A stretch of 64,000 nucleotides of DNA from Candidatus Methanimicrococcus labiotermitis. GTDB lineage: Archaea; Halobacteriota; Methanosarcinia; Methanosarcinales; Methanosarcinaceae. Positions 1-64,000 of the stretch are shown piece after piece. Within the stretch, counting starts at the first letter, position 1; each line of letters opens with the position of its first letter. The notes beneath the pieces were generated by a model, which made no database searches, was not told the origin of the DNA, and worked only from the letters and a program-made list of their open reading frames with translations. Location of the stretch: contig WRCE01000002.1 of assembly GCA_009784005.1 (NCBI GenBank), forward strand, positions 1-64,000, written 5' to 3'. The translations under genes were made by a program, and so were the position numbers.

Positions 1-127
1 ACTTCTGAGCGATTTTAAATTCCCCTAAAGCCGAGCCGACCGCGCGCGCAAGCTCGGGAAGCTTATTCGGGCCGAATAAGACCAAAGCAATAATCAAGAC
101 AATAAGAATCTCGCCGGTACTCAACAT
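1..127 (-). CDS. tatA: Twin-arginine translocase subunit TatA/TatE (3' part beyond the window)
   Basis: Single-span component of the Tat pathway, which exports folded proteins across the cytoplasmic membrane. The visible 42 residues give a short N-terminus (MLSTGEILIV), one hydrophobic helix ending in VLFGPNKLPELAR, and the start of the amphipathic helix (AVGSALGEFK). The FGP hinge followed by KLPELAR is the TatA/B signature. The start codon is the ATG at 125-127; I see no clear Shine-Dalgarno. The C-terminus lies past base 1. It lies downstream of tatC on the same strand, about 200 bp away, across a 12-bp tandem array, so the two probably form one transcription unit. TatA and TatB cannot be told apart from this fragment. 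Confidence 0.88.
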   Translation of the reverse strand, partial: MLSTGEILIVLIIALVLFGPNKLPELARAVGSALGEFKIAQK

Positions 128-196
128 GATAAATCAATGTTTTTTCAACGTTTATAAAGATTTCTTCATTCGGCCGTCATCTTTTGGTTAATTTTC

Positions 197-311
197 AGGT
201 CAAATTTCGATAAAATTCGGGTTAAATTCCGGTAAAATTCGGGTTAAATTCGGGTTAAATTCGGGTTAAATTTGGGTTAAATTCGGGTTAAATTTCGGTT
301 AAATTTCAGTA
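197..311. repeat. 12-bp tandem array between tatC and tatA
   Basis: About nine imperfect copies of a 12-bp unit close to GGTTAAATTCGG fill the gap between the stop of tatC and the start of tatA. The unit length is a multiple of three but the array is not part of a gene. I see no promoter element in it. Confidence 0.85.
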
Positions 312-326
312 AAAATAAGACAACCG

Positions 327-1325
327 TTATACAAATTTCAGCAAAAGCAAACTGAATTCAAAAAGAATAACCAAAACGACGCCGGCAAGCAGCTGTGACA
401 CCAACGTCGGGTCAGGCGCAATCAAAAAGGTGAAGCCGATCAAAGCGCCGTAAACAACGATACGGCTTTTGCGAAGCAATTTTTCTTCAACTATGCCAAG
501 ACGGACAACAGAAATCATCAGCAGCGGGACTTGGAAAACGAGACCAAAGCCGAGCAGCAGCGAAATAATCGTATTGAAAGTTTCAGCGAGCCCGACTTGA
601 GCGACCGCTGTCTGATCCGAGTAAAAAAGAATGTAATTCAAAAACAGCGGCAGAACGATAAAATAAGCGATCGAGACGCCGAGAATGAACAAAAGAAAAG
701 ACAACGGAACGGTTTTGACCAAAAACTTCCGTTCGTTCTTATAAAGCCCGCGAGACATGAATTTATAAAGCTCATACATCAAAAGAGGGAAAAAAAGACA
801 TATCGCGAGAGCGACCGACAACTTCAAGCGGGTCATAATGTATTCCGCCGGCGAGTAAATCGACATAATAACGCTGTCAGGAATCAATTGGGCCCACAGA
901 TAAGCGACGGCGTACCCCGAAAACGGATAAAAGAGCATCGCGCCCAAAATAAGAGCGATGCCGGCGATGATAATGCGTTTACGAAGTTCTTTGAGATGGG
1001 AAACAACGTGTTCGTCAAAATCGCCTTTGACACCCTTTTTGGAGCCTTTTGAACCCGCAGAGGAGTTAGAATCTGCAGAACTTTGAGAGACGTAAGAACC
1101 TGCAGAACTTTGAGAGACGTAAGAACCTGCAGAACTTTGAGAAACGTTAGAACCTGCAGAACTTTGAGAAACGTTAGAACCTGCAGAACTTTGAGAGACG
1201 TTGGAAACCGCCGGCTCTTTGGGCATTATTTGAGGCGGAGGGGCCGTCGCGGCGGGAGCAGCGTCTTTTTCACCGACAGACCCCGATTCGATGGGCGCGG
1301 CGGTATCATTCGTGTCGGAAAGCAT
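327..1325 (-). CDS. tatC: Sec-independent translocase protein TatC with Ser-rich repeat N-terminus
   Basis: Polytopic core of the Tat translocase, which binds twin-arginine signal peptides. The 332-residue product has a canonical TatC core from about residue 103: HLKELRKR at 110-117, six hydrophobic segments, a YSPAEY motif in the first outer loop, FGLVFQVPLL before the fifth helix, and a final IAPDPTLVSQ motif. The first 100 residues are unusual: an acidic and proline-rich start, then five 9-residue repeats close to SNVSQSSAG (about residues 41-86). Most TatC proteins start directly at the core, so this is a cytoplasmic low-complexity extension created by a 27-bp DNA repeat. It is followed on the same strand by tatA and is divergent from a second tatC. 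The start could also be internal, near residue 100, but I see no better ribosome site there. Confidence 0.9.
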   Translation of the reverse strand: MLSDTNDTAAPIESGSVGEKDAAPAATAPPPQIMPKEPAVSNVSQSSAGSNVSQSSAGSNVSQSSAGSYVSQSSAGSYVSQSSADSNSSAGSKGSKKGVKGDFDEHVVSHLKELRKRIIIAGIALILGAMLFYPFSGYAVAYLWAQLIPDSVIMSIYSPAEYIMTRLKLSVALAICLFFPLLMYELYKFMSRGLYKNERKFLVKTVPLSFLLFILGVSIAYFIVLPLFLNYILFYSDQTAVAQVGLAETFNTIISLLLGFGLVFQVPLLMISVVRLGIVEEKLLRKSRIVVYGALIGFTFLIAPDPTLVSQLLAGVVLVILFEFSLLLLKFV

Positions 1326-1398
1326 TTGAAATCACTAAAAGGAACACAATAAAGAACTGAATTTCTATAAAACCAAAGAAACATTTAAACGTAACCAT

Positions 1399-1555
1399 CT
1401 CTTTCAATTCATACTTTCAATTCATACTTTCAATTCATACCCTTTCAATTTGCACGGGTAAACTTTAAAAACACGGATGTTCATGAGTAAAAAGCTTAAA
1501 CGCTTTGCTTGTCAGTATATGAAAAAGCTTTAACGCTTTGCTTGTCAGTATGTGA
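1399..1555. repeat. Direct repeats in the divergent tatC/tatC intergenic region
   Basis: The 318-bp divergent gap holds three tandem copies of a 14-bp unit (CTTTCAATTCATAC) at about 1399-1440 and, at about 1490-1555, two tandem copies of a 33-34 bp unit that begins AAAAAGCTT and ends TTGTCAGTATATG or TTGTCAGTATGTG. The second pair ends just before the second tatC. No convincing TATA box was found for either gene. Confidence 0.75.
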
Positions 1556-1643
1556 AAACGTTCTTTAGGATTGTGATATCATCGTTGAGTTATCGGAAGG
1601 GATTCAGGTCTTTTTAAAAGCCATAGAATCCGTCAAAAAGAAA

Positions 1644-2837
1644 TTGTTTATTCTTTTTGTGATATTTCTGACCGCTGCCGTCGTTGCTTATCCGGCAACG
1701 GATTACATTATCAGTGATTCCATCGAGCGTAGCCTTCCTCATAATGTCAGAAATCCGGGAGTTGAGGACTACTTTGACCAACTGCTTGTTATTTATGACG
1801 GGCCGTTTGCCGTTGACGATATTGATATCGGGGCTCTTTTAAGCGACCCGGATAAAAGGGTGATGATGTTTACGCCGCCCGTTGACATCGCGTATGCGAA
1901 TGAGACGATTACAGACGTGATTATTTCAAATACGCAAAAGGAATCCGCGCTTGACGTGATTAAAAAATGGATTTCAGGCAACAGCAATATGACCGTTGGC
2001 GAATTGCTGGACGCGATTATGGAAGGCGGCACGCAAATCCTGACAATTGAAGATTTATCAAACACATCTGAAGTCATTATTTTCCAAACAATTCCGTATG
2101 AAGAAGGAATTTTGAAAACGAACGCGATTGAAAAAGCCGGAGAGGAGTTCGAGACTATCACCGGCAGGCCGCCCGCGTTTACAATCATCCATATCGAAAG
2201 AGATGAAATGAGTCAATCGAACAATCCGGTTGTCGTCTATACAAAACCGCTTGAGGTTCCGCTTCTGAAATTGAAAATGTCAATCATCATGGCCTTGATT
2301 GTGACCTTGCCGTTCTTGGTTTACATCAGCGGAAAAGAAGTCGTCAAATATGTCGATGTCAAAAAACTGAATCTGAAAGAAAAAATGCCGTTCAAAATGA
2401 GATGGATGGTCTTAATCTCGCTTATCATGTTTATTTCATTCATTCTCGGCGCGATTTATTCATACTTCTTCATGGCGCCGCTGTTTATTCAATTCCTGTA
2501 CATCAGCGCCGCCGCGTCGGGAGCGCAGGCAACGTATTCGATTTATGAATTCGTCAACTTCATCGCGATGATGACGCTGATTTTTGGCGTCATATTCGAG
2601 TTCCCGATCGTTACCTTTTTATTAAACCGCGCCGGCCTTGTACAAAAAAGAACGCTGACAAAATACAGAAGACACCTCTATGTCATGTTCTTCATCGTAG
2701 CAGCCATCATCACGCCGCCCGACGTCGTCAGTCAAATCATCGTCGCGATTCCGATGATTATTTTCTACGAAATCAGCGTCATTATTGTCAAGATAGCCGG
2801 AAGAAGAGACCCGCCGATTGAGAAAACGCTGCGCTGA
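1644..2837 (+). CDS. tatC: Second TatC-type translocase protein with large extracytoplasmic insert
   Basis: Second TatC paralogue, 397 residues from the annotated TTG. After the first helix it has an insert of roughly 180 residues (about 20-205), predicted to lie outside, before the next hydrophobic segments. The C-terminal half carries the family signatures: FGVIFEFPIVTFLL near 315, RYRRHL-type basic loop (KYRRHLYV), and AAIITPPDVVSQIIVAIPMIIFYE near 350. Diverged second TatC proteins are known in haloarchaea and some methanogens; whether this one pairs with the other TatC is unknown. The 5' end is uncertain: the frame stays open back to 1569 and encodes plausible sequence (GIQVFLKAIESVKKK) but has no ATG or GTG, and an in-frame TAG lies at 1566-1568. 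The TTG at 1644 is only the first conventional start. The last 50 bp are duplicated just downstream. Confidence 0.8.
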   Translation: MFILFVIFLTAAVVAYPATDYIISDSIERSLPHNVRNPGVEDYFDQLLVIYDGPFAVDDIDIGALLSDPDKRVMMFTPPVDIAYANETITDVIISNTQKESALDVIKKWISGNSNMTVGELLDAIMEGGTQILTIEDLSNTSEVIIFQTIPYEEGILKTNAIEKAGEEFETITGRPPAFTIIHIERDEMSQSNNPVVVYTKPLEVPLLKLKMSIIMALIVTLPFLVYISGKEVVKYVDVKKLNLKEKMPFKMRWMVLISLIMFISFILGAIYSYFFMAPLFIQFLYISAAASGAQATYSIYEFVNFIAMMTLIFGVIFEFPIVTFLLNRAGLVQKRTLTKYRRHLYVMFFIVAAIITPPDVVSQIIVAIPMIIFYEISVIIVKIAGRRDPPIEKTLR

Positions 2838-2905
2838 AGAAAAATATTGTCAAGATATTCGGATGAAAAGATCCGCGGTTGAGAAAACGCTGCGCTGAAG
2901 AAGAA
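2784..2905 (+). repeat. 61-bp tandem duplication of the tatC 3' end
   Basis: The segment 2784-2844, starting ATTGTCAAGATA and including the tatC stop codon, is repeated at 2845-2905. The second copy has several substitutions but keeps GAGAAAACGCTGCGCTGAAG intact. The duplicate lies after the stop codon, so it does not alter the protein. Confidence 0.85.
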
Positions 2906-2948
2906 ATTTTAAAATAATTAAAAAATAAAATTCAAATTAAAATCAAAA

Positions 2949-2970
2949 TGCGGCCAAAACGGCGGCCGCA
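2949..2970. terminator. GC-rich hairpin between convergent tatC and carB
   Basis: TGCGGCC at 2949-2955 pairs with GGCCGCA at 2964-2970 around an 8-base loop. It is about 110 bp past the tatC stop and is followed on the + strand by AAATTTTCAACGTTTTTTG. A shared end-of-transcript structure for tatC is likely; archaeal termination depends mainly on U-rich tracts, so the hairpin itself may be secondary. Confidence 0.5.
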
Positions 2971-3137
2971 AATTTTCAACGTTTTTTGTATTTTAACAAT
3001 CAGAATAGTCCAACGTTTTTCACATTCGGAATAGTTCACATGTAACATATTTCACATTCTGAATGTGTCAGATTGTTTCACACTCTGAATGTTTACATGC
3101 TGCATATTTCAACAAATCTCAACGAATTTCAGCAAAT

Positions 3138-6100
3138 TCAGCAATTGTCTTTGTTGTATTCCTGAATGGACTTTATCGTTTTCTCTTTCTCTTTGGCGGC
3201 GATGATTGCCTTTCCTGAGAGTTTGGCGCTTTGGAGCGTTGTGATGTAAGGCACGCCGTAGTCTACGGCGGTTCGGCGGATGAGGGAGCCGTCGCGGCGG
3301 GCTTTCATTTTCTCGGTCGGCGTGTTGATGATTAAGCTGACTTCATTTTTACGCACGCGGTCGATGACGTTGGGTGTGCCGTCGCTGACTTTTAAGACGA
3401 TGTCCATTGAAACGCCGTTCTTTTCCATGAATTCGGCGGTCCCTTTGGTGCCGATTAATTTCAGACCGACGCTTGTCATGTCTCTGGCCACTTCCAACAT
3501 CTCTTCTTTGTCTTTGTCGCGGATTGACATAAAGACGGTGCCTTCAAGCGGCAAAGCGTTGTCCGCGGCCAATTCGGCTTTGAAGAAAGCCAAGTCGTAA
3601 TCATAGTCAATGCCCATCACTTCGCCGGTACTTTTCATTTCGGGGCTTAAGAGCGGGTCAGCGCCCGGCAGTTTGTCAAAGGGCAGAATGACTTCTTTGA
3701 CAGCCACGTGTTTAATCTGAGGCTCTCTGTCGGCGATGTAACCCTGTTCTTTCAAAGACTTGCCAATCATAATTTTCGCGGCGATCTTTGCCAGCGGAAT
3801 GCCGATGGCTTTAGAGACGAACGGAACGGTACGGCTGGAACGCGGGTTGGCTTCCAAGACGTAAACATCGCCGTCTTTTTCAGCCATTTGGATATTGACC
3901 ATGCCTTTCACGTTCAATGCCAAAGAGATCTTTTTCGTGTAATCTCTGACGATTTCCAAAACATCTTCAGAGAGTGTTTGAGGCGGAAGCACGCAAGCCG
4001 AGTCGCCTGAGTGAATACCGGCTTCTTCGATGTGTTCCATGATGGCGCCGATAAAAACATCGGTCCCGTCGGAAACGGCGTCGACGTCGATTTCGCGGGC
4101 GCCTTCGAGGAAGCTGTCAATCAGAATCGGATGGTCACGTGTCACGCGAACGGCTTCTTTGATGTATTTCGCGAGTTCGTCCTTGTCGTCAACGATTTCC
4201 ATCGCGCGGCCGCCGAGAACGTAAGACGGGCGCACCAAGACGGGATAGCCGATTTTTTCAGCGATTTCAAAAGCTTGTTTTTCAGAGACCGCGCAGCCTG
4301 CTTCCGGCTGCAAAATGCCGAGGCTTTTCATCAAAACATTGAATCTTTCGCGGTCTTCCGCCATGTCAATGTTTTCGGGAGCGGTTCCCAAAATTTTTGT
4401 CTTTAAGCCGCGCCTTTTCAATTCCATTTCAAGAGGCATGGCAAGGTTCACGGACGTTTGGCCGCCGAACTGAATCAAAACGCCGGACGGCTTTTCTTTT
4501 TCAATCACGTTCATGACATCTTCAAGAGTCAGCGGCTCAAAAAATAATTTGTCGGATGTGTCATAGTCCGTTGAAACCGTTTCGGGATTATTGTTAATGA
4601 TATGCGTTTGGATGCCTTCTTCGCGAAGCGCTTTGACGGCGTGAACGGTACAGTAGTCGAATTCAATGCCTTGGCCGATGCGAATAGGCCCCGCGCCGAG
4701 GATTAAAATTTTATCGGAATCGTTGGGGTTGGACAGGTTTTCAGCGCCGTATTCGGTATAATAATAAGGCGTGAATGAGTCAAACGCTTGAGCGCAAGAG
4801 TCAACCATACGATATGAAGCCGTCAGGTTTTCTTTTAAGCGCATGTCTGTGATTTCGGCGCGGCTTTTGCCGGTCAATTCGCCGATTCTGCCATCTGTGA
4901 ATCCGAGTTTTTTGGCCTGCTCCAACACTTCTTTGGTCAGTTTTTCTTCTTTCAGCGTCTTTTCGTACACGACGAAGTTGCGGATTTTTTCGATGAAGAA
5001 CGGGTTTATCTTTGTCCAGTCGGTAATTGTTTTGACCGAATATCCTTTCTTCAATGCGTATATGATGACGAAAATTCTCTCATCGGTCGGGTTCTTTAAA
5101 AGATGTTCAATCTCTTCGTCCGTCCAGAAGTACTCATCGATGTGTTTACCGAGATCAAGGCCGCGGATTGCTTTTTGGAGGGCGTCTTCGACTTGCCCGC
5201 CGATTGCCATGACTTCTCCGGTGCTTTTCATCGCGGTTGTTAAGTAGCGGTTGGCGGATGTGAATTTGTCAAACGGCCAGCGGGCGACTTTCGCAACAAC
5301 GTAGTTCACTGTCGGCTCCCAGTTATCGGAACCGGCCTCAACGCCATTGACGATTTCATCCAATGTTTTGCCGATGGCGATTTTTGCAGTCGCGCGGGCA
5401 ATCGGGAATCCGGTGGCTTTGGAGGCCAAGGCGGAGGAGCGAGAAACGCGCGGATTGACTTCGATAATTCTGTAATCGCTGTTTTCGGGGTTGTAAGCGA
5501 ACTGGATGTTGCAGCCGCCTTCGATGCACAGCGCTTTTAAAATACGCATGGCCGCTGCGCGAAGCATTTTGATGTCTTTGGGCGGCATTGTAATAATCGG
5601 GGCGACGACCATGGATTCGCCGGTATGAACGCCCATCGGGTCGATGTTTTCCATTGTACAGATGACAATGCATGTGTCGTTTTTGTCGCGCATGACTTCA
5701 AATTCGATTTCTTCCCACCCGAGAACGCTTTCTTCAATCAGAAGCTGGTTGATACGGCTCTTTTTGAATCCTTTTTCGGCGATTTCAAAGAGTTCTTCTT
5801 GTGTGCGGGCGATACCGCCGCCGGCGCCGCCGAGTGTGAAAGCCGGGCGTACGATGAGAGGGAGGCCGAATTCTTTGATGGCTTCTTTGACTTCGCTCAT
5901 TGTTGTCGCCGCTTTGCTGCGCGGCACGCGCTCGCCGATACTGATCATGAGTTTTTTGAACAGTTCGCGGTCTTCGGTGTTTTTGATGGATTCGACCTGC
6001 GTTCCGATGACTTTGACGCCGTACTTTTGGAGAATTCCTTTTTCCGAAAGTTCGGTTGTCATGTTCAGGCCGGTCTGCCCGCCGATACCGGCAATAATGC

Positions 6101-6353
6101 TGTCGGGTTTTTCTTTGGCAATAACTTTCTCAAGAATTTCCGCATTGATCGGTTCCACATAAACAGCGTCTGCCGTTTCGGGATCAGTCATAATTGTCGC
6201 GGGATTGGAGTTGACCAAAACGACTTCGACTCCTTCCTCTTTAAGAGCGCGGCAGGCTTGTGTCCCTGAAAAGTCGAATTCTGCTGCCTGGCCGATAACA
6301 ATGGGGCCGGATCCTATTAATAATACTTTTTTGACATCTTCTCGTTTCGGCAT
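3138..6353 (-). CDS. carB: Carbamoyl-phosphate synthase large subunit
   Basis: Makes carbamoyl phosphate from ammonia (delivered by CarA from glutamine), bicarbonate and two ATP, for pyrimidine and arginine synthesis. The 1071-residue product has the full two-fold layout: the first half begins MPKREDVKKVLLIGSGPIVIG and has an ATP-grasp domain at about 128-330, the second half begins at KILILGAGPIRIGQGIEFDY with an ATP-grasp at about 675-870, and the last 130 residues form the MGS-like allosteric domain (GTVFMSIRDKDKEEM onward). I chose the ATG at 6351-6353 because GGTGA lies a few bases upstream and the product then matches the usual 1070-residue length. The frame stays open further upstream, but those residues (LSNSLSNS repeats) come from an intergenic array. 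No carA is visible in the window. Confidence 0.97.
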   Translation of the reverse strand: MPKREDVKKVLLIGSGPIVIGQAAEFDFSGTQACRALKEEGVEVVLVNSNPATIMTDPETADAVYVEPINAEILEKVIAKEKPDSIIAGIGGQTGLNMTTELSEKGILQKYGVKVIGTQVESIKNTEDRELFKKLMISIGERVPRSKAATTMSEVKEAIKEFGLPLIVRPAFTLGGAGGGIARTQEELFEIAEKGFKKSRINQLLIEESVLGWEEIEFEVMRDKNDTCIVICTMENIDPMGVHTGESMVVAPIITMPPKDIKMLRAAAMRILKALCIEGGCNIQFAYNPENSDYRIIEVNPRVSRSSALASKATGFPIARATAKIAIGKTLDEIVNGVEAGSDNWEPTVNYVVAKVARWPFDKFTSANRYLTTAMKSTGEVMAIGGQVEDALQKAIRGLDLGKHIDEYFWTDEEIEHLLKNPTDERIFVIIYALKKGYSVKTITDWTKINPFFIEKIRNFVVYEKTLKEEKLTKEVLEQAKKLGFTDGRIGELTGKSRAEITDMRLKENLTASYRMVDSCAQAFDSFTPYYYTEYGAENLSNPNDSDKILILGAGPIRIGQGIEFDYCTVHAVKALREEGIQTHIINNNPETVSTDYDTSDKLFFEPLTLEDVMNVIEKEKPSGVLIQFGGQTSVNLAMPLEMELKRRGLKTKILGTAPENIDMAEDRERFNVLMKSLGILQPEAGCAVSEKQAFEIAEKIGYPVLVRPSYVLGGRAMEIVDDKDELAKYIKEAVRVTRDHPILIDSFLEGAREIDVDAVSDGTDVFIGAIMEHIEEAGIHSGDSACVLPPQTLSEDVLEIVRDYTKKISLALNVKGMVNIQMAEKDGDVYVLEANPRSSRTVPFVSKAIGIPLAKIAAKIMIGKSLKEQGYIADREPQIKHVAVKEVILPFDKLPGADPLLSPEMKSTGEVMGIDYDYDLAFFKAELAADNALPLEGTVFMSIRDKDKEEMLEVARDMTSVGLKLIGTKGTAEFMEKNGVSMDIVLKVSDGTPNVIDRVRKNEVSLIINTPTEKMKARRDGSLIRRTAVDYGVPYITTLQSAKLSGKAIIAAKEKEKTIKSIQEYNKDNC

Positions 6354-6379
6354 AGCGTCACCAATTTTAATTTTAGATA

Positions 6380-6430
6380 TAGATAATGAGTTTGATAATG
6401 AGTTTGATAATGAGTTAGATAATGAGTTTA
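6380..6430. repeat. 12-bp tandem array upstream of carB
   Basis: Four copies of a unit close to TTTGATAATGAG lie about 30 bp upstream of the carB start, so they are expected to be in or next to its leader. Read in frame with carB they would encode LSNS repeats, which explains a spurious N-terminal extension. Confidence 0.8.
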
Positions 6431-6547
6431 GATAAATGTAGATGATAAATTTAGATAAATGTGACAAATGTGATAAATTAAGATTATAGATAAGCGCGGG
6501 ATAATTTATTTGTTACTGCCGGACAGTGTCTGTACCGTTTATTGCTG

Positions 6548-6680
6548 CTGAATGCTGCAAAGTGCTTCAATGCTGCAAAGTGCTTCAATGCTGCAAAGTG
6601 CTTCAATGCTGCAAAGTGCTTCAATGCTACAATGTGCTGCAATGCTGCAAAGTGTTGCAATGCTGCTAAGTGCTGAATGC
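6548..6680. repeat. 18-bp tandem array upstream of carB
   Basis: About seven imperfect copies of AATGCTGCAAAGTGCTTC. The unit length is a multiple of three, so long open frames on both strands (MLQSAS and ALKHFA repeats) are a by-product and not evidence of a gene. Confidence 0.85.
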
Positions 6681-7480
6681 TGCGAAATGCTGTCAATTGT
6701 TTTTCTAAAGCCGCGAACTCTGAAAACCCATGTTTGACAACGAAAGAGTAGAGAATTGAGAAAACGAACAAAAGGGCAAAAATTGAAGCGCGGAAAAACA
6801 GAAACAAAGGGAAAAAGGAAGATACAATTTGGAAAAAATGTGAGGGGGACAGTTTTTTGAAGTATGGAAAAACATTTCTGTTTTTTCCGATACCTTACTG
6901 TCGGATGAATCGGGCATCGTCAAAGACTGAGGTTTGACGGGATACCCGCGCCCTATTTTTTTCTGAATCATTACTTTTCCGATGTTCATAGCGCCTTTCA
7001 ATCTCATTTTTATTCGATTTCTTAAAGACTCTTGCAACAAACGGGACGTTTGATAAGTCTCTGAATGCCTGATTGAACATCGTCCCAATATATAATCTCT
7101 GTGATTGAGTATGTCACGATTGTCAGTGAAATTGAGACACACATTTCAGAATAAGGAATCGGTTGCCGTTGTAAAAATTTATCAAAAATGACTTTTAGCA
7201 TATTTTATTTTCGTATATTTCAGAATATTTCAGAATAATGAGATATACAGAAATTTATACAATAATTTTACACAAATTGTACAGTAATTATCTGATATTT
7301 TCACAGAAGAAAAGACTTTTTTGCCGTACCTGCCGCCTGCCATCTATTTTTAAAACGTTTTACATTTTTATAGCGATTTAATAGACTTTTTTAAAAAATA
7401 ACAGAAATTTTAAAAACAGACCGACTGAGTCGGAAAATTGGAATCGGAATTCGTATTTAAACAGCAAAATCCCAAAAGCT
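6681..7480. other. Non-coding stretch with a possible decayed reading frame
   Basis: No gene can be supported in these 800 bp. On the minus strand between about 7142 and 6890 two overlapping frames look partly protein-like (one contains FRDLSNVPFVARVFKKSNK, the other NIGKVMIQKKIGRGYP). This could be a frameshifted remnant of a transposase-like gene, but I do not recognise a family and composition could explain it. The rest is AT-rich with no clear signal. Confidence 0.3.
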
Positions 7481-7482
7481 GA

Positions 7483-7650
7483 CCGTTCGCTGCAGGCGCC
7501 GCCGAAGGCGGTGACAAAGCGAACGGCTATTCCTAATATTGACAGATGCAGACAGGTGCAGACAGGTGCAGACAGATGCAGACAGATGCAGACAGGTGCA
7601 GACAGGTGCAGACAGATGCAGACAGATGCAGACAGGTGCAGGCAAGTGCA
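7483..7650 (+). repeat. Diverged copy R1 of the dispersed hairpin element, plus 10-bp array
   Basis: The outer stem CCGTTCGC (7483-7490) with GCGAACGG (7519-7526) followed by CTATT matches the other copies of the element in this window. Here the loop carries an extra nested hairpin, GCCGCC-GAA-GGCGGT. The A-tract is degraded. It is followed at 7541-7650 by eleven 10-bp units alternating GACAGATGCA and GACAGGTGCA, comparable to the CAGATGCATG and downstream arrays of the other copies. Confidence 0.7.
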
Positions 7651-7668
7651 GAGTAAGGACAGGTAACA

Positions 7669-7766
7669 GAGAAAAGGTAGCAAAGAAAAGGTAGCAGAGA
7701 AAAGGTAGCAGAGAAAAGGTAGCAGAGAAAAGGTAGCAGAGAAAAGGTAGCAGAGAAAAGGTAGCA
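7669..7766. repeat. 14-bp tandem array
   Basis: Seven copies of GAGAAAAGGTAGCA with one or two substitutions, starting 18 bp after the 10-bp array of the R1 element. No gene is near on either side for several hundred bases. Confidence 0.88.
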
Positions 7767-8538
7767 AAGAATACAAAAAATCAAAGAATACGATAGAAAT
7801 CTGAGAATAGATAGCAGAGAATAGATAGAAATCAGAAAATGGAAGTCAAAACAATAAGCAGAAAGCAGAAATAGAAGTCAGAAAAGGACAATTCGCCACA
7901 AATTATCCTTTTCTCTTTTCACACATTTCTTCCAATTCAAAGATTTTTCGAGTCCGGTTGAGTCTAATAATCTTAGCCCAACGCTGACGAATCCAATATA
8001 GGTTTCAATCAGATATATACTTATCGCAAAATCTAGCCGAATATAGCACAAATGATTAAAAATGCTAGATTTTTTATTCCGGTATTTTAGCGTAGAGATT
8101 GCTGATAGAATTTCATATCACATTATATCAAATTTCTACTTTATTGTATAACTTTTTAGGCGTTTTTAATATTTGAATTTAACCAACATCGATTTTCTTA
8201 ATAGAAAGAGCTAGATTCAAGCCGGCGTCCCAATTCTAGCACAAATATGTGCTTTCCTACTATTTTGCTATATTTCTTTTATTTTGACGGACATTTTAGA
8301 TAATTATACACGCCTATTGATATCGTTTATCAAGATACTATCAATTCCTATCAAAAAATATGCCGGATGGTTTTCGTCATCTCTTCTCTGCATTTCATGT
8401 TCACTGTTTTATCAGTTCTTTCAGAGTATTCTTCATTTTTCACAGAATTTCCCGGTTTAGGCTGTAAAAATTATATAGTATAATCTATTAAGTCTGTCAC
8501 ACAAAATTATACAAAGATATATCACAATATACATTTTT
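7767..8538. other. Long AT-rich intergenic stretch with short repeated motifs
   Basis: No gene is seen. Visible structure: an inverted repeat AAATCTAGC (8029-8037) with GCTAGATTT (8064-8072) followed by more T; two copies of TAGCACAAAT, near 8044 and 8247, the second within the palindrome AGCACA-AATA-TGTGCT; and several TATCAA/TTGATA hexamers from 8120 onward. Together with the next feature this is the most AT-rich, motif-dense non-coding stretch of the window. Confidence 0.5.
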
Positions 8539-8670
8539 CAAACACCTATCAAACATCATCAAACACCTATCAAACATCGTCAAACGCCTATCAAACGAAT
8601 ACCGGACAAATACCGGCCATCTATCAAACAGTATCAATTTGATTCAAATTCATATCATTTGATAGATTGC
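8539..8670. promoter_or_regulatory. Iteron-like TATCAA repeats upstream of the ribbon-helix-helix gene
   Basis: Three tandem 21-bp units (CAAACACCTATCAAACATCAT and variants) occupy 8539-8601. They are followed by CTATCAAACAG, GTATCAATTTG and an inverted TTTGATAG near 8658-8665. CTATCAAA and TTTGATAG bracket the last part as an inverted repeat. Ribbon-helix-helix proteins commonly bind arrays of short sites, so this is a candidate operator, or a partition-type site, for the protein encoded just downstream. That link is inferred from position only. Confidence 0.55.
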
Positions 8671-8688
8671 TTGCCGCACTGTCCGAAG

Positions 8689-8696
8689 TTTAAATA
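8689..8696 (+). promoter_or_regulatory. TATA box for the ribbon-helix-helix gene
   Basis: TTTAAATA, a good archaeal TATA element, preceded by GAAG. Transcription would start near 8718, giving a leader of about 35 bases before the ATG at 8754. The iteron-like repeats end about 20 bp upstream, which suits repression or autoregulation. Confidence 0.6.
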
Positions 8697-8753
8697 CAGT
8701 TAAATATTAAAAATGCGTGTTCTGATAGATATATAATAACGGGTTTGCCCATT

Positions 8754-9203
8754 ATGACTCATTCGACCGATGTAAACGACCACAGTAAGCTTGAGGAAAC
8801 ATCTTCTAAAGATGACAGTTCCAGATCCGATGACGGCAGTAAATCGGATGATAAAAAACAACTGAATGTACGGATTTCCACCGAGCTCTATAAAAAGCTG
8901 GATTCAATCAATGAGCCGAAAGGCGTTGTTGTGACAAAAGCGCTTGAGCAGTATTTGGATGAAGAAAATGAATCTGTCGTTTCCCAAGAGTATGTCTCGG
9001 CCCTTTTAAAACAGCTGGAAGTCAAAGACGCTCAAATTGCCGCGCTTCATCACCAGCTTGAAACGAAGGATGAACAAATAACTGAGCGGGACAATACAAC
9101 AAAGATGCATATTGCTCAGGTTCAAACTTTGATTAATCAGGTTGAAAAGAAAACGCTTGAACTGGAAGACGCTAAAAAGAAAAAATGGTATCAGTTTTGG
9201 TAA
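8754..9203 (+). CDS. Ribbon-helix-helix DNA-binding protein with C-terminal coiled coil
   Basis: Product of 149 residues. Residues 1-35 are polar and disordered (Ser/Asp/Lys rich). Residues about 36-72 fit a ribbon-helix-helix fold: a beta strand KQLNVRIS, then TELYKKLDSI, then a second helix VVTKALEQYLDE. From about 80 on, it is a heptad-like coiled coil (LLKQLEVKDAQIAALHHQLETK) ending in the basic aromatic tail KKKKWYQFW. RHH proteins bind DNA as dimers, and a coiled-coil tail could promote higher assembly or partner binding. The ATG at 8754 is preferred over a TTG nine bases upstream. It is isolated, with a long repeat-rich upstream region. It may be an autoregulator, a plasmid-type partition factor or a relic of an integrated element. 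Confidence 0.7.
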   Translation: MTHSTDVNDHSKLEETSSKDDSSRSDDGSKSDDKKQLNVRISTELYKKLDSINEPKGVVVTKALEQYLDEENESVVSQEYVSALLKQLEVKDAQIAALHHQLETKDEQITERDNTTKMHIAQVQTLINQVEKKTLELEDAKKKKWYQFW

Positions 9204-9305
9204 ATTTGTTTTTTTGTTTTTGCCGGCGGTATTCTTGTCTTTGTTTATTCTTGTTTAATCTTTTTTAATTCGTTTTTTAATTTGTTTGTGAATACATTTT
9301 CTGTC

Positions 9306-9556
9306 TGCATTTGCTGCCTGCATTTGCTGCCACCTGCCAACAGGAACTTACCTACATGCTATCAGCTTTTTTTTGTAACAGCCGTTCGCTTCGCGAACGT
9401 GGCACTGCTACCACCATTGCTGCTACCGCCACAGTTGCTGCTTCTACTGCCCTTGCTTCTGCTGCCCCTCTTGCTGCTACCGCTGCCTCTCTTGCTGCTT
9501 CTGCTGCCTCTCTTGCTGCTTCTGCTGCCTCTCTTGCTGCTACCGCTGCTTTCTTG
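9306..9556 (-). repeat. Copy R2 of the dispersed hairpin element
   Basis: Minus-strand copy. The hairpin CGTTCGC-TTC-GCGAACG is at 9383-9399 and is preceded on the + strand by a T8 tract and ATGCTATCAGC (the CAGATGCATG block of other copies, altered). On one side are imperfect repeats of CTGCATTTGCTGC, on the other about 150 bp of short repeats such as GCTGCCTCTCTTGCT. It fills the gap between the convergent ends of the RHH gene and gatE, ending 16 bp from the gatE stop. Confidence 0.85.
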
Positions 9557-9571
9557 CTTTTACTTCATCCC

Positions 9572-11488
9572 TTACTTCATCATCGCATCTATTTTTTCCT
9601 TCAACATTCGGCTGACTTCTTTGCCCTCGATTTTGCCGCGGTATTTTTCCATGACGATTCCCATGAGGGGGCCGACAGCTGCGGGGCCTTTTTCTTGGAT
9701 GAAGGACGTTTTTTCGGCGATGATGGCGTCGATATAATCTTCTATTTCTTTTTCGTTGACCGCGCCGATGCCCAGTTTTTCGGCGGCTTGGAGGATGATG
9801 CAGCCGGCGTCGTTGCAGACCATTATCAAGATGTTGCGCGATGCGTCCTTGGGGAGTTTGCCGTTGGCGATTAAATCAAACATTTCCTCGAATTTGGCGT
9901 TGGAGATTGAATCGATGTCGAAGCCTTCTCTTTTTAATTCGGGTAAGACGCCCGTGAAAGTTCGGGCAAGCAGCGTGGGGGTGACATAATCGTTTCCTTT
10001 GTATTTTTCAGCCATCTTTTCAAACAACGACATGTGGACGGAAAAGGCGACCATGTCCGCGAACTCCGCGTTTAACCCGTATTCTTTCATATAGCGGGCG
10101 GCTCTGTCAGTCAAAAGCTCGGGGGCTTTCAAATTTTTGTATCCTTCGCGGCTGATCGCGAATGTCGGTAAGTCGGTTTCGGGATACATGCGGGCGGCGC
10201 CGGGCAGCGGGCGCAGGTAAGAGTTGTTGCCGTCAGGAAGAGCACGGCGCGTTTCTTGAGGGATTGTGAGCAAAACGAGTTCAGCCCGCTGAATGACGGA
10301 TTCCATCGCTCTCGTGACAACGGCTCCTCTGCCGGAAATCATGATGACGGCATCGTCTTCTTCGGCGCCGACAGCTTTTCTGAGACTTTTTACCTCTTCG
10401 GCGGTGATGCCGTAATTGGGCAATTCATCCGTGTGGAACAAGCCTGAGACGCCGACAGCTTTTGCTTTCTCGGACAACTCCGTGCCGAGTCTTCTGCCGG
10501 GCTGGATTTCACGGCCGACATAACCTTTAAACCCTTTCAGGCGGATTGCAATGATTTTTCTGTCTTTGGCGCTGTTGATGATGACTTTGGATTTCGTGTC
10601 CGCGAAAATGTCCGTCACGTCATACATGGACGGATCGACGGAGGCGCCTTTTGCGTTCAGTTCTTTTTTAATTTCAATCAACGCCAGCTGGCGGAATATC
10701 TCGCGTTTGACGATTTCATCAATCATGGCAAGCGCCTGAACGCCTTTCATTTCAACGCGCGTTCCTTCTTTGATGGAAACGTTTACGTCCTGACGAATGG
10801 TTCCGATGCCGCGTTTCACGGCGCCCGTTGAACGAAGCGCCATGCCGAGATAGGCGGCGACTTCATAAGCCTGCTCGGGCGTTTTGATATCCGGCTCGGT
10901 CGCGATTTCGATGAGCGGGATGCCGAGACGGTCGAGTGAGAAGACAACGTATTCATCGGTTTCTTCCACTTTCGGCGCGGATTCCTCTTCCAAACATAAA
11001 CTGGCAACGCGGCACTTACCGGATTTCGTTTCAATCCAACCGTTTCCGGCAATAAATGTGGTCCGCTGAAAGCCGGCGGGTCCCGAGCCATCGACAATGA
11101 TTTTTCTCATCACATGGCTCCGGTCGGCGGGCACCATGTGGAGAAGTTTGGAAACTTCAAGGGATGTTTTCAAAGCCTCGGGGCTGACCGGAACAGGGCC
11201 TGCTTCGTCGATGTCGCCCAAACAAGTCGTGTCGTAAACCAAATACCTGTTTTGGCGGTTGGCTTGCGTCTGTTCAATAACGGCGCGGTCCATCATACCC
11301 AAATTGTTGGCCTTGGGGCGCAAGTATCTTCTGACCTCGCGCGTCGATTCTTCCGGCTCCCTGTAAATGTTCGGGCAGCGGCAGTGAAGTTTTGTCGGCG
11401 AATCCACCTGCTGATGGATTTCAAGACCGACCATCAAACCGAGAGCATTATAATCGTAATCGGGGACTGTTTTACTTTCGTGACTCAT
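9572..11488 (-). CDS. gatE: Archaeal glutamyl-tRNA(Gln) amidotransferase subunit E
   Basis: With GatD, converts misacylated Glu-tRNA(Gln) to Gln-tRNA(Gln); this heterodimer is specific to archaea. The 638-residue product starts MSHESKTVPDYDYNALGLMVGLEIHQQ, the invariant GatB/E motif. The kinase-like core continues with CRCPNIYREPEE, RQDVNVSIKEGTRVEMKGVQ, and an insert at about 290-400 that corresponds to the GAD domain known from GatE and bacterial AspRS. The C-terminal helical and tail domains (from about 480) end ISRMLKEKIDAMMK-like (SRMLKEKIDAMMK). Length is normal for GatE rather than the shorter GatB. gatD is not in the window. The upstream gap to phosphopantothenate synthetase (140 bp) carries three imperfect repeats around ATGCAATTTGTTAA. 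Confidence 0.97.
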   Translation of the reverse strand: MSHESKTVPDYDYNALGLMVGLEIHQQVDSPTKLHCRCPNIYREPEESTREVRRYLRPKANNLGMMDRAVIEQTQANRQNRYLVYDTTCLGDIDEAGPVPVSPEALKTSLEVSKLLHMVPADRSHVMRKIIVDGSGPAGFQRTTFIAGNGWIETKSGKCRVASLCLEEESAPKVEETDEYVVFSLDRLGIPLIEIATEPDIKTPEQAYEVAAYLGMALRSTGAVKRGIGTIRQDVNVSIKEGTRVEMKGVQALAMIDEIVKREIFRQLALIEIKKELNAKGASVDPSMYDVTDIFADTKSKVIINSAKDRKIIAIRLKGFKGYVGREIQPGRRLGTELSEKAKAVGVSGLFHTDELPNYGITAEEVKSLRKAVGAEEDDAVIMISGRGAVVTRAMESVIQRAELVLLTIPQETRRALPDGNNSYLRPLPGAARMYPETDLPTFAISREGYKNLKAPELLTDRAARYMKEYGLNAEFADMVAFSVHMSLFEKMAEKYKGNDYVTPTLLARTFTGVLPELKREGFDIDSISNAKFEEMFDLIANGKLPKDASRNILIMVCNDAGCIILQAAEKLGIGAVNEKEIEDYIDAIIAEKTSFIQEKGPAAVGPLMGIVMEKYRGKIEGKEVSRMLKEKIDAMMK

Positions 11489-11628
11489 ATTAAAGCGTCC
11501 TGAGTTTGTTAAGTTGGATTAGTGAAATATGCAGTTTGGCATGCAGTTTGTTAATGTCAGATGCAATTTGTTAATATCAGATTGTCAGATGCAATTTGTT
11601 AAAAATCGCCGAAAAATAATTTCCGGCT

Positions 11629-12504
11629 TTACTCCATCATCAAATCGCCGCCGCGCATCAGCACCTTTCTGGCGATTTCGGCTTTTCGTTCCATTTTCGC
11701 GGTTGTTTTGGGGTCGGGCGCGGGCGCGTTGTCTTCTTCAACAATACCCAAAATTTCATTTTGTTTTTTCGCCAGATTTTCTTTGATGGTTTCAATCGCG
11801 TCGGTCAAAACCGCTTTATTGTCGTAGGCTTCCACGATTTCCCAAAGGTCTTCTTTTGTCATGTCTTTGAAGTCGGGAACCATTTCAATCATTTTCGGAA
11901 GCGCGCGTTTCAGATTATCAACAATGCTGACATGCGCCGCCTGCGCGGTTCGGGACAGCGGGTTTAAGTCAACGGCAATAACCAGTTTATTCATTCCTGT
12001 CAATGCTTGGCAGCGGTCGCCGTCTTCCAAGGGGACGAAAATGACATCGGCTTCATAGATGCCTTTGCGCTCGACTTTCGCTCGCTCGTGTTCAAGCGGC
12101 AGCAGCGGTTCGGCGTTTTCGCCAAGAACAACATCGGCGCCGTTGGCTTTGAGTTCTTCGACAATTTTTTTGACACGTTCGTCTGTCCGGTGGAACAAGT
12201 TGACTTCCAGCACGGCGCCGGTCAGCTTGGACAGCGCCGCAAGCTCAGCGGGCACCAAAGCGGCAGCGTTGCCGTTGACGGAAATAACCGGCTTTTCGGC
12301 AAGCAGGAGGAGCGAAACAGCCACAGCCTCCGCATATTCAGCGCTTTGTATTGTCTCTTCTCCAATCAGATAGTCAAAAGCTTCTCCGCGCCCCTGCGCG
12401 ATTAAACCCTGGCGGCCGGTAATTCCTTTTTCAACGCCGGCGACGATTTGTTCGCGCGTCATCAAAGATTCATAACGAGGATGGTTTTTCGGGATTTCTG
12501 TCAT
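11629..12504 (-). CDS. 4-phosphopantoate--beta-alanine ligase (archaeal phosphopantothenate synthetase)
   Basis: ATP-dependent condensation of 4-phosphopantoate with beta-alanine, the archaeal replacement for bacterial pantothenate synthetase in coenzyme A synthesis. The 291-residue sequence matches the family closely: IPKNHPRYESLMTRE at the start, GLIAQGRGEAFDYLIGE near 33-50, PVISVNGNAAAL near 72-83, LEVNLFHRTDERVKK near 98-112, and IFVPLEDGDRCQAL near 155-168. It partners functionally with pantoate kinase and CoaBC, which lie 50 kb away in this window. The C-terminal 40 residues form a charged tail. Upstream is a gene-free stretch of more than 900 bp with a structured segment. Confidence 0.95.
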   Translation of the reverse strand: MTEIPKNHPRYESLMTREQIVAGVEKGITGRQGLIAQGRGEAFDYLIGEETIQSAEYAEAVAVSLLLLAEKPVISVNGNAAALVPAELAALSKLTGAVLEVNLFHRTDERVKKIVEELKANGADVVLGENAEPLLPLEHERAKVERKGIYEADVIFVPLEDGDRCQALTGMNKLVIAVDLNPLSRTAQAAHVSIVDNLKRALPKMIEMVPDFKDMTKEDLWEIVEAYDNKAVLTDAIETIKENLAKKQNEILGIVEEDNAPAPDPKTTAKMERKAEIARKVLMRGGDLMME

Positions 12505-12889
12505 AATTTCACTTGCAATTGTTTAAAGTTTTAAATTCACGTCATTGCAGATAAACCGCTTCATCTTTTAAAATCATTCGTTTGATTTACAGCCGGAAAT
12601 ATTTGACTGAGTCTCCTAAAGCGCAGCTGTCAATTTCTCTGACCTTAAACGAAATAATTTTTATTTCATATTTATTAGTGATATTTTCCAAATTGGATTT
12701 ATTTCACTGATTCGAGAAGCGGACAAAATAAAGTTGAATAATAATGGCACTCGATGGTATCGTTTAAAATCCGATGAAAAATATATTTATAGGCGTAAAA
12801 AGGAAAAATACTCAAATTAAATTGAATTGAATCAAGAAAGAAATGACAAAAATGATAAAAATGACAAGATAAAAATTTAAAAAAGAAGG

Positions 12890-13010
12890 CAATCTGATAG
12901 CCGCCGATTAATGATTTGGGGGTTTCCGGCGGCTTTCAGAATGGGTGAAAACGCTGTTGGGGGTCAACAGTTTTCACGTGGGACGATATCAATTGTTTTA
13001 CGGAGGTTTG
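12890..13010. ncRNA. Two strong adjacent hairpins; candidate structured RNA
   Basis: Stem 1 (about 12893-12938): CTGATAGCCGCCG pairs with CGGCGGCTTTCAG, 13 bp with one mismatch and a 20-base loop. Stem 2 (about 12943-12977): GTGAAAACGCTGTTG pairs with CAACAGTTTTCAC with a 2-base bulge and a GGGGT loop. Both loops contain GGGGGT (ACCCCC on the other strand). A palindromic TATATATA at 13084-13091 could serve the minus strand. It is in the 970-bp gap between larC and phosphopantothenate synthetase, so it may be a leader, a small RNA or a processing structure. I recognise no RNA family. Confidence 0.35.
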
Positions 13011-13083
13011 GTGTTGTCAGACAAAAAAAATGTAAAACAATTTATGTTTACCTAACCCTATCCGCTCCTAATTATTATAGTGG

Positions 13084-13091
13084 TATATATA
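13084..13091. promoter_or_regulatory. TATA-like element in the larC downstream gap
   Basis: TATATATA flanked by GG and CT. On the minus strand it would start RNA near 13060 and read through the paired hairpins towards phosphopantothenate synthetase. Another TATA-like run (AATATATAAAG) is at about 13103-13113 on the + strand. The element is palindromic, so direction cannot be assigned. Confidence 0.35.
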
Positions 13092-13140
13092 CTTTATTGC
13101 ACAATATATAAAGTCGCCCGACATCAAAAAAGAAATAAAA

Positions 13141-13445
13141 CAATAGCATAATAAGTAGTGAGTAAGCAGTAAGTAAGCAGTAAGTAAGCAGTAAGTAAGC
13201 AGTGAGTAAGCAGTAAGTAAGCAGCGAGTAAGCAGTAAGTAAGCAGCGAGTAAGCAGTGAATAAGCAGTGGCGGTAGCTGTGCCACGTTCGCGAAGCGAA
13301 CGGCTGTTTAAAAAAAAAGCAGATGCATGTCGTAAGTGCCGAATTGCAGGTGGCAGTAAATGCAGGCAGTAAGTCGTAGCGAGTAAGCAGTGGCAGTAAA
13401 TGCAGGCAGTAAGTCGTAGCGAGTAAGCAGTGAGTAAGGAGAATA
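13141..13445 (+). repeat. Copy R3 of the dispersed hairpin element with flanking arrays
   Basis: Left array at about 13154-13268: ten 11-bp units around AGTAAGCAGTA. Core at 13270-13356: GGTAGCTGTGCCA, hairpin CGTTCGC-GAA-GCGAACG, an A9 tract, GCAGATGCATGT and TGCAGGTGGCAG. Right array: two copies of a 46-bp unit containing GGCAGTAAATGCAGGCAGTA. Compared with other copies the core is nearly identical, while both arrays have their own unit. It ends 25 bp from the larC stop codon. Confidence 0.88.
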
Positions 13446-13470
13446 ACAGGCAATGAAAAAGAAAGGGGAA

Positions 13471-14781
13471 TTATTCATTCCGCCAATATTTATTTCGCCC
13501 TTCATATTCCGCTTTACTCAAGACTTCCCGAAGCGGAATGCCTGTTTCAGCCGATATTCGTTTGCAATTTTCATATTCTGCCGATATTTGAACAACTTCG
13601 CCTTCAGGGAACTTCGCGACTTTGAGCGGAACCGTATAAACCTTACCGGCAAAATCAACTTCAATTGAGACGATTTCGCGCGAAACGGATACGCGGTGCT
13701 TGGACGGCGCGACGCGGACACCCAGAGAACCGGTTTCTCGAATAATCTGCCGCGCCAATTTTTCAGACGTTTCCGGTTTTGAAATCACTTGAATCAAATG
13801 AGCCGGGCGGCCTTTTTTCATGTAAATCGGAATGACGGCGACATCCAGCGCGCCCATCGCCATCAGATTTTCAGCGAGATTCCCGAGAACTTCGCCGGTC
13901 ACGTCGTCAACGTTTGTTTCCAGGACTTCAATGGAGTCCCTCTGAAGCGGCGGGCAGCCGGAAGACTCAATCAGCGACACGCGCAGAACATTCGGCGTTT
14001 TTGTTTCCGCTTTGCCGGCGCCGTAGCCGATCAGAATGGTTTTGGCGGCAGGAGTAACTGACTGAGAAGCTGCCGGGGTGACTGCTGAGGTGGCAGTTGG
14101 AGTGACTGCTGAGGTGGCAGTTGGAGTAACTGCTGAGGTGGCAGTTGGAATGACAGCCGGGGACGCGAAATGCGACAAAATAGCGGCGCCTGTCGGCGTC
14201 AATAATTCTCTGTTCCCTTTGGAATAAAAGGGCAAACCGCTGTTTTTCAAAATCTCAAGAGTCGCCGGCGCGGGAACCGGAAGCGTTCCGTGGCAGCATT
14301 CAACAAAGCCGCCGCCGACATTGATGTCGTTGCAAATAATCTCATCCCAAGAGGTTTGAGGATGAGATTTCAAATCATAAAAGGCGAGACACGCGCCGAT
14401 AACATCGGCGATGGCGTCGTCCTGACCGGTTTCATGGAAATGAAGCTTTTCAAGAGGCTGATTGTGAATCTTTGATTCGGCTTCGGCGATGATTTTAAAA
14501 ATAGCCAGCGCGTCTTTTTCAACTTCGGCAGGAAGGCCGGCGCTTGACACGATGGCGCAGATTTCTGAAAAATGGCGCTCGTTGTTCGGTTTATTTTCGA
14601 CAATAGTAACATCCGTTGCCGAAATACCGCCTTTCATAACCTTTTGCTGACGGAAAGAAACGTTTGCCGCCGGTTCGATATATTGCCGGATTAAAGCTTC
14701 GGACGCGCCCAAAGCAATCAGGGCGCCCAAAATCATGTCGCCGGACGCGCCGGAAAACGGCTCAAAATAAATTGCTCTCAT
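13471..14781 (-). CDS. larC: LarC-type nickel insertion / pincer cofactor protein
   Basis: In lactate racemase maturation LarC is the CTP-dependent nickel insertase that completes the nickel-pincer nucleotide. The 436-residue product opens MRAIYFEPFSGASGDM, typical of the family, with LHFHETGQDDAIADV near 120, TPTGAAIL near 200, and NVDDVTGEVLGNLAENL near 280. A repeat-derived insert of about 40 residues (TPTATSAV repeated, DNA unit 24 bp at about 14070-14152) sits between the two domains at residues about 208-245. The start at 14781 is supported by GAGGA six bases upstream; an ATG two codons earlier abuts the same GAGGA. It follows larB through an array that carries this ribosome site repeatedly. 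No larE or racemase is in the window, so the enzyme that uses the cofactor is unknown. Confidence 0.93.
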   Translation of the reverse strand: MRAIYFEPFSGASGDMILGALIALGASEALIRQYIEPAANVSFRQQKVMKGGISATDVTIVENKPNNERHFSEICAIVSSAGLPAEVEKDALAIFKIIAEAESKIHNQPLEKLHFHETGQDDAIADVIGACLAFYDLKSHPQTSWDEIICNDINVGGGFVECCHGTLPVPAPATLEILKNSGLPFYSKGNRELLTPTGAAILSHFASPAVIPTATSAVTPTATSAVTPTATSAVTPAASQSVTPAAKTILIGYGAGKAETKTPNVLRVSLIESSGCPPLQRDSIEVLETNVDDVTGEVLGNLAENLMAMGALDVAVIPIYMKKGRPAHLIQVISKPETSEKLARQIIRETGSLGVRVAPSKHRVSVSREIVSIEVDFAGKVYTVPLKVAKFPEGEVVQISAEYENCKRISAETGIPLREVLSKAEYEGRNKYWRNE

Positions 14782-14785
14782 AAAC

Positions 14786-14939
14786 ATTCCTCATCAAATA
14801 TTCCTCGTCAAACATTCCTCGTCAAACATTCCTCGTCAAACATCCCTCGTCAAACATCCCTCGTCAAACATCCCTCGTCAAACATTCCTCAATAAACATT
14901 CCTCAACAAACATTCCTCATCAAACATTCCTCATCAAAC
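14786..14939 (-). repeat. 14-bp tandem array carrying the larC ribosome-binding site
   Basis: Eleven copies of TTTGACGAGGAATG (minus-strand reading, with variants). Each unit contains a Shine-Dalgarno-like GAGGA directly followed by ATG. The array begins within the last codons of larB, whose stop codon is inside it, and ends at the larC start. Because 14 is not a multiple of three, successive ATGs lie in different frames. Confidence 0.9.
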
Positions 14940-15740
14940 ATCCTCTTCGCGTTTCCCGCCGCGAGCCGCCTGCATACGGTTGGCGATGCGCGCCGCATAC
15001 GCGCCCGCGACGAATCCGGCATCGATGTTGACGACACTGATAACGGAACAGGACTGAAGCATTGTCAAAAGCGCCGCCTTGCCGTTTGCGCCCGCGCCGT
15101 AGCCGGATGAGACGGGGAGGCCGATGACGGGAGCGTCAATGATGCCGCCGACAACCGTCGGAAGCGTTCCTTCGCGGCCGGCGGCAACGACAACCGCGTC
15201 GGGTTTGGCTTCTCTGAGTTTTTCCATTTCCAAAAGCAAACGGTGGTAGCCGGCAACGCCGACGTCATAGATCTCAATCGTTTGGCAACCCATTTCTTCC
15301 GCGGTCATTTTCGCTTCTTCGGCGACCTTGATGTCAACCGTTCCGGCGGAAACAATGGCGACAACGCCGCCGTTTTTCGGCGGATGGGGGCGGTCGGGCG
15401 CGTGAACCGTGCAAATGGTTTGAGCGCGGCTTTTTTGAACACAGCCGGGAAACGCGTCTTCCAGCAGTTTCATTTGAGACGGAGAAACGCGCGTCACGAG
15501 GACGCGGCCGGAGGCGCCGGCGTGAGCCCCGATATGAGCGCGGACAATCGCTACTAAGTCAGCGTCGGATTTGCCCTCGGCTAAAATCGCTTCAGGGACG
15601 CCTGTTCGCCTGCAACGGAAAGTGTCCGCGCGGGCAATATCCGAAACCGCCAAAAAACCCATTGAGCGGATGTCTTCTTCGGCTTGGGCCAAATCGATTT
15701 CACCGGAGCGGTATTGTTCCAAAATCTTTTGAATGTCCAT
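14934..15740 (-). CDS. larB: LarB-type pyridinium-3,5-biscarboxylate synthase
   Basis: LarB carboxylates and hydrolyses nicotinic acid adenine dinucleotide in the first step of nickel-pincer nucleotide synthesis. The 268-residue protein has the N-terminal helical part (DIQKILEQYRSGEIDLAQAEEDI), then a PurE-like domain from about 120 with VAIVSAGTVDIKVAEEA, VVVAAGREGTLPTVVGGI and the glycine-rich PVSSGYGAGANGKAALLTML. The last residues (KREEDV) run into the 14-bp array. It is the first gene of a larB-larC pair. A TATA-like run at 15826-15837 (read from either strand) could serve it, with a leader holding two TTTGAACCAT repeats. Confidence 0.95.
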   Translation of the reverse strand: MDIQKILEQYRSGEIDLAQAEEDIRSMGFLAVSDIARADTFRCRRTGVPEAILAEGKSDADLVAIVRAHIGAHAGASGRVLVTRVSPSQMKLLEDAFPGCVQKSRAQTICTVHAPDRPHPPKNGGVVAIVSAGTVDIKVAEEAKMTAEEMGCQTIEIYDVGVAGYHRLLLEMEKLREAKPDAVVVAAGREGTLPTVVGGIIDAPVIGLPVSSGYGAGANGKAALLTMLQSCSVISVVNIDAGFVAGAYAARIANRMQAARGGKREEDV

Positions 15741-15825
15741 TTTGTGAATTCCTTAAATTGATAGCGACCAAATGGCTTGGCCTGACCTTTTTGAACCATT
15801 TTTGAACCATTTGAATGATTTTGAA

Positions 15826-15837
15826 GTATAAATAATA
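15826..15837. promoter_or_regulatory. TATA-like element in the divergent larB/rfcS gap
   Basis: GTATAAATAATA on the + strand. It would give an rfcS leader of about 130 bases; read from the other strand (TATTATTTATAC) it would give a larB leader of about 60 bases. I cannot tell which gene uses it. Confidence 0.4.
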
Positions 15838-15987
15838 GGTCCTGTATTCACCCGTTTGTGTAAAATCTCAAAATGAATTTAAGAGAGAATGAATTATAAG
15901 AGAGAAGGCCGCAAACGTTAAAGAAAAGAATTAATAATGATTCTTTCCTATTCAACCGTTAATTGATGAATCAGCGCAGGAATTGAT

Positions 15988-16953
15988 ATGAGAGAAGAAA
16001 TATGGGTTGAAAAATACCGCCCGATGAAACTGGATGACATTTTCGGTCAGGAGGAGACGGTCAAACGTTTAAAGTCGTACGTCAGTTCCCGCAATTTGCC
16101 TCACCTTTTGTTTACGGGCCCGCCCGGCGTCGGCAAAACAGCGTCAGCCGTGTCTGTTGCCCGCGAAATGTTCGGGGACGGGTGGAATGAAAATTTCACG
16201 GAACTTAACGCTTCTGATGAGCGCGGCATTGATGTTGTCCGGAATAAGATCAAAACGTTCGCGAAAACAGCGCCAATCGGCGGCGCCTCTTTTAAAATCA
16301 TCTTTTTGGACGAAGCCGACGCTTTGACAAACGACGCGCAATCGGCGCTGCGCCGAACGATGGAAAAATACAGCGGCAACTGCCGTTTCATCCTCTCGTG
16401 CAACTATTCTTCAAAAATTATCGAACCGCTTCAATCCCGCTGTGCGATTTACCGCTTCAGGAGCCTGACGGACGAGTCAATCGAAAAGCGCATCCGCTTC
16501 ATATCCGGACAAGAAGGGCTGACTATCACCGACGGCGGCACCAAAGCGATGGTTTACGTCGCGGGCGGCGACATGAGAAAAGCCGTCAACTCCTTGCAAG
16601 CGGCCGCGTTCATTCAAAAAGACATCGACGAAGAAACCGTTTATAAAATTACGGCAACGGCCCGCCCCGAAGACATTTCCGATTTGATCAACACGGCGCT
16701 GGCCGGTCAATTCAAAGACGCGCGCGACAAACTGAACGCATTGGTTTTTGACCAAGGATTATCCGCCGATGACGTTTTAAACCAAATTTACCGCGCCCTG
16801 CTCAAAGCCGAAGAATTATCCGACAACGAAATGATCCGTCTGGTCGACGCGGTCGGCGAAGCGGACTTCAGAATATCCGAAGGCGCGAACGAAAAAATCC
16901 AATTGGAAGCCTTAATCGCCCACTTCGCGCTGCTTCGAAAAACAAACGCATAA
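15988..16953 (+). CDS. rfcS: Replication factor C small subunit
   Basis: AAA+ ATPase of the clamp loader that places PCNA on primed DNA. The 321-residue sequence has EEIWVEKYRPMKLDDIFGQ at the start, Walker A GPPGVGKT at 44-51, Walker B with DEAD at 108-111, the arginine-finger SRC motif at 150-152, and the C-terminal collar domain. Length is typical of archaeal RfcS. The start ATG is preceded by CAGGAATTGAT. It is followed after 46 bp by a methyltransferase gene on the same strand. No large subunit gene is present nearby. Confidence 0.97.
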   Translation: MREEIWVEKYRPMKLDDIFGQEETVKRLKSYVSSRNLPHLLFTGPPGVGKTASAVSVAREMFGDGWNENFTELNASDERGIDVVRNKIKTFAKTAPIGGASFKIIFLDEADALTNDAQSALRRTMEKYSGNCRFILSCNYSSKIIEPLQSRCAIYRFRSLTDESIEKRIRFISGQEGLTITDGGTKAMVYVAGGDMRKAVNSLQAAAFIQKDIDEETVYKITATARPEDISDLINTALAGQFKDARDKLNALVFDQGLSADDVLNQIYRALLKAEELSDNEMIRLVDAVGEADFRISEGANEKIQLEALIAHFALLRKTNA

Positions 16954-16999
16954 GCCGGGGAAAATGTATTTCTCGGCAATTCAGAAGAGGTGAGCGCCT

Positions 17000-18274
17000 G
17001 TGACGAATATGACGAACGAGACGAATAGAACAACTGCTGAGAACGAGACAACAGGAACAACAGCAGCAAACGTGATAACTGCGGCGAATGTGACAACATC
17101 GGCGAAAATGACTCGCCTCTCGCGCATTTTTTCAGATAAACTCGGAATCAGCGCCGACTTTTACCTGACGGAAGAAAACTTCCAAAGCCAACGTTTTCTT
17201 TTTGCCGGAATGGAACAGCTTCGCGAGCTGGCCGAAATGAAGAAGGCCGGCATATTTGATTTTGAAACAGTTATATTGACAGACGAGACGCCGGCGGATA
17301 ATGAGAAAACGCCGGCTTCTGTATCTTCTGTGACAGACGTGAATCTTCAAGCGGCAATCACAGGCTTTGTTTTGGTTGAACGGCGGCCGAGCGACGACCC
17401 CGCGTGCAATGATACAGGCAATTGTCTTGTATTCACGCCTGCCGTTTCGGATGCCGGCGCAAAACGCGCGTTTCAATCAATCATTTCGGAACTGACAGCG
17501 CCGCAATTCGCGGGCGGCGCAACCAATGGCGGCGCAACCAATGGCGGCGCAACCGATGGCGGCGCAACCAATGGCGGCACAACCGCAAACAACGCAACCG
17601 CAAACGACGCCCCCGTTCACCGAATTTGCATTTCTGAAAAAGAATTGGTTGACGATGTGATTGAATACTATTCAAAAACGGCGCTCTCTTTTTTCCAAGA
17701 ATCAGGAGCGCTTTTGCCTTCTTATGATTCCGTTTATTCCAAAAGCCGCGTTCAAAAAGCGGCGGCGGTTCTTCAAAAGGTTGCCGGATTGCCGGCGGTG
17801 AAAGAAAGCGGAAGAGCGTTTTTGGCGCCGGAGTTCAGAGTCCTTGAAATCTGCTGCGGCAACGGCATGTCAACGCTGGGTTTATATGAAAAAGGAATTG
17901 TGCCGCTCTCGGTGGATATCAATGCCGAAGACGTATGTATCGGACTCGCCCATGGTGTCTTGAAGCCGGAAAAGACAATTGTAATGGACGCGACGGCGCT
18001 ATCTAAAAATTTGGATGCCGAAACGTTTGACACCGTTATCGGTTTTATGATCGGAACGATTTACGAATTCAACAAAGAGTTATGGTTTTCAATTGCAGGC
18101 GAAGCCTTGAAAATGCTTAAGCAGGGGGGGTTTTTGCTGCTGACGCTGCGAGCCGAACATGAAGCCGTTTGGGTTGCCGATTATTTGAAATCATTGGGCG
18201 TTGCCGGCGAAATTATTGATAACCGCGATAATGAAACAAACTACGATGAGTGGATTTATTTCGCCGGAAAGTAA
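17000..18274 (+). CDS. Class I SAM-dependent methyltransferase-like protein with low-complexity segments
   Basis: The C-terminal half has a Rossmann methyltransferase core: motif I VLEICCGNGMSTLGLYEKG at about 286-304, then the acidic PLSVDINAEDVCIGLAHG, FDTVIGFMIGTIYEF as motif IV, and LKMLKQGGFLLLTLR. The substrate is unknown. Two stretches are repeat-derived: the first 35 residues (Thr/Asn-rich) and about residues 172-200, where GGATN is repeated from a 15-bp unit at about 17513-17590. The GTG start at 17000 has AGAGGTGA six bases upstream, so the Thr/Asn-rich N-terminus is probably translated; an alternative ATG is at 17108. It is close behind rfcS and probably co-transcribed. Confidence 0.75.
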   Translation: MTNMTNETNRTTAENETTGTTAANVITAANVTTSAKMTRLSRIFSDKLGISADFYLTEENFQSQRFLFAGMEQLRELAEMKKAGIFDFETVILTDETPADNEKTPASVSSVTDVNLQAAITGFVLVERRPSDDPACNDTGNCLVFTPAVSDAGAKRAFQSIISELTAPQFAGGATNGGATNGGATDGGATNGGTTANNATANDAPVHRICISEKELVDDVIEYYSKTALSFFQESGALLPSYDSVYSKSRVQKAAAVLQKVAGLPAVKESGRAFLAPEFRVLEICCGNGMSTLGLYEKGIVPLSVDINAEDVCIGLAHGVLKPEKTIVMDATALSKNLDAETFDTVIGFMIGTIYEFNKELWFSIAGEALKMLKQGGFLLLTLRAEHEAVWVADYLKSLGVAGEIIDNRDNETNYDEWIYFAGK

Positions 18275-18524
18275 AATGACGATTATGTCTGCAAAATACA
18301 GGCATTGTGCCTGAAATAACGGGACTGTGCCTGAAAAATTCAAGCATTGTGTCTGAAATACCGAAATTATGTATTACAAATCGTCACCGTTATTTTTCAT
18401 GCTCGTTCCCTTTATATAGCTTGATTTATTCTAATTTTATGCCGAATTTTCCTTCGTCTTTCCGCGCGATTGTTTTTTTGGAAAAGACATTGTTTTCGGC
18501 AGTGCTCAATAGGAGTCAACAGAA
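18275..18524 (+). promoter_or_regulatory. Promoter region of the Lrp/aminotransferase pair
   Basis: TATA box TTTATATA at 18411-18418, predicted transcription start near 18440 and a leader of about 85 bases with AGGAGT before the ATG. Upstream at about 18300-18360 are four imperfect copies of a GGCATTGTGCCTGAAA-type repeat just after the methyltransferase stop. Autoregulation by the Lrp protein is plausible but no specific operator can be named. Confidence 0.5.
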
Positions 18525-19019
18525 ATGGATAAACAAACACAAGATGTTCTTGAAATTTTGGAACAAAATGCGAAAGCAACTCCCGAAGATATTTCAGAAC
18601 TCACCAGAATTCCGCCGGCTGAGGTTCGAGAAATGATTCGGACGCTGGAAGCGGCGGGCGTGATTCGGAGCTATAAAGCCATCATTGATTGGGATATAGT
18701 CGAAAATCCGTATGTTTACGCGTTTGTCCAAATTAAGGTATTACTCGAACGCGGCCACGGCTACCAAAAACTTGCCGACCGCATTTGCAAATTCACCGAA
18801 GTCAAATCGCTTCGCCTCCTCTCCGGAGAGGATTACGACTTGGAATTCATGGTTTTCGGAAAAACAATGAAAGACGTCGCGTTCTTCGTCGCGGACAAAA
18901 TTGCGACGCTCGACCAAGTCCAAAACACATCGACGCACTTCATCTTAAAAACATACAAAGAAGACGGCGTCATCATGGAAGAGCCCGGAGAATTTAAAAG
19001 ACAGCAAGTTTCGCCGTGA
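18525..19019 (+). CDS. Lrp/AsnC family transcriptional regulator
   Basis: 164 residues: an N-terminal winged helix-turn-helix (DVLEILEQNAKATPEDISEL, then PPAEVREMIRTLEAAGVIRSYKAIID) and a C-terminal RAM ligand-binding domain from about 65 (YVYAFVQIKVLLERGHGYQKLADRI, ending near 145). Such proteins bind amino acids and form octamers. It is 12 bp upstream of a class I aminotransferase, a pairing found in many methanogens, suggesting that it senses an amino acid handled by that enzyme. The C-terminal residues EEPGEFKRQQVSP extend slightly past the domain. Confidence 0.93.
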   Translation: MDKQTQDVLEILEQNAKATPEDISELTRIPPAEVREMIRTLEAAGVIRSYKAIIDWDIVENPYVYAFVQIKVLLERGHGYQKLADRICKFTEVKSLRLLSGEDYDLEFMVFGKTMKDVAFFVADKIATLDQVQNTSTHFILKTYKEDGVIMEEPGEFKRQQVSP

Positions 19020-19031
19020 GGAGCAATTATC

Positions 19032-20237
19032 ATGACAGAAATACCTAAATCATCCCCCCGAAAGGTGGATCAGCTCGATTATTCAAAATACATCACGCAT
19101 AAAATGAAGAATGTGCCGCCGTCCGGCATTCGCAAGTACTTCGACATCGCGGCAGGCGTCGAGAATGTGATTTCGCTCGGCGTCGGTGAGCCTGACTTTG
19201 TCACCCCGTGGCATATCCGCGAAATGTGCATTCATTCATTGGAAAAAGGCCAAACCTCTTATACATCTAATTTCGGTATCCCCGAACTCCGCGAAGAGAT
19301 TTCAAAGAAATACAGACGGGAGTACGGACTGGATTACGACCCCGCCTCTGAAATTCTTGTTACGACCGGCGTCAGCGAAGCGTTGGATATTGCCATTCGC
19401 TGCGTCATAAATCCGGGAGACGAGATTTTAATCGTCCAGCCGACTTATGTCGCCTACGTGCCCGAAATTGTTCTCGGCGGCGGCGTCCCCGTTGTCGTGC
19501 CGACAAGAGCGGAAGACGACTTCAAAATCAAACCGGAAGAGTTGGAAGCGAAAATCACGCAAAAAACAAAAGCGATTATCATCAATTATCCTCATAATCC
19601 CACGGGCGCCGTCATGACGCGCAAAGATTACGAAGCCATCGCGCCCATCATCGAAAAACACGATTTGGTCGTTATCTCTGATGAAGTTTACGAATGCCTC
19701 ACCTACGAAGGCGAACACGCCCCATTTTCCATAATCGACGGCATGCGTGAACGTACAATCATCCTCAACGGCTTTTCAAAATCATATGCGATGACGGGAC
19801 TTCGCCTCGGCTACATCTTAGCGCCCGCCCCGCTGATTGCCGCCATGATGCTGATTCATCAGTATTGTATGATGTGCGCGCCGATCACGTCTCAAATCGG
19901 CGGCCTCGAAGCCCTCAAAAACGGCGAGGACGAAATGAAATCCATGGTCAGAGAGTTCAACCGCCGCCGTATTTTAATCACGGACGGTTTCAACAAACTC
20001 GGCCTTGATTGTTTTGAACCCAAAGGAGCGTTCTACGCCTTCCCATCCATTAAATCAACGGGACTCACCTCAGAAGAATTCGCCGACAAGTTTTTCGCCG
20101 CCCAGCGTGTCATCACGATTCCGGGAACCGCGTTCGGTGAAGCCGGAAAAGGGCACCTGAGATGCGCCTACGCAACGTCTCGCGATGATATCAAAATCGC
20201 GTTGGACAGATTTGATGAGTTCTTGAAAACCCTTTAA
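19032..20237 (+). CDS. PLP-dependent class I aminotransferase (aspartate aminotransferase family)
   Basis: Transfers amino groups between amino and 2-oxo acids. The 401-residue sequence shows SLGVGEPDFVTPWHI near 49-63, the NYPHNPTGAV motif near 178-187, the aspartate of SDEVYE near 216-221, and the PLP-binding lysine K250 in NGFSKSYAMTG, followed by the phosphate-binding arginine in LRLGY. GAGGAG lies eight bases before the ATG. Substrate (aspartate, aromatic or branched-chain) cannot be settled from sequence. It is translationally close to the Lrp gene and is followed by a strong terminator. Confidence 0.95.
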   Translation: MTEIPKSSPRKVDQLDYSKYITHKMKNVPPSGIRKYFDIAAGVENVISLGVGEPDFVTPWHIREMCIHSLEKGQTSYTSNFGIPELREEISKKYRREYGLDYDPASEILVTTGVSEALDIAIRCVINPGDEILIVQPTYVAYVPEIVLGGGVPVVVPTRAEDDFKIKPEELEAKITQKTKAIIINYPHNPTGAVMTRKDYEAIAPIIEKHDLVVISDEVYECLTYEGEHAPFSIIDGMRERTIILNGFSKSYAMTGLRLGYILAPAPLIAAMMLIHQYCMMCAPITSQIGGLEALKNGEDEMKSMVREFNRRRILITDGFNKLGLDCFEPKGAFYAFPSIKSTGLTSEEFADKFFAAQRVITIPGTAFGEAGKGHLRCAYATSRDDIKIALDRFDEFLKTL

Positions 20238-20257
20238 CGATTTTAAAAGATGGGGAA

Positions 20258-20292
20258 CGCGGCCGCCGTTTGATACGGCCGCGGCTCTTTTT
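20258..20292 (+). terminator. Terminator after the aminotransferase gene
   Basis: CGCGGCCG at 20258-20265 pairs perfectly with CGGCCGCG at 20276-20283 around a 10-base loop, followed by GCTCTTTTTGTTTTTTATATTTTTTT. The stem and U-rich tract are about 20 bp past the stop codon. Confidence 0.8.
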
Positions 20293-20400
20293 GTTTTTTA
20301 TATTTTTTTAACTTCTTTTAACTTCTTTTAACTTTTTTTATATTGACCGAATGGTCACCCGCGTTTGACTTATTAATTGAAGATTTGTAACAGCGTCGGC

Positions 20401-20551
20401 AGCAGTGGCGATGGTAGCAGTGGCGGTGGCAGCAGTGGCGGTGGCAGCAGTGGCGGTGGCAGCAGTGGCGGTGGCAGCAGTGGTGGTAGCTGTGCCACGT
20501 TCGCGAAGCGAACGGCTATTTCAAAAAAAAGCAGATGCATGTGGCTACTTC
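20401..20551 (+). repeat. Copy R4 of the dispersed hairpin element (left arm of an inverted pair)
   Basis: Left array at 20401-20490: six 15-bp units of AGCAGTGGCGGTGGC. Core: GGTAGCTGTGCCA, hairpin CGTTCGC (20498-20504), GAA, GCGAACG (20508-20514), GCTATTTC, A8, GCAGATGCATGTGG. It continues directly into the 16-bp array and faces copy R5 in inverted orientation. Confidence 0.92.
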
Positions 20552-20900
20552 CTGCATTGACTGCCACCTGCATTGGCTGCCACCTGCATTGGCTGCCACC
20601 TGCATTGACTGCCACCTGCATTGGCTACCTGCATTGGCTGCCACCTGCATTGACTGCCACCTGCATTGACTGCCACCTGCGTTGACTGCCACCAGCATTG
20701 ACTGCCACCAGCATTGACTGCCACCAGCATTGGCTGCCACCTGCATTGGCTGCCACCTGCATTGGCTGCAACCTGCATTGACTGCCACCTGCATTGACTG
20801 CCACCTGTATTGGCTGCAACCAGCATTGACTGCCACCTGCATTGACTGCCACCTGCATTGGCTGCCACCAGCATTGACTGCCACCAGCATTGACTGCCAC
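20552..20900. repeat. 16-bp tandem array, 22 units, between inverted element copies
   Basis: Twenty-two copies of CTGCATTGACTGCCAC with variants (CAG for CTG, GGC for GAC, GCGT for GCAT); one unit is shortened to 13 bp, so the length is exactly 21 x 16 + 13 = 349 bp. Open frames such as WQSMQVAVNAGG on the reverse strand arise because the repeat lacks stop codons in all frames; they have no start site or ribosome site and I do not call them genes. Confidence 0.93.
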
Positions 20901-21158
20901 CTGCCATCAGGAACTAACCACATGCATCTGCTTTTTTTTGAAATAGCCGTTCGCTTCGCGAACGTGGCACAGCTACCGCCACTGCTGCCGCCACTGCCCC
21001 TGCTTCTGCCTCTGCTCCTACTTCTGCCACTGCTCCTGCTTCTGCCACTGCTGCCACTACTGCTGCCGTCACTGCTACCGCCACTACTTCCGCCACTGCT
21101 CCTGCCACCACTGCTGCCGCCACTGCCACCACCACTGTTGCCACCACTGTTGCCGCCA
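20901..21158 (-). repeat. Copy R5 of the dispersed hairpin element (right arm of the inverted pair)
   Basis: Reverse complement of the R4 core: CCACATGCATCTGC, T8, GAAATAGC, hairpin CGTTCGC-TTC-GCGAACG, TGGCACAGCTACC. The outer array (about 20975-21158) is a degenerate mix of GCCACTGCTGCC, GCTCCTGCTTCT and similar units. R4 and R5 cores agree over about 65 bp with no mismatch seen. The pair and the array between them form an inverted repeat of about 760 bp. Confidence 0.92.
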
Positions 21159-21271
21159 TTCTTTTACCGCAATTATTTGCCGTTATCATTTGCCGTAAAT
21201 TAGATTTATATAAGTTGAAGAGCCAGACTAATAATTCCTATTTTAAAAAATGTGAGCCGAAGCGATAACGT

Positions 21272-22195
21272 ATGGATATTATTCTTGTCATTGTTTTTTT
21301 AATCCTCACGGGCTATTTTCTCAAAAGAATCGGCCTCCTTGCCGAAAAAGATAAAGTGGCTTTGAATAACGTTGTTCTTTATATCGGCATTCCCGCCCTT
21401 ATTTTTAATTCGATGCTCAGGAATGTGCATGCGGATGAACTGGCGTCGTTTTTTAAGCTGACGATTTTTTTTATGCTTGTGTCTTTGTTCGCTGTTTTTT
21501 TGTCTTATGTTGTCGGCAAAAAGATTCTCAAATTGCAGCCGAAATCGCTCGCCGCTTTTATTTTGGTCGGCGCCTGCAGCAATACCGCCTTTATGGGCTT
21601 TCCCATTATTGCGGGATTTTACGGCACCGAAGGCTTCACGCGGGCGATTTTTTGTGATGTCGCCAGTCTGTTTCTCATCGTCGGCCTCGCCGCGTATCTC
21701 GGTTCTAAAGTCGGCGGCCATAAGGTAAATGTCGTTAAATAGCTGTTGAAATTCCCGCCGGCAATTGCGTGGGCCTTGGCTCTTGTTTTGATTTTGCTCG
21801 GCGTTGACATGAGCATGGCGCCATCCCTCCTCTCAAGCATCTTGGAACTGCTTTCGGGGCTCGTCGTTCCTTTGATTATGCTGTCGCTTGGCATTTCTCT
21901 GTCAGGAAAATACTTAAAAATCGCCTTCATTCCCGCTGTCGCCGTGACCGTGATTCAGCTATTTATCATGCCGATCGCCGGAATCTTAGCCCTGCCGCTT
22001 TTTCAGCTTGCGGAATTGGATAAAAAAGTCGCCATCATCGAAGCCGGGATGCCGCCGGCGCTGACACCCATCATCTATGCCGAAATTTACGGATTCGATA
22101 CCAAATTGATTTCCGCCGCCACGTTTTTAGCAACAGTCGCCTCCATTTTGTCAATTCCGGCATGGCATTTGATAATGGAATCGGGATTAATATAA
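21272..22195 (+). CDS. AEC-family transporter interrupted by one in-frame TAG codon
   Basis: Auxin efflux carrier (AEC) family permease, a class of secondary transporters for organic anions such as malate. One reading frame of 307 codons spans the gene, interrupted only by TAG at 21740-21742 (codon 157). Both halves belong to the family: before it, IGLLAEKDKVALNNVVLYIGIPALIF and GACSNTAFMGFPIIAGFYG; after it, KFPPAIAWALALVLILLG, LSSILELLSGLVVPLIMLSLGISLSG and IIEAGMPPALTPIIYAEIYG, giving about ten hydrophobic segments and a usual full length. With other genes here never ending in TAG, read-through as pyrrolysine is possible; a recent nonsense mutation is the simple alternative. No Shine-Dalgarno is seen before a second start, so a separate downstream protein is less likely. 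The stop is TAA. Confidence 0.82.
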
Positions 22196-22251
22196 TAGCG
22201 AAAACGGAATCAAGAGAATAACAAATGAATAACAAATAGCGAAAGCAATCA

Positions 22252-22623
22252 AGAAATAGCGAAAGCGAGTTAAGGGAATAGCGAAAGCGAGTTAAGGGAA
22301 TAGCGAAAGCGAGTTAAGGGAACAGCGAAAGCGAGTTAAGGGAACAGCGAAAGCGAGTTAAGGGAACAGCGAAAGCGAGTTAAGGGAACAGCGAAAATGA
22401 GTTAAGGGAATAGCGAAAGCGAGTTAAGGGAACAGCGAAAGCGAGTTAAGGGGATAACGAAAGCGAATTAAGAGAATAGCGAAAACGAGTTAAGGGAATA
22501 GCGAAAGCGAGTTAAGGGAATAGCGAAAGCGAGTTAAGGGAATAGAGAAAGCGAGTTAAGGGAATAGAGAAAGCGAGTTAAGAGAATAGAGAAAGCGAGT
22601 TAAGGGGACAGCGAAAGCGAAAG
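22252..22623. repeat. 22-bp tandem array between the AEC gene and leuS
   Basis: About 17 copies of a 22-bp unit beginning GGGAATAGCGAAAGCGAG and ending TTAA, with substitutions such as ACAGC for ATAGC. It lies in the 614-bp gap between convergent genes. The flanks (22200-22250 and 22624-22800) hold looser repeats of the same kind (AATAACAAA, AAAACAGATACAGATTCAAT). Confidence 0.92.
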
Positions 22624-22809
22624 CGGCATTAATACGATAACAAATAACAAAACCGATTCAAAAGAATAAAAAACAGATACAGATTCAATAGAATAAAAAC
22701 CGATTCAATGAAATAAAAAACAGATACAGATTCAATAAAATAACAAAAGCGGGATCAATATGCTTGTTCCCGCTGTGATTTTCTCATTGTCTCATTGTCT
22801 CATCGCGCC

Positions 22810-25800
22810 TTACTCGATATAAATCGCGGGTCTGCCGGGCTCGGCAAATCCGGATTTCTTCGCGGGGTCATACGCGTTTCCGGCGTCGATTTCTTCGGCG
22901 CTGAATATTTCTACGGGGCAGCCGAGTTCTTTTTCAAAGAACGGTTTGGCTTCTTCCAAAACCGCTTTTTCATCCAAATTCGCTTCCAAATATTTAAATA
23001 CAGCATCAATGGACGAGCCACGGATGTCGCCGGCGACTTTTTGAATATATTTCTGCGCGTCTTTGCCGCGGGAACGAATGGCAGGCTCTGCCATACACTT
23101 TTGCATGAGTTCTTTCATGTCCACGACGCTTTGATTGCGGGCGGGTTGAACCGTGTCTTTGATTTCTTCGATGTCCTCAACCGTTTCGGCCGGCTCAACT
23201 TCGAGAGACGGCGACGCAAGTTCAAGAGAAGCCGCTGAAGATTCAAGAGACACCGCCGCAATTTCGGCGGCTTTTTGAAGAATCGTTACGCGCCATTCGG
23301 GCGTTGTGTAAAGGTACACCTTTTTCGGCTCGATTTTCGCCACGCGGATGATTTCTTCGATGTCCTCAAGCGTTTTGATGATGATGTTTTCGGCAGCTTC
23401 GGCCGCCTCGTCAATCAAGTCGGGGTTTTCAGCCGGGTACGGCACAGAAGAAATGGATGTCGGGTGTCCCAGTTCAGCCCACACTTCTTCACAAATGTGG
23501 GGCGTGAAAGGCGCCATCAGCTTTGTCCACGTTTCGACGACGTCTGCCAAACACTGTTCACCGCCTCTTTTGTGATACCATTTGATATCGTTGTAAATCA
23601 GGAAAAAGGCATTCTGAATGGCGTTTCTGGTGTGGATTAACGCGAGAGCGGCGTTGATTTCGCCGATGTATCTTTGAATCCGGCTTTCAATCCACCGGTC
23701 AATCTGCTTTTTGTCAGCGCCGTTTGGAATTGCGCAGCCGCTTTCGACAACTTGTCTGACAAACGTGTAGAAGCGAGCGATCTGCGTTTTGGCCGATTCG
23801 ATGCCTTCGCGCCGCCAGTCCGCGTCTTGCGTTTGCTCGGCGGCGGACAGGATATACATGCGCGTCACGTCGGCGCCGTACTTGTCAACCGCTTCTTTCA
23901 GCGTCAAAATCGGACCTTTGGATTTGCTCATCTTTTGCCCTTCGAGCGACACGAAACCGTTGACGGCGATGGATTTTGGCCACATGGATTCATCAAACAT
24001 CGCCACGTGGTGGAACAAAAAGAACAGCAGGTGGTTCGGCACCAAATCTTTTCCTGAAGAGCGAAGGTCTACCGGATACCAATAGTTAAATTCTTCTTTC
24101 AATTTGCGAATCCGGTCAACAGAAGGCCCGCCTGAAGCCGCCGCCGCTTCTGCTGTTCCGATGTTTAAGAAAAGGTAATCCAAAAACGGACGCGTCATCA
24201 TTTCGGGCGTGACCGTTCCGTTGTTGATGTCATCGGCAATTGTGTAATAAGCCATGTAGACAGTGGAATCGCCAAGCGACTCAATCAGCCAGCGCGGGTC
24301 GCACGGCAGTTTCGTGCCAAGACCCTTTGTTCGGGCGCAAGCCTTGTCTTTGAGCCAGTCGATTTTGTTTTCAAATTCCGTTCGGATTTCACGCGGAATG
24401 ATTTCCATCATGCTGAGGCATTTGTAAACGTCATCTTTCCATTCAGGACTTGAATAATTCAGGAACCATTGCCCTTTGACCATGTTAACAACGCACATCG
24501 TGCCGCAGCGGCATTGAACGGGTTCGCTGAATTCGTAAAAAAGACTGCCGATGCCCTGAGCGATAAAGTCTTGGGTGAGTCGGTCTTTGATTTTTGCAAC
24601 CGGCATGCCTTTGTATTTGCCGGTGATGTCTTTGAGCGTTCCGCCATGGAATTCGCGCCGATAAACGATTTTTGTCGCCTCTTCGGCTCTCGGGTCTTGT
24701 TGGTCAGTGACGCCCAGTTCCGCAACCGCTTCGGCGGCAGGCGTTTCGCCGTAATCGGGAACGTCAATGACTTGAATCGGTTTGATCGCCAAAATGTCCT
24801 GCGCGCTGAGGCCGTATACGGCCAAATCTTGGGATGTCGTGACTTGTGATGTCGAGGCTTGTGATGTCGAATCTTTTGCCGAATCTTTCGCCAAATCTTT
24901 CAGCGCCAAATAATCGTAAGGCGCGTGCGCGGGCACACTCATCACAACGCCGCTGCCGTTGTTGCCGCGAACGAACGAGGCGGGCAGAATCGGAATCATA
25001 TTGTCGGTGGCGGGGTTTTTGAGTTTTTGACCGATGAGACCGGCGGCGTCCACGTCTTCCAAGAATTCGACATTCCAGTCTGTGTAAAGCAGTTTTTCAT
25101 ACGCTTCTTTGCTGACGACCCAGTATTCTTCCAACCCGTCTTTTTCCATTTTCAGTTTGACGTAGGAAATTTCAGGATTCAGCCACAGATTTGTCACGCC
25201 GTAAACCGTTTCCGGCCGGAGTGTGGCGCAGGGAAAAATAGTGTCTTTGTACCTGAATTTTATGAAGGTGTATTCGACAAGGGTCGCCTCTTCGCCGCGA
25301 AGGATGTCGTGGTCTTCAACGGGATTCTTGTCATGGGGGCACCATTTGACGGGGTGGGAGCCTTTGACAATGAGGCCTTTGTCATAGAGAGTGTGGTACT
25401 GCCATTCGATAAATTTCTGAAAAGCCGGGTCCATGGTCGTAAATTTACGGCGCCAGTCAATGGAATATCCGATAATGTTCATGGCGTGTTCGGCTTCGAC
25501 TTTGAAATAATCCACGATTTTTTCGGGCTCGTTCAGTGTCGGCAGAATGTCCGCCGGAATCCCGTGAAGCTCGGTGTAAACTTTCATCGTGGTTTCGTCT
25601 TTTTCGCAAATCAAATCCGCCAAACCGACAATCGGCGTTCCCGTGACGTGAAAAGCCATCGGGTAGAGGACGTTGTAGCCCTGCATGCGTTTGTAACGCG
25701 CAACGACGTCGCCGATTGTGAATGTGCGGGTGTGTCCCGCGTGCAGGTTGCCGTTTAAGTACGGGAAGGGGATGGTGATAAAGTATTTTTCTTTGCCGCT

Positions 25801-25887
25801 TATGGAATCGGCTTCAAAAAGCTTTTCCTGTCTCCATTTTTCCTGCCATTTTGCTTCGGTTTTGTGTATATCGTAGTCCTCTTGCAT
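22810..25887 (-). CDS. leuS: Leucyl-tRNA synthetase
   Basis: Class I aminoacyl-tRNA synthetase charging tRNA(Leu). The 1025-residue archaeal/eukaryal-type enzyme has the HIGH-box variant HAGH in [15 protein letters not shown] near 40-54, an editing domain at about 220-560 ([20 protein letters not shown]), and the KMSKS loop [11 protein letters not shown] near 655. Two low-complexity segments look inserted: near 343-365 ([20 protein letters not shown]) in the editing domain, and near 885-925 ([20 protein letters not shown]), before the C-terminal domain. Both come from short DNA repeats. GGTGAAAAT precedes the ATG. It is followed upstream by thrC on the same strand with a 56-bp gap. Confidence 0.97.
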
Positions 25888-25943
25888 ATTTTCACCGATG
25901 TGATTCCCAAATAATGTGATTTTTTTGTTTTATTCCGCTTCGT

Positions 25944-27161
25944 TTATCCCAAAACGGCTTTTCTCAAAGCGTCCAGATTCGCTTCAACGGTGACAGGCTC
26001 GGCGCAGACGCTGATGACTTCCTCGGGGTCTTTGAGGAGATGACCGGTCGTGACGCAAACGACGGTTTCGTCTTTGGAAATGAGTCCCGCCTCAACCAGT
26101 TTTCGAAGACCGGCGACGGATGTTGCGCTTGCCGGTTCGACGCCGATTCCTTCGAGTTGCGCCAAATCTTTTTGAGCCTGAATCAGTTCGTCGTCTGTGA
26201 CGGATTCTGCCATGCCGCCGGATTCTTTGATCGCGATGAGGGCTTTTCTGGCGTTCACCGGGTCGCCGATACGAATAGCAGTCGCGATGGTTTCGGGGTT
26301 CTTTTCGGGCGTGATGTTGTCGGCGCCGGCTTTGTAAGCCTTGACAATCGGACAGGCGCCTTCTGTTTGAATACCCGTCATCTTCGGCCGCCTGTTCGTG
26401 ATTCCAAGCGTCATGAATTCTTTGAAGCCTTTGTTAATCGCGGTGATGTTTCCGGCGTTTCCGACAGGCAAAACAACGCGGTCGGGCACGGTAAAGCCGA
26501 GCTGGTCGATGATTTCAAAGGCGATGGTTTTTTGCCCTTCCAAACGGTAGGGGTTGACCGAGTTGAGCAGATAAATCGGTTCCTGCTCGCACAATTCGCG
26601 AACAAGCAGCAGCGCGTCATCGAAATTTCCTTTGATCATGATGACTTTGGCGCCGTGCATCAGGGCTTGGCCGATTTTGCCGAGAGCGACTTTTCCTGCC
26701 GGAAGCAAAACAACCGACGGAATACCTGCTTTCGCGCCGTAAATCGCAAGAGCCGCGGACGTGTTTCCGGTGGATGCGCAGGCAACCGTTTTCATGCCGA
26801 GCTCAATCGCTTTGGAGACGCCGACGGTCATCCCGCGGTCTTTGAAAGAGCCGGTCGGGTTCATCCCTTCGTGTTTGACGTATAATTCTTTGATACCGAT
26901 TTTTTCGGCGAGGCGGTCGCATTTGTAAAGCGGGGTGCCGCCTTCGCGGATGCTGACCGGGTCAATAGCAATCGGAAGCAAATCCCTGTATTTCCAAACG
27001 GACGGCGGAGCTGTCTTTAATTTCTCCATGTCCATATTCTTTTTAATCTCGCTGTAATCGTAAATCACGTCAAGCAGCCCGTCGCATTTGCGGCAGGTGT
27101 AAATAATTTCGGTCTTGCCGAATTCCGCGCCGCATTCTATACATTTAAGATGGTACTCCAT
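25944..27161 (-). CDS. thrC: Threonine synthase
   Basis: PLP enzyme converting O-phosphohomoserine to threonine. The 405-residue protein begins with a zinc-ribbon-like segment (CIECGAEF and CRKCDGLL, about 8-29), then REGGTPLYKCDRL near 71-84, the PLP-lysine motif NPTGSFKDRGM near 104-114, CASTGNTSAALA near 129-140 and LPVGNAGNITAI near 230. The archaeal group with an N-terminal zinc ribbon is well known. It is upstream of leuS on the same strand and may be co-transcribed with it. Confidence 0.95.
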   Translation of the reverse strand: MEYHLKCIECGAEFGKTEIIYTCRKCDGLLDVIYDYSEIKKNMDMEKLKTAPPSVWKYRDLLPIAIDPVSIREGGTPLYKCDRLAEKIGIKELYVKHEGMNPTGSFKDRGMTVGVSKAIELGMKTVACASTGNTSAALAIYGAKAGIPSVVLLPAGKVALGKIGQALMHGAKVIMIKGNFDDALLLVRELCEQEPIYLLNSVNPYRLEGQKTIAFEIIDQLGFTVPDRVVLPVGNAGNITAINKGFKEFMTLGITNRRPKMTGIQTEGACPIVKAYKAGADNITPEKNPETIATAIRIGDPVNARKALIAIKESGGMAESVTDDELIQAQKDLAQLEGIGVEPASATSVAGLRKLVEAGLISKDETVVCVTTGHLLKDPEEVISVCAEPVTVEANLDALRKAVLG

Positions 27162-27536
27162 GTCGATTGCCCCTGTTTTAATATATTTTGATTAATAAAT
27201 GTGAAATAAAAAATGAATCGTTTGTTTAAATCGTATTTATCGTTTGTTTTATTAGATTATTGAATAGATTATTGATGAATAGGGGTTTAAAAATCATTGA
27301 TTCGTTATTAAGTTTGTGTCCTGTATTCAACGGAGAACAATGGAGAAGTGCGTCATTTTCCGAAAAACAACGGCGATTTATTCATCCCGCGCCACGTGCG
27401 TTTTTCAAAAACAGGCGCTTCTTTTTCCCCAACTTTAAATAAAGGATGTTTCATATAGAATTTTCATAGAATTTTCATAGAATCTTCATATGGAATTCCC
27501 ATATCGAATGTTTTAAAAAAAGAAGACGGTGTCAAA
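27162..27536. other. Divergent thrC/DUF447 intergenic region
   Basis: 375 bp, AT-rich, with repeats TTATCGTTTGTTT near 27237, AGATTATTGA near 27254 and three copies of TTTCATAGAA near 27450-27480. It must hold the promoters of both flanking genes, but no TATA box stands out. Confidence 0.4.
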
Positions 27537-28193
27537 ATGCGGGAGACGGCGGAAAATCTGGAAAAGATGGCGAAGTTCGGAATATCCGAAGGCATTTCCG
27601 AACTGATTCTGACAACAAGAAATGATGCCGCCGCCGGCGATAAACTTTCATCAAACGCCGCACCGTTTGGAATCATTTGGAAAAACAACCGTATGTTTCT
27701 TCACCTCTTCAAAGGTTCAAAAACGTGTGAAAACCTGACGCGTGAAGACTTTTTTGCCGCCAACATGACGGATGACGCCGTTTTATTCGCGACCTCAACT
27801 TTTTATGACTTAAAAGAAGAGGAATTCGAGAACGTCGTGTACATTGATGAAAAATCCGCCTCCCCCGTGACGGCGGTAATTCCTTTTTTGAAAAAAGCCG
27901 ACCGCGTCGTTTTGTTCAAATGCGTTGAAAGAACAGAGGCCGAAGATTCCGTTATCATTGACATTGAACCCGCCGATTTCATTGTTTTAAATCTCGAGAA
28001 AGAAGGGTTTATTGTGAACCGCGGGTTTTATTCGGTCGTGGAAGCCTGCGTACACTTGACGCGGTATGAACTGACGAAAGACCGGCAGTATCTTGATTTG
28101 ATCCGTCACCATTGGAGTCTTATTAACCGCTGCGGCAGGAAACGGGACAAAGAAGGATTCGATATTGTCAGAAAAAGAATGAATGAGATATAA
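27537..28193 (+). CDS. DUF447-family flavin-type protein
   Basis: 218 residues with the DUF447 layout: FGISEGISELILTTRN then NAAPFGIIWKNNRMFLHLFKGSKTCENL (about 13-65), typical of the split-barrel flavin-binding fold, and a C-terminal helical part beginning GFYSVVEACVHLTRYEL near 157. Widespread in methanogens; the role is not known. It stands alone between divergent thrC and convergent tag. The ATG at 27537 follows GGTGTCAAA. FMN binding is inferred from the family. Confidence 0.85.
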   Translation: MRETAENLEKMAKFGISEGISELILTTRNDAAAGDKLSSNAAPFGIIWKNNRMFLHLFKGSKTCENLTREDFFAANMTDDAVLFATSTFYDLKEEEFENVVYIDEKSASPVTAVIPFLKKADRVVLFKCVERTEAEDSVIIDIEPADFIVLNLEKEGFIVNRGFYSVVEACVHLTRYELTKDRQYLDLIRHHWSLINRCGRKRDKEGFDIVRKRMNEI

Positions 28194-28297
28194 CGGAGAA
28201 CAGAGAAGACAAAAAATAAATGAAAGGTGTTGAATTCAACAACATTCAATACGGTCTGTAAATTTCAATTCAGATATATCGGTTCTCATTCGTCTTC

Positions 28298-28876
28298 TCA
28301 TTCTGTCTTCGCGTTCGTCAATTCCTTGTAGACAAAGCAATCCACTAAATGGTCATTGACCATGCCGACCGCCTGCATAAAAGCATAGATGATGGTCGAG
28401 CCGACAAACTTAAAGCCCATCTTTTTTAAGTCTTTGCTTATTTGATCGGATAGCGGCGTGCTTGCCTGATAATCCTCGAATTTTTTGGGATTGCCCAATA
28501 ACGGTTTGTTGTCAACGTAAGCCCAAAGGAACTTGTCAAAGCTGCCGTACTTCTTTTGGACCTCTAAGAAAAGCCGGGCGTTGATGATTGCCGCGTTGAT
28601 TTTTAAACGGTTCCTGATGATGCCTTCGTTTGCCATCAGCTCTTCGACTTTCGCTTCGTTGTAAAGAGCAACTTTTTGGGGGTCGAACCCGTCAAAAGCC
28701 TTTCGATACGACTCTCGCTTTTTAAGAACGGTTATCCACGACAGGCCCGCTTGCGCGCCTTCCAAAATCAGCATTTCAAACAGTTTGCGGTCGTCATGAA
28801 CAGGGCGGCCCCATTCATCATCGTGATAGGACGCGTACAGCGGCGTGTCGCCGAAACATCTGAATTTTTCGCTCAT
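28298..28876 (-). CDS. tag: DNA-3-methyladenine glycosylase I
   Basis: Excises 3-methyladenine from alkylated DNA. The 192-residue protein starts MSEKFRCFGDTPLYASYHDDEWGRP, with the zinc-binding cysteine and histidine of the Tag family (C7, H18), ILEGAQAGLSWITVLKKRE near 43-61 and the C-terminal HLVDCFVYKE providing the remaining zinc ligands. I chose the ATG at 28874-28876, since GGAGA is correctly spaced; a longer frame starts five codons earlier. It is convergent with DUF447. Confidence 0.95.
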   Translation of the reverse strand: MSEKFRCFGDTPLYASYHDDEWGRPVHDDRKLFEMLILEGAQAGLSWITVLKKRESYRKAFDGFDPQKVALYNEAKVEELMANEGIIRNRLKINAAIINARLFLEVQKKYGSFDKFLWAYVDNKPLLGNPKKFEDYQASTPLSDQISKDLKKMGFKFVGSTIIYAFMQAVGMVNDHLVDCFVYKELTNAKTE

Positions 28877-29090
28877 ATTAAATCTCCACAAGGGTTCTAT
28901 AATAATGACGTTTTTTATTTCATTTTTATATAACGTCTTTCAGAAGATAGTGTTTTCTATTCGCATCGGTATTCATGTTTGTGTCCGTTTGAAGTGAGAT
29001 TTAAAAATGAGAAGAGAGGTCGCCTTGTTTTCAGACCCTCATAAACATGGGGTTTGGGACCCATAACCGTTTTTGCGAAGAACAAACCGC

Positions 29091-29126
29091 CCGTATGTAT
29101 TTTTAACTGTATGGAATTACATACGG
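29091..29126. other. Inverted repeat downstream of the radical SAM gene
   Basis: CCGTATGTA (29091-29099) pairs with TACATACGG (29118-29126); a nested alternative pairs AACTGTATG with CATACGGTT. It lies about 30 bp past the stop of the minus-strand radical SAM gene, after a T7 run, so it may mark the end of that operon. The rest of the 278-bp gap to tag shows no gene. Confidence 0.4.
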
Positions 29127-29154
29127 TTAAAAAAATCCCATAGGGTTATCGGGG

Positions 29155-30165
29155 TTATCGAGGATATAACAACGGGGAATGGTCTTTGACGAAACATGGA
29201 TCGGGGTCGTTTGTCCGCCCGTGAAATACATGTGCCGCTTCGCGGCAGCCTCCGTCGCATACATCCAAATATTTGCATCCTTTGCACATCTCGGGAAGGT
29301 AATCGCCTTTTCTGAAACGCTGCCAATACTCATTTTTGTCCAACGTCTCAATCTCTGTCCAGTGGCAAACCCTGTGCGGTGAATGATTGCACACTTTGAT
29401 ATATCCTTCAGGGTCAGTGATGAAAAATGATTTTGCTGCACCGCATTTGTGTCCGACATGCAATCGTTTGTATTTTTCGGGATTTTTGACAACGCAATAC
29501 GGAAGTTCAGTGCCGATGTGCCCATTAACCCCCGCCCGCGTCAATACTTCTTCCGCGATATCCAACATCTCATTGAGCTCATCGTTGCTTAACATATATT
29601 CCGTGTTCTTCATTCCTCTTCCGCCCGGCAGAAAACGGTTGAGAAGGACATATTCCGCTCCGCTAAGTATCGGATACGAGATGTTTTCATACAATTCCGG
29701 CAGATTCTTCTTTGTCACGGCAATGTTGGCGACCGTTTTTATCCCCATGTCCCTGCATTTTTCAAACAGCGACAGCACATTGTCTATGTTGTCAACGCCC
29801 GTGTGCTCTTCAAACGTCTCCAGTCCCGGAACGCTGACACTCATAAGGACGCCACATTTTTTGACGGCGTTCAGGAGAGTATCGTCAACGGCGCGCCCGT
29901 TCGTTATCATAGTTATTGCATAGCCCATTTCATACGCGTATTCAATGAGCATCGGCAGATAATCACATAGAGTTGCCTCTCCTCCCGTGAATGAGACGTG
30001 AGACACGCCGTGCATTTTGTAACGTCTCATTATTTGTTTCCATTCGTCGGCGGACAATTCTTTGGTCGGGCGGTCGACCGAATACTCCCACGGACATGAA
30101 CAAAAAAAGCAGCGATGGTTGCACCTTGCGGTCAGTTCAAACACCGCATTCGCCGGCAACATCAT
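29155..30165 (-). CDS. Radical SAM/SPASM domain enzyme
   Basis: 336 residues. The radical SAM cluster motif is C-NHR-C-FF-C near residue 14-21 (ELTARCNHRCFFCSCPWE), followed by SFTGGEATLCDYLP (the GGE motif) and a TIM-barrel-like core. The C-terminus is a SPASM domain for auxiliary iron-sulfur clusters: HKCGAAKSFFITDPEGYIKVCNH near 225-247 and MCKGCKYLDVCDGGCREA near 290-308. Family members modify peptides or proteins, or make cofactors; the substrate here is unknown. The ATG overlaps the stop of the preceding zinc-ribbon gene (TGATG), indicating translational coupling. The first dozen codons are also found, truncated, between the two upstream paralogues. Confidence 0.88.
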   Translation of the reverse strand: MMLPANAVFELTARCNHRCFFCSCPWEYSVDRPTKELSADEWKQIMRRYKMHGVSHVSFTGGEATLCDYLPMLIEYAYEMGYAITMITNGRAVDDTLLNAVKKCGVLMSVSVPGLETFEEHTGVDNIDNVLSLFEKCRDMGIKTVANIAVTKKNLPELYENISYPILSGAEYVLLNRFLPGGRGMKNTEYMLSNDELNEMLDIAEEVLTRAGVNGHIGTELPYCVVKNPEKYKRLHVGHKCGAAKSFFITDPEGYIKVCNHSPHRVCHWTEIETLDKNEYWQRFRKGDYLPEMCKGCKYLDVCDGGCREAAHVFHGRTNDPDPCFVKDHSPLLYPR

Positions 30166-30863
30166 CAAACCTGCCTCTCAAAAGAAAAGCCGAGGATGCC
30201 TTTTATGGATTTTTCGATAGTAAACCACCGAGTTTTCGTCTCCATTCTGCTTTCATTCATGTACAATCCTCTACTAATTACATTGACAATCCATTTGAGA
30301 CATGCCTCGTCCTGATTTGTTCCATTTTCGCAGGCAACCACTTCGGTTAAGAACTCAATGGCGAGAGCATATTGCCACAGGTAGAAGTGTTTCTCTGATA
30401 TTAGGGCTTCATTTCTGCCCGAGTCCTCGTTCCTCATCTGCGGATAGCTGGCAGTATATTCCTCTTCTTTGGATTTACGGAACTTAAATACAGCAAAAGG
30501 GAGAGCATCTTTCAGACAACAGTTACTGCAATGTAACTCAAACTCAACATCAAATCCTTTTTTTATACATATGTTGTATGCTTCAAATATTTCATCGAAG
30601 TCTCTTTTCGATACTATGAAGTTGTATCCTCTCACACCTATGACCGTTTCTTTTTTTTCACCTGTGCCGAAACATTTCCCGCATTTTGGGCAGACATACT
30701 CGCCTGGAACACTGTCTCTGAGGTAATACTCAGGTATTATGAAATCTAGACCGGGAGAATAGCAAAGTATAATCGGGAAGTGTCCGCCGTCCGCCTCTTC
30801 TTTTCGAAGTTTTTTCAAAGAATCCAACGCAGCATCCAATTTCCCTCTTGATAGTTTTTCCAT
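30165..30863 (-). CDS. Zinc-ribbon protein of unknown function, paralogue 2
   Basis: 232 residues, not recognised. It starts MEKLSRGKLDAALDSLKKLRKEEA, has a CX2C zinc-ribbon half CPKCGKCFGTG near 57-67 and a second cysteine cluster CSNCCLKD near 111-118 that could complete the metal site. The C-terminal part is helical (FYLWQYALAIEFLTEVVACENGTNQDEACLKWI). It is 60-65 percent identical by eye to the gene upstream and its stop overlaps the radical SAM start. It could be a substrate, a chaperone or a partner of that enzyme. Confidence 0.75.
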   Translation of the reverse strand: MEKLSRGKLDAALDSLKKLRKEEADGGHFPIILCYSPGLDFIIPEYYLRDSVPGEYVCPKCGKCFGTGEKKETVIGVRGYNFIVSKRDFDEIFEAYNICIKKGFDVEFELHCSNCCLKDALPFAVFKFRKSKEEEYTASYPQMRNEDSGRNEALISEKHFYLWQYALAIEFLTEVVACENGTNQDEACLKWIVNVISRGLYMNESRMETKTRWFTIEKSIKGILGFSFERQV

Positions 30864-30869
30864 ATCCTC

Positions 30870-30908
30870 TCACCCCTGTTTGAACACCGCGTTCATCGGC
30901 AGTATCAT
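30870..30908 (-). pseudogene. Truncated copy of the radical SAM gene start
   Basis: Between the paralogues, the stop of paralogue 1 overlaps an ATG (TGATG) that opens MILPMNAVFKQG and then hits TGA. The real radical SAM gene begins MMLPANAVFE after the same TGATG overlap with paralogue 2. About 35 bp match closely. This shows that a unit comprising the zinc-ribbon gene plus the first codons of the radical SAM gene was duplicated in tandem; the leftover now carries the ribosome site (GGGGTGAGAGG) of paralogue 2. Confidence 0.8.
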
Positions 30909-31618
30909 CAAACCGTTCTCTTTAATGAAAGTCCGAGGATACCTTTTATGGATTCGTCCACAATAGACCAAGGTTTGCCCTCGTACAAAATGCTATTAGC
31001 GATATTGTCGAGCCATTTGCGACAAGCTTCATCGGGTTTTGTCCCATTTTCGATGGCTATTACATCTGTTAAGAATGCAATGGCGAGAGTGTATTGCCAC
31101 GGGTAGAAGTGTTTCTCTGATGATAAGGCTTTATCTTCGCCCAAGTCCTCACTCCTCATCTGCGGATAGCTGACGGTATATTCCTCTTCTTCAGATCCGC
31201 GGAACCTGAATACAGCAGAAACGAGTTCGTATTCCTCCAGAAAACGTTTAGCAGAAAAAGGTTCGAATTCCTTCAGACGACATTCGGAGCATTGCAATTC
31301 CAACACAACGTCGAATCCTACTTTTATACATTTATTATATGCATTAAATATTTCATCGAAATCCATTTTCGATACACTTATTTGGAATTTCTGCTCATCC
31401 GTGACCGCGTCTTTTATCCTGCCGCTGCCGAAACATTTTCCACAATTTGGACAGACATACTCACCCGGAACATGGTTAATGCGGTATTGCGCCGAGAAGA
31501 TGGGACCATAGCAACATGCCATTTTATCCGGAATGTGCCCTCTGTAGGCACTTTCTTTTCGAAGCTTTTTCAAAGAATCTAATGCGATGTCCAATTTATC
31601 TCTTGATAATTTCTCCAT
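30908..31618 (-). CDS. Zinc-ribbon protein of unknown function, paralogue 1
   Basis: 236 residues, same architecture as paralogue 2: MEKLSRDKLDIALDSLKKLRKESA start, CPNCGKCFGSG near 54-64, CSECRLKE near 108-115, and a helical C-terminal part (HFYPWQYTLAIAFLTDVIAIENGTKPDEACRKWL). It has a short extra segment after the second cysteine pair (PFSAKRFLEEYELVSA). I recognise no family. It is 33 bp downstream of the HAD gene and upstream of paralogue 2, so all four genes likely form one operon. Confidence 0.75.
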   Translation of the reverse strand: MEKLSRDKLDIALDSLKKLRKESAYRGHIPDKMACCYGPIFSAQYRINHVPGEYVCPNCGKCFGSGRIKDAVTDEQKFQISVSKMDFDEIFNAYNKCIKVGFDVVLELQCSECRLKEFEPFSAKRFLEEYELVSAVFRFRGSEEEEYTVSYPQMRSEDLGEDKALSSEKHFYPWQYTLAIAFLTDVIAIENGTKPDEACRKWLDNIANSILYEGKPWSIVDESIKGILGLSLKRTV

Positions 31619-31651
31619 ATCTTTGTCCCCTTTTTGACAAAAACCGCCATC

Positions 31652-32338
31652 TCAATTCCCTTTGCGCCGGCTCTGAATTATCTCTAAAATCTCCCCGATA
31701 TGATTCAACTTGTAATCGGGTTCAAAATAGAAGTCGCGGTCATTATCGTTCCGGTCGCCGTAAGCCGCGTAAGCCGTCACCATGCCTATTTTTTTAGCCG
31801 GCGCGATGTCGCGGCGCAAGCTGTCGCCGATATACATGGATTCGTCTGCCGACGCGCCTGAGCGATTGAGAGCGAATTCAAACGCGCCGAGGTCGGGCTT
31901 TTTCTTGCCGGACATGTCATAAGCGACAACGTCGTCCACGATGCCATCCAAGCCGACGCGTTTGAGACGGCGGTAAGCGTTCTCGGTGTCGGCGTCCGTT
32001 ACGATTGCGAAGGAACAGCCCATGTCTTTAACAGAGCGGATTGTGTCAAGAACGCCGTCATATAGTTCGACGTGTTCGACTTTCATGTCCTCGTAAATGC
32101 AGCAACACTCTTCAAAAAGAGGCGCGGTAAAAACTGATTTTTCCCTCAGGTAATCTTCAATGTTTTCCAAATTTTCAAAACCGTAAACGCCGCGCAGGAA
32201 ATAAGAAAGCATTTCAAGAGGTTCACCTGTACCAATCCGGTCCACAACGGCCGCGCAAGCCTTGACTTTGGCGTGGACAAAATCAAACAATGTGTTGTCC
32301 ATGTCTGAAAAAACGTATTGAATCTCTTTTTCATTCAT
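31652..32338 (-). CDS. HAD-superfamily hydrolase
   Basis: 228 residues with all HAD motifs: DMDNTLFD near 12-19 (nucleophile and acid aspartates), TDAD near 114 as motif II, the lysine in GKKKPDLGAFEFAL near 143-156, and MYIGDSLRRDIAPAKKIGM near 167-185 as motif IV. The helical cap (about 20-90) resembles the phosphoglycolate phosphatase/beta-phosphoglucomutase-type group. The substrate is unknown. It is the first gene of a minus-strand run leading to the zinc-ribbon and radical SAM genes. Confidence 0.88.
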   Translation of the reverse strand: MNEKEIQYVFSDMDNTLFDFVHAKVKACAAVVDRIGTGEPLEMLSYFLRGVYGFENLENIEDYLREKSVFTAPLFEECCCIYEDMKVEHVELYDGVLDTIRSVKDMGCSFAIVTDADTENAYRRLKRVGLDGIVDDVVAYDMSGKKKPDLGAFEFALNRSGASADESMYIGDSLRRDIAPAKKIGMVTAYAAYGDRNDNDRDFYFEPDYKLNHIGEILEIIQSRRKGN

Positions 32339-32439
32339 TTTGAATCCCTGTAAAGAAAATGGCGTTTAATAAGCGGATTAGTGGTAAGCTGATTAGTGAA
32401 AGCAAGTTAACGATAAGCAGGTTTGCGATAAGCGGATTA

Positions 32440-32510
32440 ATGATAAGCGGACTGATGATAATCGGACTGATGATAATCGGACTGATGATAATCGGACTGA
32501 AATAATCGGA
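32440..32510. repeat. 15-bp tandem array upstream of the HAD gene
   Basis: Four to five copies of ATAATCGGACTGATG, flanked by looser GATAAGCGGATTA repeats from about 32390. It fills the 267-bp gap between two minus-strand genes, the metallo-hydrolase and the HAD hydrolase. Confidence 0.8.
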
Positions 32511-32605
32511 CTTATAATCGAATTTATAATCAGATTAATATTCAGATGGGATGAAAAACATTATAAATATATCGGAAAACGGAAAAAAATAGCCGGCGGA
32601 AAAAC

Positions 32606-33583
32606 TTAAATCGGCAATTCTTCGCCGACATCCAAGCAATTCAAACTGCCGCTGATTTTTCCTTCTTTGTCCAATTGACAGATTTTGCGATACGGTTCCC
32701 CGATTGGTTCCATTCCGAGCGGATAAGTGCCGTAATGCATCGGAATCAGATGTTTGGCGCCGAGAATTTTCGCCGCGCCGACGGCCTCTTCGGGAGAGAT
32801 GTGAGCGGACCCCGCAACGTAACGGGGCGTATAAGCGCCAATCGGCATGATCGCGTAATCGATGGACGGGAAAAGTTTGGCGATTTCTTCAAAATGGGTG
32901 CCCCATGCCGTGTCGCCGCCGAAATAGATGGTTTTGCCGCCGCCTTTGATGATGAAACTGCCCCACAGAGAATTGTTGCCGTCAAAAATGTGCATTCGGG
33001 ACCAATGGAAACTCGGCATGAAATAGACTTCAACTTCCGGCGTTGTTTTATACTGCTGGTACCAGCCGGCTTCCTGATATTTTCTCATAAAATATTTGAT
33101 GTAAGTCCGCGCGTTGAGCGGAAGCAGCGCTTGCGTTTTTTTGTTGGCTTTGAAAATCTTGCGAAGTGAACGGATATCGGCATGGTCGTGATGCATATGA
33201 GAAATAAGAACATAATCGGCGAACTTGAAGTTTTCAACATCGCAAGGAATTTGAACCCGCCGCCGCCGTGCCGGGAAACTGTAATAAGACGGATCCGTCA
33301 GGAATGTCACGCCGCCCAAACGGATAAAAAAAGAAGCGTGGCCGAGCCAAACAATCATATCCTCATCGGAATTCATAAAATCTTCATTCGGACAAAAACC
33401 GGCATGATACGTATCATTTTTTCGTTCCAGTCTCTGCGGATTGTGAAGCCTGGATTTGGCAAACTTAAACACGCTCATCCGATCCGGTCTCTCATTCAAA
33501 AATGAGCTGCCTTTTTTGGGGTTTCCCGCCCAATCCTTTTTAATGATCGGTAATTCGGGGTTGGAAACATATTGGACAGACAT
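32606..33583 (-). CDS. Metallo-beta-lactamase-fold hydrolase (UlaG / NAPE-PLD-like)
   Basis: 325 residues. Zinc-site motif HMHHDH near 130-135 after YVLIS, then FMPSFHWSRMHIFDGN, the GGDTAWGTHFEEIA motif near 223-236 and HLIPMHYGTYPLG near 288-300. A preceding MIVWLGHASFFIRLGGVTFLTDP segment (about 76-98) is the hallmark of the COG2220 group, which includes N-acyl phosphatidylethanolamine phospholipase D and lactonase-like enzymes. AGGAGT precedes the ATG. The substrate cannot be assigned; no related gene is adjacent. Confidence 0.9.
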   Translation of the reverse strand: MSVQYVSNPELPIIKKDWAGNPKKGSSFLNERPDRMSVFKFAKSRLHNPQRLERKNDTYHAGFCPNEDFMNSDEDMIVWLGHASFFIRLGGVTFLTDPSYYSFPARRRRVQIPCDVENFKFADYVLISHMHHDHADIRSLRKIFKANKKTQALLPLNARTYIKYFMRKYQEAGWYQQYKTTPEVEVYFMPSFHWSRMHIFDGNNSLWGSFIIKGGGKTIYFGGDTAWGTHFEEIAKLFPSIDYAIMPIGAYTPRYVAGSAHISPEEAVGAAKILGAKHLIPMHYGTYPLGMEPIGEPYRKICQLDKEGKISGSLNCLDVGEELPI

Positions 33584-33792
33584 GGAAACTCCTAACTTTC
33601 TAATTGTAAAAGGATAGGATTAGAATATAAACTTTGGGACTGTAAAACCTTTGCCGGCATTCATGTCTCAGCAGATTCTGAACCGATATTCATAATAAAG
33701 GATACCTGTGAACGAATTGAACGAATTGAAAAACAAATAAATAAAATGCCGATGTTGGTTTATTAAAGATCAATGATCGGGAGAAGAGTAAA

Positions 33793-34344
33793 ATGAAAGT
33801 CATCGGAATACTTGGAAGCGCGCGGGAAAACGGAAACACCGACCTCCTGATGCAAGAAATGATGAAAGAACCGGCAGCGAAAGGCGCCGAGACGAAAATC
33901 TTCAATTTAGCGAAAATGAACATCGGTTGCTGCCTCGGCTGTGAATCCTGCCGGAAAACGGGAAGCTGTGTCCGCCGTGACGACGTGGCCGTCCTGTTTG
34001 AAGAAATGAAAACGGCCGATGCCATTGTCATCGGAACGCCGATTTATATGGGCGAAATGACCGGCCAATTAAAAACGTTCATCGACCGCTGCTACGCTTT
34101 AAAAGACGCCGACAGAAACTCTTTCCTTCAGGCCGGCAAGAAACTGGGCATTGTCATCACGCAGGGCGCCGATATCCCCGGCCATTACGCCAAGACGCCG
34201 GAACGAATCGAATACATTTTCAAAGGGCACGGATGCGTTCCCGCCGGAACCGTCACCGGCATGAAGCTTCATGACAAAGATGATGTCTTGGCGGATGGGG
34301 AAGTCCTGAAAAAAGCCCGCGAAATCGGAAAAATGCTTATCTGA
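33793..34344 (+). CDS. Iron-sulfur flavoprotein (Isf family, NADPH-dependent FMN reductase fold)
   Basis: 183 residues. The flavodoxin-like start MKVIGILGSARENGNTDLLM binds FMN phosphate, and the compact cysteine motif C-LG-C-ES-C-RKTGS-C (about 47-58) is the Isf pattern CX2CX2CX4-7C that carries a [4Fe-4S] cluster in the Methanosarcina protein. IVIGTPIYMGEMTGQLKTFIDR follows near 76-97. Isf takes part in electron transfer and oxidative-stress response in methanogens. It lies directly upstream of nifB with a 16-bp array between. Confidence 0.9.
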   Translation: MKVIGILGSARENGNTDLLMQEMMKEPAAKGAETKIFNLAKMNIGCCLGCESCRKTGSCVRRDDVAVLFEEMKTADAIVIGTPIYMGEMTGQLKTFIDRCYALKDADRNSFLQAGKKLGIVITQGADIPGHYAKTPERIEYIFKGHGCVPAGTVTGMKLHDKDDVLADGEVLKKAREIGKMLI

Positions 34345-34360
34345 ACCGATGGCCGAATTG

Positions 34361-34490
34361 AAAAGGCGGTAAATCGAAAAGGCGGCAAATCGAAAAGGCG
34401 GCAAATCGAAAAGGCGGCAAATCGAAAAGGCAGCAAATTGAAAGGTTGCAAATTGAAAAAGGCGGTAAATTGAAAAAGGTGGTAAATTGA
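34361..34490 (+). repeat. 16-bp tandem array reaching the nifB start
   Basis: Eight imperfect units of GGCGGCAAATCGAAAA, changing towards GGTGGTAAATTGAAAA at the 3' end. The last unit supplies AAAGGTGG and the TTG used as the first possible nifB start, so the array appears to provide the ribosome site. Confidence 0.85.
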
Positions 34491-35377
34491 AAAAATGTTC
34501 AATGGCCGGCGAAATGAAACGAAAAATAGCGGAGCATCCGTGTTTCTCGCCGGAAGCGCAGCACGCGTTTGGCAGGCTTCACTTGCCGGTTGCCCCGTCC
34601 TGCAACATTCAATGCAACTATTGCGACCGGAAATTCGACTGCGTCAATGAAAGCCGCCCGGGCGTGACAAGCGAAGTGCTTTCGCCGCAAGATGCGATGA
34701 AGCGGACGGATGAGATTTTACAACAAAACCCTTACATTCACGTGGTCGGCATTGCCGGCCCCGGCGACCCGCTTGACAACAATGAAACGTTTGAAACATT
34801 CCGACTCGTCCGCGAAAAATACCCCGATGCGACGTTTTGCGTCAGCACAAACGGCTTATTGTTGGCGGAAAGGTTTGACGAACTGGCCGCCGTCGGCGTT
34901 GAGACGCTGACCGTCACGATGAATGCGATTGACCCCGATATCCAAAAACAAATCATCGCCGACATACATTACAAAGGGGAAAGGTATGACGGGCGAAGAG
35001 CCGCTGAAATCCTTATTGAAAATCAGCTGAAAGGCATTCAAAAAGCCGTTGAAGCCAACATGACCGTCAAAATCAACACCGTCTTGATTCCGGGAATCAA
35101 TGACAAACATATCATAGAACTGGCTCAAAAAATGAACGAGATGGGCGTCTACATCATGAATATCATGCCTCTGATCAATCAGGCGGCTTTTAAAGATATC
35201 ACGCCGCCGACGGAACAAGAACGAAAAGCCGTCCAAGACGCTTGCGCGCCGTATGTCAAACAAATGAGACACTGCCGCCAATGCCGGTCAGACGCTTACG
35301 GCTTGATTGGAAAAGATTTATCCGTTGAAAGAAGGCGCGGGCGGGAATTGAAAACGATTGAGAAATGTGAAAAGTGA
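34487..35377 (+). CDS. nifB: NifB-type radical SAM protein (nitrogenase cofactor precursor NifB-co)
   Basis: Assembles the [8Fe-9S-C] core of nitrogenase cofactor from two [4Fe-4S] clusters. The 296-residue archaeal short form, lacking the NifX-like tail, opens with HPCFSPEAQHAFGRLHLPVAPSCNIQCNYCDRKFDCVNESRPG (C-NIQ-C-NY-C is the SAM cluster motif), then VVGIAGPGDPLDN near 83-95 and ends with HCRQCRSDAYGLIG. The K1/K2 ligands include the CDRKFDC and CRQCR cysteines. The TTG at 34487 is preceded by AAAGGTGG; an ATG at 34502 is an alternative. No nifH, D or K is in the window; orphan nifB genes occur in methanogens without nitrogenase. Confidence 0.93.
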   Translation: MKKCSMAGEMKRKIAEHPCFSPEAQHAFGRLHLPVAPSCNIQCNYCDRKFDCVNESRPGVTSEVLSPQDAMKRTDEILQQNPYIHVVGIAGPGDPLDNNETFETFRLVREKYPDATFCVSTNGLLLAERFDELAAVGVETLTVTMNAIDPDIQKQIIADIHYKGERYDGRRAAEILIENQLKGIQKAVEANMTVKINTVLIPGINDKHIIELAQKMNEMGVYIMNIMPLINQAAFKDITPPTEQERKAVQDACAPYVKQMRHCRQCRSDAYGLIGKDLSVERRRGRELKTIEKCEK

Positions 35378-35457
35378 ATAAAAATAATTCAAACAATGAA
35401 ATACAACATGAAATTAAATTATAAAATCCAATAATAACTGAAACGGCGGTTCTGAAA

Positions 35458-36498
35458 ATGTCACCGGAAGAATTAGAGAATATAGCCAAAGCCATCCGTA
35501 CATTCGACGGAACGGCGCGCAAAAAGCCGATCGCTGCCATTGCCGGAATTTTTGACCGCGCGGCGGAAGCTTACGGCGGCTGTGTCGCCGATTTTGGCGA
35601 CGACGCGGCAGCCATAGACATCGGAAACGGCGATGTGATACTGCTTGCGGCCGACGGCATATGGGGGCGTCTGGTTGAGAAAAGCCCGTGGTGGGCGGGT
35701 TTTACAGCCGTTATTGTGAATATTAACGATATTGTCGCCATGGGCGGGCGGCCGCTTGCTATGGTGGATGTGGTGTCCTCGGCAGACCCCGAAACCTTTA
35801 AAGAAATCTTTGCCGGCATGGCTGAAGGCGTCAAACTGTTCGGCGTTCCCGTTGTCGGCGGGCACACGCATCCCGAAGGGGAGAAATCATTATCCGTTGC
35901 GATTGCCGGCATCGCGAAAAAGGATGAGCTGATAAGAAGCGACACCGCAAAGCCGGGGGACGCCGTCATTTTCGCGATAGACTTAGAAGGGCAGACGGGG
36001 CCGAATTCGACGTACAGTTTTGAATCCGTTTCATTGAAAAGCACGGCCGTTATCCGTAAAATGTATGAGGCGCCTCAAATCCTCGGAAAACGCAGGCTGG
36101 TCACCGCCGGAAAAGACATCAGCAATCCGGGGCTTATCGGAACGCTCGGCATGTTGTGCGAAGTCAGCGGCACCGGCGCCGACATAGAGATCAGCAGAAT
36201 CGTTCACCCGGATATTCGCCCGAGCATTCGCCCGTGTATTCACCCGAATGAGCCTGAAATCCCAATGGAGCGCTGGCTTTTAATGCATCCCGGGACGGGA
36301 TTTGTGTTTACGGCGGCGCTTGATAAGGTTGAAGAATGTCTTCAAGTGCTTCGCGAAGGAAAAATGACAGCCGCCGTTTGCGGAAGGGTGACTGAGGAGA
36401 GAAAAGTTATCCTCAGAAGCGGCGAGAATTTCGCAATTGTTTTTGATTTTGAAAAAGAAGGAATTACAGGAATTTCGGGTTTCAAAGGAAACAGATGA
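35458..36498 (+). CDS. Methanogenesis marker protein 2 (AIR synthase-related)
   Basis: 346 residues related to the PurM/ThiL/HypE fold, which bind ATP and activate a carbonyl or carboxyl group. Diagnostic stretches are ADFGDDAAAIDIG near 46-58, LLAADGIWGRLVEKSPWWAGFTAVIVNINDIVAMGGRPLAMVDV near 66-110 and VGGHTHPEG near 139-147. This family is almost confined to methanogens and their relatives; the reaction is not established. A small repeat HPDIRPSIRPCIHP near 256-269 is a low-complexity insert. It is 80 bp downstream of nifB on the same strand. Confidence 0.9.
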   Translation: MSPEELENIAKAIRTFDGTARKKPIAAIAGIFDRAAEAYGGCVADFGDDAAAIDIGNGDVILLAADGIWGRLVEKSPWWAGFTAVIVNINDIVAMGGRPLAMVDVVSSADPETFKEIFAGMAEGVKLFGVPVVGGHTHPEGEKSLSVAIAGIAKKDELIRSDTAKPGDAVIFAIDLEGQTGPNSTYSFESVSLKSTAVIRKMYEAPQILGKRRLVTAGKDISNPGLIGTLGMLCEVSGTGADIEISRIVHPDIRPSIRPCIHPNEPEIPMERWLLMHPGTGFVFTAALDKVEECLQVLREGKMTAAVCGRVTEERKVILRSGENFAIVFDFEKEGITGISGFKGNR

Positions 36499-36614
36499 CT
36501 CTGAATTGAAGCGTGGTTGACAGATTTTTATACCAATGAAATAATATTATATAATTTTTGTCGATGAAAATAAACGATCGACACATAGCCTCAAGCATGC
36601 GATAAATAGGCAAA

Positions 36615-36646
36615 TACATATGTTACCCTAAAAGGTTACACATGTA
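36615..36646. promoter_or_regulatory. Inverted-repeat operator candidate upstream of the DUF2162/CobN cluster
   Basis: TACATATGTTACC (36615-36627) and GGTTACACATGTA (36634-36646) form an interrupted palindrome with 11 of 13 positions matching and a 6-base spacer. It ends 16 bp upstream of a TATA element, a usual place for an activator or repressor site. A metal- or tetrapyrrole-responsive regulator is a reasonable guess from the genes controlled, but no regulator is encoded nearby. Confidence 0.6.
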
Positions 36647-36661
36647 ATCTAAAACCCAAGC

Positions 36662-36669
36662 TTAATATA
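36662..36669 (+). promoter_or_regulatory. TATA box for the DUF2162 gene
   Basis: TTAATATA. The predicted start site near 36690 leaves only a few bases before the ATG at 36695, so the transcript is nearly leaderless. A short hairpin (ATAACC-GAA-GGGTTAT) overlaps the start site. Confidence 0.5.
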
Positions 36670-36694
36670 GAAGGCATAACATAACCGAAGGGTT

Positions 36695-37441
36695 ATGGTA
36701 GAAACAACTGCAATACTTATAGTCATAGGAATTATAACAAGTGTCTTTGTATTCGGATTGAAAAACGGCATTGGATGCGGCTTTTCAAGAATCAAATGGC
36801 CTATTGTTATTTTGCTGAGTATAATGTATATAGGGCTTGGAACAGTCGCCGGATATTTCATGGACGCGATTGAAGTAACGGCTTTCATGAGTTCGTCATA
36901 CGCCGTCGCCATCCATATTGCGCTTGCGCTTCTTTTGTTGTTCGGCGGAATCCAAACGATAAAGAAATGGAATGCCGGTTGTGACATTTCTAAAAAGACC
37001 TTTTTGATTTTAGCGTTCCCGTGCCCGGTCTGTATGAGCGCGCTTTTCGTTTCATGCGTCAGTTTGTCAACTGTTGTCGACGTCGCGGGCGTGATTCTCG
37101 GATTTGCGGTGGGGCTTGTTTTCGCGTTTTCAATCATCCTTTCAACCTTTGTGATGAGAAATATCGGAAAAATCAGCAAGGTTCTTCACATACGCTTTGA
37201 CGGAACGCCTGATGCGCTCGGGTCCCTTATGATTTTCATCGGCTTATTCTATCTGATTGCCGCAATCATCATTCCGGCATACAGTCAAGCCGGCGCAATT
37301 CGGTCCACGACAGAAACACCACTCGGCTACGCCGAATTCATCATTATTTTCGGCGCATTCGCGGTTATTTGCTTGGGCGCTCTTCTGACAAGAATCACAG
37401 AGCGAAAGCACGTTGTGAATTCAGAAATAAATACAAAGTAA
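36695..37441 (+). CDS. DUF2162 family membrane protein (HmuT-like position)
   Basis: 248 residues with seven hydrophobic segments, the first right at the N-terminus (TTAILIVIGIITSVFVFGL). The fourth carries FPCPVCMSALFVSC, a CPxC motif inside or at the edge of a membrane span, conserved enough in appearance to be functional. DUF2162 proteins are predicted transporters found next to ExbB/DUF2149/CobN genes in methanogens and in bacterial haem-utilisation (hmu) operons, as I recall. It begins the cluster that ends with the CobN-like gene. The reaction is unknown. Confidence 0.82.
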   Translation: MVETTAILIVIGIITSVFVFGLKNGIGCGFSRIKWPIVILLSIMYIGLGTVAGYFMDAIEVTAFMSSSYAVAIHIALALLLLFGGIQTIKKWNAGCDISKKTFLILAFPCPVCMSALFVSCVSLSTVVDVAGVILGFAVGLVFAFSIILSTFVMRNIGKISKVLHIRFDGTPDALGSLMIFIGLFYLIAAIIIPAYSQAGAIRSTTETPLGYAEFIIIFGAFAVICLGALLTRITERKHVVNSEINTK

Positions 37442-37465
37442 ATAAAAAAACGAATGATAAACATA

Positions 37466-37550
37466 TACAAAAATGAACGAGTAAACCTAATACAAAAATG
37501 AACGAGTAAACCTAATACAAAAATGAACGAGTAAACCTAATACAAAAATG
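37466..37550. repeat. 25-bp tandem array within the cluster
   Basis: Three full and one partial copy of a 25-bp unit starting TACAAAAATGAACGAGTAA and ending ACCTAA, in the 202-bp gap between the DUF2162 and ExbB-like genes. Confidence 0.88.
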
Positions 37551-37643
37551 AATGATATATATAATGAGAAACGAATAAAATAATACAAAAATGAATAATA
37601 AAAACCTGTTTCCATATTTGCATTTATAAATGGAGGAAGAAAA

Positions 37644-38291
37644 ATGGCTCTGTTATCGGATTTTGCATCAACCATTACTTATGTGACCTACATCTTTTCA
37701 AATTCGTTATTGTACCCTGTCATGATTTTGCTGATTATTTTGGCAATCACGTCCCTCATATTAGCGGGAGAATTCGTGACGGAATATACAAGGCGCAACC
37801 GTCAGCCTGATGAACTGAACAAAGTTATCAAACAAGTTTACAAATTAATGACATCCGGCAATGAAAATAAATTAGAAGAAGCCTCGTCCTTATTGCGAAC
37901 ATTGAAGTATCAAACGCAATATGTGCTCTCTTTCGCGTTTGACGTGGCCAAACTCACGGAAAAAAATGAACTTGACGGTATTGACAGACTCGCGGATTCT
38001 TATGAAACCAAAATGATGAAGCGCGTTGAAAGAACAAGACTTATTACAACAGTCGCCCCGATGCTTGGTTTAATGGCAACGTTAATCCCCTTGGGACCGG
38101 CTCTTATCGGATTGACGAGCGGCAATATCGAAGCGCTGGCAACGAACTTAGTGATTGCCTTTACAACAACCGTCGTCGGTCTTTTCGCAGCGGGCATCTG
38201 TTTCAGTCTGACAATTGTCAGAAACAGATGGTATTGGCAAGACTCCCGAGACATTGACAACATCATTAACGCTTTGGAGGGACAGAAGTGA
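37644..38291 (+). CDS. MotA/TolQ/ExbB proton channel family protein
   Basis: 215 residues with the three-span layout: a first span near 12-45 (LLYPVMILLIILAITSLILAGEF), a cytoplasmic loop of about 85 residues, and two spans near 132-155 (TTVAPMLGLMATLIPLGPALIGLT) and 168-190 (VIAFTTTVVGLFAAGICFSLTIV), the ExbB/TolQ pore helices. These proteins use the proton or sodium gradient to drive work across the envelope. GGAGGAAG precedes the ATG. Its stop overlaps the next gene by GTGA, so the two are translationally coupled. Confidence 0.92.
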   Translation: MALLSDFASTITYVTYIFSNSLLYPVMILLIILAITSLILAGEFVTEYTRRNRQPDELNKVIKQVYKLMTSGNENKLEEASSLLRTLKYQTQYVLSFAFDVAKLTEKNELDGIDRLADSYETKMMKRVERTRLITTVAPMLGLMATLIPLGPALIGLTSGNIEALATNLVIAFTTTVVGLFAAGICFSLTIVRNRWYWQDSRDIDNIINALEGQK

Positions 38292-38659
38292 GAAACTATT
38301 CACAAAGAAGGGGCCGCTTATTCAAAGACAATGACCCCGGAAGTCCGATGACCAGTGTCGCGAACGTCTTTGACGTCGCCATGGTCTTTGCCGTTGCCTT
38401 GCTCGTCGCGCTCGTGATGTCGTTCAACATCGCGGAATTATTAACGGACAGTGATATCACCATCGTTAAAAACCCCGGCGCGGAAAACATGCAAATCATC
38501 CAAAAGATAAACGACACAATCGAAATCTTTGAAATCAACGCCGAAGACCAGATCGGCGGGGGCATCGGTGATGTTCTCGGAACGGCATACCGCCTGGAAG
38601 ACGGGCGTGTGATATATGTTCCTGAAAACAATTCAATGACCTTTGAACAAAGTGACTGA
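38288..38659 (+). CDS. DUF2149 protein (ExbD-like partner)
   Basis: 123 residues. Start GTG at 38288 overlaps the ExbB-like stop. The N-terminal basic region ends in GSPMTSVANVFDVAMVFAVALLVALVMSF, one membrane span near 28-48, followed by an outer domain of about 75 residues. Size, topology and coupling to an ExbB homologue suggest that it is the ExbD/TolR counterpart. In bacterial hmu operons a DUF2149 gene is found in the same position (from memory). A strong terminator follows. Confidence 0.85.
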   Translation: MRNYSQRRGRLFKDNDPGSPMTSVANVFDVAMVFAVALLVALVMSFNIAELLTDSDITIVKNPGAENMQIIQKINDTIEIFEINAEDQIGGGIGDVLGTAYRLEDGRVIYVPENNSMTFEQSD

Positions 38660-38706
38660 ACAAAGTGATTGAATAAGGTGAACAAAAAAGAAACAACTTA
38701 CATAAA

Positions 38707-38748
38707 AAGAAGGAAACGGCCCAAAAACGTTCTCCTTCTTTTTTTTTC
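38707..38748 (+). terminator. Terminator between DUF2149 and the CobN-like gene
   Basis: GAAGGAAACG pairs with CGTTCTCCTTC (one bulge) followed by T9. Located about 50 bp past the DUF2149 stop. It implies that the CobN-like gene is either transcribed from its own promoter in the following 240 AT-rich bases (a TATA-like CATATATTATC is near 38768) or is reached only by read-through. Confidence 0.72.
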
Positions 38749-38986
38749 GATTTATACGCAAAGCTAACATATATTATCAAAATGACTTACAATAAATAAA
38801 ACAATTAATTAAAAAAAAATTAAACATTAATAAAACAATTAATAAAAAATAATTAAAATTGCGAACAGCAGACATTAATTGACAGATAAAAATAACCAAT
38901 AAAAATAACCGATAACAAACAAAACTTCCGAACTTATCAAAATAATAAAAAATGACTAAATAAAAAATAAAACATGGAGATGAATA

Positions 38987-41900
38987 ATGATTTCGTTTAA
39001 AAAATTCAGCACATTCATTGTACTTTTAACACTGATATTTTCAACGGCGCCGATAATTCCGGTCGCCTCAGCCGACCCGATTCCTGTATTGATTCAGGGG
39101 ACGGATGACAAAATCGATGTTTTGTATATCGGATACAAGGGCGCTCAAATGATTCATGTCTCTTCAGACATGCACGATCAAATGTATTACAAAGATGATT
39201 TTGAAATTCATACAATCATCATTGACTGGATGGTCGGATATCAAAATGAGGTTAGCGATTATGATTTAACGACATTCGATATTGTCATCGTTGACATGAC
39301 AGTATTAGAATTGTTCGGAGAGTTTGGCGCCTTTCAGGCTGCTCACGACAGCGGTGTCACGCTTGTCGCAGTTGCAAATAGCAACGGCGCATCAACCCTT
39401 ATCCCTGAATACTTCGATTTCAGAGACACACCGGATTTAACGACAAGCACGGCATACCCGAGTGATACAATTGATACATTTTTTGCATTGTATAAGGCCG
39501 CTGAGGACTATTCCGAAGATGAAATGGACAAGTATGAACAAATCCAACTCGATTACGCCGAAAATATGCTGATGTTCCTCGCGGAAGCCAGAGGCAAAAA
39601 AGCTCAGGTGTCACCGGAATACACCGATATCATGGACAGATGGGAACAAAACAAAATAAAAGTTGCATACATCGGCTTTACCGGTCATGCAGCTTGGCCT
39701 CTTGTGAATCAATATTCTTCTTTTATGAACGTCACGTTATTTACGAGTTACTGGACGGACGCAGGCAGGATCAGTATTGAAAATTTCGGTAACAGCGGCG
39801 GATTTAACGACCAAGATTTTATTCTGATTTACATGATTACAGCGGCAGCTTGTGCACAAATTGACGCAAATATTACCGCTCATGAAAATAAACTGGAAAC
39901 TGTTGCAACAGGCGGAACGATTCCTGTCTATTTCATTGCCAGTACTGCCCCTGACTACGGAACAGAAATTGATGATGAATACAGACTTTCAAGAACAATG
40001 GGCGAAACCAACGCTCAAATTTTGCTCTTCGCCGCTCAGAAATACGAGAGTGAGAACGCAACGACCGACATTACAAAAGACTGGGTATTGAAAAAAGCGG
40101 GTTTGCTCTATGGAATTTATCACCCTGATTTAGCAGCAAAGTATTTTTCGACATTGGACGCGTATTTGACGGCATATCGCACATATGATGCTGACCGCCC
40201 GACTGTCGGCATCTGGTTCCACAAATCCTATTTCACCGACGGCCGCGTTGCAATCATTAATGAATTGATCAGAGATATTGAAAGCAAAGACGTCAATGTC
40301 ATTGCGGGCTTTGATATCTTCCAAGAAACGGGAGCCGGTAATCCGATGATGAAGTATTTCTCCAAAGACGGGGAAGTGTTGATCGGGTCCGCGATTTCGA
40401 TTAAAGATTTCACGCTCAACTATTTTGATTACGACACAGGCATTGACTGGCTGGAAGAATTGAACGTCACCGTCTTAAAAGCGGTGGTTGCTTCGACAGG
40501 ATCTTCAACAAAAGGCATTCCGAAAGATATGCTTGTCTATTCAACAATTTCACCCAACAGAGACGGTATGACAGATTTCGTTATCCTCGGAAATATTATT
40601 GAGGACCGCGTGGCAGTCACCTACCATGAACAAAAGGACTGGCTCGCCAACCGCGCAATCAAATGGGCGAAATTGAGACAGATGGAAAATGAAGACAAGA
40701 AGATTGTCATCATGTACTACAACTACCCGCCCGGGAAAGACAACATCGGCGCGAACTACCTTAACGTGATGAAGAGTCTCGGCGGCGATGAGAACGGCAA
40801 CGGCGGCGTTTTGAGGGAGATGAAGAATGCGGGATACACGGTTTCTTTTGACGACCTGCCGATTACCGAAGCGGAGCTGACAGACGAAAGCCTTTTGGAT
40901 TTGGTTTTGAGGCAAGGCATCAATGTCGGCGCTTACGCGCCGGGTGTCCTTGACAAGTTGGCGAAAGAAAGAGGAAACACGCCGGATGCTGACTGGTGGG
41001 GCGCAACGCTTCTGCCGGTTGAAACATACAAGGTGTGGTTTGACGAGATTGAAAATGAATCCATTAAGGCAAGCCTGATTAAAGAATGGGGCGAGCCGTG
41101 GGATTATTCTAAATCAGTTGTCGCTGACCCGAACGGCATGAACGGTATGATCTGGGTTGATGAATACGGAAAGAGGTTCTTTGTTCTTCCCGCCGTTCGA
41201 TTCGGAAATGTGTGGATGATGCCGCAGCCGGACAGAGCTTTGGCCACCGGCAAAGCCGCGTCTTATCACGGCGGCGACCTTCCGCCGACACACCAGTATG
41301 TCGCTTTCTACTTCTGGCTGAACTATGAATTTAAAGCCGACGCGCTTGTCAATTTCGGAACGCACGGCACGCATGAGTGGCTGCCGGGAGAGGCATACGG
41401 CTTAAACGCAAGAGACGACCTCGCGCCGCTGCTGTTGCAAGACTTGCCCAGCATTTACCCCTACATCGTCGCGAACGTCGGCGAGGGATTGACAGCGGAA
41501 TACCGCGGAAACGCTTTAATCGTTGACCACATGACGCCGCCGATGATTCGGTCAAACTTGGACTCAAACGGAGACTTGTCTTATTTGGAAAGAGAAATCC
41601 AAGCTTACTTAATCGGCCAAGACAGTGAAACAAACAGACTGCGTCAGGCGGAAATTGTTGACAGAATGTTTGCCGCAGGAATTCACAACATTATCGGAAT
41701 CGACCATTTGAAGCGGGATTTAAACCCGAGCAACCCGCAATCGGTAACAGATAACCAAGTGAAAGAATACTTAAAAGGATTTGACCGCGCAACCTTCTCC
41801 AGATACTTAAGAGATGAACTGTTCAACTACATTGAATCCATCAAAGAAAACAACCTGCCGTACGGCATGCACGTTTTCGGTCAAAGCATGACGGAAGAAA

Positions 41901-44275
41901 TGATCGCCGCGATGCTTCGCTCCATGTGGGGACCGCCGTTTGACCAAATCCTCTTTGAAACCTACTACAAAGATAACGGATACGCGGGCATTCCCTACGA
42001 AGATGAGTTAAAGATCCTCGCCCTTGTGAAAGATTTGGAAGCCGCGGGCAGCCCGTCTGCGATGACGCTCATCCTTGAAAACGCTTTCTCGGATGAAAAG
42101 TATGAAGTAAACGGAATGCCGCCGACCGCGAAGGACCATGAAGGCGTTGTACGGTTCATCATGGGCCCGATTATGGATATCCAAGGAAGCGATGCCAATG
42201 CCATCATTACGGTATGGAAAGACAACGGCGTGTTTGATGATTTGAAAGAGGAAATCATCTTTACCTATTTCTTCTACACAGCACAGCCGTCTGACGCCGT
42301 ATTAGAAGGCGTTATCGAAAGAATGGTTCAGTACTGCATCGACAACAAGCCTTTCGCCTCCGGCTCTGAATTGGTGAACAACGCGATGATTGACGAATTC
42401 AAAACGCAGTCGCATCAAAACAAAGCGGTTGTCGCGTACATGACCGGATACGGCCGTTTGGAATACGCCGACAGGTTAAGAGCCTGCGGCCCGGCGGAAA
42501 TGACAGCCTTTATGGCTTCCTTATCCGGCGGCTACATCCTCCCAAGCGCCGGCAACGACCCGATTCAAAACAGAGACGCGGTCCCGACCGGAAGAAACTT
42601 CTACGGCATCGACCCGACAAAATTCCCGACGAAATCCGCATGGGAAGTCGGCAAATCATTGGCGGACCAGCTCTTGGCGGATTACTATTCCAAGCACGGC
42701 GTGTTCCCCAACACGGTTGCTTTCTCGCGTTTCGGTACAGAATTTATCCGTGACGAAGGCGCTTTGGAAGCCTGCGCCCTTTACTTACTGGGTGTTGAGC
42801 CGGTTTGGGACATCAACGGAAACGTGGACCCCAGAACCGTTAAAGTGATTCCGCTGAGCGAACTCACCGTGACGTTAAACAACGGAACAACGATCCAGCG
42901 CCCGAGAATTGATATCGTTTACACGACTGCCGGTATGAGAGATTCGTTTGGCGACAAGCTGAAACTCATCAATGTCGGCGTGAGAGTGGTGTCAAATCTG
43001 GATGAGTCCCCTGAAGAGAATTATGTCAGAGTCAACACAGAAGCGCTCAGAGCCAATCCGGCAACCGCGCCTTTTGCCGAAATGCGTTGTTTCGCCAATG
43101 AACTCGGCAACTACGAAATCGGAACCGGAAACTTAATCAGCGCCAGCGGTTCTTGGGATGACCCCGAAGCCATTACAAACCTGTATTTGAGCAAAATGGG
43201 ACACGTGTACGGCGATGACTCCGTTTGGGGCGTCAGCGCCGCTGAACTCTTAAGAGCGCTCTTAAAGAACACGGATGCAACGATTCACGCGTCTTCATCA
43301 AACCTCTACGACAGTTTGGACAACGACGACTTCTTCCAATACTTCGGCGCCTTGAGCTTGGCAGTCAAACACTCAAGAGATGACGGAAAGTTGCCGGAGA
43401 TGTATGTCGCCGACACAAGAAACGTCGGCCAAAGCGCGCGTGACAACGCCGGTAAGGTGTACACGATGAAGCAGTTCCTCAACATCGACATGGAATCACG
43501 CTACAAAAATGAAATGTGGATCAAAGGAATGATGGAATCGGGATACGCAGGATCAACCATGTTCTCCGAATTCGTGGACAACCTCTTCGGCTGGGCCGTG
43601 ACAACGGACGGACAGCTTGTCACTTTCAAAGACTGGGAAGATGTCTTTGACATTTACGTCAATGACAAGTTTGAATTGGGACTTCCGGAATATTTCCAAA
43701 ATAACCCGTACGCTTACCAGTCTATGACCGCCAGAATGCTTGAGAGCATCCGAAAGGAATACTGGGTCGCAGAGACGGAAGAGCAGAAGGAGAAATTGGC
43801 GCTGATGGAAGAAAAGCTGATGAACGAGTTCCTTCAATCTGTGGCTGACCACGGCGTCGCCTGCTGCCACCACACCTGCGGCAACCCGCGTTTTGACGCG
43901 TTCATCGCGGGAAAAATGGCAGTTACGGGAGTCGACCCCGAAAAACAAGAAGAATATGCAAGGCAAGTAAGGGAAGCGACATACAGAGAAGTGCCGCTGA
44001 TAAGAACACCCCCGCCGCCGCCCCCCTCAGGATCCTCCACAGGAACCGGATTCGGCGTAATGGAAGGAACGCCCGGACCGACGGTTGAAGCCGCCGGCGC
44101 AGGCTCCAGCCAAGATACGACAGGCTATGAAATGACGACAACAACAGCGGTCGTCAACGCGATAAGAGATGCCATGAGCAGCATGTCATTCTCATCGTCC
44201 AACATCATCGTGCTTATCGGAATCGTCGGTTTGTGCGGCGTCATCTTCTATGGATTCAGAAGGAAGGGCGTGTAA
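38987..44275 (+). CDS. Secreted, membrane-anchored CobN/ChlH/HmuS-like tetrapyrrole chelatase-family protein
   Basis: 1762 residues. N-terminal signal peptide (MISFKKFSTFIVLLTLIFST, cleavage near SADP at 29-32) and a C-terminal span SNIIVLIGIVGLCGVIFYGF followed by RRKGV, so most of the protein should lie outside. The body matches CobN/BchH large subunits of metal chelatases: WWGATLLPVETYKVW near 665, VNFGTHGTHEWLPGEAYGL near 787-805 and FAVSRFGTEF-type VAFSRFGTEFIRDEGALEAC near 1243. Near the end lies ACCHHTCGNPRFDAF (residues 1625-1639; C1626, C1627, H1628, H1629, C1631), a possible metal site. A proline/glycine linker (TPPPPPPSGSS) joins it to the anchor. CobN in B12 synthesis is cytoplasmic with CobS/CobT; an external version beside ExbB-like genes resembles HmuS of haem-utilisation loci. 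The true tetrapyrrole and metal are unknown. Confidence 0.88.
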   Translation: MISFKKFSTFIVLLTLIFSTAPIIPVASADPIPVLIQGTDDKIDVLYIGYKGAQMIHVSSDMHDQMYYKDDFEIHTIIIDWMVGYQNEVSDYDLTTFDIVIVDMTVLELFGEFGAFQAAHDSGVTLVAVANSNGASTLIPEYFDFRDTPDLTTSTAYPSDTIDTFFALYKAAEDYSEDEMDKYEQIQLDYAENMLMFLAEARGKKAQVSPEYTDIMDRWEQNKIKVAYIGFTGHAAWPLVNQYSSFMNVTLFTSYWTDAGRISIENFGNSGGFNDQDFILIYMITAAACAQIDANITAHENKLETVATGGTIPVYFIASTAPDYGTEIDDEYRLSRTMGETNAQILLFAAQKYESENATTDITKDWVLKKAGLLYGIYHPDLAAKYFSTLDAYLTAYRTYDADRPTVGIWFHKSYFTDGRVAIINELIRDIESKDVNVIAGFDIFQETGAGNPMMKYFSKDGEVLIGSAISIKDFTLNYFDYDTGIDWLEELNVTVLKAVVASTGSSTKGIPKDMLVYSTISPNRDGMTDFVILGNIIEDRVAVTYHEQKDWLANRAIKWAKLRQMENEDKKIVIMYYNYPPGKDNIGANYLNVMKSLGGDENGNGGVLREMKNAGYTVSFDDLPITEAELTDESLLDLVLRQGINVGAYAPGVLDKLAKERGNTPDADWWGATLLPVETYKVWFDEIENESIKASLIKEWGEPWDYSKSVVADPNGMNGMIWVDEYGKRFFVLPAVRFGNVWMMPQPDRALATGKAASYHGGDLPPTHQYVAFYFWLNYEFKADALVNFGTHGTHEWLPGEAYGLNARDDLAPLLLQDLPSIYPYIVANVGEGLTAEYRGNALIVDHMTPPMIRSNLDSNGDLSYLEREIQAYLIGQDSETNRLRQAEIVDRMFAAGIHNIIGIDHLKRDLNPSNPQSVTDNQVKEYLKGFDRATFSRYLRDELFNYIESIKENNLPYGMHVFGQSMTEEMIAAMLRSMWGPPFDQILFETYYKDNGYAGIPYEDELKILALVKDLEAAGSPSAMTLILENAFSDEKYEVNGMPPTAKDHEGVVRFIMGPIMDIQGSDANAIITVWKDNGVFDDLKEEIIFTYFFYTAQPSDAVLEGVIERMVQYCIDNKPFASGSELVNNAMIDEFKTQSHQNKAVVAYMTGYGRLEYADRLRACGPAEMTAFMASLSGGYILPSAGNDPIQNRDAVPTGRNFYGIDPTKFPTKSAWEVGKSLADQLLADYYSKHGVFPNTVAFSRFGTEFIRDEGALEACALYLLGVEPVWDINGNVDPRTVKVIPLSELTVTLNNGTTIQRPRIDIVYTTAGMRDSFGDKLKLINVGVRVVSNLDESPEENYVRVNTEALRANPATAPFAEMRCFANELGNYEIGTGNLISASGSWDDPEAITNLYLSKMGHVYGDDSVWGVSAAELLRALLKNTDATIHASSSNLYDSLDNDDFFQYFGALSLAVKHSRDDGKLPEMYVADTRNVGQSARDNAGKVYTMKQFLNIDMESRYKNEMWIKGMMESGYAGSTMFSEFVDNLFGWAVTTDGQLVTFKDWEDVFDIYVNDKFELGLPEYFQNNPYAYQSMTARMLESIRKEYWVAETEEQKEKLALMEEKLMNEFLQSVADHGVACCHHTCGNPRFDAFIAGKMAVTGVDPEKQEEYARQVREATYREVPLIRTPPPPPPSGSSTGTGFGVMEGTPGPTVEAAGAGSSQDTTGYEMTTTTAVVNAIRDAMSSMSFSSSNIIVLIGIVGLCGVIFYGFRRKGV

Positions 44276-44303
44276 GCGAATCGGACCCGAAGAAATCAAT
44301 ATG

Positions 44304-44390
44304 AACGAAACCGTTGAACGGTAAACCATAAACGAAACCGTTGAACGGTAAACCGTAAACGAAACTGTTGAACGGTAAACCGTAAGTAAG
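44304..44390. repeat. 27-bp tandem array downstream of the CobN-like gene
   Basis: Three copies of a 27-bp unit beginning AAACGAAACCGTTGAACGG and ending TAAACC(G/A)T. Each unit contains the near-palindrome CCGTTGAACGG. It follows the stop by about 30 bp. Confidence 0.85.
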
Positions 44391-44471
44391 CAGACCATAA
44401 AATAGGAAAGCCAAACAAGAAGACCAAGAAATAAAACCACAGAAAAAGAAAACTCCAAAATGTAAACCCCA

Positions 44472-44516
44472 ACGCATTTCAGATTTCAAAAGATTAAAAG
44501 AAATCTGAAATTGCGT
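44472..44516. terminator. Long hairpin between convergent genes
   Basis: ACGCATTTCAGATTTC pairs with GAAATCTGAAATTGCGT (one bulged base) around a 12-base A-rich loop, and CCC/GGG can extend the stem to about 19 bp. It sits between the convergent CobN-like gene and the 100-residue gene, a usual place for a shared terminator, but lacks a strong U-tract. Confidence 0.55.
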
Positions 44517-44570
44517 CGGGCTGTTTTGAAAAACGGTTGAAAAAACAAATATAAAACAAAAACAGAAAAA

Positions 44571-44873
44571 TCAGCTTTCAAGCCAGGTTTTCATTTCTCT
44601 TTTCATAAACTTTTCAGCCTCTAAAACCCGATCCAGCGGGCCGCGGAGAGCGATAACTGACGTTTGCGCCACTTCGGGCTCGGTGATAGAAATGACGCGG
44701 TCGGTCACTTCCAAGTCAAACGTTTCAACCATGTCCATAATGATTGACATCGGAACACCCATCGGCACAATAAGGTCGTACAGGTCTTCTAGTCCGTCAT
44801 TCTCACCTGAGAGCTCCGCCAGCTCAAAACGCTTCCGGCTGATTAAATCGTGCAAAGATAAGACTTTTGTCAT
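44571..44873 (-). CDS. Conserved small protein of unknown function (100 aa)
   Basis: Not recognised. 100 residues, acidic, mixed alpha/beta: MTKVLSLHDLISRKRFELAEL, then DLYDLIVPMGVPMSIIMDMVETFDLEVTDRVISI and a closing SVIALRGPLDRVLEAEKFMKREM. The last stretch resembles the strand-helix of small ligand- or RNA-binding folds, but this is weak. AAGGATCC precedes the ATG. It is alone on the minus strand, convergent with the CobN-like gene. Codon use and composition fit a real gene. Confidence 0.7.
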   Translation of the reverse strand: MTKVLSLHDLISRKRFELAELSGENDGLEDLYDLIVPMGVPMSIIMDMVETFDLEVTDRVISITEPEVAQTSVIALRGPLDRVLEAEKFMKREMKTWLES

Positions 44874-45155
44874 AAGGATCCTTTTGTTTTTGATTTTTGA
44901 CTCGCGGGCTTAAATCCCGCAGAGGCTATAAATGATTCAAAATGTAAAGCCATATAAACGCTTCACCTATTAAAAATGTGACGATTCAAAACGATTTACA
45001 AACGGTTTGAAACAATTTAAAACGGTTCAAAGAGAACGAATCGCAAACGTATTCAAAGAAAAACAAAACGAAACAAAACAAAACGAAACCCAAACATAAT
45101 TCAAAGAGTAATTTTTTAATATCAATAATACTCTCTCAATGTAAAAGGTGTAATT
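44874..45155. other. AT-rich divergent gap with short repeats
   Basis: 282 bp without a gene. Contains loosely repeated AACGATTTAAAACGGTTTGAAAC-type motifs at about 44980-45030 and AAACAAAACGAAAC runs near 45060-45090. A TATA-like TTTTTTAATATC is near 45113, about 40 bp before the DUF5611-like gene. Confidence 0.45.
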
Positions 45156-45470
45156 ATGCAGGAATATAAATTGAAAAGAGGCTCAACGCCCGATATTGAA
45201 AGAATTAAAGGTTTGCTCAACGAATGCTTCGGCGCGGAAATCAAAGAGAAAGACGGCAAGCTGACGACATCTTACGGCGTTTTAAAAGAAATCACCGTTT
45301 GGATCAACCAAAAGCAACTCTGTGTTGACACCGTTTCCGACAACTCGGTTAAAGACGACAATGTCATTTTAGACTCCAACAAACGCTTCAGAACATTTTT
45401 GGACAAAGGAACGGGCTACACCTCCAAAGACCGCATAAAAAACGCGAAAAAGGAAGTCGGCGGCGAATAA
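45156..45470 (+). CDS. DUF5611-like small methanogen protein
   Basis: 104 residues: MQEYKLKRGSTPDIERIKGLLNECF, then YGVLKEITVWINQKQLCVDTVSDN and DNVILDSNKRFRTFLDKGTGYTSKDRIKNAKKE. From memory this matches a short family conserved in Methanosarcinales and labelled DUF5611; function unknown. The compact alpha/beta pattern with basic C-terminus could bind nucleic acid, but nothing proves it. AAGGTGTAATT precedes the ATG. It is followed by tRNA-Thr on the same strand. Confidence 0.75.
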   Translation: MQEYKLKRGSTPDIERIKGLLNECFGAEIKEKDGKLTTSYGVLKEITVWINQKQLCVDTVSDNSVKDDNVILDSNKRFRTFLDKGTGYTSKDRIKNAKKEVGGE

Positions 45471-45676
45471 AATCCCCGGTCCATTTTTTTAAAAAAATTA
45501 AAGAAAATTTTAGAGATAGGAAGGAACGGCTCCGCGAAGGAAAACACCAAAAGATTAATATGAGAGGTATTCCTTTTTGGAGTCTGCTATTTCTGTTTAC
45601 AACGGAAGACAGCAACGGTTTTGTTAAATAAATAACGTTATTATTCAAAAACATTCATAAATATTCAGCTCAAAGC

Positions 45677-45748
45677 GCCTCAATGGCTTAGAGGTATAGC
45701 ACTTCCTTGGTAAGGAAGAGGTCGCGGGTTCAAATCCCGCTTGAGGCT
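45677..45748 (+). tRNA. tRNA-Thr (anticodon GGT)
   Basis: Full cloverleaf: acceptor GCCTCAA with TTGAGGC, D arm with AGAGGTA loop, anticodon stem CTTCC/GGAAG with loop TTGGTAA (anticodon GGT), variable AGGTC, T arm GCGGG-TTCAAAT-CCCGC. Discriminator T; CCA is not encoded. No intron. Confidence 0.95.
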
Positions 45749-45863
45749 TTTAAAAATTCGGGCTGAATCTCTCTTTTTTAGTTTTTAATCAAAAACAGCG
45801 AACAGCATAGTGAACGGTATAGCGAACGGTATTGCGATTAGCGTTGTCATTTTGCCGTTATAA

Positions 45864-46058
45864 TCAAGCTCTTTTGAGAACCCAGCTCGCGCCCGAAATA
45901 AATCCGAAACCGACGACCATGCCGATAACGCCGATGATAAGCGAAAACAGATTAAGCGGAGAAACGTTAACGAGAACGATAAAACCGCTGATGAGAGCAA
46001 CCGCCATACCGCAAACAATTAAACAGGCTGCCAATATTGTCGTGAGTCCGTCTGCCAT
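45864..46058 (-). CDS. Small two-span membrane protein (64 aa)
   Basis: Not recognised. MADGLTTILAACLIVCGMAVALISGFIVLV is the first hydrophobic helix and FSLIIGVIGMVVGFGFISGASWVL the second, with a short NVSPLN turn and a basic KRA end. The ATG at 46056-46058 follows GGTGTAATT. A longer frame continues upstream into the R6 repeat element but that part is repeat-derived. It is convergent with tRNA-Thr. Many methanogens carry small membrane proteins of this type; no role can be assigned. Confidence 0.65.
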   Translation of the reverse strand: MADGLTTILAACLIVCGMAVALISGFIVLVNVSPLNLFSLIIGVIGMVVGFGFISGASWVLKRA

Positions 46059-46147
46059 AATTACACCGTTCCGTTTCATTAAATAAATAACAATTACAGA
46101 ACGAAATATAAATAAGTATGGGAAACAAGAGTTTTTTATAAAAAGGG

Positions 46148-46370
46148 AAGCAGAGAGCAGCAGCAAATACAGGCAACAAATACAGGTAGCACAGGCATCA
46201 GTGGCGGTGGTGGCAGCAGTGGCGGTGGCAGCAATGGCGGTAGCTGTGCCACGTTCGCGAAGCGAACGGCTATTTAAAAAAAAAGCAGATGCATGTAGGA
46301 AGTACTTGATGGCAGGTGGCAGAGCAGGTGCAGATGAGAAGTGATAGGTGGCAGATGGCAGAGCAGATGG
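46148..46370 (+). repeat. Copy R6 of the dispersed hairpin element
   Basis: Left side: GCAACAAATACAG repeats, then GTGGCGGTGGTGGCAGCAGT-type units (46201-46240). Core: GGTAGCTGTGCCA, hairpin CGTTCGC-GAA-GCGAACG at about 46252-46268, GCTATTT, A9, GCAGATGCATGTAGG. Right side: GGCAGGTGGCAGAGCAGGTGCAG-type repeats with GGCAGATGGCAGAGCAGAT. It faces copy R7 across the tRNA-His gene. Confidence 0.9.
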
Positions 46371-46458
46371 CAAAACTGCTCAGAGAATATTTAGAATGTC
46401 TTCCTGATTTTGAAATTATTTAAAAAAAGAATCAGGGACACTGTTAAGATGTTTAAAG

Positions 46459-46531
46459 GGCCGGGATCGAGAATCGAACTCGAGTCAAAGCCTCCACAGG
46501 GCTTCAGGATAACCTTTACCCCACCCCGGCC
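46459..46531 (-). tRNA. tRNA-His (anticodon GTG)
   Basis: Minus-strand cloverleaf: an extra G at position -1 (46531) facing C73 (46459), acceptor GCCGGGG with TCCCGGC, D arm with GGTTAT, anticodon stem AAGCC/GGCTT with loop CTGTGGA (anticodon GTG), T arm CTCGAG-region TCGAG-TTCGATT-CTCGA. The genomically placed G-1:C73 pair is the tRNA-His identity element. It lies between inverted element copies R6 and R7. Confidence 0.95.
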
Positions 46532-46744
46532 ACTCTGTTTTCTTTGAAAAGCAATAATAGAAAAGCGGAATGCTGCTTTTCAGAAGCACTCCATAAAACC
46601 TTTGTTTTAATATAAAGCTTTCGACAACCCGCGATGAAAAAAACGATGAAAGTGATGATGAAAAAAGCGATGAAAAAGAAATCGAAGACGTCTTGTGCCA
46701 ATTATTACATCCACAAGGTTTGCACATGGCATTGCATGGCCTTC

Positions 46745-47055
46745 TGCCTGCATCTGCTGCCGCCTACTGCCTGCATCTGCTGCCGCCTGCCATCCGGAAC
46801 TTACAGCATGCATCAGCTTTTTTTTTATACAGCCGTTCGCTTACGCGAACGGGGCACTGCTACCACCACTGCTACCGCCATTGCTGCTGCCATTGCTGCC
46901 GCCACTGCTACCACCACTGCTGCCGCCACTGCTACCGCCACTGCCACCGCCACTGCCGCCGCCACTGCCGCCGCCACTGCCGCCGCCACTGCCACCGCCG
47001 CTACTACCACCACTGCTGCCGCCGCCACTTCTACCGCTGCTGCCGCCGCCACCTT
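46745..47055 (-). repeat. Copy R7 of the dispersed hairpin element
   Basis: Minus-strand copy. Outer array CTGCATCTGCTGCCGCC (46745-46790), GGAACTTACAGCATGCATCAGC, T9, hairpin CCGTTCGC-TTAC-GCGAACGG, then about 190 bp of ACTGCCGCCGCC/ACTGCTACCACC units to 47055. The loop differs from other copies (TTAC in place of TTC) and the stem is extended by one pair, so pairing is kept while sequence changes. It stops 10 bp short of the 67-residue gene's stop codon. Confidence 0.88.
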
Positions 47056-47065
47056 TGCACAAGTC

Positions 47066-47269
47066 TTACTCTTCGCCGGACTCTGCCGATTCTGTGACGC
47101 CGTCCATTCTCATTCTTTCAAAAGTCAAAATCTTTCGCGTCACCAGCTTTCTTTTACCGCACCAGCCGGCTTCAGGGTAATTTTCAGACACGAAAGCGAC
47201 GAGTTCGTCATCGGACATCTTTTCCATTCTGTCCTGAAGCTCCAGCAATCGTTTTGTATTTTCATCCAT
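47066..47269 (-). CDS. Small acidic protein of unknown function (67 aa)
   Basis: Not recognised. MDENTKRLLELQDRMEKMSDDELVAFVSENYPEAGWCGKRKL suggests a helical N-terminal half, followed by a basic stretch and an acidic end (TESAESGEE). One cysteine only. GAGGATG lies seven bases before the ATG, supporting a real gene. It is 58 bp downstream of the ferredoxin-thioredoxin reductase gene on the same strand and could be co-transcribed. Its 3' end abuts the R7 repeat. Confidence 0.65.
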   Translation of the reverse strand: MDENTKRLLELQDRMEKMSDDELVAFVSENYPEAGWCGKRKLVTRKILTFERMRMDGVTESAESGEE

Positions 47270-47327
47270 TTTTTCATCCTCATTCTTTCAAAAACTTAAT
47301 GTCATCCGCTAAGAGAATAACGGCTGC

Positions 47328-47606
47328 TTATTCCGCTTTAAAGAACAAAGCGCAATGGCACATGCCGTCGTTTTCAATCTCTTCTTGATGATAAACGCAA
47401 GGGCAGATGATTTTACGGTCTTCGGTTTTGTCCCCGAGAACGATTCGGCACGGGCAATATTGGGCGCCGTACTGCTCGCGGCGCTTTGCCAAGCCCGAAT
47501 AGACCATGTCCAATTCTTCAGGATTCGGGTTTAAACGGTATCCCATCTTTAAGGCATACCTTTCAGCGTATTGACGAACTTTGTCTTTTATTTCTTCAAA
47601 TGTCAT
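47328..47606 (-). CDS. Ferredoxin-thioredoxin reductase catalytic chain
   Basis: 92 residues with the full cysteine pattern of the catalytic subunit: YCPCRIVLG, IICPCVYHQEEI and GMCHCALFF, which bind the [4Fe-4S] cluster and form the redox-active disulfide. The enzyme passes electrons from ferredoxin to thioredoxin; archaeal versions act without the plant-type variable subunit. The ATG at 47604-47606 has GAGGTGG upstream; a longer frame starts earlier without a ribosome site. Methanogens carry several paralogues of differing activity, so the exact partner is not known. Confidence 0.93.
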   Translation of the reverse strand: MTFEEIKDKVRQYAERYALKMGYRLNPNPEELDMVYSGLAKRREQYGAQYCPCRIVLGDKTEDRKIICPCVYHQEEIENDGMCHCALFFKAE

Positions 47607-47756
47607 AAATACCACCTCATTGTTTTTAACTAGTGAGATAAATGGTTCGTGAAAATAATTAAGCATTCCGTCAAACCGACAAAACATTCGTGAAGATTAT
47701 TGAAAAGGAATCGAATCATAAGGAAATAAGAACAGGAAATCAGAACATTAAACGAA

Positions 47757-47840
47757 ACGGCAAAACCGAAAAGGCAAACCGAAAAGGCAAACCGAAAAGG
47801 CAAACCGAAAAGGCAAAACCGAAAAGGCAAAACCGAAATG
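47757..47840. repeat. 12-13 bp tandem array upstream of the DUF1638 gene
   Basis: Six copies of AAAAGGCAAACCG, with 13-bp variants (AAAAGGCAAAACCG), in the 276-bp divergent gap. The last unit ends 40 bp before the ATG of the DUF1638 gene. Confidence 0.88.
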
Positions 47841-47882
47841 AAAATCCGCTTTTGAAAAACGTAAACAATAATGAGAGGATGA

Positions 47883-48749
47883 ATGATGAAAACAATAGCA
47901 ATCGTCTCTTGCAGAATTTTTGAAGATGAACTGACACTTTTAATGAAAAAAGAGACGGCAAAAGGAAAGAACGCCAAACTGATTTTGATTGAAACCGAAA
48001 TCACCGAATCGATTGAAAAGAAGTTTGCATCAGAAGGCATTGATTTTATAAAAACGAAAGAAGACGGCCTGAAAGAAACGATTGAAAGAATTGAAACAGT
48101 TGAAAGAATTGAAACGGTTGAAACGGTTGAAAAGGAGTCAGCCGGCGAAAACGATGTTATCGGCGTCATTATACTTCAGCTGATTGAATTTTCAATGGAA
48201 GCGCATCCGGCGGAAATAAAAGATGTTGTTTATGACAAAGTCCGAGGGTTTCAAGAAAGGGGGGCAGACGGCGTCATGGTTTTCTACGGCCTTTGCGGAA
48301 ACGTTCTCGGTTCGGTTGAAGGCGATTTAAGTAAACCTGAGTGTCCGGTACGCATCTTAAAAGATGAAGACGGAGATATCGCCGATGACTGTATCTGTGT
48401 CGCGTTGGGCAGCCGGAAACGGTACGTGAATATTTTAAAAAGCGCTGCCAAAACCGGAGGGACCTATTTCCTGACGCCGATGCAGGCGGCATATTGGAGA
48501 GAAATCGCATATGCAAGCGCGCTGACGCCTGATCCGAATGACGATGAAATGATCAAAATCGTTTTTGAGTACTCCGATTACAAGAATGTCGGGAAAATAA
48601 CAACCGGCCTGACGTATGAAAAAGAATTTGACGGCATCGTAGATGACTTTTCACAACGCTTTTGTTTGAATATCGTCGATTACGAAGGAACGACGGCCGT
48701 CATTGAAAATTCGTATGATAGGTTTATAAAAGAATTAAAAAAGAATTGA
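47883..48749 (+). CDS. DUF1638 family protein
   Basis: 288 residues. The family pattern is clear: AIVSCRIFEDEL at the start, then a central VFYGLCGNVLGSVEGD near 138-153, ADDCICVALGSRKRYVNIL near 164-182 and GGTYFLTPMQAAYW near 191-204. DUF1638 proteins are common in methanogens near methyltransferase systems; the function is unknown, and the conserved C, H/C and GS residues suggest metal or cofactor binding. A repeat-derived insert ETIERIETVERIETVETVEKE lies near 65-85. The start is one of two adjacent ATGs (47883 or 47886) after GAGGATG. Confidence 0.85.
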   Translation: MMKTIAIVSCRIFEDELTLLMKKETAKGKNAKLILIETEITESIEKKFASEGIDFIKTKEDGLKETIERIETVERIETVETVEKESAGENDVIGVIILQLIEFSMEAHPAEIKDVVYDKVRGFQERGADGVMVFYGLCGNVLGSVEGDLSKPECPVRILKDEDGDIADDCICVALGSRKRYVNILKSAAKTGGTYFLTPMQAAYWREIAYASALTPDPNDDEMIKIVFEYSDYKNVGKITTGLTYEKEFDGIVDDFSQRFCLNIVDYEGTTAVIENSYDRFIKELKKN

Positions 48750-48803
48750 AAATTATAAAAAAAGACAGAGCAAACGAAACAAGCTGACAAATCGGAAGCG
48801 GCC

Positions 48804-48920
48804 AATAAAAGAGCAAGCAAAAGAGCAAGCAAAAGAGCAAGCAATAACAATCAATGTAAGAGCAAGCAAAAGAGCAAGCAATAACGGTCAATGTAAAAGC
48901 GAACAAAAGAGCAAGCAATA
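48804..48920. repeat. 12-bp tandem array AGAGCAAGCAAA
   Basis: About nine imperfect units, with interspersed AATAACGGTCAATGTAA. It follows the DUF1638 stop by about 55 bp in the convergent gap to the PKD gene. Confidence 0.85.
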
Positions 48921-48998
48921 AAAACGGTCAAGCAAAAAACAACCAAAGAAAACGGTCAATAAGAAATGACTGAAACGATTTTTTAAAAAACAGAAAAG

Positions 48999-49019
48999 GA
49001 GAGGAGATTTACTCCTCTC
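48999..49019. terminator. Bidirectional terminator between DUF1638 and the PKD gene
   Basis: GAGAGGAG (48999-49006) pairs with CTCCTCTC (49012-49019). It is followed by ATTTTGTT on the + strand and, read on the minus strand, by CTTTTCTG. Genes on both sides converge on it. Confidence 0.75.
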
Positions 49020-49032
49020 ATTTTGTTAAATT

Positions 49033-50838
49033 TTATTTCTTCTTCTTCATGAACAGATATGCACCTGCTGCGACGAGGACGAGAACGACGATAATGAGCA
49101 GTATCCAAATGATCGAGGATGAAGATTTGGGTTCTTCGGGCTCAGGTGCCGGCGGTTCTGCAGGGGCAGGGGGCGTTTCGGGGGGAGCTAAGGGTGTGGG
49201 TGTATCACTGACTTTTTGGTCTTCTGCCCAAACCTTTTCACCGTTGCCGCCTCTGAAGAGCGTTGATTCACCGTACGCGTTCGTTACTTTCAAACTGACG
49301 TTGTAGTAGCCGGAGTCACGGTAGGTGTGTCTCGGGTTCTGCAATGTGGAGGTGTTGCCATCGCCAAAGTCCCAGAACCATGTGGTCGGGTTGCCTCTGG
49401 AGAGGTCAGTGAACTGAACGGGGTGCGGTGCGATACCGGACAAGACGTCAGCCTGGAAGTCAGCGCGCGGGACATTACCGACATAAATGTAATTCGTCTT
49501 TGTCACCGAGTTGTTTCCGAAACTGCTGTTGACAGTTAATTTAACTGAATATGTACCGGTCTGGTTGTAAGTGTATCTCGGGTCCTTCGCGGTTGAAGTG
49601 CCGCCGTCGCCGAACTCCCAGAAGTAAGTCAAGTTAGTACCCTGTGATCTGTCGGTAAACTGAACGGCGTGTGGCGCAATACCGCTTGTCGGTGTTCCGA
49701 CGAAGTCTACAACAGGCGCGTTGCCGACGCTGACGAATCCGGCTTTAACAACGGAGTCAGTGGCGCCGCAGGGGTGTGTAACAGTCAAAGCGACTGTGTA
49801 CTGGCCCACGTTTCTGTAGGTGTGGGTCGGGTTTCTTTCAGAAGATGTTGAACCGTCACCAAAGTTCCAAAGGTAGGTCGCATTGGTGCTGGAACCGACT
49901 GTCGCGTCAGTAAATCTGGCGGTCAGCGGAGAACTTCCGAAGTTGTTGGTTGCCGTGAAATCAGCTTTCAGGGCATCTGTGATAGACACATTGCGAAGGG
50001 TGTAGTTGGATGTACCGAATGTGTCGGTCACTGTCAGCGTAACATTGTAAACGCCGATCGCTCTGTAGGTGTGGGTCGGGTTCCTCTCTGCGGAGGATGA
50101 TCCGTCGCCGAAGTTCCAGCTGTATGTCGCGGATTCGGGCGCATGACCGTGTGTTGTAAATGCAACCTGCTTAGAGTTGACTGTTCCGTTTGCCGTGAAG
50201 TAAACGTAGGGCTGGAAGCCGACTCTGATAAAGGATGTTTGAGTCTTGGTGTCCCTGCCGAAATCGTTGCTCACTGTCAAAGAAACCGTGTAGTTGCCGG
50301 TTGAGTTGTAAGTGTGGGTGGGGTTTCTGGCGGTTGATGTGTTACCGTCGCCGAAGTCCCAGAGCCAAGAAGTCGGATTTCCTGTTGAGGTGTCATTGAA
50401 CCGGACATTCAGCGGTGCCGGGCCAACATTTGTTGAAGCTGTGAAGTTCGCGACAGGGCCGGAACCGACATAGACATAATTCGTTTTTGTCTCAGTCACA
50501 GTGCCGAAATCGTTTTTCAGCGTTAACTTGACAGTATAGTTACCTTCTCTTGTGTAGGTATGCGTTACATTTCCGGCGGTTGTGGATGTATTGCCGTCAC
50601 CGAAATCCCACAAGTAGGTCATATTTGTGCGGGCGCCTGCTGACAAGTCAGTAAACGCGACTGCCAAGGGGGCCGATCCGCGGAGAGGATCGCCTCTGAA
50701 ATTGGGCACAGGGATGGTTCCAACCTCAATATAACCGTCTGAAGCTGAGAGAACAGGAGCGGGGAAAAGCGCGAAAAGCATGCATAAAACAACAGCTGCT
50801 GCCGCGTATTTTCCGATCCGATTTTTAATCATTTTCAT
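49033..50838 (-). CDS. PKD-repeat cell-surface protein with C-terminal membrane anchor
   Basis: 601 residues. Signal peptide MKMIKNRIGKYAAAAVVLCM to about residue 32 (VLSA|SDGY), six PKD domains of 80-88 residues in tandem (each with a W-x-FGDG motif followed by HTY or YTY), then a linker rich in Pro/Ala/Glu and one span SSIIWILLIIVVLVLVAAGAYLF followed by KKKK. PKD domains mediate protein-protein or carbohydrate contacts in archaeal surface layers. Domains 2, 4 and 6 are most alike, suggesting duplication. The gene has a long AT-rich upstream region with a good promoter, consistent with strong expression. It could be an S-layer-associated protein or an adhesin. Confidence 0.92.
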   Translation of the reverse strand: MKMIKNRIGKYAAAAVVLCMLFALFPAPVLSASDGYIEVGTIPVPNFRGDPLRGSAPLAVAFTDLSAGARTNMTYLWDFGDGNTSTTAGNVTHTYTREGNYTVKLTLKNDFGTVTETKTNYVYVGSGPVANFTASTNVGPAPLNVRFNDTSTGNPTSWLWDFGDGNTSTARNPTHTYNSTGNYTVSLTVSNDFGRDTKTQTSFIRVGFQPYVYFTANGTVNSKQVAFTTHGHAPESATYSWNFGDGSSSAERNPTHTYRAIGVYNVTLTVTDTFGTSNYTLRNVSITDALKADFTATNNFGSSPLTARFTDATVGSSTNATYLWNFGDGSTSSERNPTHTYRNVGQYTVALTVTHPCGATDSVVKAGFVSVGNAPVVDFVGTPTSGIAPHAVQFTDRSQGTNLTYFWEFGDGGTSTAKDPRYTYNQTGTYSVKLTVNSSFGNNSVTKTNYIYVGNVPRADFQADVLSGIAPHPVQFTDLSRGNPTTWFWDFGDGNTSTLQNPRHTYRDSGYYNVSLKVTNAYGESTLFRGGNGEKVWAEDQKVSDTPTPLAPPETPPAPAEPPAPEPEEPKSSSSIIWILLIIVVLVLVAAGAYLFMKKKK

Positions 50839-51000
50839 ATGTTTGTCTCCAAAATTATTAAACCAAGCGTTTGAATCGTTTGAATCGTTGAATAGAAGAT
50901 TTTTTTTTGAATTTTGTTAAACCAATCGTTTGTTTAGAAGATTTTTGAAACGAGGTTAAAACCTGATTCTCAATCCGATTAAAGCTTAAATTAAATTTGA

Positions 51001-51010
51001 TTATATTTAT
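51001..51010 (-). promoter_or_regulatory. TATA box for the PKD surface protein gene
   Basis: On the minus strand GGTATAAATATAATC. The start site would be near 50980, giving a leader of about 140 bases that contains repeated CGTTTGAATCGTTTGAAT and AGAAGATTTTT motifs (50870-50945). Confidence 0.55.
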
Positions 51011-51189
51011 ACCTAACTAACAGTAAATACTTACATAAATCACAAAATAATTGATTAGGGATATAATTGTATGAAATATTTGTTTAAAGTTTAGTCAAGA
51101 TAGGATAAAATATAGGAAATATAGGTGAAATGTAGGATTGAATAATTTTTTAAAAGTCTTAACGGACTTTTTGATTAACCTTAAAGGAC

Positions 51190-51345
51190 TTATTGATATA
51201 TAACCCTCATCTTATGATTGGCAAATTCACCGGTCATCCAAACAGATATTAAGGCGGCGCCCGCCGTTAAAACGATACAAACAACGGCAAAAGAGGCATC
51301 CGTCGACTGTAAATCATTTGACAGACAATCGATCGAAATTCGGGC
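51190..51345 (-). pseudogene. Possible C-terminal remnant of a membrane protein
   Basis: Open frame without a start codon between a TAG (51346-51348) and a TAA: the end reads STDASFAVVCIVLTAGAALI then SVWMTGEFANHKMRVIYQ. It looks like a membrane span with a polar tail and is of higher GC than its AT-rich surroundings, which suggests old coding sequence. No family is recognised. Chance cannot be excluded at this length. Confidence 0.25.
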
Positions 51346-51364
51346 CTATTAAAACTTAAACTGT

Positions 51365-51470
51365 TATCTCATTTCCCCTTTCGGTTACCCTTTCATTTCC
51401 CCCTTCGGTTACCCTTTCATTTTCCCTTTCGGTTACCCTTTCATTTTCCCTTTCGGTTACCCTTTCATCT
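51365..51470. repeat. 24-bp tandem array downstream of the deaminase gene
   Basis: Four to five copies of a unit CCTTTCGGTTACCCTTTCAT followed by TTCC or TTTC. It ends within 20 bp of the stop of the minus-strand deaminase gene. Confidence 0.88.
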
Positions 51471-51485
51471 TGTCTTCATCTTGTT

Positions 51486-52805
51486 TCATTCCGCCCTTTT
51501 CGCGAGCGACAAGGCATGTTCTTTGGCTTTTCTGATGACTTCGCCTTCGTCCATTGACAAAATCTTATAATCCTCCATCAAAACGATACCGTCTACAATC
51601 ATTGTCTTGACATCGCTGCCGGAGGCGGCGTAAACCAAATGGGAATAAACATCGAAAATCGGCGCCGCGTTCGCTTTATTCACATCAACGATAATCAAAT
51701 CGGCTTTGTTGCCGGCTTTGAGAACGCCTGTTCGCTTGTCGATGACCCGGCCGCCGTTGACGGTAACCATTTCAACGACCGCTTTTGCGGGAAGCGCTGT
51801 CGGGCTCATCGTGCCGACTTTTTGTAAAAGCGCCGCCGTTTTCATTTCTTCAAACATATTGAGCGTGTTGTTCGACGCGCAACCGTCTGTCCCGAGCGCG
51901 ACTTTAACGCCGGCGTCAAGCATTTTTTGAATCGGCGCGATACCCGACGCGAGCTTCATGTTGCTGACGGCGTTGTGTGAAACCGTGACGCCTTTTTCGG
52001 CAAACAATTTTATGTCGCCGTCTGACATCCAAACGGCGTGAGCCGCCAAAACCGGAATTTCGGAGGAATCCCAAAAGTCAACGGCGTCCAAATGATGAAC
52101 GGAACACATGCCGAAGTTTTCTTTCATGTGATTCAATTCTTCCTCCGTTTCAAGAACATGAATGTGAACGCCGACGCCGTCCCTTTCGGCCGCCTGCTTT
52201 ACGCGGGCGATAAAGGATTGACTGCAAGTGTTCGGGGCGTGCGGGCCGTACATTGTTGTGATCCTGCCGCCCGCTTTGCCCTGCCAATCGCGAACCAACT
52301 TTTCGCAGACAGCATACTCTTTTTCCGCTTTTTCGGCGTTGCCGAATTCAATCATGCCGTAAGCCAGACAGCCGCGGATGCCTGCCTTTTCAACGGCCTT
52401 TGCCGTTTCGTCCATGAAGAAATACATATCACAAAACGCAGTCGTCCCCGAGCGGATCATTTCGAGGCAGCCGAGCATGGAGCCCCAATACACGTCTTCC
52501 GCCGTCAAATGACTTTCCGCCGGCCATATTTTCGTTTCCAGCCAGCTTTTCAGCGCCATGTCATCGGCATAGCCGCGCAGAAGCGTCATTCCGAGATGGG
52601 TATGTGTATTGGAGAGACCCGGCATGACAATACAGCCGCCGGCGTCAATCGTTTTGTCCGCCGAGATGAGGTCAGCCTCTCCTTTTTCGTTGCTTCCGAT
52701 TTTTGAAATAAGATTGTTTTCAATCAGAAGATAACCGTTTTTAATCTCGCCGGCGCCGGCCTTGTCCATCGTGACAAGCCGAGCATTTTTTATCAGAATT
52801 GACAT
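51486..52805 (-). CDS. 5'-deoxyadenosine / S-adenosylhomocysteine / methylthioadenosine deaminase (amidohydrolase)
   Basis: 439 residues. Amidohydrolase motifs: metal site HTHLGMTLLRGYADDMAL near 67-85 (HxH), HIHVLETEEE near 206-215, AAHAVWMSDGDI near 240-251 and the catalytic aspartate in VALGTDGCASNNTLNMFEE near 300-318. This matches the MtaD/DadD group, which in methanogens deaminates 5'-deoxyadenosine formed by radical SAM enzymes, as well as SAH and methylthioadenosine. The gene is 2.5 kb from S-adenosylhomocysteine hydrolase, so both salvage steps of SAM by-products are close together. GGAGCATCCTC precedes the ATG. Confidence 0.92.
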   Translation of the reverse strand: MSILIKNARLVTMDKAGAGEIKNGYLLIENNLISKIGSNEKGEADLISADKTIDAGGCIVMPGLSNTHTHLGMTLLRGYADDMALKSWLETKIWPAESHLTAEDVYWGSMLGCLEMIRSGTTAFCDMYFFMDETAKAVEKAGIRGCLAYGMIEFGNAEKAEKEYAVCEKLVRDWQGKAGGRITTMYGPHAPNTCSQSFIARVKQAAERDGVGVHIHVLETEEELNHMKENFGMCSVHHLDAVDFWDSSEIPVLAAHAVWMSDGDIKLFAEKGVTVSHNAVSNMKLASGIAPIQKMLDAGVKVALGTDGCASNNTLNMFEEMKTAALLQKVGTMSPTALPAKAVVEMVTVNGGRVIDKRTGVLKAGNKADLIIVDVNKANAAPIFDVYSHLVYAASGSDVKTMIVDGIVLMEDYKILSMDEGEVIRKAKEHALSLAKRAE

Positions 52806-52859
52806 GAGGATGCTCCTTTGAAAAATAAAAATTTAAAAATGAGTTAATGTTTTGAATAA

Positions 52860-52940
52860 TGATGTTTGAATTTGAATAACGAAATTTGATTTTGAATAAC
52901 GAAATTTGATTTTGAATAACGAAATTTGAATTTGAATCGT
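52860..52940. repeat. 20-bp tandem array upstream of the deaminase gene
   Basis: Three to four copies of AATAACGAAATTTGATTTTG in the 307-bp gap between the divergent deaminase and phosphatase genes. A TATA-like TTATATATTAAGG lies at about 53064-53076, suited to the phosphatase gene starting at 53113. Confidence 0.85.
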
Positions 52941-53112
52941 AAAAGTGTTAAATGATTTCATGACTTATATGTTTAAACCTGTTTTGTGATGAAGGATGAT
53001 GAAATTATTCATGACGGAATGACTGTCAGAATTAATTATGACAGTAAGACGGCGGTCAAAAACGATTATATATTAAGGCGAATTTGTTTTTGATTAGAAA
53101 GGAAGCAAAATT

Positions 53113-54021
53113 ATGAACGAAAGGTTCGTCAATATGACAGATAAAGTGGAAAATAAAAAGGAGAACGATAAGCTGCGCAAAAATTTGGAGCAGGTTACGC
53201 CCTTTTTGAGAAAGGACGACGCTGTCATTCGCTTAAACAATAAAAAAACGCTTATCGCGACGGATATTCATGGCAATGCCGGCGCTTTGGATTTTATTAT
53301 GGACTACGCCGACAAGAGAAAAGTGGATGCTTGGGTGTTTCTCGGTGATTACGTTGACAAGGGACCGGAATCCGTCCGCGTCTTGAACACGCTTTTAGAA
53401 CTGAAATGCAAACACCCGAAAAAAGTCTTTCTGCTTCGGGGAAACCACGAAACCAAGGACGTCAACCAATTTTACGAGTTTGGGGCATCGATGATGGCTG
53501 AGCCGGATATTCATTCGGCGGCGAACAGCGTTTTTGAAAACATGCCGACGGCGGCCATTTTAAACGACAGCATTTTTTGCGTGCATGGCGGCATTTCCGG
53601 TAAAAAAGATGAAAACGTCAAGGACATCAACAAACAAGATTCTTTTTATTACCTGTGGAACGACCCGTGCGAAGAAAGCGGTTTGACGCCGTCGCCGCGC
53701 GGCGGAAAAGTCAGGCGGTTCGGGCCGGACACGGTCAAAAAATTCCTGAAGAACAACGATTTAAAACTGATCATCCGCGGGCATTCGACATTGGAAAACG
53801 GATTGAAATTCTGGTTTGACCATACGCTCGTCTCCCTATACTCTTCCCTGCCATACGCCGACCCCGAATTAAAAGCGGCGGTCGCAATCGTTGACGGAAA
53901 CGGCACAGAATTCTGTTTTTATCGAAGAGATGACAGCAAGAAAGCCGGTTTCGCGTGGGAAGAGATGACCGTCTCATTAACGATACCGGATGATTCTAAA
54001 AAGAAGAAAAAAGAGAAGTGA
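53113..54021 (+). CDS. PPP-family serine/threonine protein phosphatase, copy 1
   Basis: 302 residues. Metallophosphatase signatures of the PPP group: TDIHGN near 52-57, FLGDYVDKGPESVR near 77-90, LLRGNHET near 114-121, CVHGGISG near 160-167 and RGHSTLENG near 224-232. The usual GDxVDRG has lysine in place of arginine (DKG). PPP phosphatases act on phosphoserine and phosphothreonine with two metal ions. The C-terminus IPDDSKKKKKEK runs into a DNA repeat and is not shared with the second copy. GGAAG precedes the ATG. It forms a tandem pair with the next gene. Confidence 0.9.
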   Translation: MNERFVNMTDKVENKKENDKLRKNLEQVTPFLRKDDAVIRLNNKKTLIATDIHGNAGALDFIMDYADKRKVDAWVFLGDYVDKGPESVRVLNTLLELKCKHPKKVFLLRGNHETKDVNQFYEFGASMMAEPDIHSAANSVFENMPTAAILNDSIFCVHGGISGKKDENVKDINKQDSFYYLWNDPCEESGLTPSPRGGKVRRFGPDTVKKFLKNNDLKLIIRGHSTLENGLKFWFDHTLVSLYSSLPYADPELKAAVAIVDGNGTEFCFYRRDDSKKAGFAWEEMTVSLTIPDDSKKKKKEK

Positions 54022-54090
54022 AGAGGAAAAAAGAGAAGTGAAGAGGAAAAAAGAGAAGTGAAGAGGAAAAAAGAGAAGTGAAGAGGAAAA
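54001..54090 (+). repeat. 20-bp tandem array between the two phosphatase genes
   Basis: Four and a half copies of AAGAGGAAAAAAGAGAAGTG. The first unit encodes the last lysines and stop of phosphatase 1; the last supplies the AGAGG ribosome site of phosphatase 2. Each unit carries a Shine-Dalgarno-like AGAGG and a GTG. Confidence 0.92.
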
Positions 54091-54092
54091 TT

Positions 54093-54974
54093 ATGCACAA
54101 AATTACCGATTTGTTTTCTATGATGACAAGTAAAGAACAAAAGGACAAACTGCGCGAAAACTTGGCGCGGGTCACCCCTCTTTTAATAGCAGATGACGCT
54201 GTCATTCGCTTAAATAATCAAAAAACATTAATAGCGACGGATATTCACGGAAATGCCGATGCTTTGGATTTTATTTTAGATTTCACGAAACAGATTGAGG
54301 CGGAAGCTTTGGTATTTCTCGGAGATTACGTTGACAGAGGGGCGGAATCTGTCCGCGTCTTGAACACGCTTTTTGAATTGAAATGCAAATATCCGAAAAA
54401 AGTCTTTCTGCTTCGGGGAAATCATGAAACCGAAGAAATCAACCGGTTTTATGAATTTCAAATGGAATTGGAGAATGAGCGGGATATTTACTCGGCGGCG
54501 AATAAAGCATTTGAAAACATGCCGACGGCGGCCATTTTAAACGACAGCGTTTTCTGCGTGCATGGCGGCATTTCCGGCAAAAAGGATGAAAACATCAAAG
54601 ACATCAACAAAAGAGATACTGTTTATTACTTGTGGAATGACCCGTGCGAAGAAATCGGTTTGACGCCGTCGCCGCGCGGCAGACAAATTCGGCAGTTTGG
54701 ACCGGATATCGTCGAAAGATTCCTGAAAAACAACGATTTGAAGATGATTATCCGCGGGCATTCGGTACTTGAAAACGGATTGAAATTGTGGTTTAATCAC
54801 ACACTTGTCTCCCTTTACTCTTCCTTACCGTTCACCGGAACGAGATTAAAAGCGGCGGTCGCGGTTGTTGACGGAAACGAAGTGAAGTTCTGCTTTTATC
54901 AAAGAGATGAAAGTAAAGAAGCCGGCTTCTCATGGGAAGAGAAGACCGTCACTTTAACGATACCGGATGAGTGA
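54093..54974 (+). CDS. PPP-family serine/threonine protein phosphatase, copy 2
   Basis: 293 residues, about three quarters identical by eye to copy 1. It keeps the canonical motif FLGDYVDRGAESVR, with TDIHGN, LLRGNHETEE, CVHGGISG and RGHSVLENG. I chose the ATG at 54093, since AGAGG is 8 bases upstream; a GTG at 54078 lies within the array. It ends IPDE without the lysine tail of copy 1. Retention of both copies may mean different substrates or dosage. Confidence 0.9.
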   Translation: MHKITDLFSMMTSKEQKDKLRENLARVTPLLIADDAVIRLNNQKTLIATDIHGNADALDFILDFTKQIEAEALVFLGDYVDRGAESVRVLNTLFELKCKYPKKVFLLRGNHETEEINRFYEFQMELENERDIYSAANKAFENMPTAAILNDSVFCVHGGISGKKDENIKDINKRDTVYYLWNDPCEEIGLTPSPRGRQIRQFGPDIVERFLKNNDLKMIIRGHSVLENGLKLWFNHTLVSLYSSLPFTGTRLKAAVAVVDGNEVKFCFYQRDESKEAGFSWEEKTVTLTIPDE

Positions 54975-54984
54975 CAGGCATAAA

Positions 54985-55082
54985 CAAGGTACGAATTTTC
55001 GGTACAAATTGGGTACAATTTTGGTACAGATTCAGTACAAATTGGGTACAATTTTGGTACAGATTCAGTACAAATCAGATAC
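54985..55082. repeat. Tandem array built on GGTACA motifs
   Basis: Alternating AATTGGGTACAATTTTGGTA and CAGATTCAGTACA units, two copies of a period near 42 bp plus partial units. Further copies of TGATGTATT follow to 55160, and at about 55218-55310 a 24-bp GCAAGTGAAGC-type repeat runs up to the S-adenosylhomocysteine hydrolase start. Confidence 0.8.
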
Positions 55083-55341
55083 AAATTTATATTTTATAGC
55101 TCTTTTCAAGTCACTTTTTGATGTATTTGTGATGTATTTGTATTGATGATGTATTGATGAAATCAGCGATGCATTTTTCAATACTTCAACCCTTTATCAA
55201 AATCAAATTATAGTATCAGCTGCAAGTGAAGCAGTTGCTGCAAGTGAAACATCGGCAGCGAGTAAAGCGCCGGCTGTAAGTAAAGCATCGGCTGACGGTG
55301 AAAATCAGCTGAAAATAAATATCAACTGTAAGGTGTCTACA

Positions 55342-56586
55342 TTGTCCGATTTATTAAAAAAAGAGTTACAAGAGTCCGGCCGTTTGAAAATTGAATGGGC
55401 GAAAAACCACATGCCTGTTTTGAACCGGATCAGGGCGGATTTTGAAAGGGAAAAGCCTCTGGCGGGACACAGAATCGCAATGGCGCTTCACGTGGAAGCG
55501 AAAACGGCTGTTCTCGTTGAAACACTCGCGGCGGGCGGCGCAATCGTCGCTGTGACCGGATGCAATCCGCTCAGCACGCAAGACGATGTGGCGGCGGCGC
55601 TGGACGCGGCGGCAAACATTTCTTGTTTTGCCAAATATGACTGCACAAACGCCGAATATTATGAAGCGATCGACAAGGTTTTAGAAATCAATCCCGATAT
55701 TACGATTGATGACGGCGCCGACCTGATTTTCAAAATCCACAAAGAGAGACGGGATTTGTTGCCCGGTCTCCTCGGCGGCTGTGAAGAAACAACAACGGGT
55801 ATTCACCGTTTGAACGGCATGGAAAAAGACGGCGCGCTGGAAATGGCGGTTCTTGCCGTTAACGATGCCAAAACCAAATTCTTATTCGACAACCGCTACG
55901 GCACAGGGCAGTCGGCATGGGACGGAATCATGCGAACAACCAATCTGCTCGTCGCCGGAAAAACCGTCGTCGTCGGCGGATACGGCTGGTGCGGCCGCGG
56001 CGTTGCGGCGCGTGCCGACGGTCTCGGCGCCGAAGTCGTCATCACCGAAATCGACCCCGTCCGCGCGCTTGAAGCCCGAATGGACGGCTACCGCGTCATG
56101 CCGATGGAGAAGGCGGCGGAAATCGGCGACATGTTTGTCACAACAACCGGCAACCGCGACATCTTAACGGAAAACCATTTCAAAAAGATGAAAGACGGCG
56201 TGATATTATCCAACGCGGGCCACTTCAACGTCGAAATCGACATGGAATCGCTTCAAAAATCAGCGACAAGCGAAAAAACCGTTCGCAAAAACATAAAAGA
56301 ATACACGGTAAACGGCAAAAAAATCAATGTCATTGCCGACGGCCGTTTAGTCAATTTAGCGGCGGGCGACGGACACCCGGCGGAAGTCATGGACATGAGC
56401 TTTGCCAATCAGGCGCTTTGCGTCAAATACATCGCCGAAAACAAATTACCCCACGGCGTTCACAAAGTGCCCGAGAAAATAGACAATGCCGTCGCAATGT
56501 TAAAATTAAAGGCGATGGGCATAGAAATCGATGCACTGACAGAAAAGCAAAGAAATTACATGGACGATTGGGAAGAAGGAACGTAA
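55342..56586 (+). CDS. ahcY: Adenosylhomocysteinase (S-adenosylhomocysteine hydrolase)
   Basis: NAD-dependent reversible hydrolysis of S-adenosylhomocysteine to adenosine and homocysteine, which removes the product of methyl transfer. Motifs: RIAMALHVEAKTAVLVETLAAGGA near 43-66, NPLSTQDDV, GCEETTTGIHRL near 148-159, DNRYGTGQSAWDGI near 185-198, and the NAD-binding VVVGGYGWCGRGVAARADGLGA near 210-231. About 414 residues, the shorter archaeal form. I prefer the TTG at 55342, which has AAGGTG six bases upstream; a GTG at 55333 has no ribosome site. It is close to the deaminase gene that competes for the same substrate. Confidence 0.95.
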   Translation: MSDLLKKELQESGRLKIEWAKNHMPVLNRIRADFEREKPLAGHRIAMALHVEAKTAVLVETLAAGGAIVAVTGCNPLSTQDDVAAALDAAANISCFAKYDCTNAEYYEAIDKVLEINPDITIDDGADLIFKIHKERRDLLPGLLGGCEETTTGIHRLNGMEKDGALEMAVLAVNDAKTKFLFDNRYGTGQSAWDGIMRTTNLLVAGKTVVVGGYGWCGRGVAARADGLGAEVVITEIDPVRALEARMDGYRVMPMEKAAEIGDMFVTTTGNRDILTENHFKKMKDGVILSNAGHFNVEIDMESLQKSATSEKTVRKNIKEYTVNGKKINVIADGRLVNLAAGDGHPAEVMDMSFANQALCVKYIAENKLPHGVHKVPEKIDNAVAMLKLKAMGIEIDALTEKQRNYMDDWEEGT

Positions 56587-56589
56587 AAT

Positions 56590-56722
56590 ACAATTCAATC
56601 ACAATCGATTAAATTCAATCACATTCGATCAAATTCAATCACATTCGATCAAATTCAATCAAATTTAATCACATTCAATCAAATTCAATCAAATATAATC
56701 ACATTCAATCAAATTCATAATT
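56590..56722. repeat. Tandem array of TCAATCACATTCGATCAAAT-type units
   Basis: Six to seven copies of ATTCAATCACA alternating with TTCGATCAAA, filling the gap between ahcY and the XRE-cupin gene. Confidence 0.88.
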
Positions 56723-56750
56723 CAATCACAATCATAAAGAGGAATAAAAG

Positions 56751-57326
56751 ATGGCAGACGACAAAAACATCGGAACGAAAATCAAAAACATCCGCGAATC
56801 CAAACAAATCACGGCGGAAGAACTGGCGGAAAGAAGCCAGCTGAGCGTTGAACAGATCAAAAACATTGAAAATGACACAAATGTGCCGTCTCTGGCGCCT
56901 TTGATTAAAATCGCCCGCGCTTTGGGCGTTCGCCTCGGGACGTTTTTGGACGACGCGGAAAACCTCGGGCCCGCCGTCAGCCGCAAAAACGAAGCGGTTG
57001 AAACGATTCACACGTCAAACGCGGAAGAAAAAACCGTTAAGCACAACAACTTCTTCGCGCTCGCGTCTCAGAAATCCGGGCGGTCCATGGAACCGTTTTT
57101 CATTGAAATCAATGCCATTGATGACGGAACGCTTGAAATGTCGGCCCACGAAGGCGAAGAATTCATTTACGTTTTGGAAGGCACGCTGAAAGTGATTTAC
57201 GGCCAAAACACATACATATTGAATGAGGGCGACAGCATTTATTATGATTCCATTGTCAACCACCTCGTCTGTGCCGCCGATGAGAAAGGCGCGAAAATTG
57301 TTGCGACCGTTTACGCTCCGGCTTAA
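56751..57326 (+). CDS. XRE-family regulator with C-terminal cupin domain
   Basis: 191 residues: an HTH_3 domain near 8-65 (KIKNIRESKQITAEELAERS then SVEQIKNIENDTNVPSLAPLIKIARALGV) and a cupin near 120-190 with EGEEFIYVLEGTLKVIYGQNTY then EGDSIYYDSIVNHLVCA. The cupin probably binds a small effector or a metal. The gene is directly upstream of a fatty acyl-CoA synthetase-like gene, a pairing found in many methanogens and anaerobes, so it probably regulates that enzyme. AAGAGG lies nine bases before the ATG. Confidence 0.93.
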   Translation: MADDKNIGTKIKNIRESKQITAEELAERSQLSVEQIKNIENDTNVPSLAPLIKIARALGVRLGTFLDDAENLGPAVSRKNEAVETIHTSNAEEKTVKHNNFFALASQKSGRSMEPFFIEINAIDDGTLEMSAHEGEEFIYVLEGTLKVIYGQNTYILNEGDSIYYDSIVNHLVCAADEKGAKIVATVYAPA

Positions 57327-57338
57327 CCCTGTTTGCTG

Positions 57339-57420
57339 AGAAAAGAGCATAGAGAAGAAAGCATAGAGAAGAAAGCACAGAGAAGAAAGCATAGAGAAGA
57401 GAGTGCAGAAAGGATTAAAG
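57339..57420 (+). repeat. 14-bp tandem array before the acyl-CoA synthetase gene
   Basis: Four to five copies of GAGAAGAAAGCATA and variants, between the XRE-cupin stop and the AGGAG ribosome site of the next gene. Units are purine-rich and resemble weak ribosome sites. Confidence 0.85.
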
Positions 57421-57439
57421 AGGAAAAAAGGAGAAAAAC

Positions 57440-59092
57440 ATGGCAATTGAACTTTCCGACAGAACATTGGGCGACTGGCTCGAATATTGGGCAAAGGAAA
57501 CGCCCGACAAGGAATATATCGTTTATTCCGACCGCGATTTGAGATTTACGTGGAAGGATTTTAACAAACGCGTTGACAACATGGCCAAGGGGCTGCTTGC
57601 AATCGGTATCCAAAAAGGATACCACGTCGGCCTGTGGGCGACAAACGTTCCCGACTGGCTGACCTTCCTTTACGCGTGCGCCAAAATCGGCGCGGTCTGC
57701 GTGACGGTGAACACCAGCTACAAGCAGCACGAATTGGAATATCTTGTCAAAGACTCGGACATGCACACCCTTTGTATCATTGACGGGACTTACGAAAGCG
57801 ATTATGTTCAGATGACATACAACATACTGCCGGAACTCAAAACCTGCCAGCGCGGCCGGTTGGTGAGCGAAAAATTCCCGCGTATGAAAAATGTGATTTA
57901 CATCGGGCCGGAAAAACACCGCGGCATGTACAACACAGCAGAAGTCCTGCTTCTCGGCAGCAACGTCGCCGATGACGTTTTGGACAAAGCGAAAGCGGAA
58001 GTCAACTGCCATGACGTTGTGAACATGCAGTACACCTCAGGAACGACCGGTTTTCCCAAAGGCGTTATGCTGTCCCACCACAACATCGCCAACAACGGCT
58101 TTTTGACCGGCGAGCACATGAAATTCACGCCGGATGACAAGCTTTGCGTTTGCGTTCCGCTGTTTCACTGTTTCGGCGTCGTTTTGGCAACCATGAACTG
58201 CCTGACGCACGGCAGCACGCAGGTGATGATTGAGAAATTCGACCCGCTCTTGACGCTTGCGTCTATCCATAAAGAAAGATGCACCGCGCTTTACGGCGTC
58301 CCGACGATGTTTATCGCGGAACTGAATCACCCGATGTTTGATATGTTTGACCTGACAAGCCTTCGAACAGGTATCATGGCCGGTTCCGTTTGCCCGTCGG
58401 ATTTGATGAAAAAGGTCAACGAAAAGATGTTTATTGACATTACAAGCGTTTACGGACTGACGGAAACGTCTCCAGGCATGACGCACTCGCGAATCGGCGA
58501 CGACCCCAATGTCCGCTACACAACCGTCGGGCAGCCGTTTGAATTTACGGAGGTCAAAGTTTTGGACCCCGAAACAAATGAAGAATGCCCGCCCGGCGTT
58601 CCCGGGGAAATGTGTTGCCGCGGCTATAACGTCATGAAAGGCTATTACAACAAACCCGAAGCCACCGCCGAAACGATTGATGAAAGCGGCTACCTCCACT
58701 CGGGCGACCTCGGCGTGATGGATGAAAACGGCAATTTCACAATCACCGGACGTATCAAAGACATGATCATCCGCGGCGGCGAAAACATTTACCCGCGCGA
58801 AATCGAAGAATTCCTGTACAAACTGGACGGCATCAAAGACGTCCAAGTCGCCGGCGTCCCCTCGGAAAAATACGGCGAAGAAGTCGGCGCCTTCGTCATT
58901 TTGCAAGACGGCGTGACAATGCAGCCTGAAGACGTCAAAGACTTCTGCCGCGACAAAATCGCCCGTTACAAGATTCCGAAATACGTTTTCTTCCTGAAAG
59001 AATTCCCGATGACGGGAAGCGGCAAGATCCAAAAGTTTAAGCTGAGGGAAATGAGCGTGGAATTGGCAAAGAAATGCTATGAAGAAAGTTGA
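57440..59092 (+). CDS. AMP-forming acyl-CoA synthetase family protein
   Basis: 550 residues, ANL superfamily. Motifs: the P-loop-like [16 protein letters not shown] near 197-212, [10 protein letters not shown] near 336-345, [41 protein letters not shown] near 413-455 (the hinge and A8 core), and the catalytic lysine in [12 protein letters not shown] near 526-537. These enzymes activate carboxylic acids as acyl-AMP and then form acyl-CoA. The acid is not identifiable; the closest type is medium/long-chain fatty acyl-CoA synthetase. It follows the XRE-cupin gene. A T-rich tract follows the stop. Confidence 0.95.
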
Positions 59093-59145
59093 TTCTTTCT
59101 GAACGCTTTTTTTTCTTTTTCTCTTTTTTCTTTTTCGTTCAATTT
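59093..59145 (+). terminator. U-rich terminator after the acyl-CoA synthetase gene
   Basis: Runs of T8, T5 and T6 interrupted by C (CTTTTTTTTCTTTTTCTC) begin about 15 bp past the stop codon. This is the usual archaeal U-tract type, without a required hairpin. Confidence 0.6.
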
Positions 59146-59221
59146 CGTTCCTTGCTTTCCTTTTCTTGCTTTTTTCAAAAATATTAATGTTAGTTATTTC
59201 TCGTTATTTTTTGGCAGTAAT

Positions 59222-59274
59222 CTCCATTTTCGTATTTGTGCGCTGCTACGCATCGCCCAACTCCGAAAATGGAG
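59222..59274 (+). promoter_or_regulatory. Hairpin sequestering a Shine-Dalgarno upstream of a hydrophobic mini-ORF
   Basis: CTCCATTTTCG (59222-59232) pairs with CGAAAATGGAG (59264-59274), and GTGCG with CGCAT forms an inner stem. The 3' arm contains GGAGGTGG, which is 8 bases before the ATG at 59283. A TATA-like AAATATTA at about 59179-59186 would start RNA close to the stem. The structure suggests that the ribosome site is normally hidden. Confidence 0.5.
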
Positions 59275-59282
59275 GTGGTTAT

Positions 59283-59405
59283 ATGTTTTTTGTTTGTTAT
59301 CGTCTTGTTTTGTCTCTTTTCACATTTGTTTCCTTTCCTTTTCCTTTCCTTTTTCTTCTTCCCTTTTTCTTTTTCTCTTTTTTCATTCGCTTGTTCTTGC
59401 TCTGA
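59283..59405 (+). CDS. Possible hydrophobic 40-residue peptide
   Basis: MFFVCYRLVLSLFTFVSFPF continuing with Phe/Leu/Pro to a RLFLL end; about half the residues are Phe or Leu. It has a strong ribosome site, GGAGGTGG, well spaced before the ATG. Small hydrophobic peptides of this kind are seen in type I toxin-antitoxin systems. Against it: the DNA is a simple pyrimidine tract (CCTTTTCCTTTCC), which would encode such residues by chance. Confidence 0.3.
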   Translation: MFFVCYRLVLSLFTFVSFPFPFLFLLPFFFFSFFIRLFLL

Positions 59406-59542
59406 GCGCTCATCAAAAGACGTTGTACATAATGCGTTTCTCTGAACTTTGGACAAATTCCGGCTTATGTTCAGTATATCAAGTTTTCGAAAAAAGAAAT
59501 TTCATAAAATATTTAGTACTGCACTCATATTTGCGGCAATAC

Positions 59543-60262
59543 ATGACAAATAATTTAGAATCATTGGATTTTTCGGATGCCTTTTCTTTAATGACGATCA
59601 AAAATGTTCCGTTATTTCACGGTACTTATCGTGAATTTGTCGGCAGTATCATGTCAAAAGGTTTTATTCCATCGCAAGAAGACAAAAATTATTTGGGCGG
59701 AGGAATCTACTTTTATGACGGAGATATGTTTTCAATATGGTGGAGATTTAAAGATGAAGAATGTATAAAAAGACCTTTGGAAACGCTCATGGATGACGAG
59801 GATTTGGAGAATGAGGAGTTAACCGAATTAACGTCTTTGTTCTCAGAAAAATACGGGGTCATGACATTTGAAGCTAACAGCTTAAATTTGTTGGATATGG
59901 ATAATTTCATGAATAAAGAAATGTTTGATAAATTATACACAAAATTCTATCAAAAAAGTTTTCAAAATAAAATATTTGAAACGACTGTATATGATTTTCT
60001 GTTTGAAAAAATGGGTTTGAAAAAAAAGTTTGACGGGATTATTTTAACAACGAATTTATATAAACTGCTGAACATAGACCCATATCGAAACTTTGTACCG
60101 CAAGCAATCATCCCATACCGAATATACTGCATCAAGAATTCAGATATAACTATAAATACATTCGAATACATGATAGATACAACAGATATGGATACCTGCT
60201 TACGTTTTATGGTTTTAAAGGAAAAATCATTAATCAACAACAGAAAAAACAGGAGGCAATGA
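59543..60262 (+). CDS. PARP/ART-fold-like protein of a low-GC island; possible ADP-ribosyltransferase toxin
   Basis: 239 residues from the ATG at 59543; an upstream ATG at 59432 would add 37 residues. Near the N-terminus, VPLFHGTYREFVGSIMSKGF and LGGGIYFYDGDMFSIWW (about 24-68) resemble the H-x-T and G-x-YF signatures of PARP-like and DUF3990-type ADP-ribosyltransferases; a candidate third catalytic residue is in EANSLNLLDMDN or later. No transmembrane or secretion signal. The gene is visibly AT-richer than its neighbours, suggesting transfer. Its stop overlaps the next ribosome site (ATGA near 60259), so the two genes are coupled. I infer a toxin-antitoxin-like pair; the family match is by eye only. 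Confidence 0.55.
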   Translation: MTNNLESLDFSDAFSLMTIKNVPLFHGTYREFVGSIMSKGFIPSQEDKNYLGGGIYFYDGDMFSIWWRFKDEECIKRPLETLMDDEDLENEELTELTSLFSEKYGVMTFEANSLNLLDMDNFMNKEMFDKLYTKFYQKSFQNKIFETTVYDFLFEKMGLKKKFDGIILTTNLYKLLNIDPYRNFVPQAIIPYRIYCIKNSDITINTFEYMIDTTDMDTCLRFMVLKEKSLINNRKNRRQ

Positions 60263-60264
60263 GT

Positions 60265-60519
60265 ATGCACAAAGTCATTGACAGGAAAGATAAGATGAAA
60301 GAGTTTGAAGAGAAAGTTCAGGCCTTTTTGGATACGATGACTCAGGAAGAATTCGACCAAATATTAGACGAGCTGGGAAACAGTACAGGAAAACCCGGAC
60401 CGATGTTTAAATCAAGAGAGGATGTTGAAAGGCAGGAGAGCCGGAAATCATTAAAAAACATGGTATTGGCAGAAGCAGATGAATTAATAGCCGAACCGGG
60501 TTTTTTCAGCCTTTTTTAA
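60265..60519 (+). CDS. Small partner protein of the ART-like gene (84 aa)
   Basis: Not recognised. MHKVIDRKDKMKEFEEKVQAFLDTMTQEEFDQILDELG is a charged helical half, followed by a flexible GNSTGKPGPMFKSREDVERQ and a second helix. AGGAGG lies eight bases before the ATG at 60265; another ATG at 60259 overlaps the upstream stop. A small acidic helical protein directly behind a candidate toxin fits an antitoxin, but order (toxin first) is the less common one. It may simply be an accessory protein. Confidence 0.65.
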   Translation: MHKVIDRKDKMKEFEEKVQAFLDTMTQEEFDQILDELGNSTGKPGPMFKSREDVERQESRKSLKNMVLAEADELIAEPGFFSLF

Positions 60520-60521
60520 AA

Positions 60522-60561
60522 ATTGCGCGGCTCGCGCGCAGCGCCGGCCGCCGCGCCAACC
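60522..60561. terminator. GC-rich hairpin between convergent genes
   Basis: TTGCGCGGC pairs with GCCGCGCCAA with one bulge, enclosing further GC-rich self-complementary sequence (CGCGCGCAGCGCCGG). The GC content is far above the surroundings. It lies between the convergent 84-residue gene and the SPL-like gene and probably ends both transcripts. Confidence 0.5.
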
Positions 60562-60576
60562 GCCGACCCCAAACAT

Positions 60577-61641
60577 TCAACCGAAATCAAACAACGTCGG
60601 CTGCCTCACTTCTCCACCATTCTCACCGTTCTCTAAAGCTTCCCGAACGGGACGCATATAATCCGTTGAAAGTTCATATTTCTTCAACAGCGGGTTAACC
60701 ATCGAATAATACCGCGTACGGTACGCCTTGTCCAAACCGCCTGCCCGATAAAGATACCTCATCTCTTCATACAACTCGGGAAACTCGTTTTTGATAAAGT
60801 TAAAATAAATCTGACGGGTTTGGCCCCGAAGATACAGGGTTTGAACAATGATATAATCAGCGCCAATCTCTCTTGTTTTAGAAAAAATCGCCTCCGCGTT
60901 TTCCGTTTGGTCCGTCAAAAGAGGCAAAACGGGCATCATGTGAACGCCTATTGTTGCGTCAGTTTTCCTGAATTTTTCAAGCATATCGAACCGGCGCTTC
61001 GTGCTGACGGCGCCCGGCTCAATTTTCTCCCTCACTGATTCGTCGGCGGTGGTAATGGTTGACACGATGTTGACAAAAGCGCATTTGGAAAGCTCGTCGA
61101 TGAGGTCGAAATCACGAAGAATGAGGTCGGATTTGGTGGAGATGATTGCCGGCATTTTGTGCTTGATCATCACTCTTAAAACATCAGGCATCAGCTCGTA
61201 TTCGGCTTCAGCGCTTTGATAACTGTCACAAATGCCGCCGATGTTGACGACTTCTCTTTTGAAGCCGGGGGCGCTGAGTTCTTTATCCAAACGCTCGGCG
61301 ACATTTGTTTTGACATAGATGTGGTCATAATAACCGTTGGCGCAACCGTTGGAGGAATGGACGTTGGCGGAATGAACGTTGGCGGAACCACCCTGTCCTT
61401 CTTCAACCTTCATGTATTTGTGAGAATAAACAGCGAAGCAGTATTTACAGCCGTTTTCACAGCCACGGTAGATGTTCAAATCTTTCTTGAAAGGAAAAAC
61501 GCCGCTGACCGCGTGAAGCGCCGTTTTACAAGTTATCGGCAAATACTGAGCCGGCGAATGCTGAGCCGATGAGTGCTGAGCCGATGAATGCTGAACCGGC
61601 GAATGCTGAACCGGCGAATGCTGAACTGACTGTTTTTCCAT
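60577..61641 (-). CDS. SPL-like radical SAM protein (COG1533 / Rv2578c-type)
   Basis: 354 residues. After a repeat-derived N-terminal segment (QHSPVQHSPVQHSSAQHS, residues about 5-32) comes KTALHAVSGVFPFKKDLNIYRGCENGCKYCFAVYSHKYM, whose RGCxxGCxYC is the cluster motif of the spore photoproduct lyase-like group. VVNIGGICDSYQSAEAEY, IISTKSDLILRD, FVNIVSTITTADE and IGVHMMPVLPLLTD follow. Function is unknown for archaeal members. The ATG at 61639-61641 follows GGAG, 13 bp after the pantoate kinase stop; an earlier start at 61713 would overlap that gene and lacks a ribosome site. A further short repeat (SANVHSANVHSSNG) sits near 100-113. Confidence 0.88.
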   Translation of the reverse strand: MEKQSVQHSPVQHSPVQHSSAQHSSAQHSPAQYLPITCKTALHAVSGVFPFKKDLNIYRGCENGCKYCFAVYSHKYMKVEEGQGGSANVHSANVHSSNGCANGYYDHIYVKTNVAERLDKELSAPGFKREVVNIGGICDSYQSAEAEYELMPDVLRVMIKHKMPAIISTKSDLILRDFDLIDELSKCAFVNIVSTITTADESVREKIEPGAVSTKRRFDMLEKFRKTDATIGVHMMPVLPLLTDQTENAEAIFSKTREIGADYIIVQTLYLRGQTRQIYFNFIKNEFPELYEEMRYLYRAGGLDKAYRTRYYSMVNPLLKKYELSTDYMRPVREALENGENGGEVRQPTLFDFG

Positions 61642-61654
61642 GAGAGGCTCCAAA

Positions 61655-62632
61655 TTAACAAGGTGGCAGGCAAAGATGCGGCCCGTTTGTTTCGATTCGG
61701 CATTCGTAGACATCGCCGAACTCGCGCATTAAGTTGAAAATGCAATCGTCGGCGGCTTTATCATCAGACGAAACGGCAAAAACAGTATTGCCAAGCATGG
61801 CTTGCGCCGCCATCCCGCCTGATTCGTTGATTTGGTCAATGGCTTTCTCGGCGTTTGGGCTGAGCAAGCCAACGTTTTTTGTGAAAAACAGGGATTCGCG
61901 CATGAAATTTTCAAGACTCGGGGCCTTCAGGAAAGCAGAAAGCGCCCGGGCGCCGAATTCATTGATTCTTTGGACGGAGGCATCATCGGTGATGACGGAC
62001 TTGGTGGACAATTCACCCAGTACCAAACAATAAATTTTCTTTTGAAGTTCGGCTTCTGACAGCGGCAAACTGTAGAATCGGCCGTGAAGAGGGCCTCCGG
62101 GCTTTTCGCGAACAGCCAAGCCGCCGGCGGATGAACCGGCGATGTCGCCAAGGCCACTGCCGCTGATAACTTCAGCCAGATGAGCCATTTCCGTCAGCGC
62201 GGCGCTTGAAAGGCCGAGATTCAAAGCACCGTTGACGGCGTAAGCCGTGCTGAGCGCGCCCGCCGCCGATAAACCGAATCCGCTGCCGACGGGAAGGCCG
62301 GCGCGCTCTTCGATTTTAAAGTGAAACGGTGAATTGTATTTTTCCTCAATCGCGCCGGCCAGCTCTGAAATGACGGCCAAAACGGCGTTTATGGATTCAT
62401 CAGAGGAGTCGGCGGCCTTTTTTTGACCGTTTAGATAAACAGATGTTTCGCCCTCGCCCGAAAAAGGCGTTACCGTTGAGTGAACGCCTTTGTTCAAAAC
62501 GATGCCGCCGCCCAAAGAACCCTTCATGTGAGGGTCGGCGTGGTTAAAAACTTGAAAAAAACCGGTGATGTGACCGGGTGAAAAAGCGGACCGCGGTTCA
62601 AAATGCAATGGATTTGACATGAATTCATTCAT
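61655..62632 (-). CDS. Pantoate kinase (GHMP family)
   Basis: Phosphorylates pantoate to 4-phosphopantoate, the archaeal step before phosphopantothenate synthetase. About 325 residues: FSPGHITGFFQVFNHADP near 19-36, the phosphate loop GLPVGSGFGLSAAGALSTAYAVN near 108-130, SGSGLGDIAGSSAGGLAVREKPGGP near 155-180 and a GHMP C-terminal half with FGARALSAFLKAPS. The archaeal family is recognised by this pattern. AAAGGA lies directly before the ATG at 62632; the ATG at 62620 is an alternative. It is 25 bp downstream of coaBC in a CoA-synthesis run. Confidence 0.92.
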   Translation of the reverse strand: MNEFMSNPLHFEPRSAFSPGHITGFFQVFNHADPHMKGSLGGGIVLNKGVHSTVTPFSGEGETSVYLNGQKKAADSSDESINAVLAVISELAGAIEEKYNSPFHFKIEERAGLPVGSGFGLSAAGALSTAYAVNGALNLGLSSAALTEMAHLAEVISGSGLGDIAGSSAGGLAVREKPGGPLHGRFYSLPLSEAELQKKIYCLVLGELSTKSVITDDASVQRINEFGARALSAFLKAPSLENFMRESLFFTKNVGLLSPNAEKAIDQINESGGMAAQAMLGNTVFAVSSDDKAADDCIFNLMREFGDVYECRIETNGPHLCLPPC

Positions 62633-62657
62633 TCCTTTTCCCAAAAAGCAAGTGCAA

Positions 62658-64000
62658 TCAGTTCCTTTTTTTGAAAACGAGACCCTTCATACGCATGGGT
62701 TTTTTGCGTGTTTTCGGGCGGGAAGAGGAAGCAGGAGCAGCAGAGGCAGGGTCAGCGGAAGCAGGGTCAGTGGAAACGGAACCGGCGGAAACGGAGGGGC
62801 TGCCAAAGGTGCCATCCTTTTCTCCGCCTGTTGAATTAACATCATCTTTCTCGTCTTCGTCCTCGTCTTCATACACTTCTACATCTTCGCTTTCGTCTTC
62901 GCTTTCGTCTTCATCTTCGTCGCCGTCTTCATCTTCGTCGCCGTCTTCATCTTCGTCGCCGTCTTCATCTTCGTTTTCGTCTTCATCTTCGCCTTCGTCG
63001 CCGTCTTCATCCCCGCCGGCAACATTCAAATAAACGTTTTCATTCAGATAAACGTCATCGGCATCTTCATCTGTGTCGTCGTCAGACCGGTCCGTGTCCA
63101 AAACGATGCCTGCCAATTCATCTGATGCGCCCGAACCTGTTGTTCGGATTTCCAAATCAATGAAAACCTGCGGCGCGTTTTCCAGCGCCTCAATGATGAT
63201 GTAATCGAAAAGTTCCGCCGCGATTTTTTCTTTGCTTCCCGAAATCGGAACAACGGTTTTCATGTCGTGATTCGTCAGGTAATCCTTCGTCACGACCCAA
63301 ACGTCATTATCATCGGTTCCCATTCCTTTTTCTTTGACATCGTTGGCGACAACCATGTCGGCGATACCGGCTTCGATTTTGGAGGCGGCGAGGTCAATCA
63401 GTTCCTGATGAGAAACGCCGGTTTCGGCCTTAAACCCGACAATAAACAAGTTCGGGTCCGTGTAACAAGCTTCTTCGATCAGTTTTTTCGTCGGGCGGAG
63501 CGTCAGTATTAACTCCCGCTTACCGGATTTGATTTTGGAGTCGTTTGCCTCTATCGTGTAATCGGAAATAGCCGCCGAACTGATGAGAATATTTTTACCG
63601 GCGTCGGGAACATCGGCTAAAGCGATTTTGTCCGTGACGGCGTTGATCATGTCGTGAACGCTTTCTGTAAAAATGTCGTGGAAATGCGGCAGATGCGCCC
63701 ATGGCGACTTGTTTCGGTGGAAAAGATAAACTTCGGCGCCGCGGGTGTATGCTTCGCGCGCCAATGCGCTGCCGGTACGGCCCGACGCGCGATTGGTCAG
63801 CAAGCGAATCGGGTCAATGGATTCCGCGGTTGAACCGGATGTGATAAAAACGGATTTGCCGGCAAGCGTGTTGTCACCCAAAGCGCGGAGAACACGAAGA
63901 ACGATTTCATCATTGCCTGCGATTTTTGCGATTCCTTCTTCAAAGCGCGGGCCGATGACGTCAATGCCAAGCGATTCCAACACCTGAAGATTTTCCAAAA
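62658..64000 (-). CDS. coaBC: CoaBC (phosphopantothenate-cysteine ligase half) with long acidic C-terminal extension; 5' part beyond the window
   Basis: The visible part holds the end of the CoaC decarboxylase half and the full CoaB half, which joins phosphopantothenate to cysteine with CTP. Motifs: VFITSGSTAESIDPIRLLTNRASGRTGSALAREA, SSAAISDYTIEANDSKIKSGK, LTLRPTKKLIEEA, IVGFKAETG and DMVVANDVKEKGMGTDDNDVWVV. After about residue 285 of the visible part the family ends, yet the frame goes on for about 160 residues: a very acidic stretch with DEDEDG and DESEDESEDVEVYEDED repeats, then Ser/Ala/Pro repeats and a basic end SRPKTRKKPMRMKGLVFKKRN. This tail is highly unusual for CoaBC. The gene is upstream of pantoate kinase. 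Confidence 0.92.
   Translation of the reverse strand, partial: LENLQVLESLGIDVIGPRFEEGIAKIAGNDEIVLRVLRALGDNTLAGKSVFITSGSTAESIDPIRLLTNRASGRTGSALAREAYTRGAEVYLFHRNKSPWAHLPHFHDIFTESVHDMINAVTDKIALADVPDAGKNILISSAAISDYTIEANDSKIKSGKRELILTLRPTKKLIEEACYTDPNLFIVGFKAETGVSHQELIDLAASKIEAGIADMVVANDVKEKGMGTDDNDVWVVTKDYLTNHDMKTVVPISGSKEKIAAELFDYIIIEALENAPQVFIDLEIRTTGSGASDELAGIVLDTDRSDDDTDEDADDVYLNENVYLNVAGGDEDGDEGEDEDENEDEDGDEDEDGDEDEDGDEDEDESEDESEDVEVYEDEDEDEKDDVNSTGGEKDGTFGSPSVSAGSVSTDPASADPASAAPASSSRPKTRKKPMRMKGLVFKKRN

Follow-up and report, generated by a model that had tools for sequence, protein, structure and literature searches.

An element that recurs between genes

Copies of one short hairpin recur in the window, the 64,000-nucleotide stretch of Candidatus Methanimicrococcus labiotermitis DNA analysed here, and tandem arrays lie beside them. 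This raises the question of what kind of element it is, how it came to occupy its sites, and whether it gives rise to the arrays around it.

Utilizing a covariance model of a 63-bp core, we found six matches in the window and 35 genome-wide, confirming that the dispersed, multi-copy hairpin element proposed in an earlier note on this DNA is real (Table 1). The 17-bp hairpin, CGTTCGCGAAGCGAACG, occurs exactly five times in the window, relative to 0.04 expected from shuffled sequences. The repeating unit, a core some 60 bp long, is asymmetric: GGTAGCnGTGCC(A/C) is followed by the hairpin CGTTCGC-GN(N)A-GCGAACG and then by GnTGTnATAAAAAAnAGCAGATGCATG. Six of the seven copies originally described as sharing this core match it. 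The remaining one, near 7.5 kb, keeps little beyond its two stem arms and is without GGTAGCNGTGCCA, the A-tract and GCAGATGCATG. The copy near 9.4 kb, which is flanked by convergent genes (ORF 8745-9203, plus strand; ORF 9572-11488, minus strand), reads GATAGCATG and not GATGCATG as first given.

Table 1. Core copies and neighbouring tandem arrays in the window. Left and right sides of minus-strand copies follow the orientation of the element.
Feature	Position	Strand	Description
Degenerate copy	7484-7525	+	Arms CGTTCGC/GCGAACG around a 28-nt insert, then GGCTATT; unmatched by core model
Arrays, 10-bp and 14-bp units	7541-7771		Right of degenerate copy
13-bp array	9295-9331		Right side of 9.4-kb copy
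Core copy	9352-9415	-	Loop GAA; 74.7 bits (core model)
15/21-bp arrays	9405-9558		Left side of 9.4-kb copy
11/22-bp array	13145-13270		Left of 13.3-kb copy
Core copy	13270-13332	+	Loop GAA; 82.2 bits (core model)
40-bp unit x 2.1	13350-13432		Right of 13.3-kb copy
15-bp array (GGCAGCAGTGGCGGT)	20398-20487		Left of 20.5-kb copy
Core copy	20482-20544	+	Core model; left partner of inverted pair, right sides facing
16-bp array x 22	20551-20904		Between inverted copies at 20.5 and 20.9 kb
Core copy	20918-20980	-	Core model; right partner of inverted pair with 20482-20544
12/18/24-bp arrays	20968-21158		Left side of 20.9-kb copy
13/15/18-bp arrays	46160-46241		Left of 46.3-kb copy
Core copy	46236-46298	+	Core model; left partner of second inverted pair
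23-bp array	46739-46790		Right side of 46.8-kb copy
Core copy	46804-46867	-	Loop GTAA; core model; right partner of second inverted pair
12/24-bp array	46855-47052		Left side of 46.8-kb copy

The element is essentially confined to one genus

A search of the whole genome and of its relatives with the core, the check that the earlier note had proposed, extends the family beyond the window. The window's genome (1.69 Mb) contains 33 exact 17-mer hairpins, and core-model matches number 11 to 79 in four congeners (79 in M. blatticola; 55, 16 and 11 in the other three). One congener draft genome has no copy. In 55 genomes of other genera there are four weak matches in total. The element appears to be genus-specific, and the rest of the family is essentially without the core. 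Exact 20-mers outside the genus were considered as further copies and judged unrelated, because in every case matching is limited to the seeded 20-21 positions, and most of them have flanks in common that resemble a single conserved coding sequence from Patescibacteria and their relatives. The exact hairpin had no match in viral contigs; a loop variant gave three 19-mer matches there, weak outside the seed.

The statement that no named element has this design held up. Rfam covariance models, run on 15 loci and on the window, did not match the element (the Rfam matches overall were to tRNA, SRP RNA and one off-target only), and in those parts of the genus genome papers reached by a term search such repeats are not mentioned.

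An invariant stem closes a rule-bound loop

The stem CGTTCGC/GCGAACG is near-invariant. Among 111 distinct copies, 2 cells of 777 depart from it, and the stem shows no covariation. The loop varies, as GAA, GCA, GCAA, GTAA, GAAA, GATA, GACA and, once, ACA. Apart from that ACA copy and the degenerate copy at 7484, every copy has a loop of the GNA or GNNA type with two or more closing G-C pairs. One further match in the list of loops represents the same hairpin as it appears from the other strand.

GNA and GNNA loops with G-C closing pairs characterize a class of extraordinarily stable DNA mini-hairpins, d(GCGNAGC) and its GNNA relatives (PMC4686876). The core, with GC-GAA-GC at its centre, is much like them, and judging by sequence its loops nearly always appear to follow their G-N(N)-A rule. 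While the class is known mainly from synthetic oligonucleotides (PMC4686876), the Methanimicrococcus element, with its strict loop and invariant stem, would be a natural case, dispersed as a family.

It could instead be the palindrome rather than the hairpin that matters, as a double-stranded site bound by a dimeric protein of chromosome organisation or replication. Invariant palindromic half-sites around a variable 3-4-bp centre are consistent with such a site. However, dimer binding would impose no rule on the centre, whereas nearly every centre here is G-N(N)-A. The element is also strongly asymmetric beyond the palindrome, and its half-site spacing shifts from 3 to 4 bp, a change that normally disturbs dimer binding. 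We find this explanation very improbable.

Beyond the core, M. blatticola has a modular design, L-array-core-array-R, in which array units are private to copies and most copies have a second hairpin, the R module, downstream. A stem of inverted arms was also tried as a feature shared by all species, but is not general (14 of 30 copies in the window's species, 4 of 18 in G034, 1 of 50 in M. blatticola and 0 of 7 in G050).

Copies sit at the 3' ends of genes

None of 36 copies in the window's genome overlaps a called gene, in agreement with the claim that all are intergenic. Mapping to gene ends, also suggested earlier, places the copies at gene 3' ends. Divergent gene pairs account for 0 of 64 sites (p 1.7e-6), while convergent pairs account for 32 of 64 relative to a background of 17% (p 1.2e-9). 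In M. blatticola, 32 of 41 left neighbour genes point towards the element, as do 27 of 32 right neighbours.

This placement raises the possibility of a transcribed 3' element, whose RNA hairpin would be under selection for transcript end formation, stability or insulation of convergent genes, with the arrays as bystanders. Consistent with this, the stems of the R module differ among M. blatticola copies yet remain paired (323 of 351 positions), one G034 copy folds as RNA better than its shuffles (z -2.9), and GCAA, GTAA and GAAA are GNRA tetraloops. GNRA, however, fits three of the seven GN(N)A loops and excludes the triloops GAA and GCA as well as GATA and GACA. The absence of covariation in the core stem also argues against an RNA role, as does orientation in the window's species, where plus and minus copies relative to the left gene are equally frequent (17 each). 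Moreover, the mobile REP, BOX, RUP and IS elements have a comparable bias towards 3' ends and convergent genes, with no RNA role required (PMC3733652, PMC3049150). A transcribed 3' element deserves consideration but is somewhat unlikely.

Likeness to REPs and the search for a mobilising enzyme

Small palindromic repeats are known chiefly from bacteria, in which a RAYT is thought to move those of the GTAG type. Like the GTAG/CGTC REPs and REPINs of bacteria, the element is a short, asymmetric palindrome in tens of copies or more, extragenic and downstream of genes or between convergent ones (PMC3733652, PMC3116915), and never between divergent genes. In the window's species, copies also stand in inverted doublets. 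These features, together with a GTAG in the left side, are what a true REP or REPIN moved by a RAYT (an IS200/IS605-type Y1 transposase) would show. However, the GTAG does not adjoin the palindrome, being separated from the stem by about 10 nt, and in many copies GTAA or GGCA takes its place. Despite having the highest copy number, M. blatticola has no doublets among the matches listed. Y1 transposase (PF01797) is absent from all six genus genomes, some of them incomplete; the same search detected it in the controls, M. acetivorans and E. coli. The element thus lacks both the GTAG tag at the palindrome and a RAYT. It further differs from REPs in being archaeal, in its GN(N)A loop rule and invariant stem, and in the private tandem arrays on both sides. 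The TnpA-REP-type route raised by the earlier note is largely refuted.

A second possibility is a MITE, left over from an insertion sequence after the genus lost the corresponding transposase. The element is dispersed and non-coding, and core sites differ among species, as a MITE would predict. At seven sites both flanking genes were found in another species with no core between them (L066, L067, L077 and L098 compared against the window's genome; L064, L076 and L146 against G050), while three sites are filled in M. blatticola and G050 alike. Against a MITE, no common terminal inverted repeat was found, and three filled/empty comparisons revealed neither target-site duplications nor constant ends because the spacers are too diverged. 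DDE_Tnp_1, TnpB, IS110, Mutator and reverse transcriptase are absent from the genus, and an integrase core (rve) was seen in G024 and G042 only, both below cut-off. The survey covered selected families, all six of which are absent from the window's genome and M. blatticola. Phage integrases are scattered over three genus genomes, with none in M. blatticola, the species with most copies. We consider a MITE quite improbable.

Neighbouring cores are more frequent than expected in the window's genome, where 10 pairs lie within 700 bp of each other relative to about 0.5 expected by simple arithmetic. Right sides face each other in seven of the eight opposite-strand pairs. Recent inverted duplication was considered as the general origin of these pairs and rejected, because partners resemble each other no more closely than randomly chosen copies do (similarity 0.864 and 0.872, respectively). 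The 20.5/20.9-kb pair is an exception.

Tandem arrays and a proposed mechanism

That the flanks are always arrays, as had been claimed, is nearly true: 32 of 35 cores in the window's genome have arrays within 160 bp on both sides, and two have them on one side. The sizes first given need correction. Units near copies range from 10 to 24 bp rather than 10 to 16 bp, and the right array for which a unit of 46 bp had been given, near 13.4 kb, consists of 2.1 copies of a 40-bp unit.

Within 150 bp of a core, arrays cover 44-75% of bases as against 24% of core-less spacer bases, a two- to three-fold enrichment. Array units abutting a core are much more like that core's own edges than shuffled units or background arrays are, although part of this likeness could come from arrays that overlap the core edge. 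At the L096/L141 locus the core is kept and array length differs by four to five units. Enrichment and edge-like units thus give partial support to the idea that the element seeds arrays next to itself. However, 161 of 202 core-less spacers of at least 150 bp in the window's genome also have an array, so the hairpin is not required and the genome forms arrays anyway.

The explanation we favour, as somewhat better than an even prospect, is a genus-specific, non-coding interspersed palindromic repeat of the REP/REPIN/BOX kind that acts as a single-stranded DNA hairpin, promotes local slippage and spreads non-autonomously. Exposed as a single strand, as may happen behind the replication fork, the core would fold into an extraordinarily stable DNA mini-hairpin, which some sequence-specific factor may recognise. 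The hairpin would hinder replication, and slippage would then duplicate the adjacent edges, leaving a private array beside each copy. Spread would depend on putative machinery acting in trans, or on machinery since lost, and copies would persist only where promoters stay unseparated from genes. In the window's species, cores would also have become arranged in inverted pairs whose right sides face each other. Nothing connects a transposase, nuclease or binding protein with the element, which leaves the dispersal step unsupported.

Alternatively, the mini-hairpin family might spread without the usual transposases, through replication or recombination (template switching, repeat exchange), and seed minisatellites from its edges. 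We find this unlikely; if true, the hairpin would combine the roles of mobile repeat and of mutator at the 3' ends of genes. With 11 to 79 copies per genome in a genus of methane-producing gut archaea from which the main transposase families tested are absent, spread without a dedicated enzyme becomes testable, and M. blatticola DSM 13328 offers a cultured organism for doing so. The copies also allow a replicated test of whether tandem repeats form more readily next to a DNA hairpin.

Among known systems, BOX of Streptococcus pneumoniae is likewise a composite, in which conserved modules (boxA and boxC) are separated by tandem units that vary in number, and it is in excess between convergent genes (PMC3049150). 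BOX copies share one boxB unit, whereas the unit here is private to each copy, the two sets being compared by description (PMC3049150), and the conserved centre here is a single hairpin with arrays on either side. The tandem repeat regions of Borgs are, like these arrays, archaeal, fast-changing and independently formed, with genome-specific abundance (PMC9879509). Seeding by a dispersed hairpin is not described for them (PMC9879509), whereas the Methanimicrococcus arrays are enriched beside one.

Copy number and distribution

The hairpin element is dispersed. Its 17-mer occurs exactly five times in the window, against 0.04 expected, and 33 times in the 1.69-Mb genome of Ca. M. labiotermitis. 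Of the seven copies reported from the window in the earlier note, six are good, while the one at 7.5 kb has a degenerate hairpin. A covariance model of the 63-bp core (R1), built on 32 copies from five species, matched 35 sites in the own genome, 79 in M. blatticola DSM 13328, 55 and 16 in two other genomes of the genus (G034 and G050) and 11 in Ca. M. odontotermitis. The assemblies are MAGs, one genome per species, with an estimated completeness of 57–93% by the tool used; one congener, 66% complete (G042), had no R1 match. Other genera of the family gave four weak matches, in 3 of 55 genomes.

The core and its loop

The consensus, AAGGTAGCnGTGCC(A)-CGTTCGC-GN(N)A-GCGAACG-G(C/A)TGTnATAAAAAAGAGCAGATGCATG, is constrained in both sequence and loop. 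Across 111 distinct copies, only 2 of 777 cells depart from the seven stem pairs. Loops are GAA (59), GCAA (23), GTAA (13), GCA (12), GATA (2), GAAA, GACA and ACA (one each); one further match is the L015 hairpin read from the opposite strand. Loops of the GNA and GNNA type, when closed by G-C pairs, make up a published class of extraordinarily stable DNA mini-hairpins; GCGAAGC, for one, melts near 78 C (PMC4686876). Because triloops, GATA and GACA are not GNRA loops, we infer that single-stranded DNA would be a better fit than RNA.

Gene context and site turnover

Genes were called with a simple home-made hexamer caller trained on the window. As the earlier note had claimed, copies are intergenic; the one exception among 113 is a G034 copy at the end of a contig, which overlaps a gene call. 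When copies were mapped relative to gene ends, 32 of the 64 distinct sites with both neighbours called were convergent, 32 tandem and none divergent; background spacers of at least 150 bp, sampled from 464 kb of own-genome sequence, were 17% convergent and 20% divergent. No flanking genes were common to copies of the own genome, M. blatticola and G034.

Sites turn over between species. Four M. blatticola/odontotermitis sites have syntenic own-genome counterparts without the core, and at three M. blatticola sites the G050 counterpart has none. At three others M. blatticola and G050 both carry a copy; in two of these the left arrays and the core align, and the third is nearly identical. This pattern indicates that copies have been gained or lost between species and that some are old.

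Tandem arrays and composite architecture

Arrays (period 8 or more) are enriched beside cores, covering 44%, 75% and 66% of successive 50-bp bins outward from the core and dropping to about 20% at distances above 300 bp. Scored against the edge of the core that they abut, array units reach 6.9–9.8 in the own genome and M. blatticola, compared with 4.3–5.3 for shuffled units and 4.1–4.9 for background arrays. Both results favour the earlier proposal that the element seeds arrays, but 161 of 202 core-less spacers also contain one, and mean coverage across core-less spacers is 24%. About a quarter of own-genome spacer sequence is tandem array.

At one locus shared by M. blatticola and G050 (L096/L141), core and right flank are 97% identical and the left arrays differ in length by four to five units. 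The left gene is just 89% identical; high identity starts in the core-adjacent array and runs at about 97% through core and right gene. This single case suggests a possible gene exchange with its breakpoint at the element.

M. blatticola copies are composite, in the order GC-rich left motif (GCGGCTCGCGCGCGGC), left array, core, often a right array, and R hairpin. Left-array units contain the left edge of the core. The R hairpin, present in 42 of 50 copies, varies in stem sequence from copy to copy with pairing kept, making the R-module a candidate structured element in its own right. Solo left-type motifs without a core, also seen in G050 and G034 spacers, indicate that this motif is a separate dispersed 3'-end repeat.

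Neither the left motif nor the R hairpin was found near copies in the own species, where cores tend to form inverted pairs with right sides facing. The 20.5/20.9-kb pair has a very long computed single-stranded fold (z −15.6). For five further cores the contig stops no more than 230 bp to the right, so assembly gaps may conceal additional pairs.

Possible mechanism and relation to known repeats

In the mechanism we propose, the core would fold as single-stranded DNA, a factor would recognise the folded hairpin, and slippage would occur there. The earlier note had advised looking for a transposase, TnpA-REP-type or other; the own genome and M. blatticola (genus genomes 57–93% complete) gave no match to six transposase/integrase-core families or to reverse transcriptase. 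The element resembles REP/REPIN (PMC3733652, PMC3116915) and BOX (PMC3049150) in location, size and palindromic design. Unlike REP, it was negative in the GTAG position and RAYT tests, and for this reason is not classed as REP. Term searches of two Methanimicrococcus genome papers (PMC9723798, PMC11362671) turned up no mention of transposons, mobile elements or intergenic repeats, and a limited literature search of incomplete coverage found no description of the element.

Coordinates of further features (L, individual loci from genus genomes)
Location	Source	Feature	Reading
59092-60577	window	One of the four core-less counterparts; two extra ORFs between flanking genes	
60525-60545	window	Solo left-type motif GCGCGGCTCGCGCGCAGCGCC directly after gene end, no core	
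21272-22195	window	Two same-frame ORFs that together look like a single membrane-protein gene, lone TAG between (21740-21742)	Could be a pseudogene, or pyrrolysine-type readthrough in Methanosarcinaceae
22235-22620	window	Array of 22-bp unit x 17.6 (AATAGCGAAAGCGAGTTAAGGG), no core nearby	
L015:1198-1275		A-tract/GCAGATGCATG arm on both sides of one hairpin, inverted orientation	
L061-L154	M. blatticola	R-module hairpins near TTTTTGCTGTATCGG..CGAATCCGC, compensatory stem changes among copies	
L107:11060-11110	own genome	Different hairpin GCGAACGGGGCGGCGGATATCGCCGCCCCGTTCGC, then T7, where Ca. M. odontotermitis has the element; GCGAACG arms in common	Looks like a terminator
L109:9970-10070; L001 near 2560	own genome	Another dispersed hairpin, CTCCATTTTCGnATTTGnGCGCTGCTTCGCATCGCCC..CGAAAATGGAG

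Follow-up and report, generated by a model that had tools for sequence, protein, structure and literature searches.

An in-frame TAG in an AEC-family permease gene of Methanimicrococcus as a probable pyrrolysine codon

The window, that is, the whole 64-kb stretch of DNA analysed, carries an AEC-family permease gene whose reading frame contains a TAG at codon 157. The features of the locus are as follows:

21272..22195, + strand: AEC-family permease gene (PF03547 Mem_trans) of 307 codons plus TAA with codon 157 read through, recognised from its single frame, Pfam matches in both halves, a gap-free orthologue alignment and a two-bundle model
21272..21739, + strand: first half, corresponding to the first helix bundle (residues 2-148) and part of the linker, from Pfam and the model
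21740..21742, + strand: proposed pyrrolysine codon, the in-frame TAG at codon 157, which is Gln in same-genus orthologues
21743..22192, + strand: second half, corresponding to the second helix bundle (from residue 162) and related by homology to PIN auxin carriers in their C-terminal half, from Pfam, the PIN comparison and the model

Translation of 21272-22195 gives a frame running from an ATG start to a TAA end at 22193-22195, with the TAG as its sole in-frame stop. The read-through protein scores 132 bits against PF03547 (cut-off 25.7), and each half alone matches the family (1.7e-20 for the first, 9.6e-19 for the second), the two covering successive parts of the model (6-142 and 201-342 of 343). 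It also aligns without a gap to the four full-length same-genus orthologues, all of 307 aa, at 68-79% identity, the closest (79%) being found in the metagenome-assembled genome Lab288P3bin190 (G012); orthologues are absent from most genomes of Methanosarcinaceae. Neither translation nor the orthologue alignment revealed a frameshift, an indel or a second stop across the 307 codons. The original prediction had described a 307-codon frame with one TAG at 21740-21742, both halves of which match the family and in which no second lesion exists, and this description is confirmed. An AlphaFold2 model of the protein (mean pLDDT 88.3, pTM 0.86) places its helices within residues 2-148 and 162-303, from which the product is confidently predicted to be a single chain of two helix bundles; truncation at codon 157 would cost the transporter one of its halves. 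Tandem arrays lie on both sides of the gene, at 20551-20904 (22 copies of a 16-bp unit) and 22235-22620 (17.6 copies of a 22-bp unit).

The position of codon 157 was occupied by Gln, encoded by CAG or CAA, in all five same-genus orthologues, and the TAG was found only in the home genome (G000, the genome from which the window derives) among the genomes examined. The corresponding column in 29 homologues is variable (E 14, Q 5, K 5, S 2, R 2, D 1), and residue 157 falls in the model within a short helix that links the two bundles, a position at which a lysine derivative is plausible. Judging from these alignments, the TAG looks like the outcome of one CAG-to-TAG mutation. Since Gln is present in 5/5 same-genus orthologues, there is no sign of selection for pyrrolysine at this site; a Gln-to-pyrrolysine change at such a variable, polar, inter-repeat position would probably be near-neutral rather than mark a dedicated catalytic residue, and an incidental replacement is more likely than a functional specialisation. 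Folding of the region 3' of the TAG disclosed no PYLIS-like stem-loop, the sequence being less stable than its shuffles (z = +1.97); the PYLIS element is not obligatory for pyrrolysine insertion according to a review (PMC9499178).

Pairwise omega for the permease gene against the closest relative is 0.19 (the median of 332 genes being 0.12), and by halves, as compared with L009, it is 0.16 in the 3' half and 0.23 in the 5' half. On these substitution rates both halves are under purifying selection, without extra relaxation in the 3' half. An earlier parsimony count with three outgroups had suggested raised nonsynonymous change on the home lineage; judged against 88 control genes, the count (36 nonsynonymous and 35 synonymous) is slightly high, with an uncorrected p of 0.026 and rank 12/88, and a mild relaxation of the gene on this lineage is possible. 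Should the TAG be recent, the selection test would be blind to the difference between a working gene and a newly dead one.

The home genome is that of a Methanimicrococcus-like archaeon and consists of a 1.69 Mb draft in 62 contigs, and the search for pylT and pylSBCD proposed along with the original prediction recovered a complete pylTSBCD cluster on contig C11, arranged on one strand in the order pylT-pylS-pylB-pylC-pylD. The anticodon of pylT is CTA (CUA in the tRNA), and no other tRNA with a CTA anticodon was found in the 1.26 Mb sampled. PylS comprises 443 aa with both the N- and C-terminal domains and scores 660 bits to PRK09537, while PylB, PylC and PylD score 450, 424 and 264 bits, respectively; all four exceed the curated NCBIfam cut-offs. 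A single full-length aRF1 gene is present in the home genome, as opposed to two in the 4.2 Mb genome G006 of the same family. A paper on Methanimicrococcus genomes (PMC11362671) reports pyrrolysine biosynthesis in nearly every genome of the clade. A gene adjoining pylT (L005:12154-13014, - strand), which has no Pfam match, carries a TAG after which the home genome and G012 share four codons before a further stop; it is one of the two possible TAG ends among the homology-supported C-termini counted below.

The use of TAG as a stop was then assessed in 1.26 of the 1.69 Mb, sampled as stretches. Coding-like ORFs (n=664) end in TAA in 311 cases, TGA in 334 and TAG in 19, and in 17 of the 19 TAG-ended ORFs the coding sequence extends in frame past the TAG. 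A looser read-through control on TAA and TGA mostly caught downstream neighbours that share the frame, and a stricter rule requiring coding character in the 25 codons after the stop was therefore chosen; it was satisfied by 14/19 TAG ends vs 20/645 TAA or TGA ends (Fisher p = 4e-16). The permease gene itself is not one of the 19, having fallen just below the coding test in that run and passed it in another. Among 411 homology-supported C-termini, for which homologues in two relatives were required and frames were picked by score, 212 are TAA, 197 TGA and at most two TAG (about 0.5% at most), both possible TAG ends being followed by another stop 2-4 codons later. Set against the 4-5% TAG stop usage of Methanosarcina (PMC4153887), no more than 2/411 has a probability of about 1e-6. 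Within the window, the 38 other gene ends passing the stricter coding test comprise 19 TGA, 19 TAA and no TAG, in line with the earlier count of 47 other genes that end in TAA or TGA. Few TAG ends (2/201) were likewise seen in G006, so that scarcity of TAG does not by itself set the genus apart, and TAGs within ordinary conserved genes are the stronger evidence.

Such genes were sought all against all, with frame arbitration applied because antisense shadow ORFs swamped the unarbitrated list. The principal cases are given below:

L052:1177-2361, + strand: chorismate synthase gene aroC, TAG at ORF codon 90, where M. blatticola has Glu (GAG)
L070:13455-16040, - strand: Hel308 helicase gene, single in-frame TAG
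L057:6098-9838, - strand: Rad50 gene, single in-frame TAG
L057:14251-15180, - strand: PstA gene, single in-frame TAG, where G012 has His
L021:16097-16657, - strand, and L241:4514-5017, + strand: NT5C nucleotidase genes of two Methanimicrococcus species, TAG at the same codon in the home genome and G012
L078:14825-16024, - strand: argD gene of M. blatticola DSM 13328 (G010), a relative available in culture, TAG at ORF codon 85, where the home genome has Arg

Further TAG-containing genes of the home genome encode a PrmA-like methylase (Ser in relatives), a Sel1 protein (Tyr in relatives), an M50 protease, an AAA_21 ATPase and large surface proteins, and G012, the closest relative, has a TAG in hisG, nnrD and an aldolase-like gene. 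At the TAG sites of the home genome, relatives have a variety of residues (Q, E, H, S, Y), the pattern of a codon in free use. The NT5C pair shares 86% identity at a dS of about 0.8, and the presence of TAG at the same codon in both species is hard to explain without read-through; by this comparison, NT5C is a candidate for a conserved pyrrolysine protein outside the methyltransferases. The methylamine methyltransferases with an in-frame TAG, recognised by eye from their read-through proteins, are two each of mtmB, mtbB and mttB in the home genome, an mtmB TAG being common to it and G012. Taken together, the complete pylTSBCD, the near-absence of TAG stops and the many TAG-containing genes make pyrrolysine decoding by the home genome well supported.

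It is highly probable that the in-frame TAG of the AEC permease gene serves as a sense codon for pyrrolysine and that the transporter works, codon capture being the most economical account. In the mechanism envisaged, tRNA-Pyl (CUA), charged by PylS with pyrrolysine made by PylBCD, would out-compete aRF1 at UAG, a codon that appears to have been almost emptied of its stop function in this genome. A genome lacking TAG stops could then tolerate new TAG codons as pyrrolysine substitutions, and the C-to-T change from CAG to TAG in the permease gene would amount to a Gln-to-pyrrolysine missense mutation, tolerated at a variable polar linker position. We infer efficient suppression, insertion of pyrrolysine in this protein, a functional transporter and a near-neutral change. 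The suggestion of a possible pyrrolysine protein stands as regards decoding, which is upheld by pylTSBCD, the scarcity of TAG stops and the other TAG genes; the proposed alignment of AEC relatives returned only Gln in the genus.

Among the alternatives, the one that fares best is that a recent C-to-T change placed a nonsense codon in a permease that the cell can do without, truncating the product to 156 residues, with decay just beginning. The original prediction had held that a sense codon in close strains, if accompanied by further lesions, would mean a simple nonsense mutation; the sense codon is indeed there, CAG being one step away from TAG, and the lesions are not. The absence of the gene from most genomes of the family, where it must be dispensable, and the slightly raised nonsynonymous share on the home lineage would also suit such an event. 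However, with tRNA-Pyl present and essentially no TAG stops, the UAG should be decoded as in aroC and hel308, and 307 codons free of indels, frameshifts and second stops, with purifying selection on both halves, speak further against it; a nonsense mutation is thus considered unlikely. Since the genome-wide context indicates that TAG is itself a sense codon, Gln in the relatives does not refute a pyrrolysine codon. A simple pseudogene was rejected as the main reading, there being no second lesion, both halves being constrained and TAG not acting as a stop in this genome.

A misassembled or miscalled base in a normal CAG codon, or a variant from a minority strain, would be in keeping with a draft of 62 contigs and a codon one base away, but at least a dozen other genes contain TAG as well, one of them conserved in a second assembly, and TAA and TGA seldom interrupt genes, a TAG bias that random error would not give; this explanation is very improbable. 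Slightly less credible again is a pair of half-transporters, in which translation stops at the TAG and re-initiates at a TTG two codons on, with the two chains assembling afterwards. The TTG at 21746 does open a 149-codon ORF, and the halves do match the two helix bundles; every full-length orthologue is nevertheless a single chain, and the coincidence of the TAG with the linker needs no split. A suppressor tRNA that inserts one of the standard amino acids at TAG, for example Gln, which would leave the protein with its ancestral residue at codon 157, can be given almost no weight, as pylT is the sole CTA tRNA found in the 1.26 Mb, the residues at other TAG sites are mixed instead of Gln, and the methyltransferase TAGs are classical pyrrolysine sites. 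Reassignment to Gln via another tRNA was rejected on account of the missing second CTA tRNA in the 1.26 Mb and the mixed residues replaced.

Pyrrolysine in MtmB, MtbB and MttB is catalytic and conserved. The permease TAG faces the same pyrrolysine machinery in the same genome, yet its pyrrolysine would lie at a variable linker position and in one examined genome only. Similarly, the protein resembles the AEC/PIN family (PF03547; PIN8 structure 7qp9) as a two-bundle membrane protein with a clear sequence match and differs from it in its probable pyrrolysine. Kivenson and colleagues, in about 2025, reportedly described an archaeal genetic code in which all TAG codons signify pyrrolysine, and the home genome is comparable in that TAG appears to serve as a genome-wide pyrrolysine sense codon.

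A closer precedent is the gut methanogen 'Ca. Methanomethylophilus alvus', which has a full pyl set, 1.6% TAG stops and TAG-free homologues in its relatives (PMC4153887). Borrel et al. (2014) listed 16 non-methyltransferase pyrrolysine candidates in it (PMC4153887, Table 7), one being a transporter family protein, so the earlier expectation that a pyrrolysine transporter would be unusual does not hold. The home genome likewise combines a full pyl set, few TAG stops and ordinary genes with TAG, a transporter included; unlike 'Ca. M. alvus', a member of the Methanomassiliicoccales, it belongs to Methanosarcinaceae, carries the TAG in an AEC permease, has TAG stops of at most about 0.5% and shares one non-methyltransferase TAG between two species of Methanimicrococcus. 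Keyword look-ups in papers on Methanimicrococcus genomes, PMC11362671 included, returned no mention of TAG as a sense codon. The phenomenon is known from other gut methanogens, and the present case would extend it to Methanimicrococcus, for which we came across no report.

On balance, though with appreciably less confidence than for the permease codon, it is favoured that TAG in Methanimicrococcus, a genus of arthropod-gut archaea, is a permanent, proteome-wide pyrrolysine codon, with core enzymes including chorismate synthase and Hel308 dependent on pyrrolysine, the NT5C pyrrolysine kept between species and the reassignment separate from that of the Methanomassiliicoccales. If true, the 22nd amino acid would be a general building block in this lineage, beyond the methylamine methyltransferases, and aroC, rad50, hel308, pstA and the AEC permease would come out split or truncated from gene callers that treat TAG as a stop. 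The TAG in argD of M. blatticola DSM 13328 makes the idea of a pyrrolysine code testable in pure culture. Pyrrolysine in housekeeping genes would, moreover, tie viability to the pyrrolysine cassette, a link proposed by Borrel et al. for 'Ca. M. alvus' (PMC4153887).
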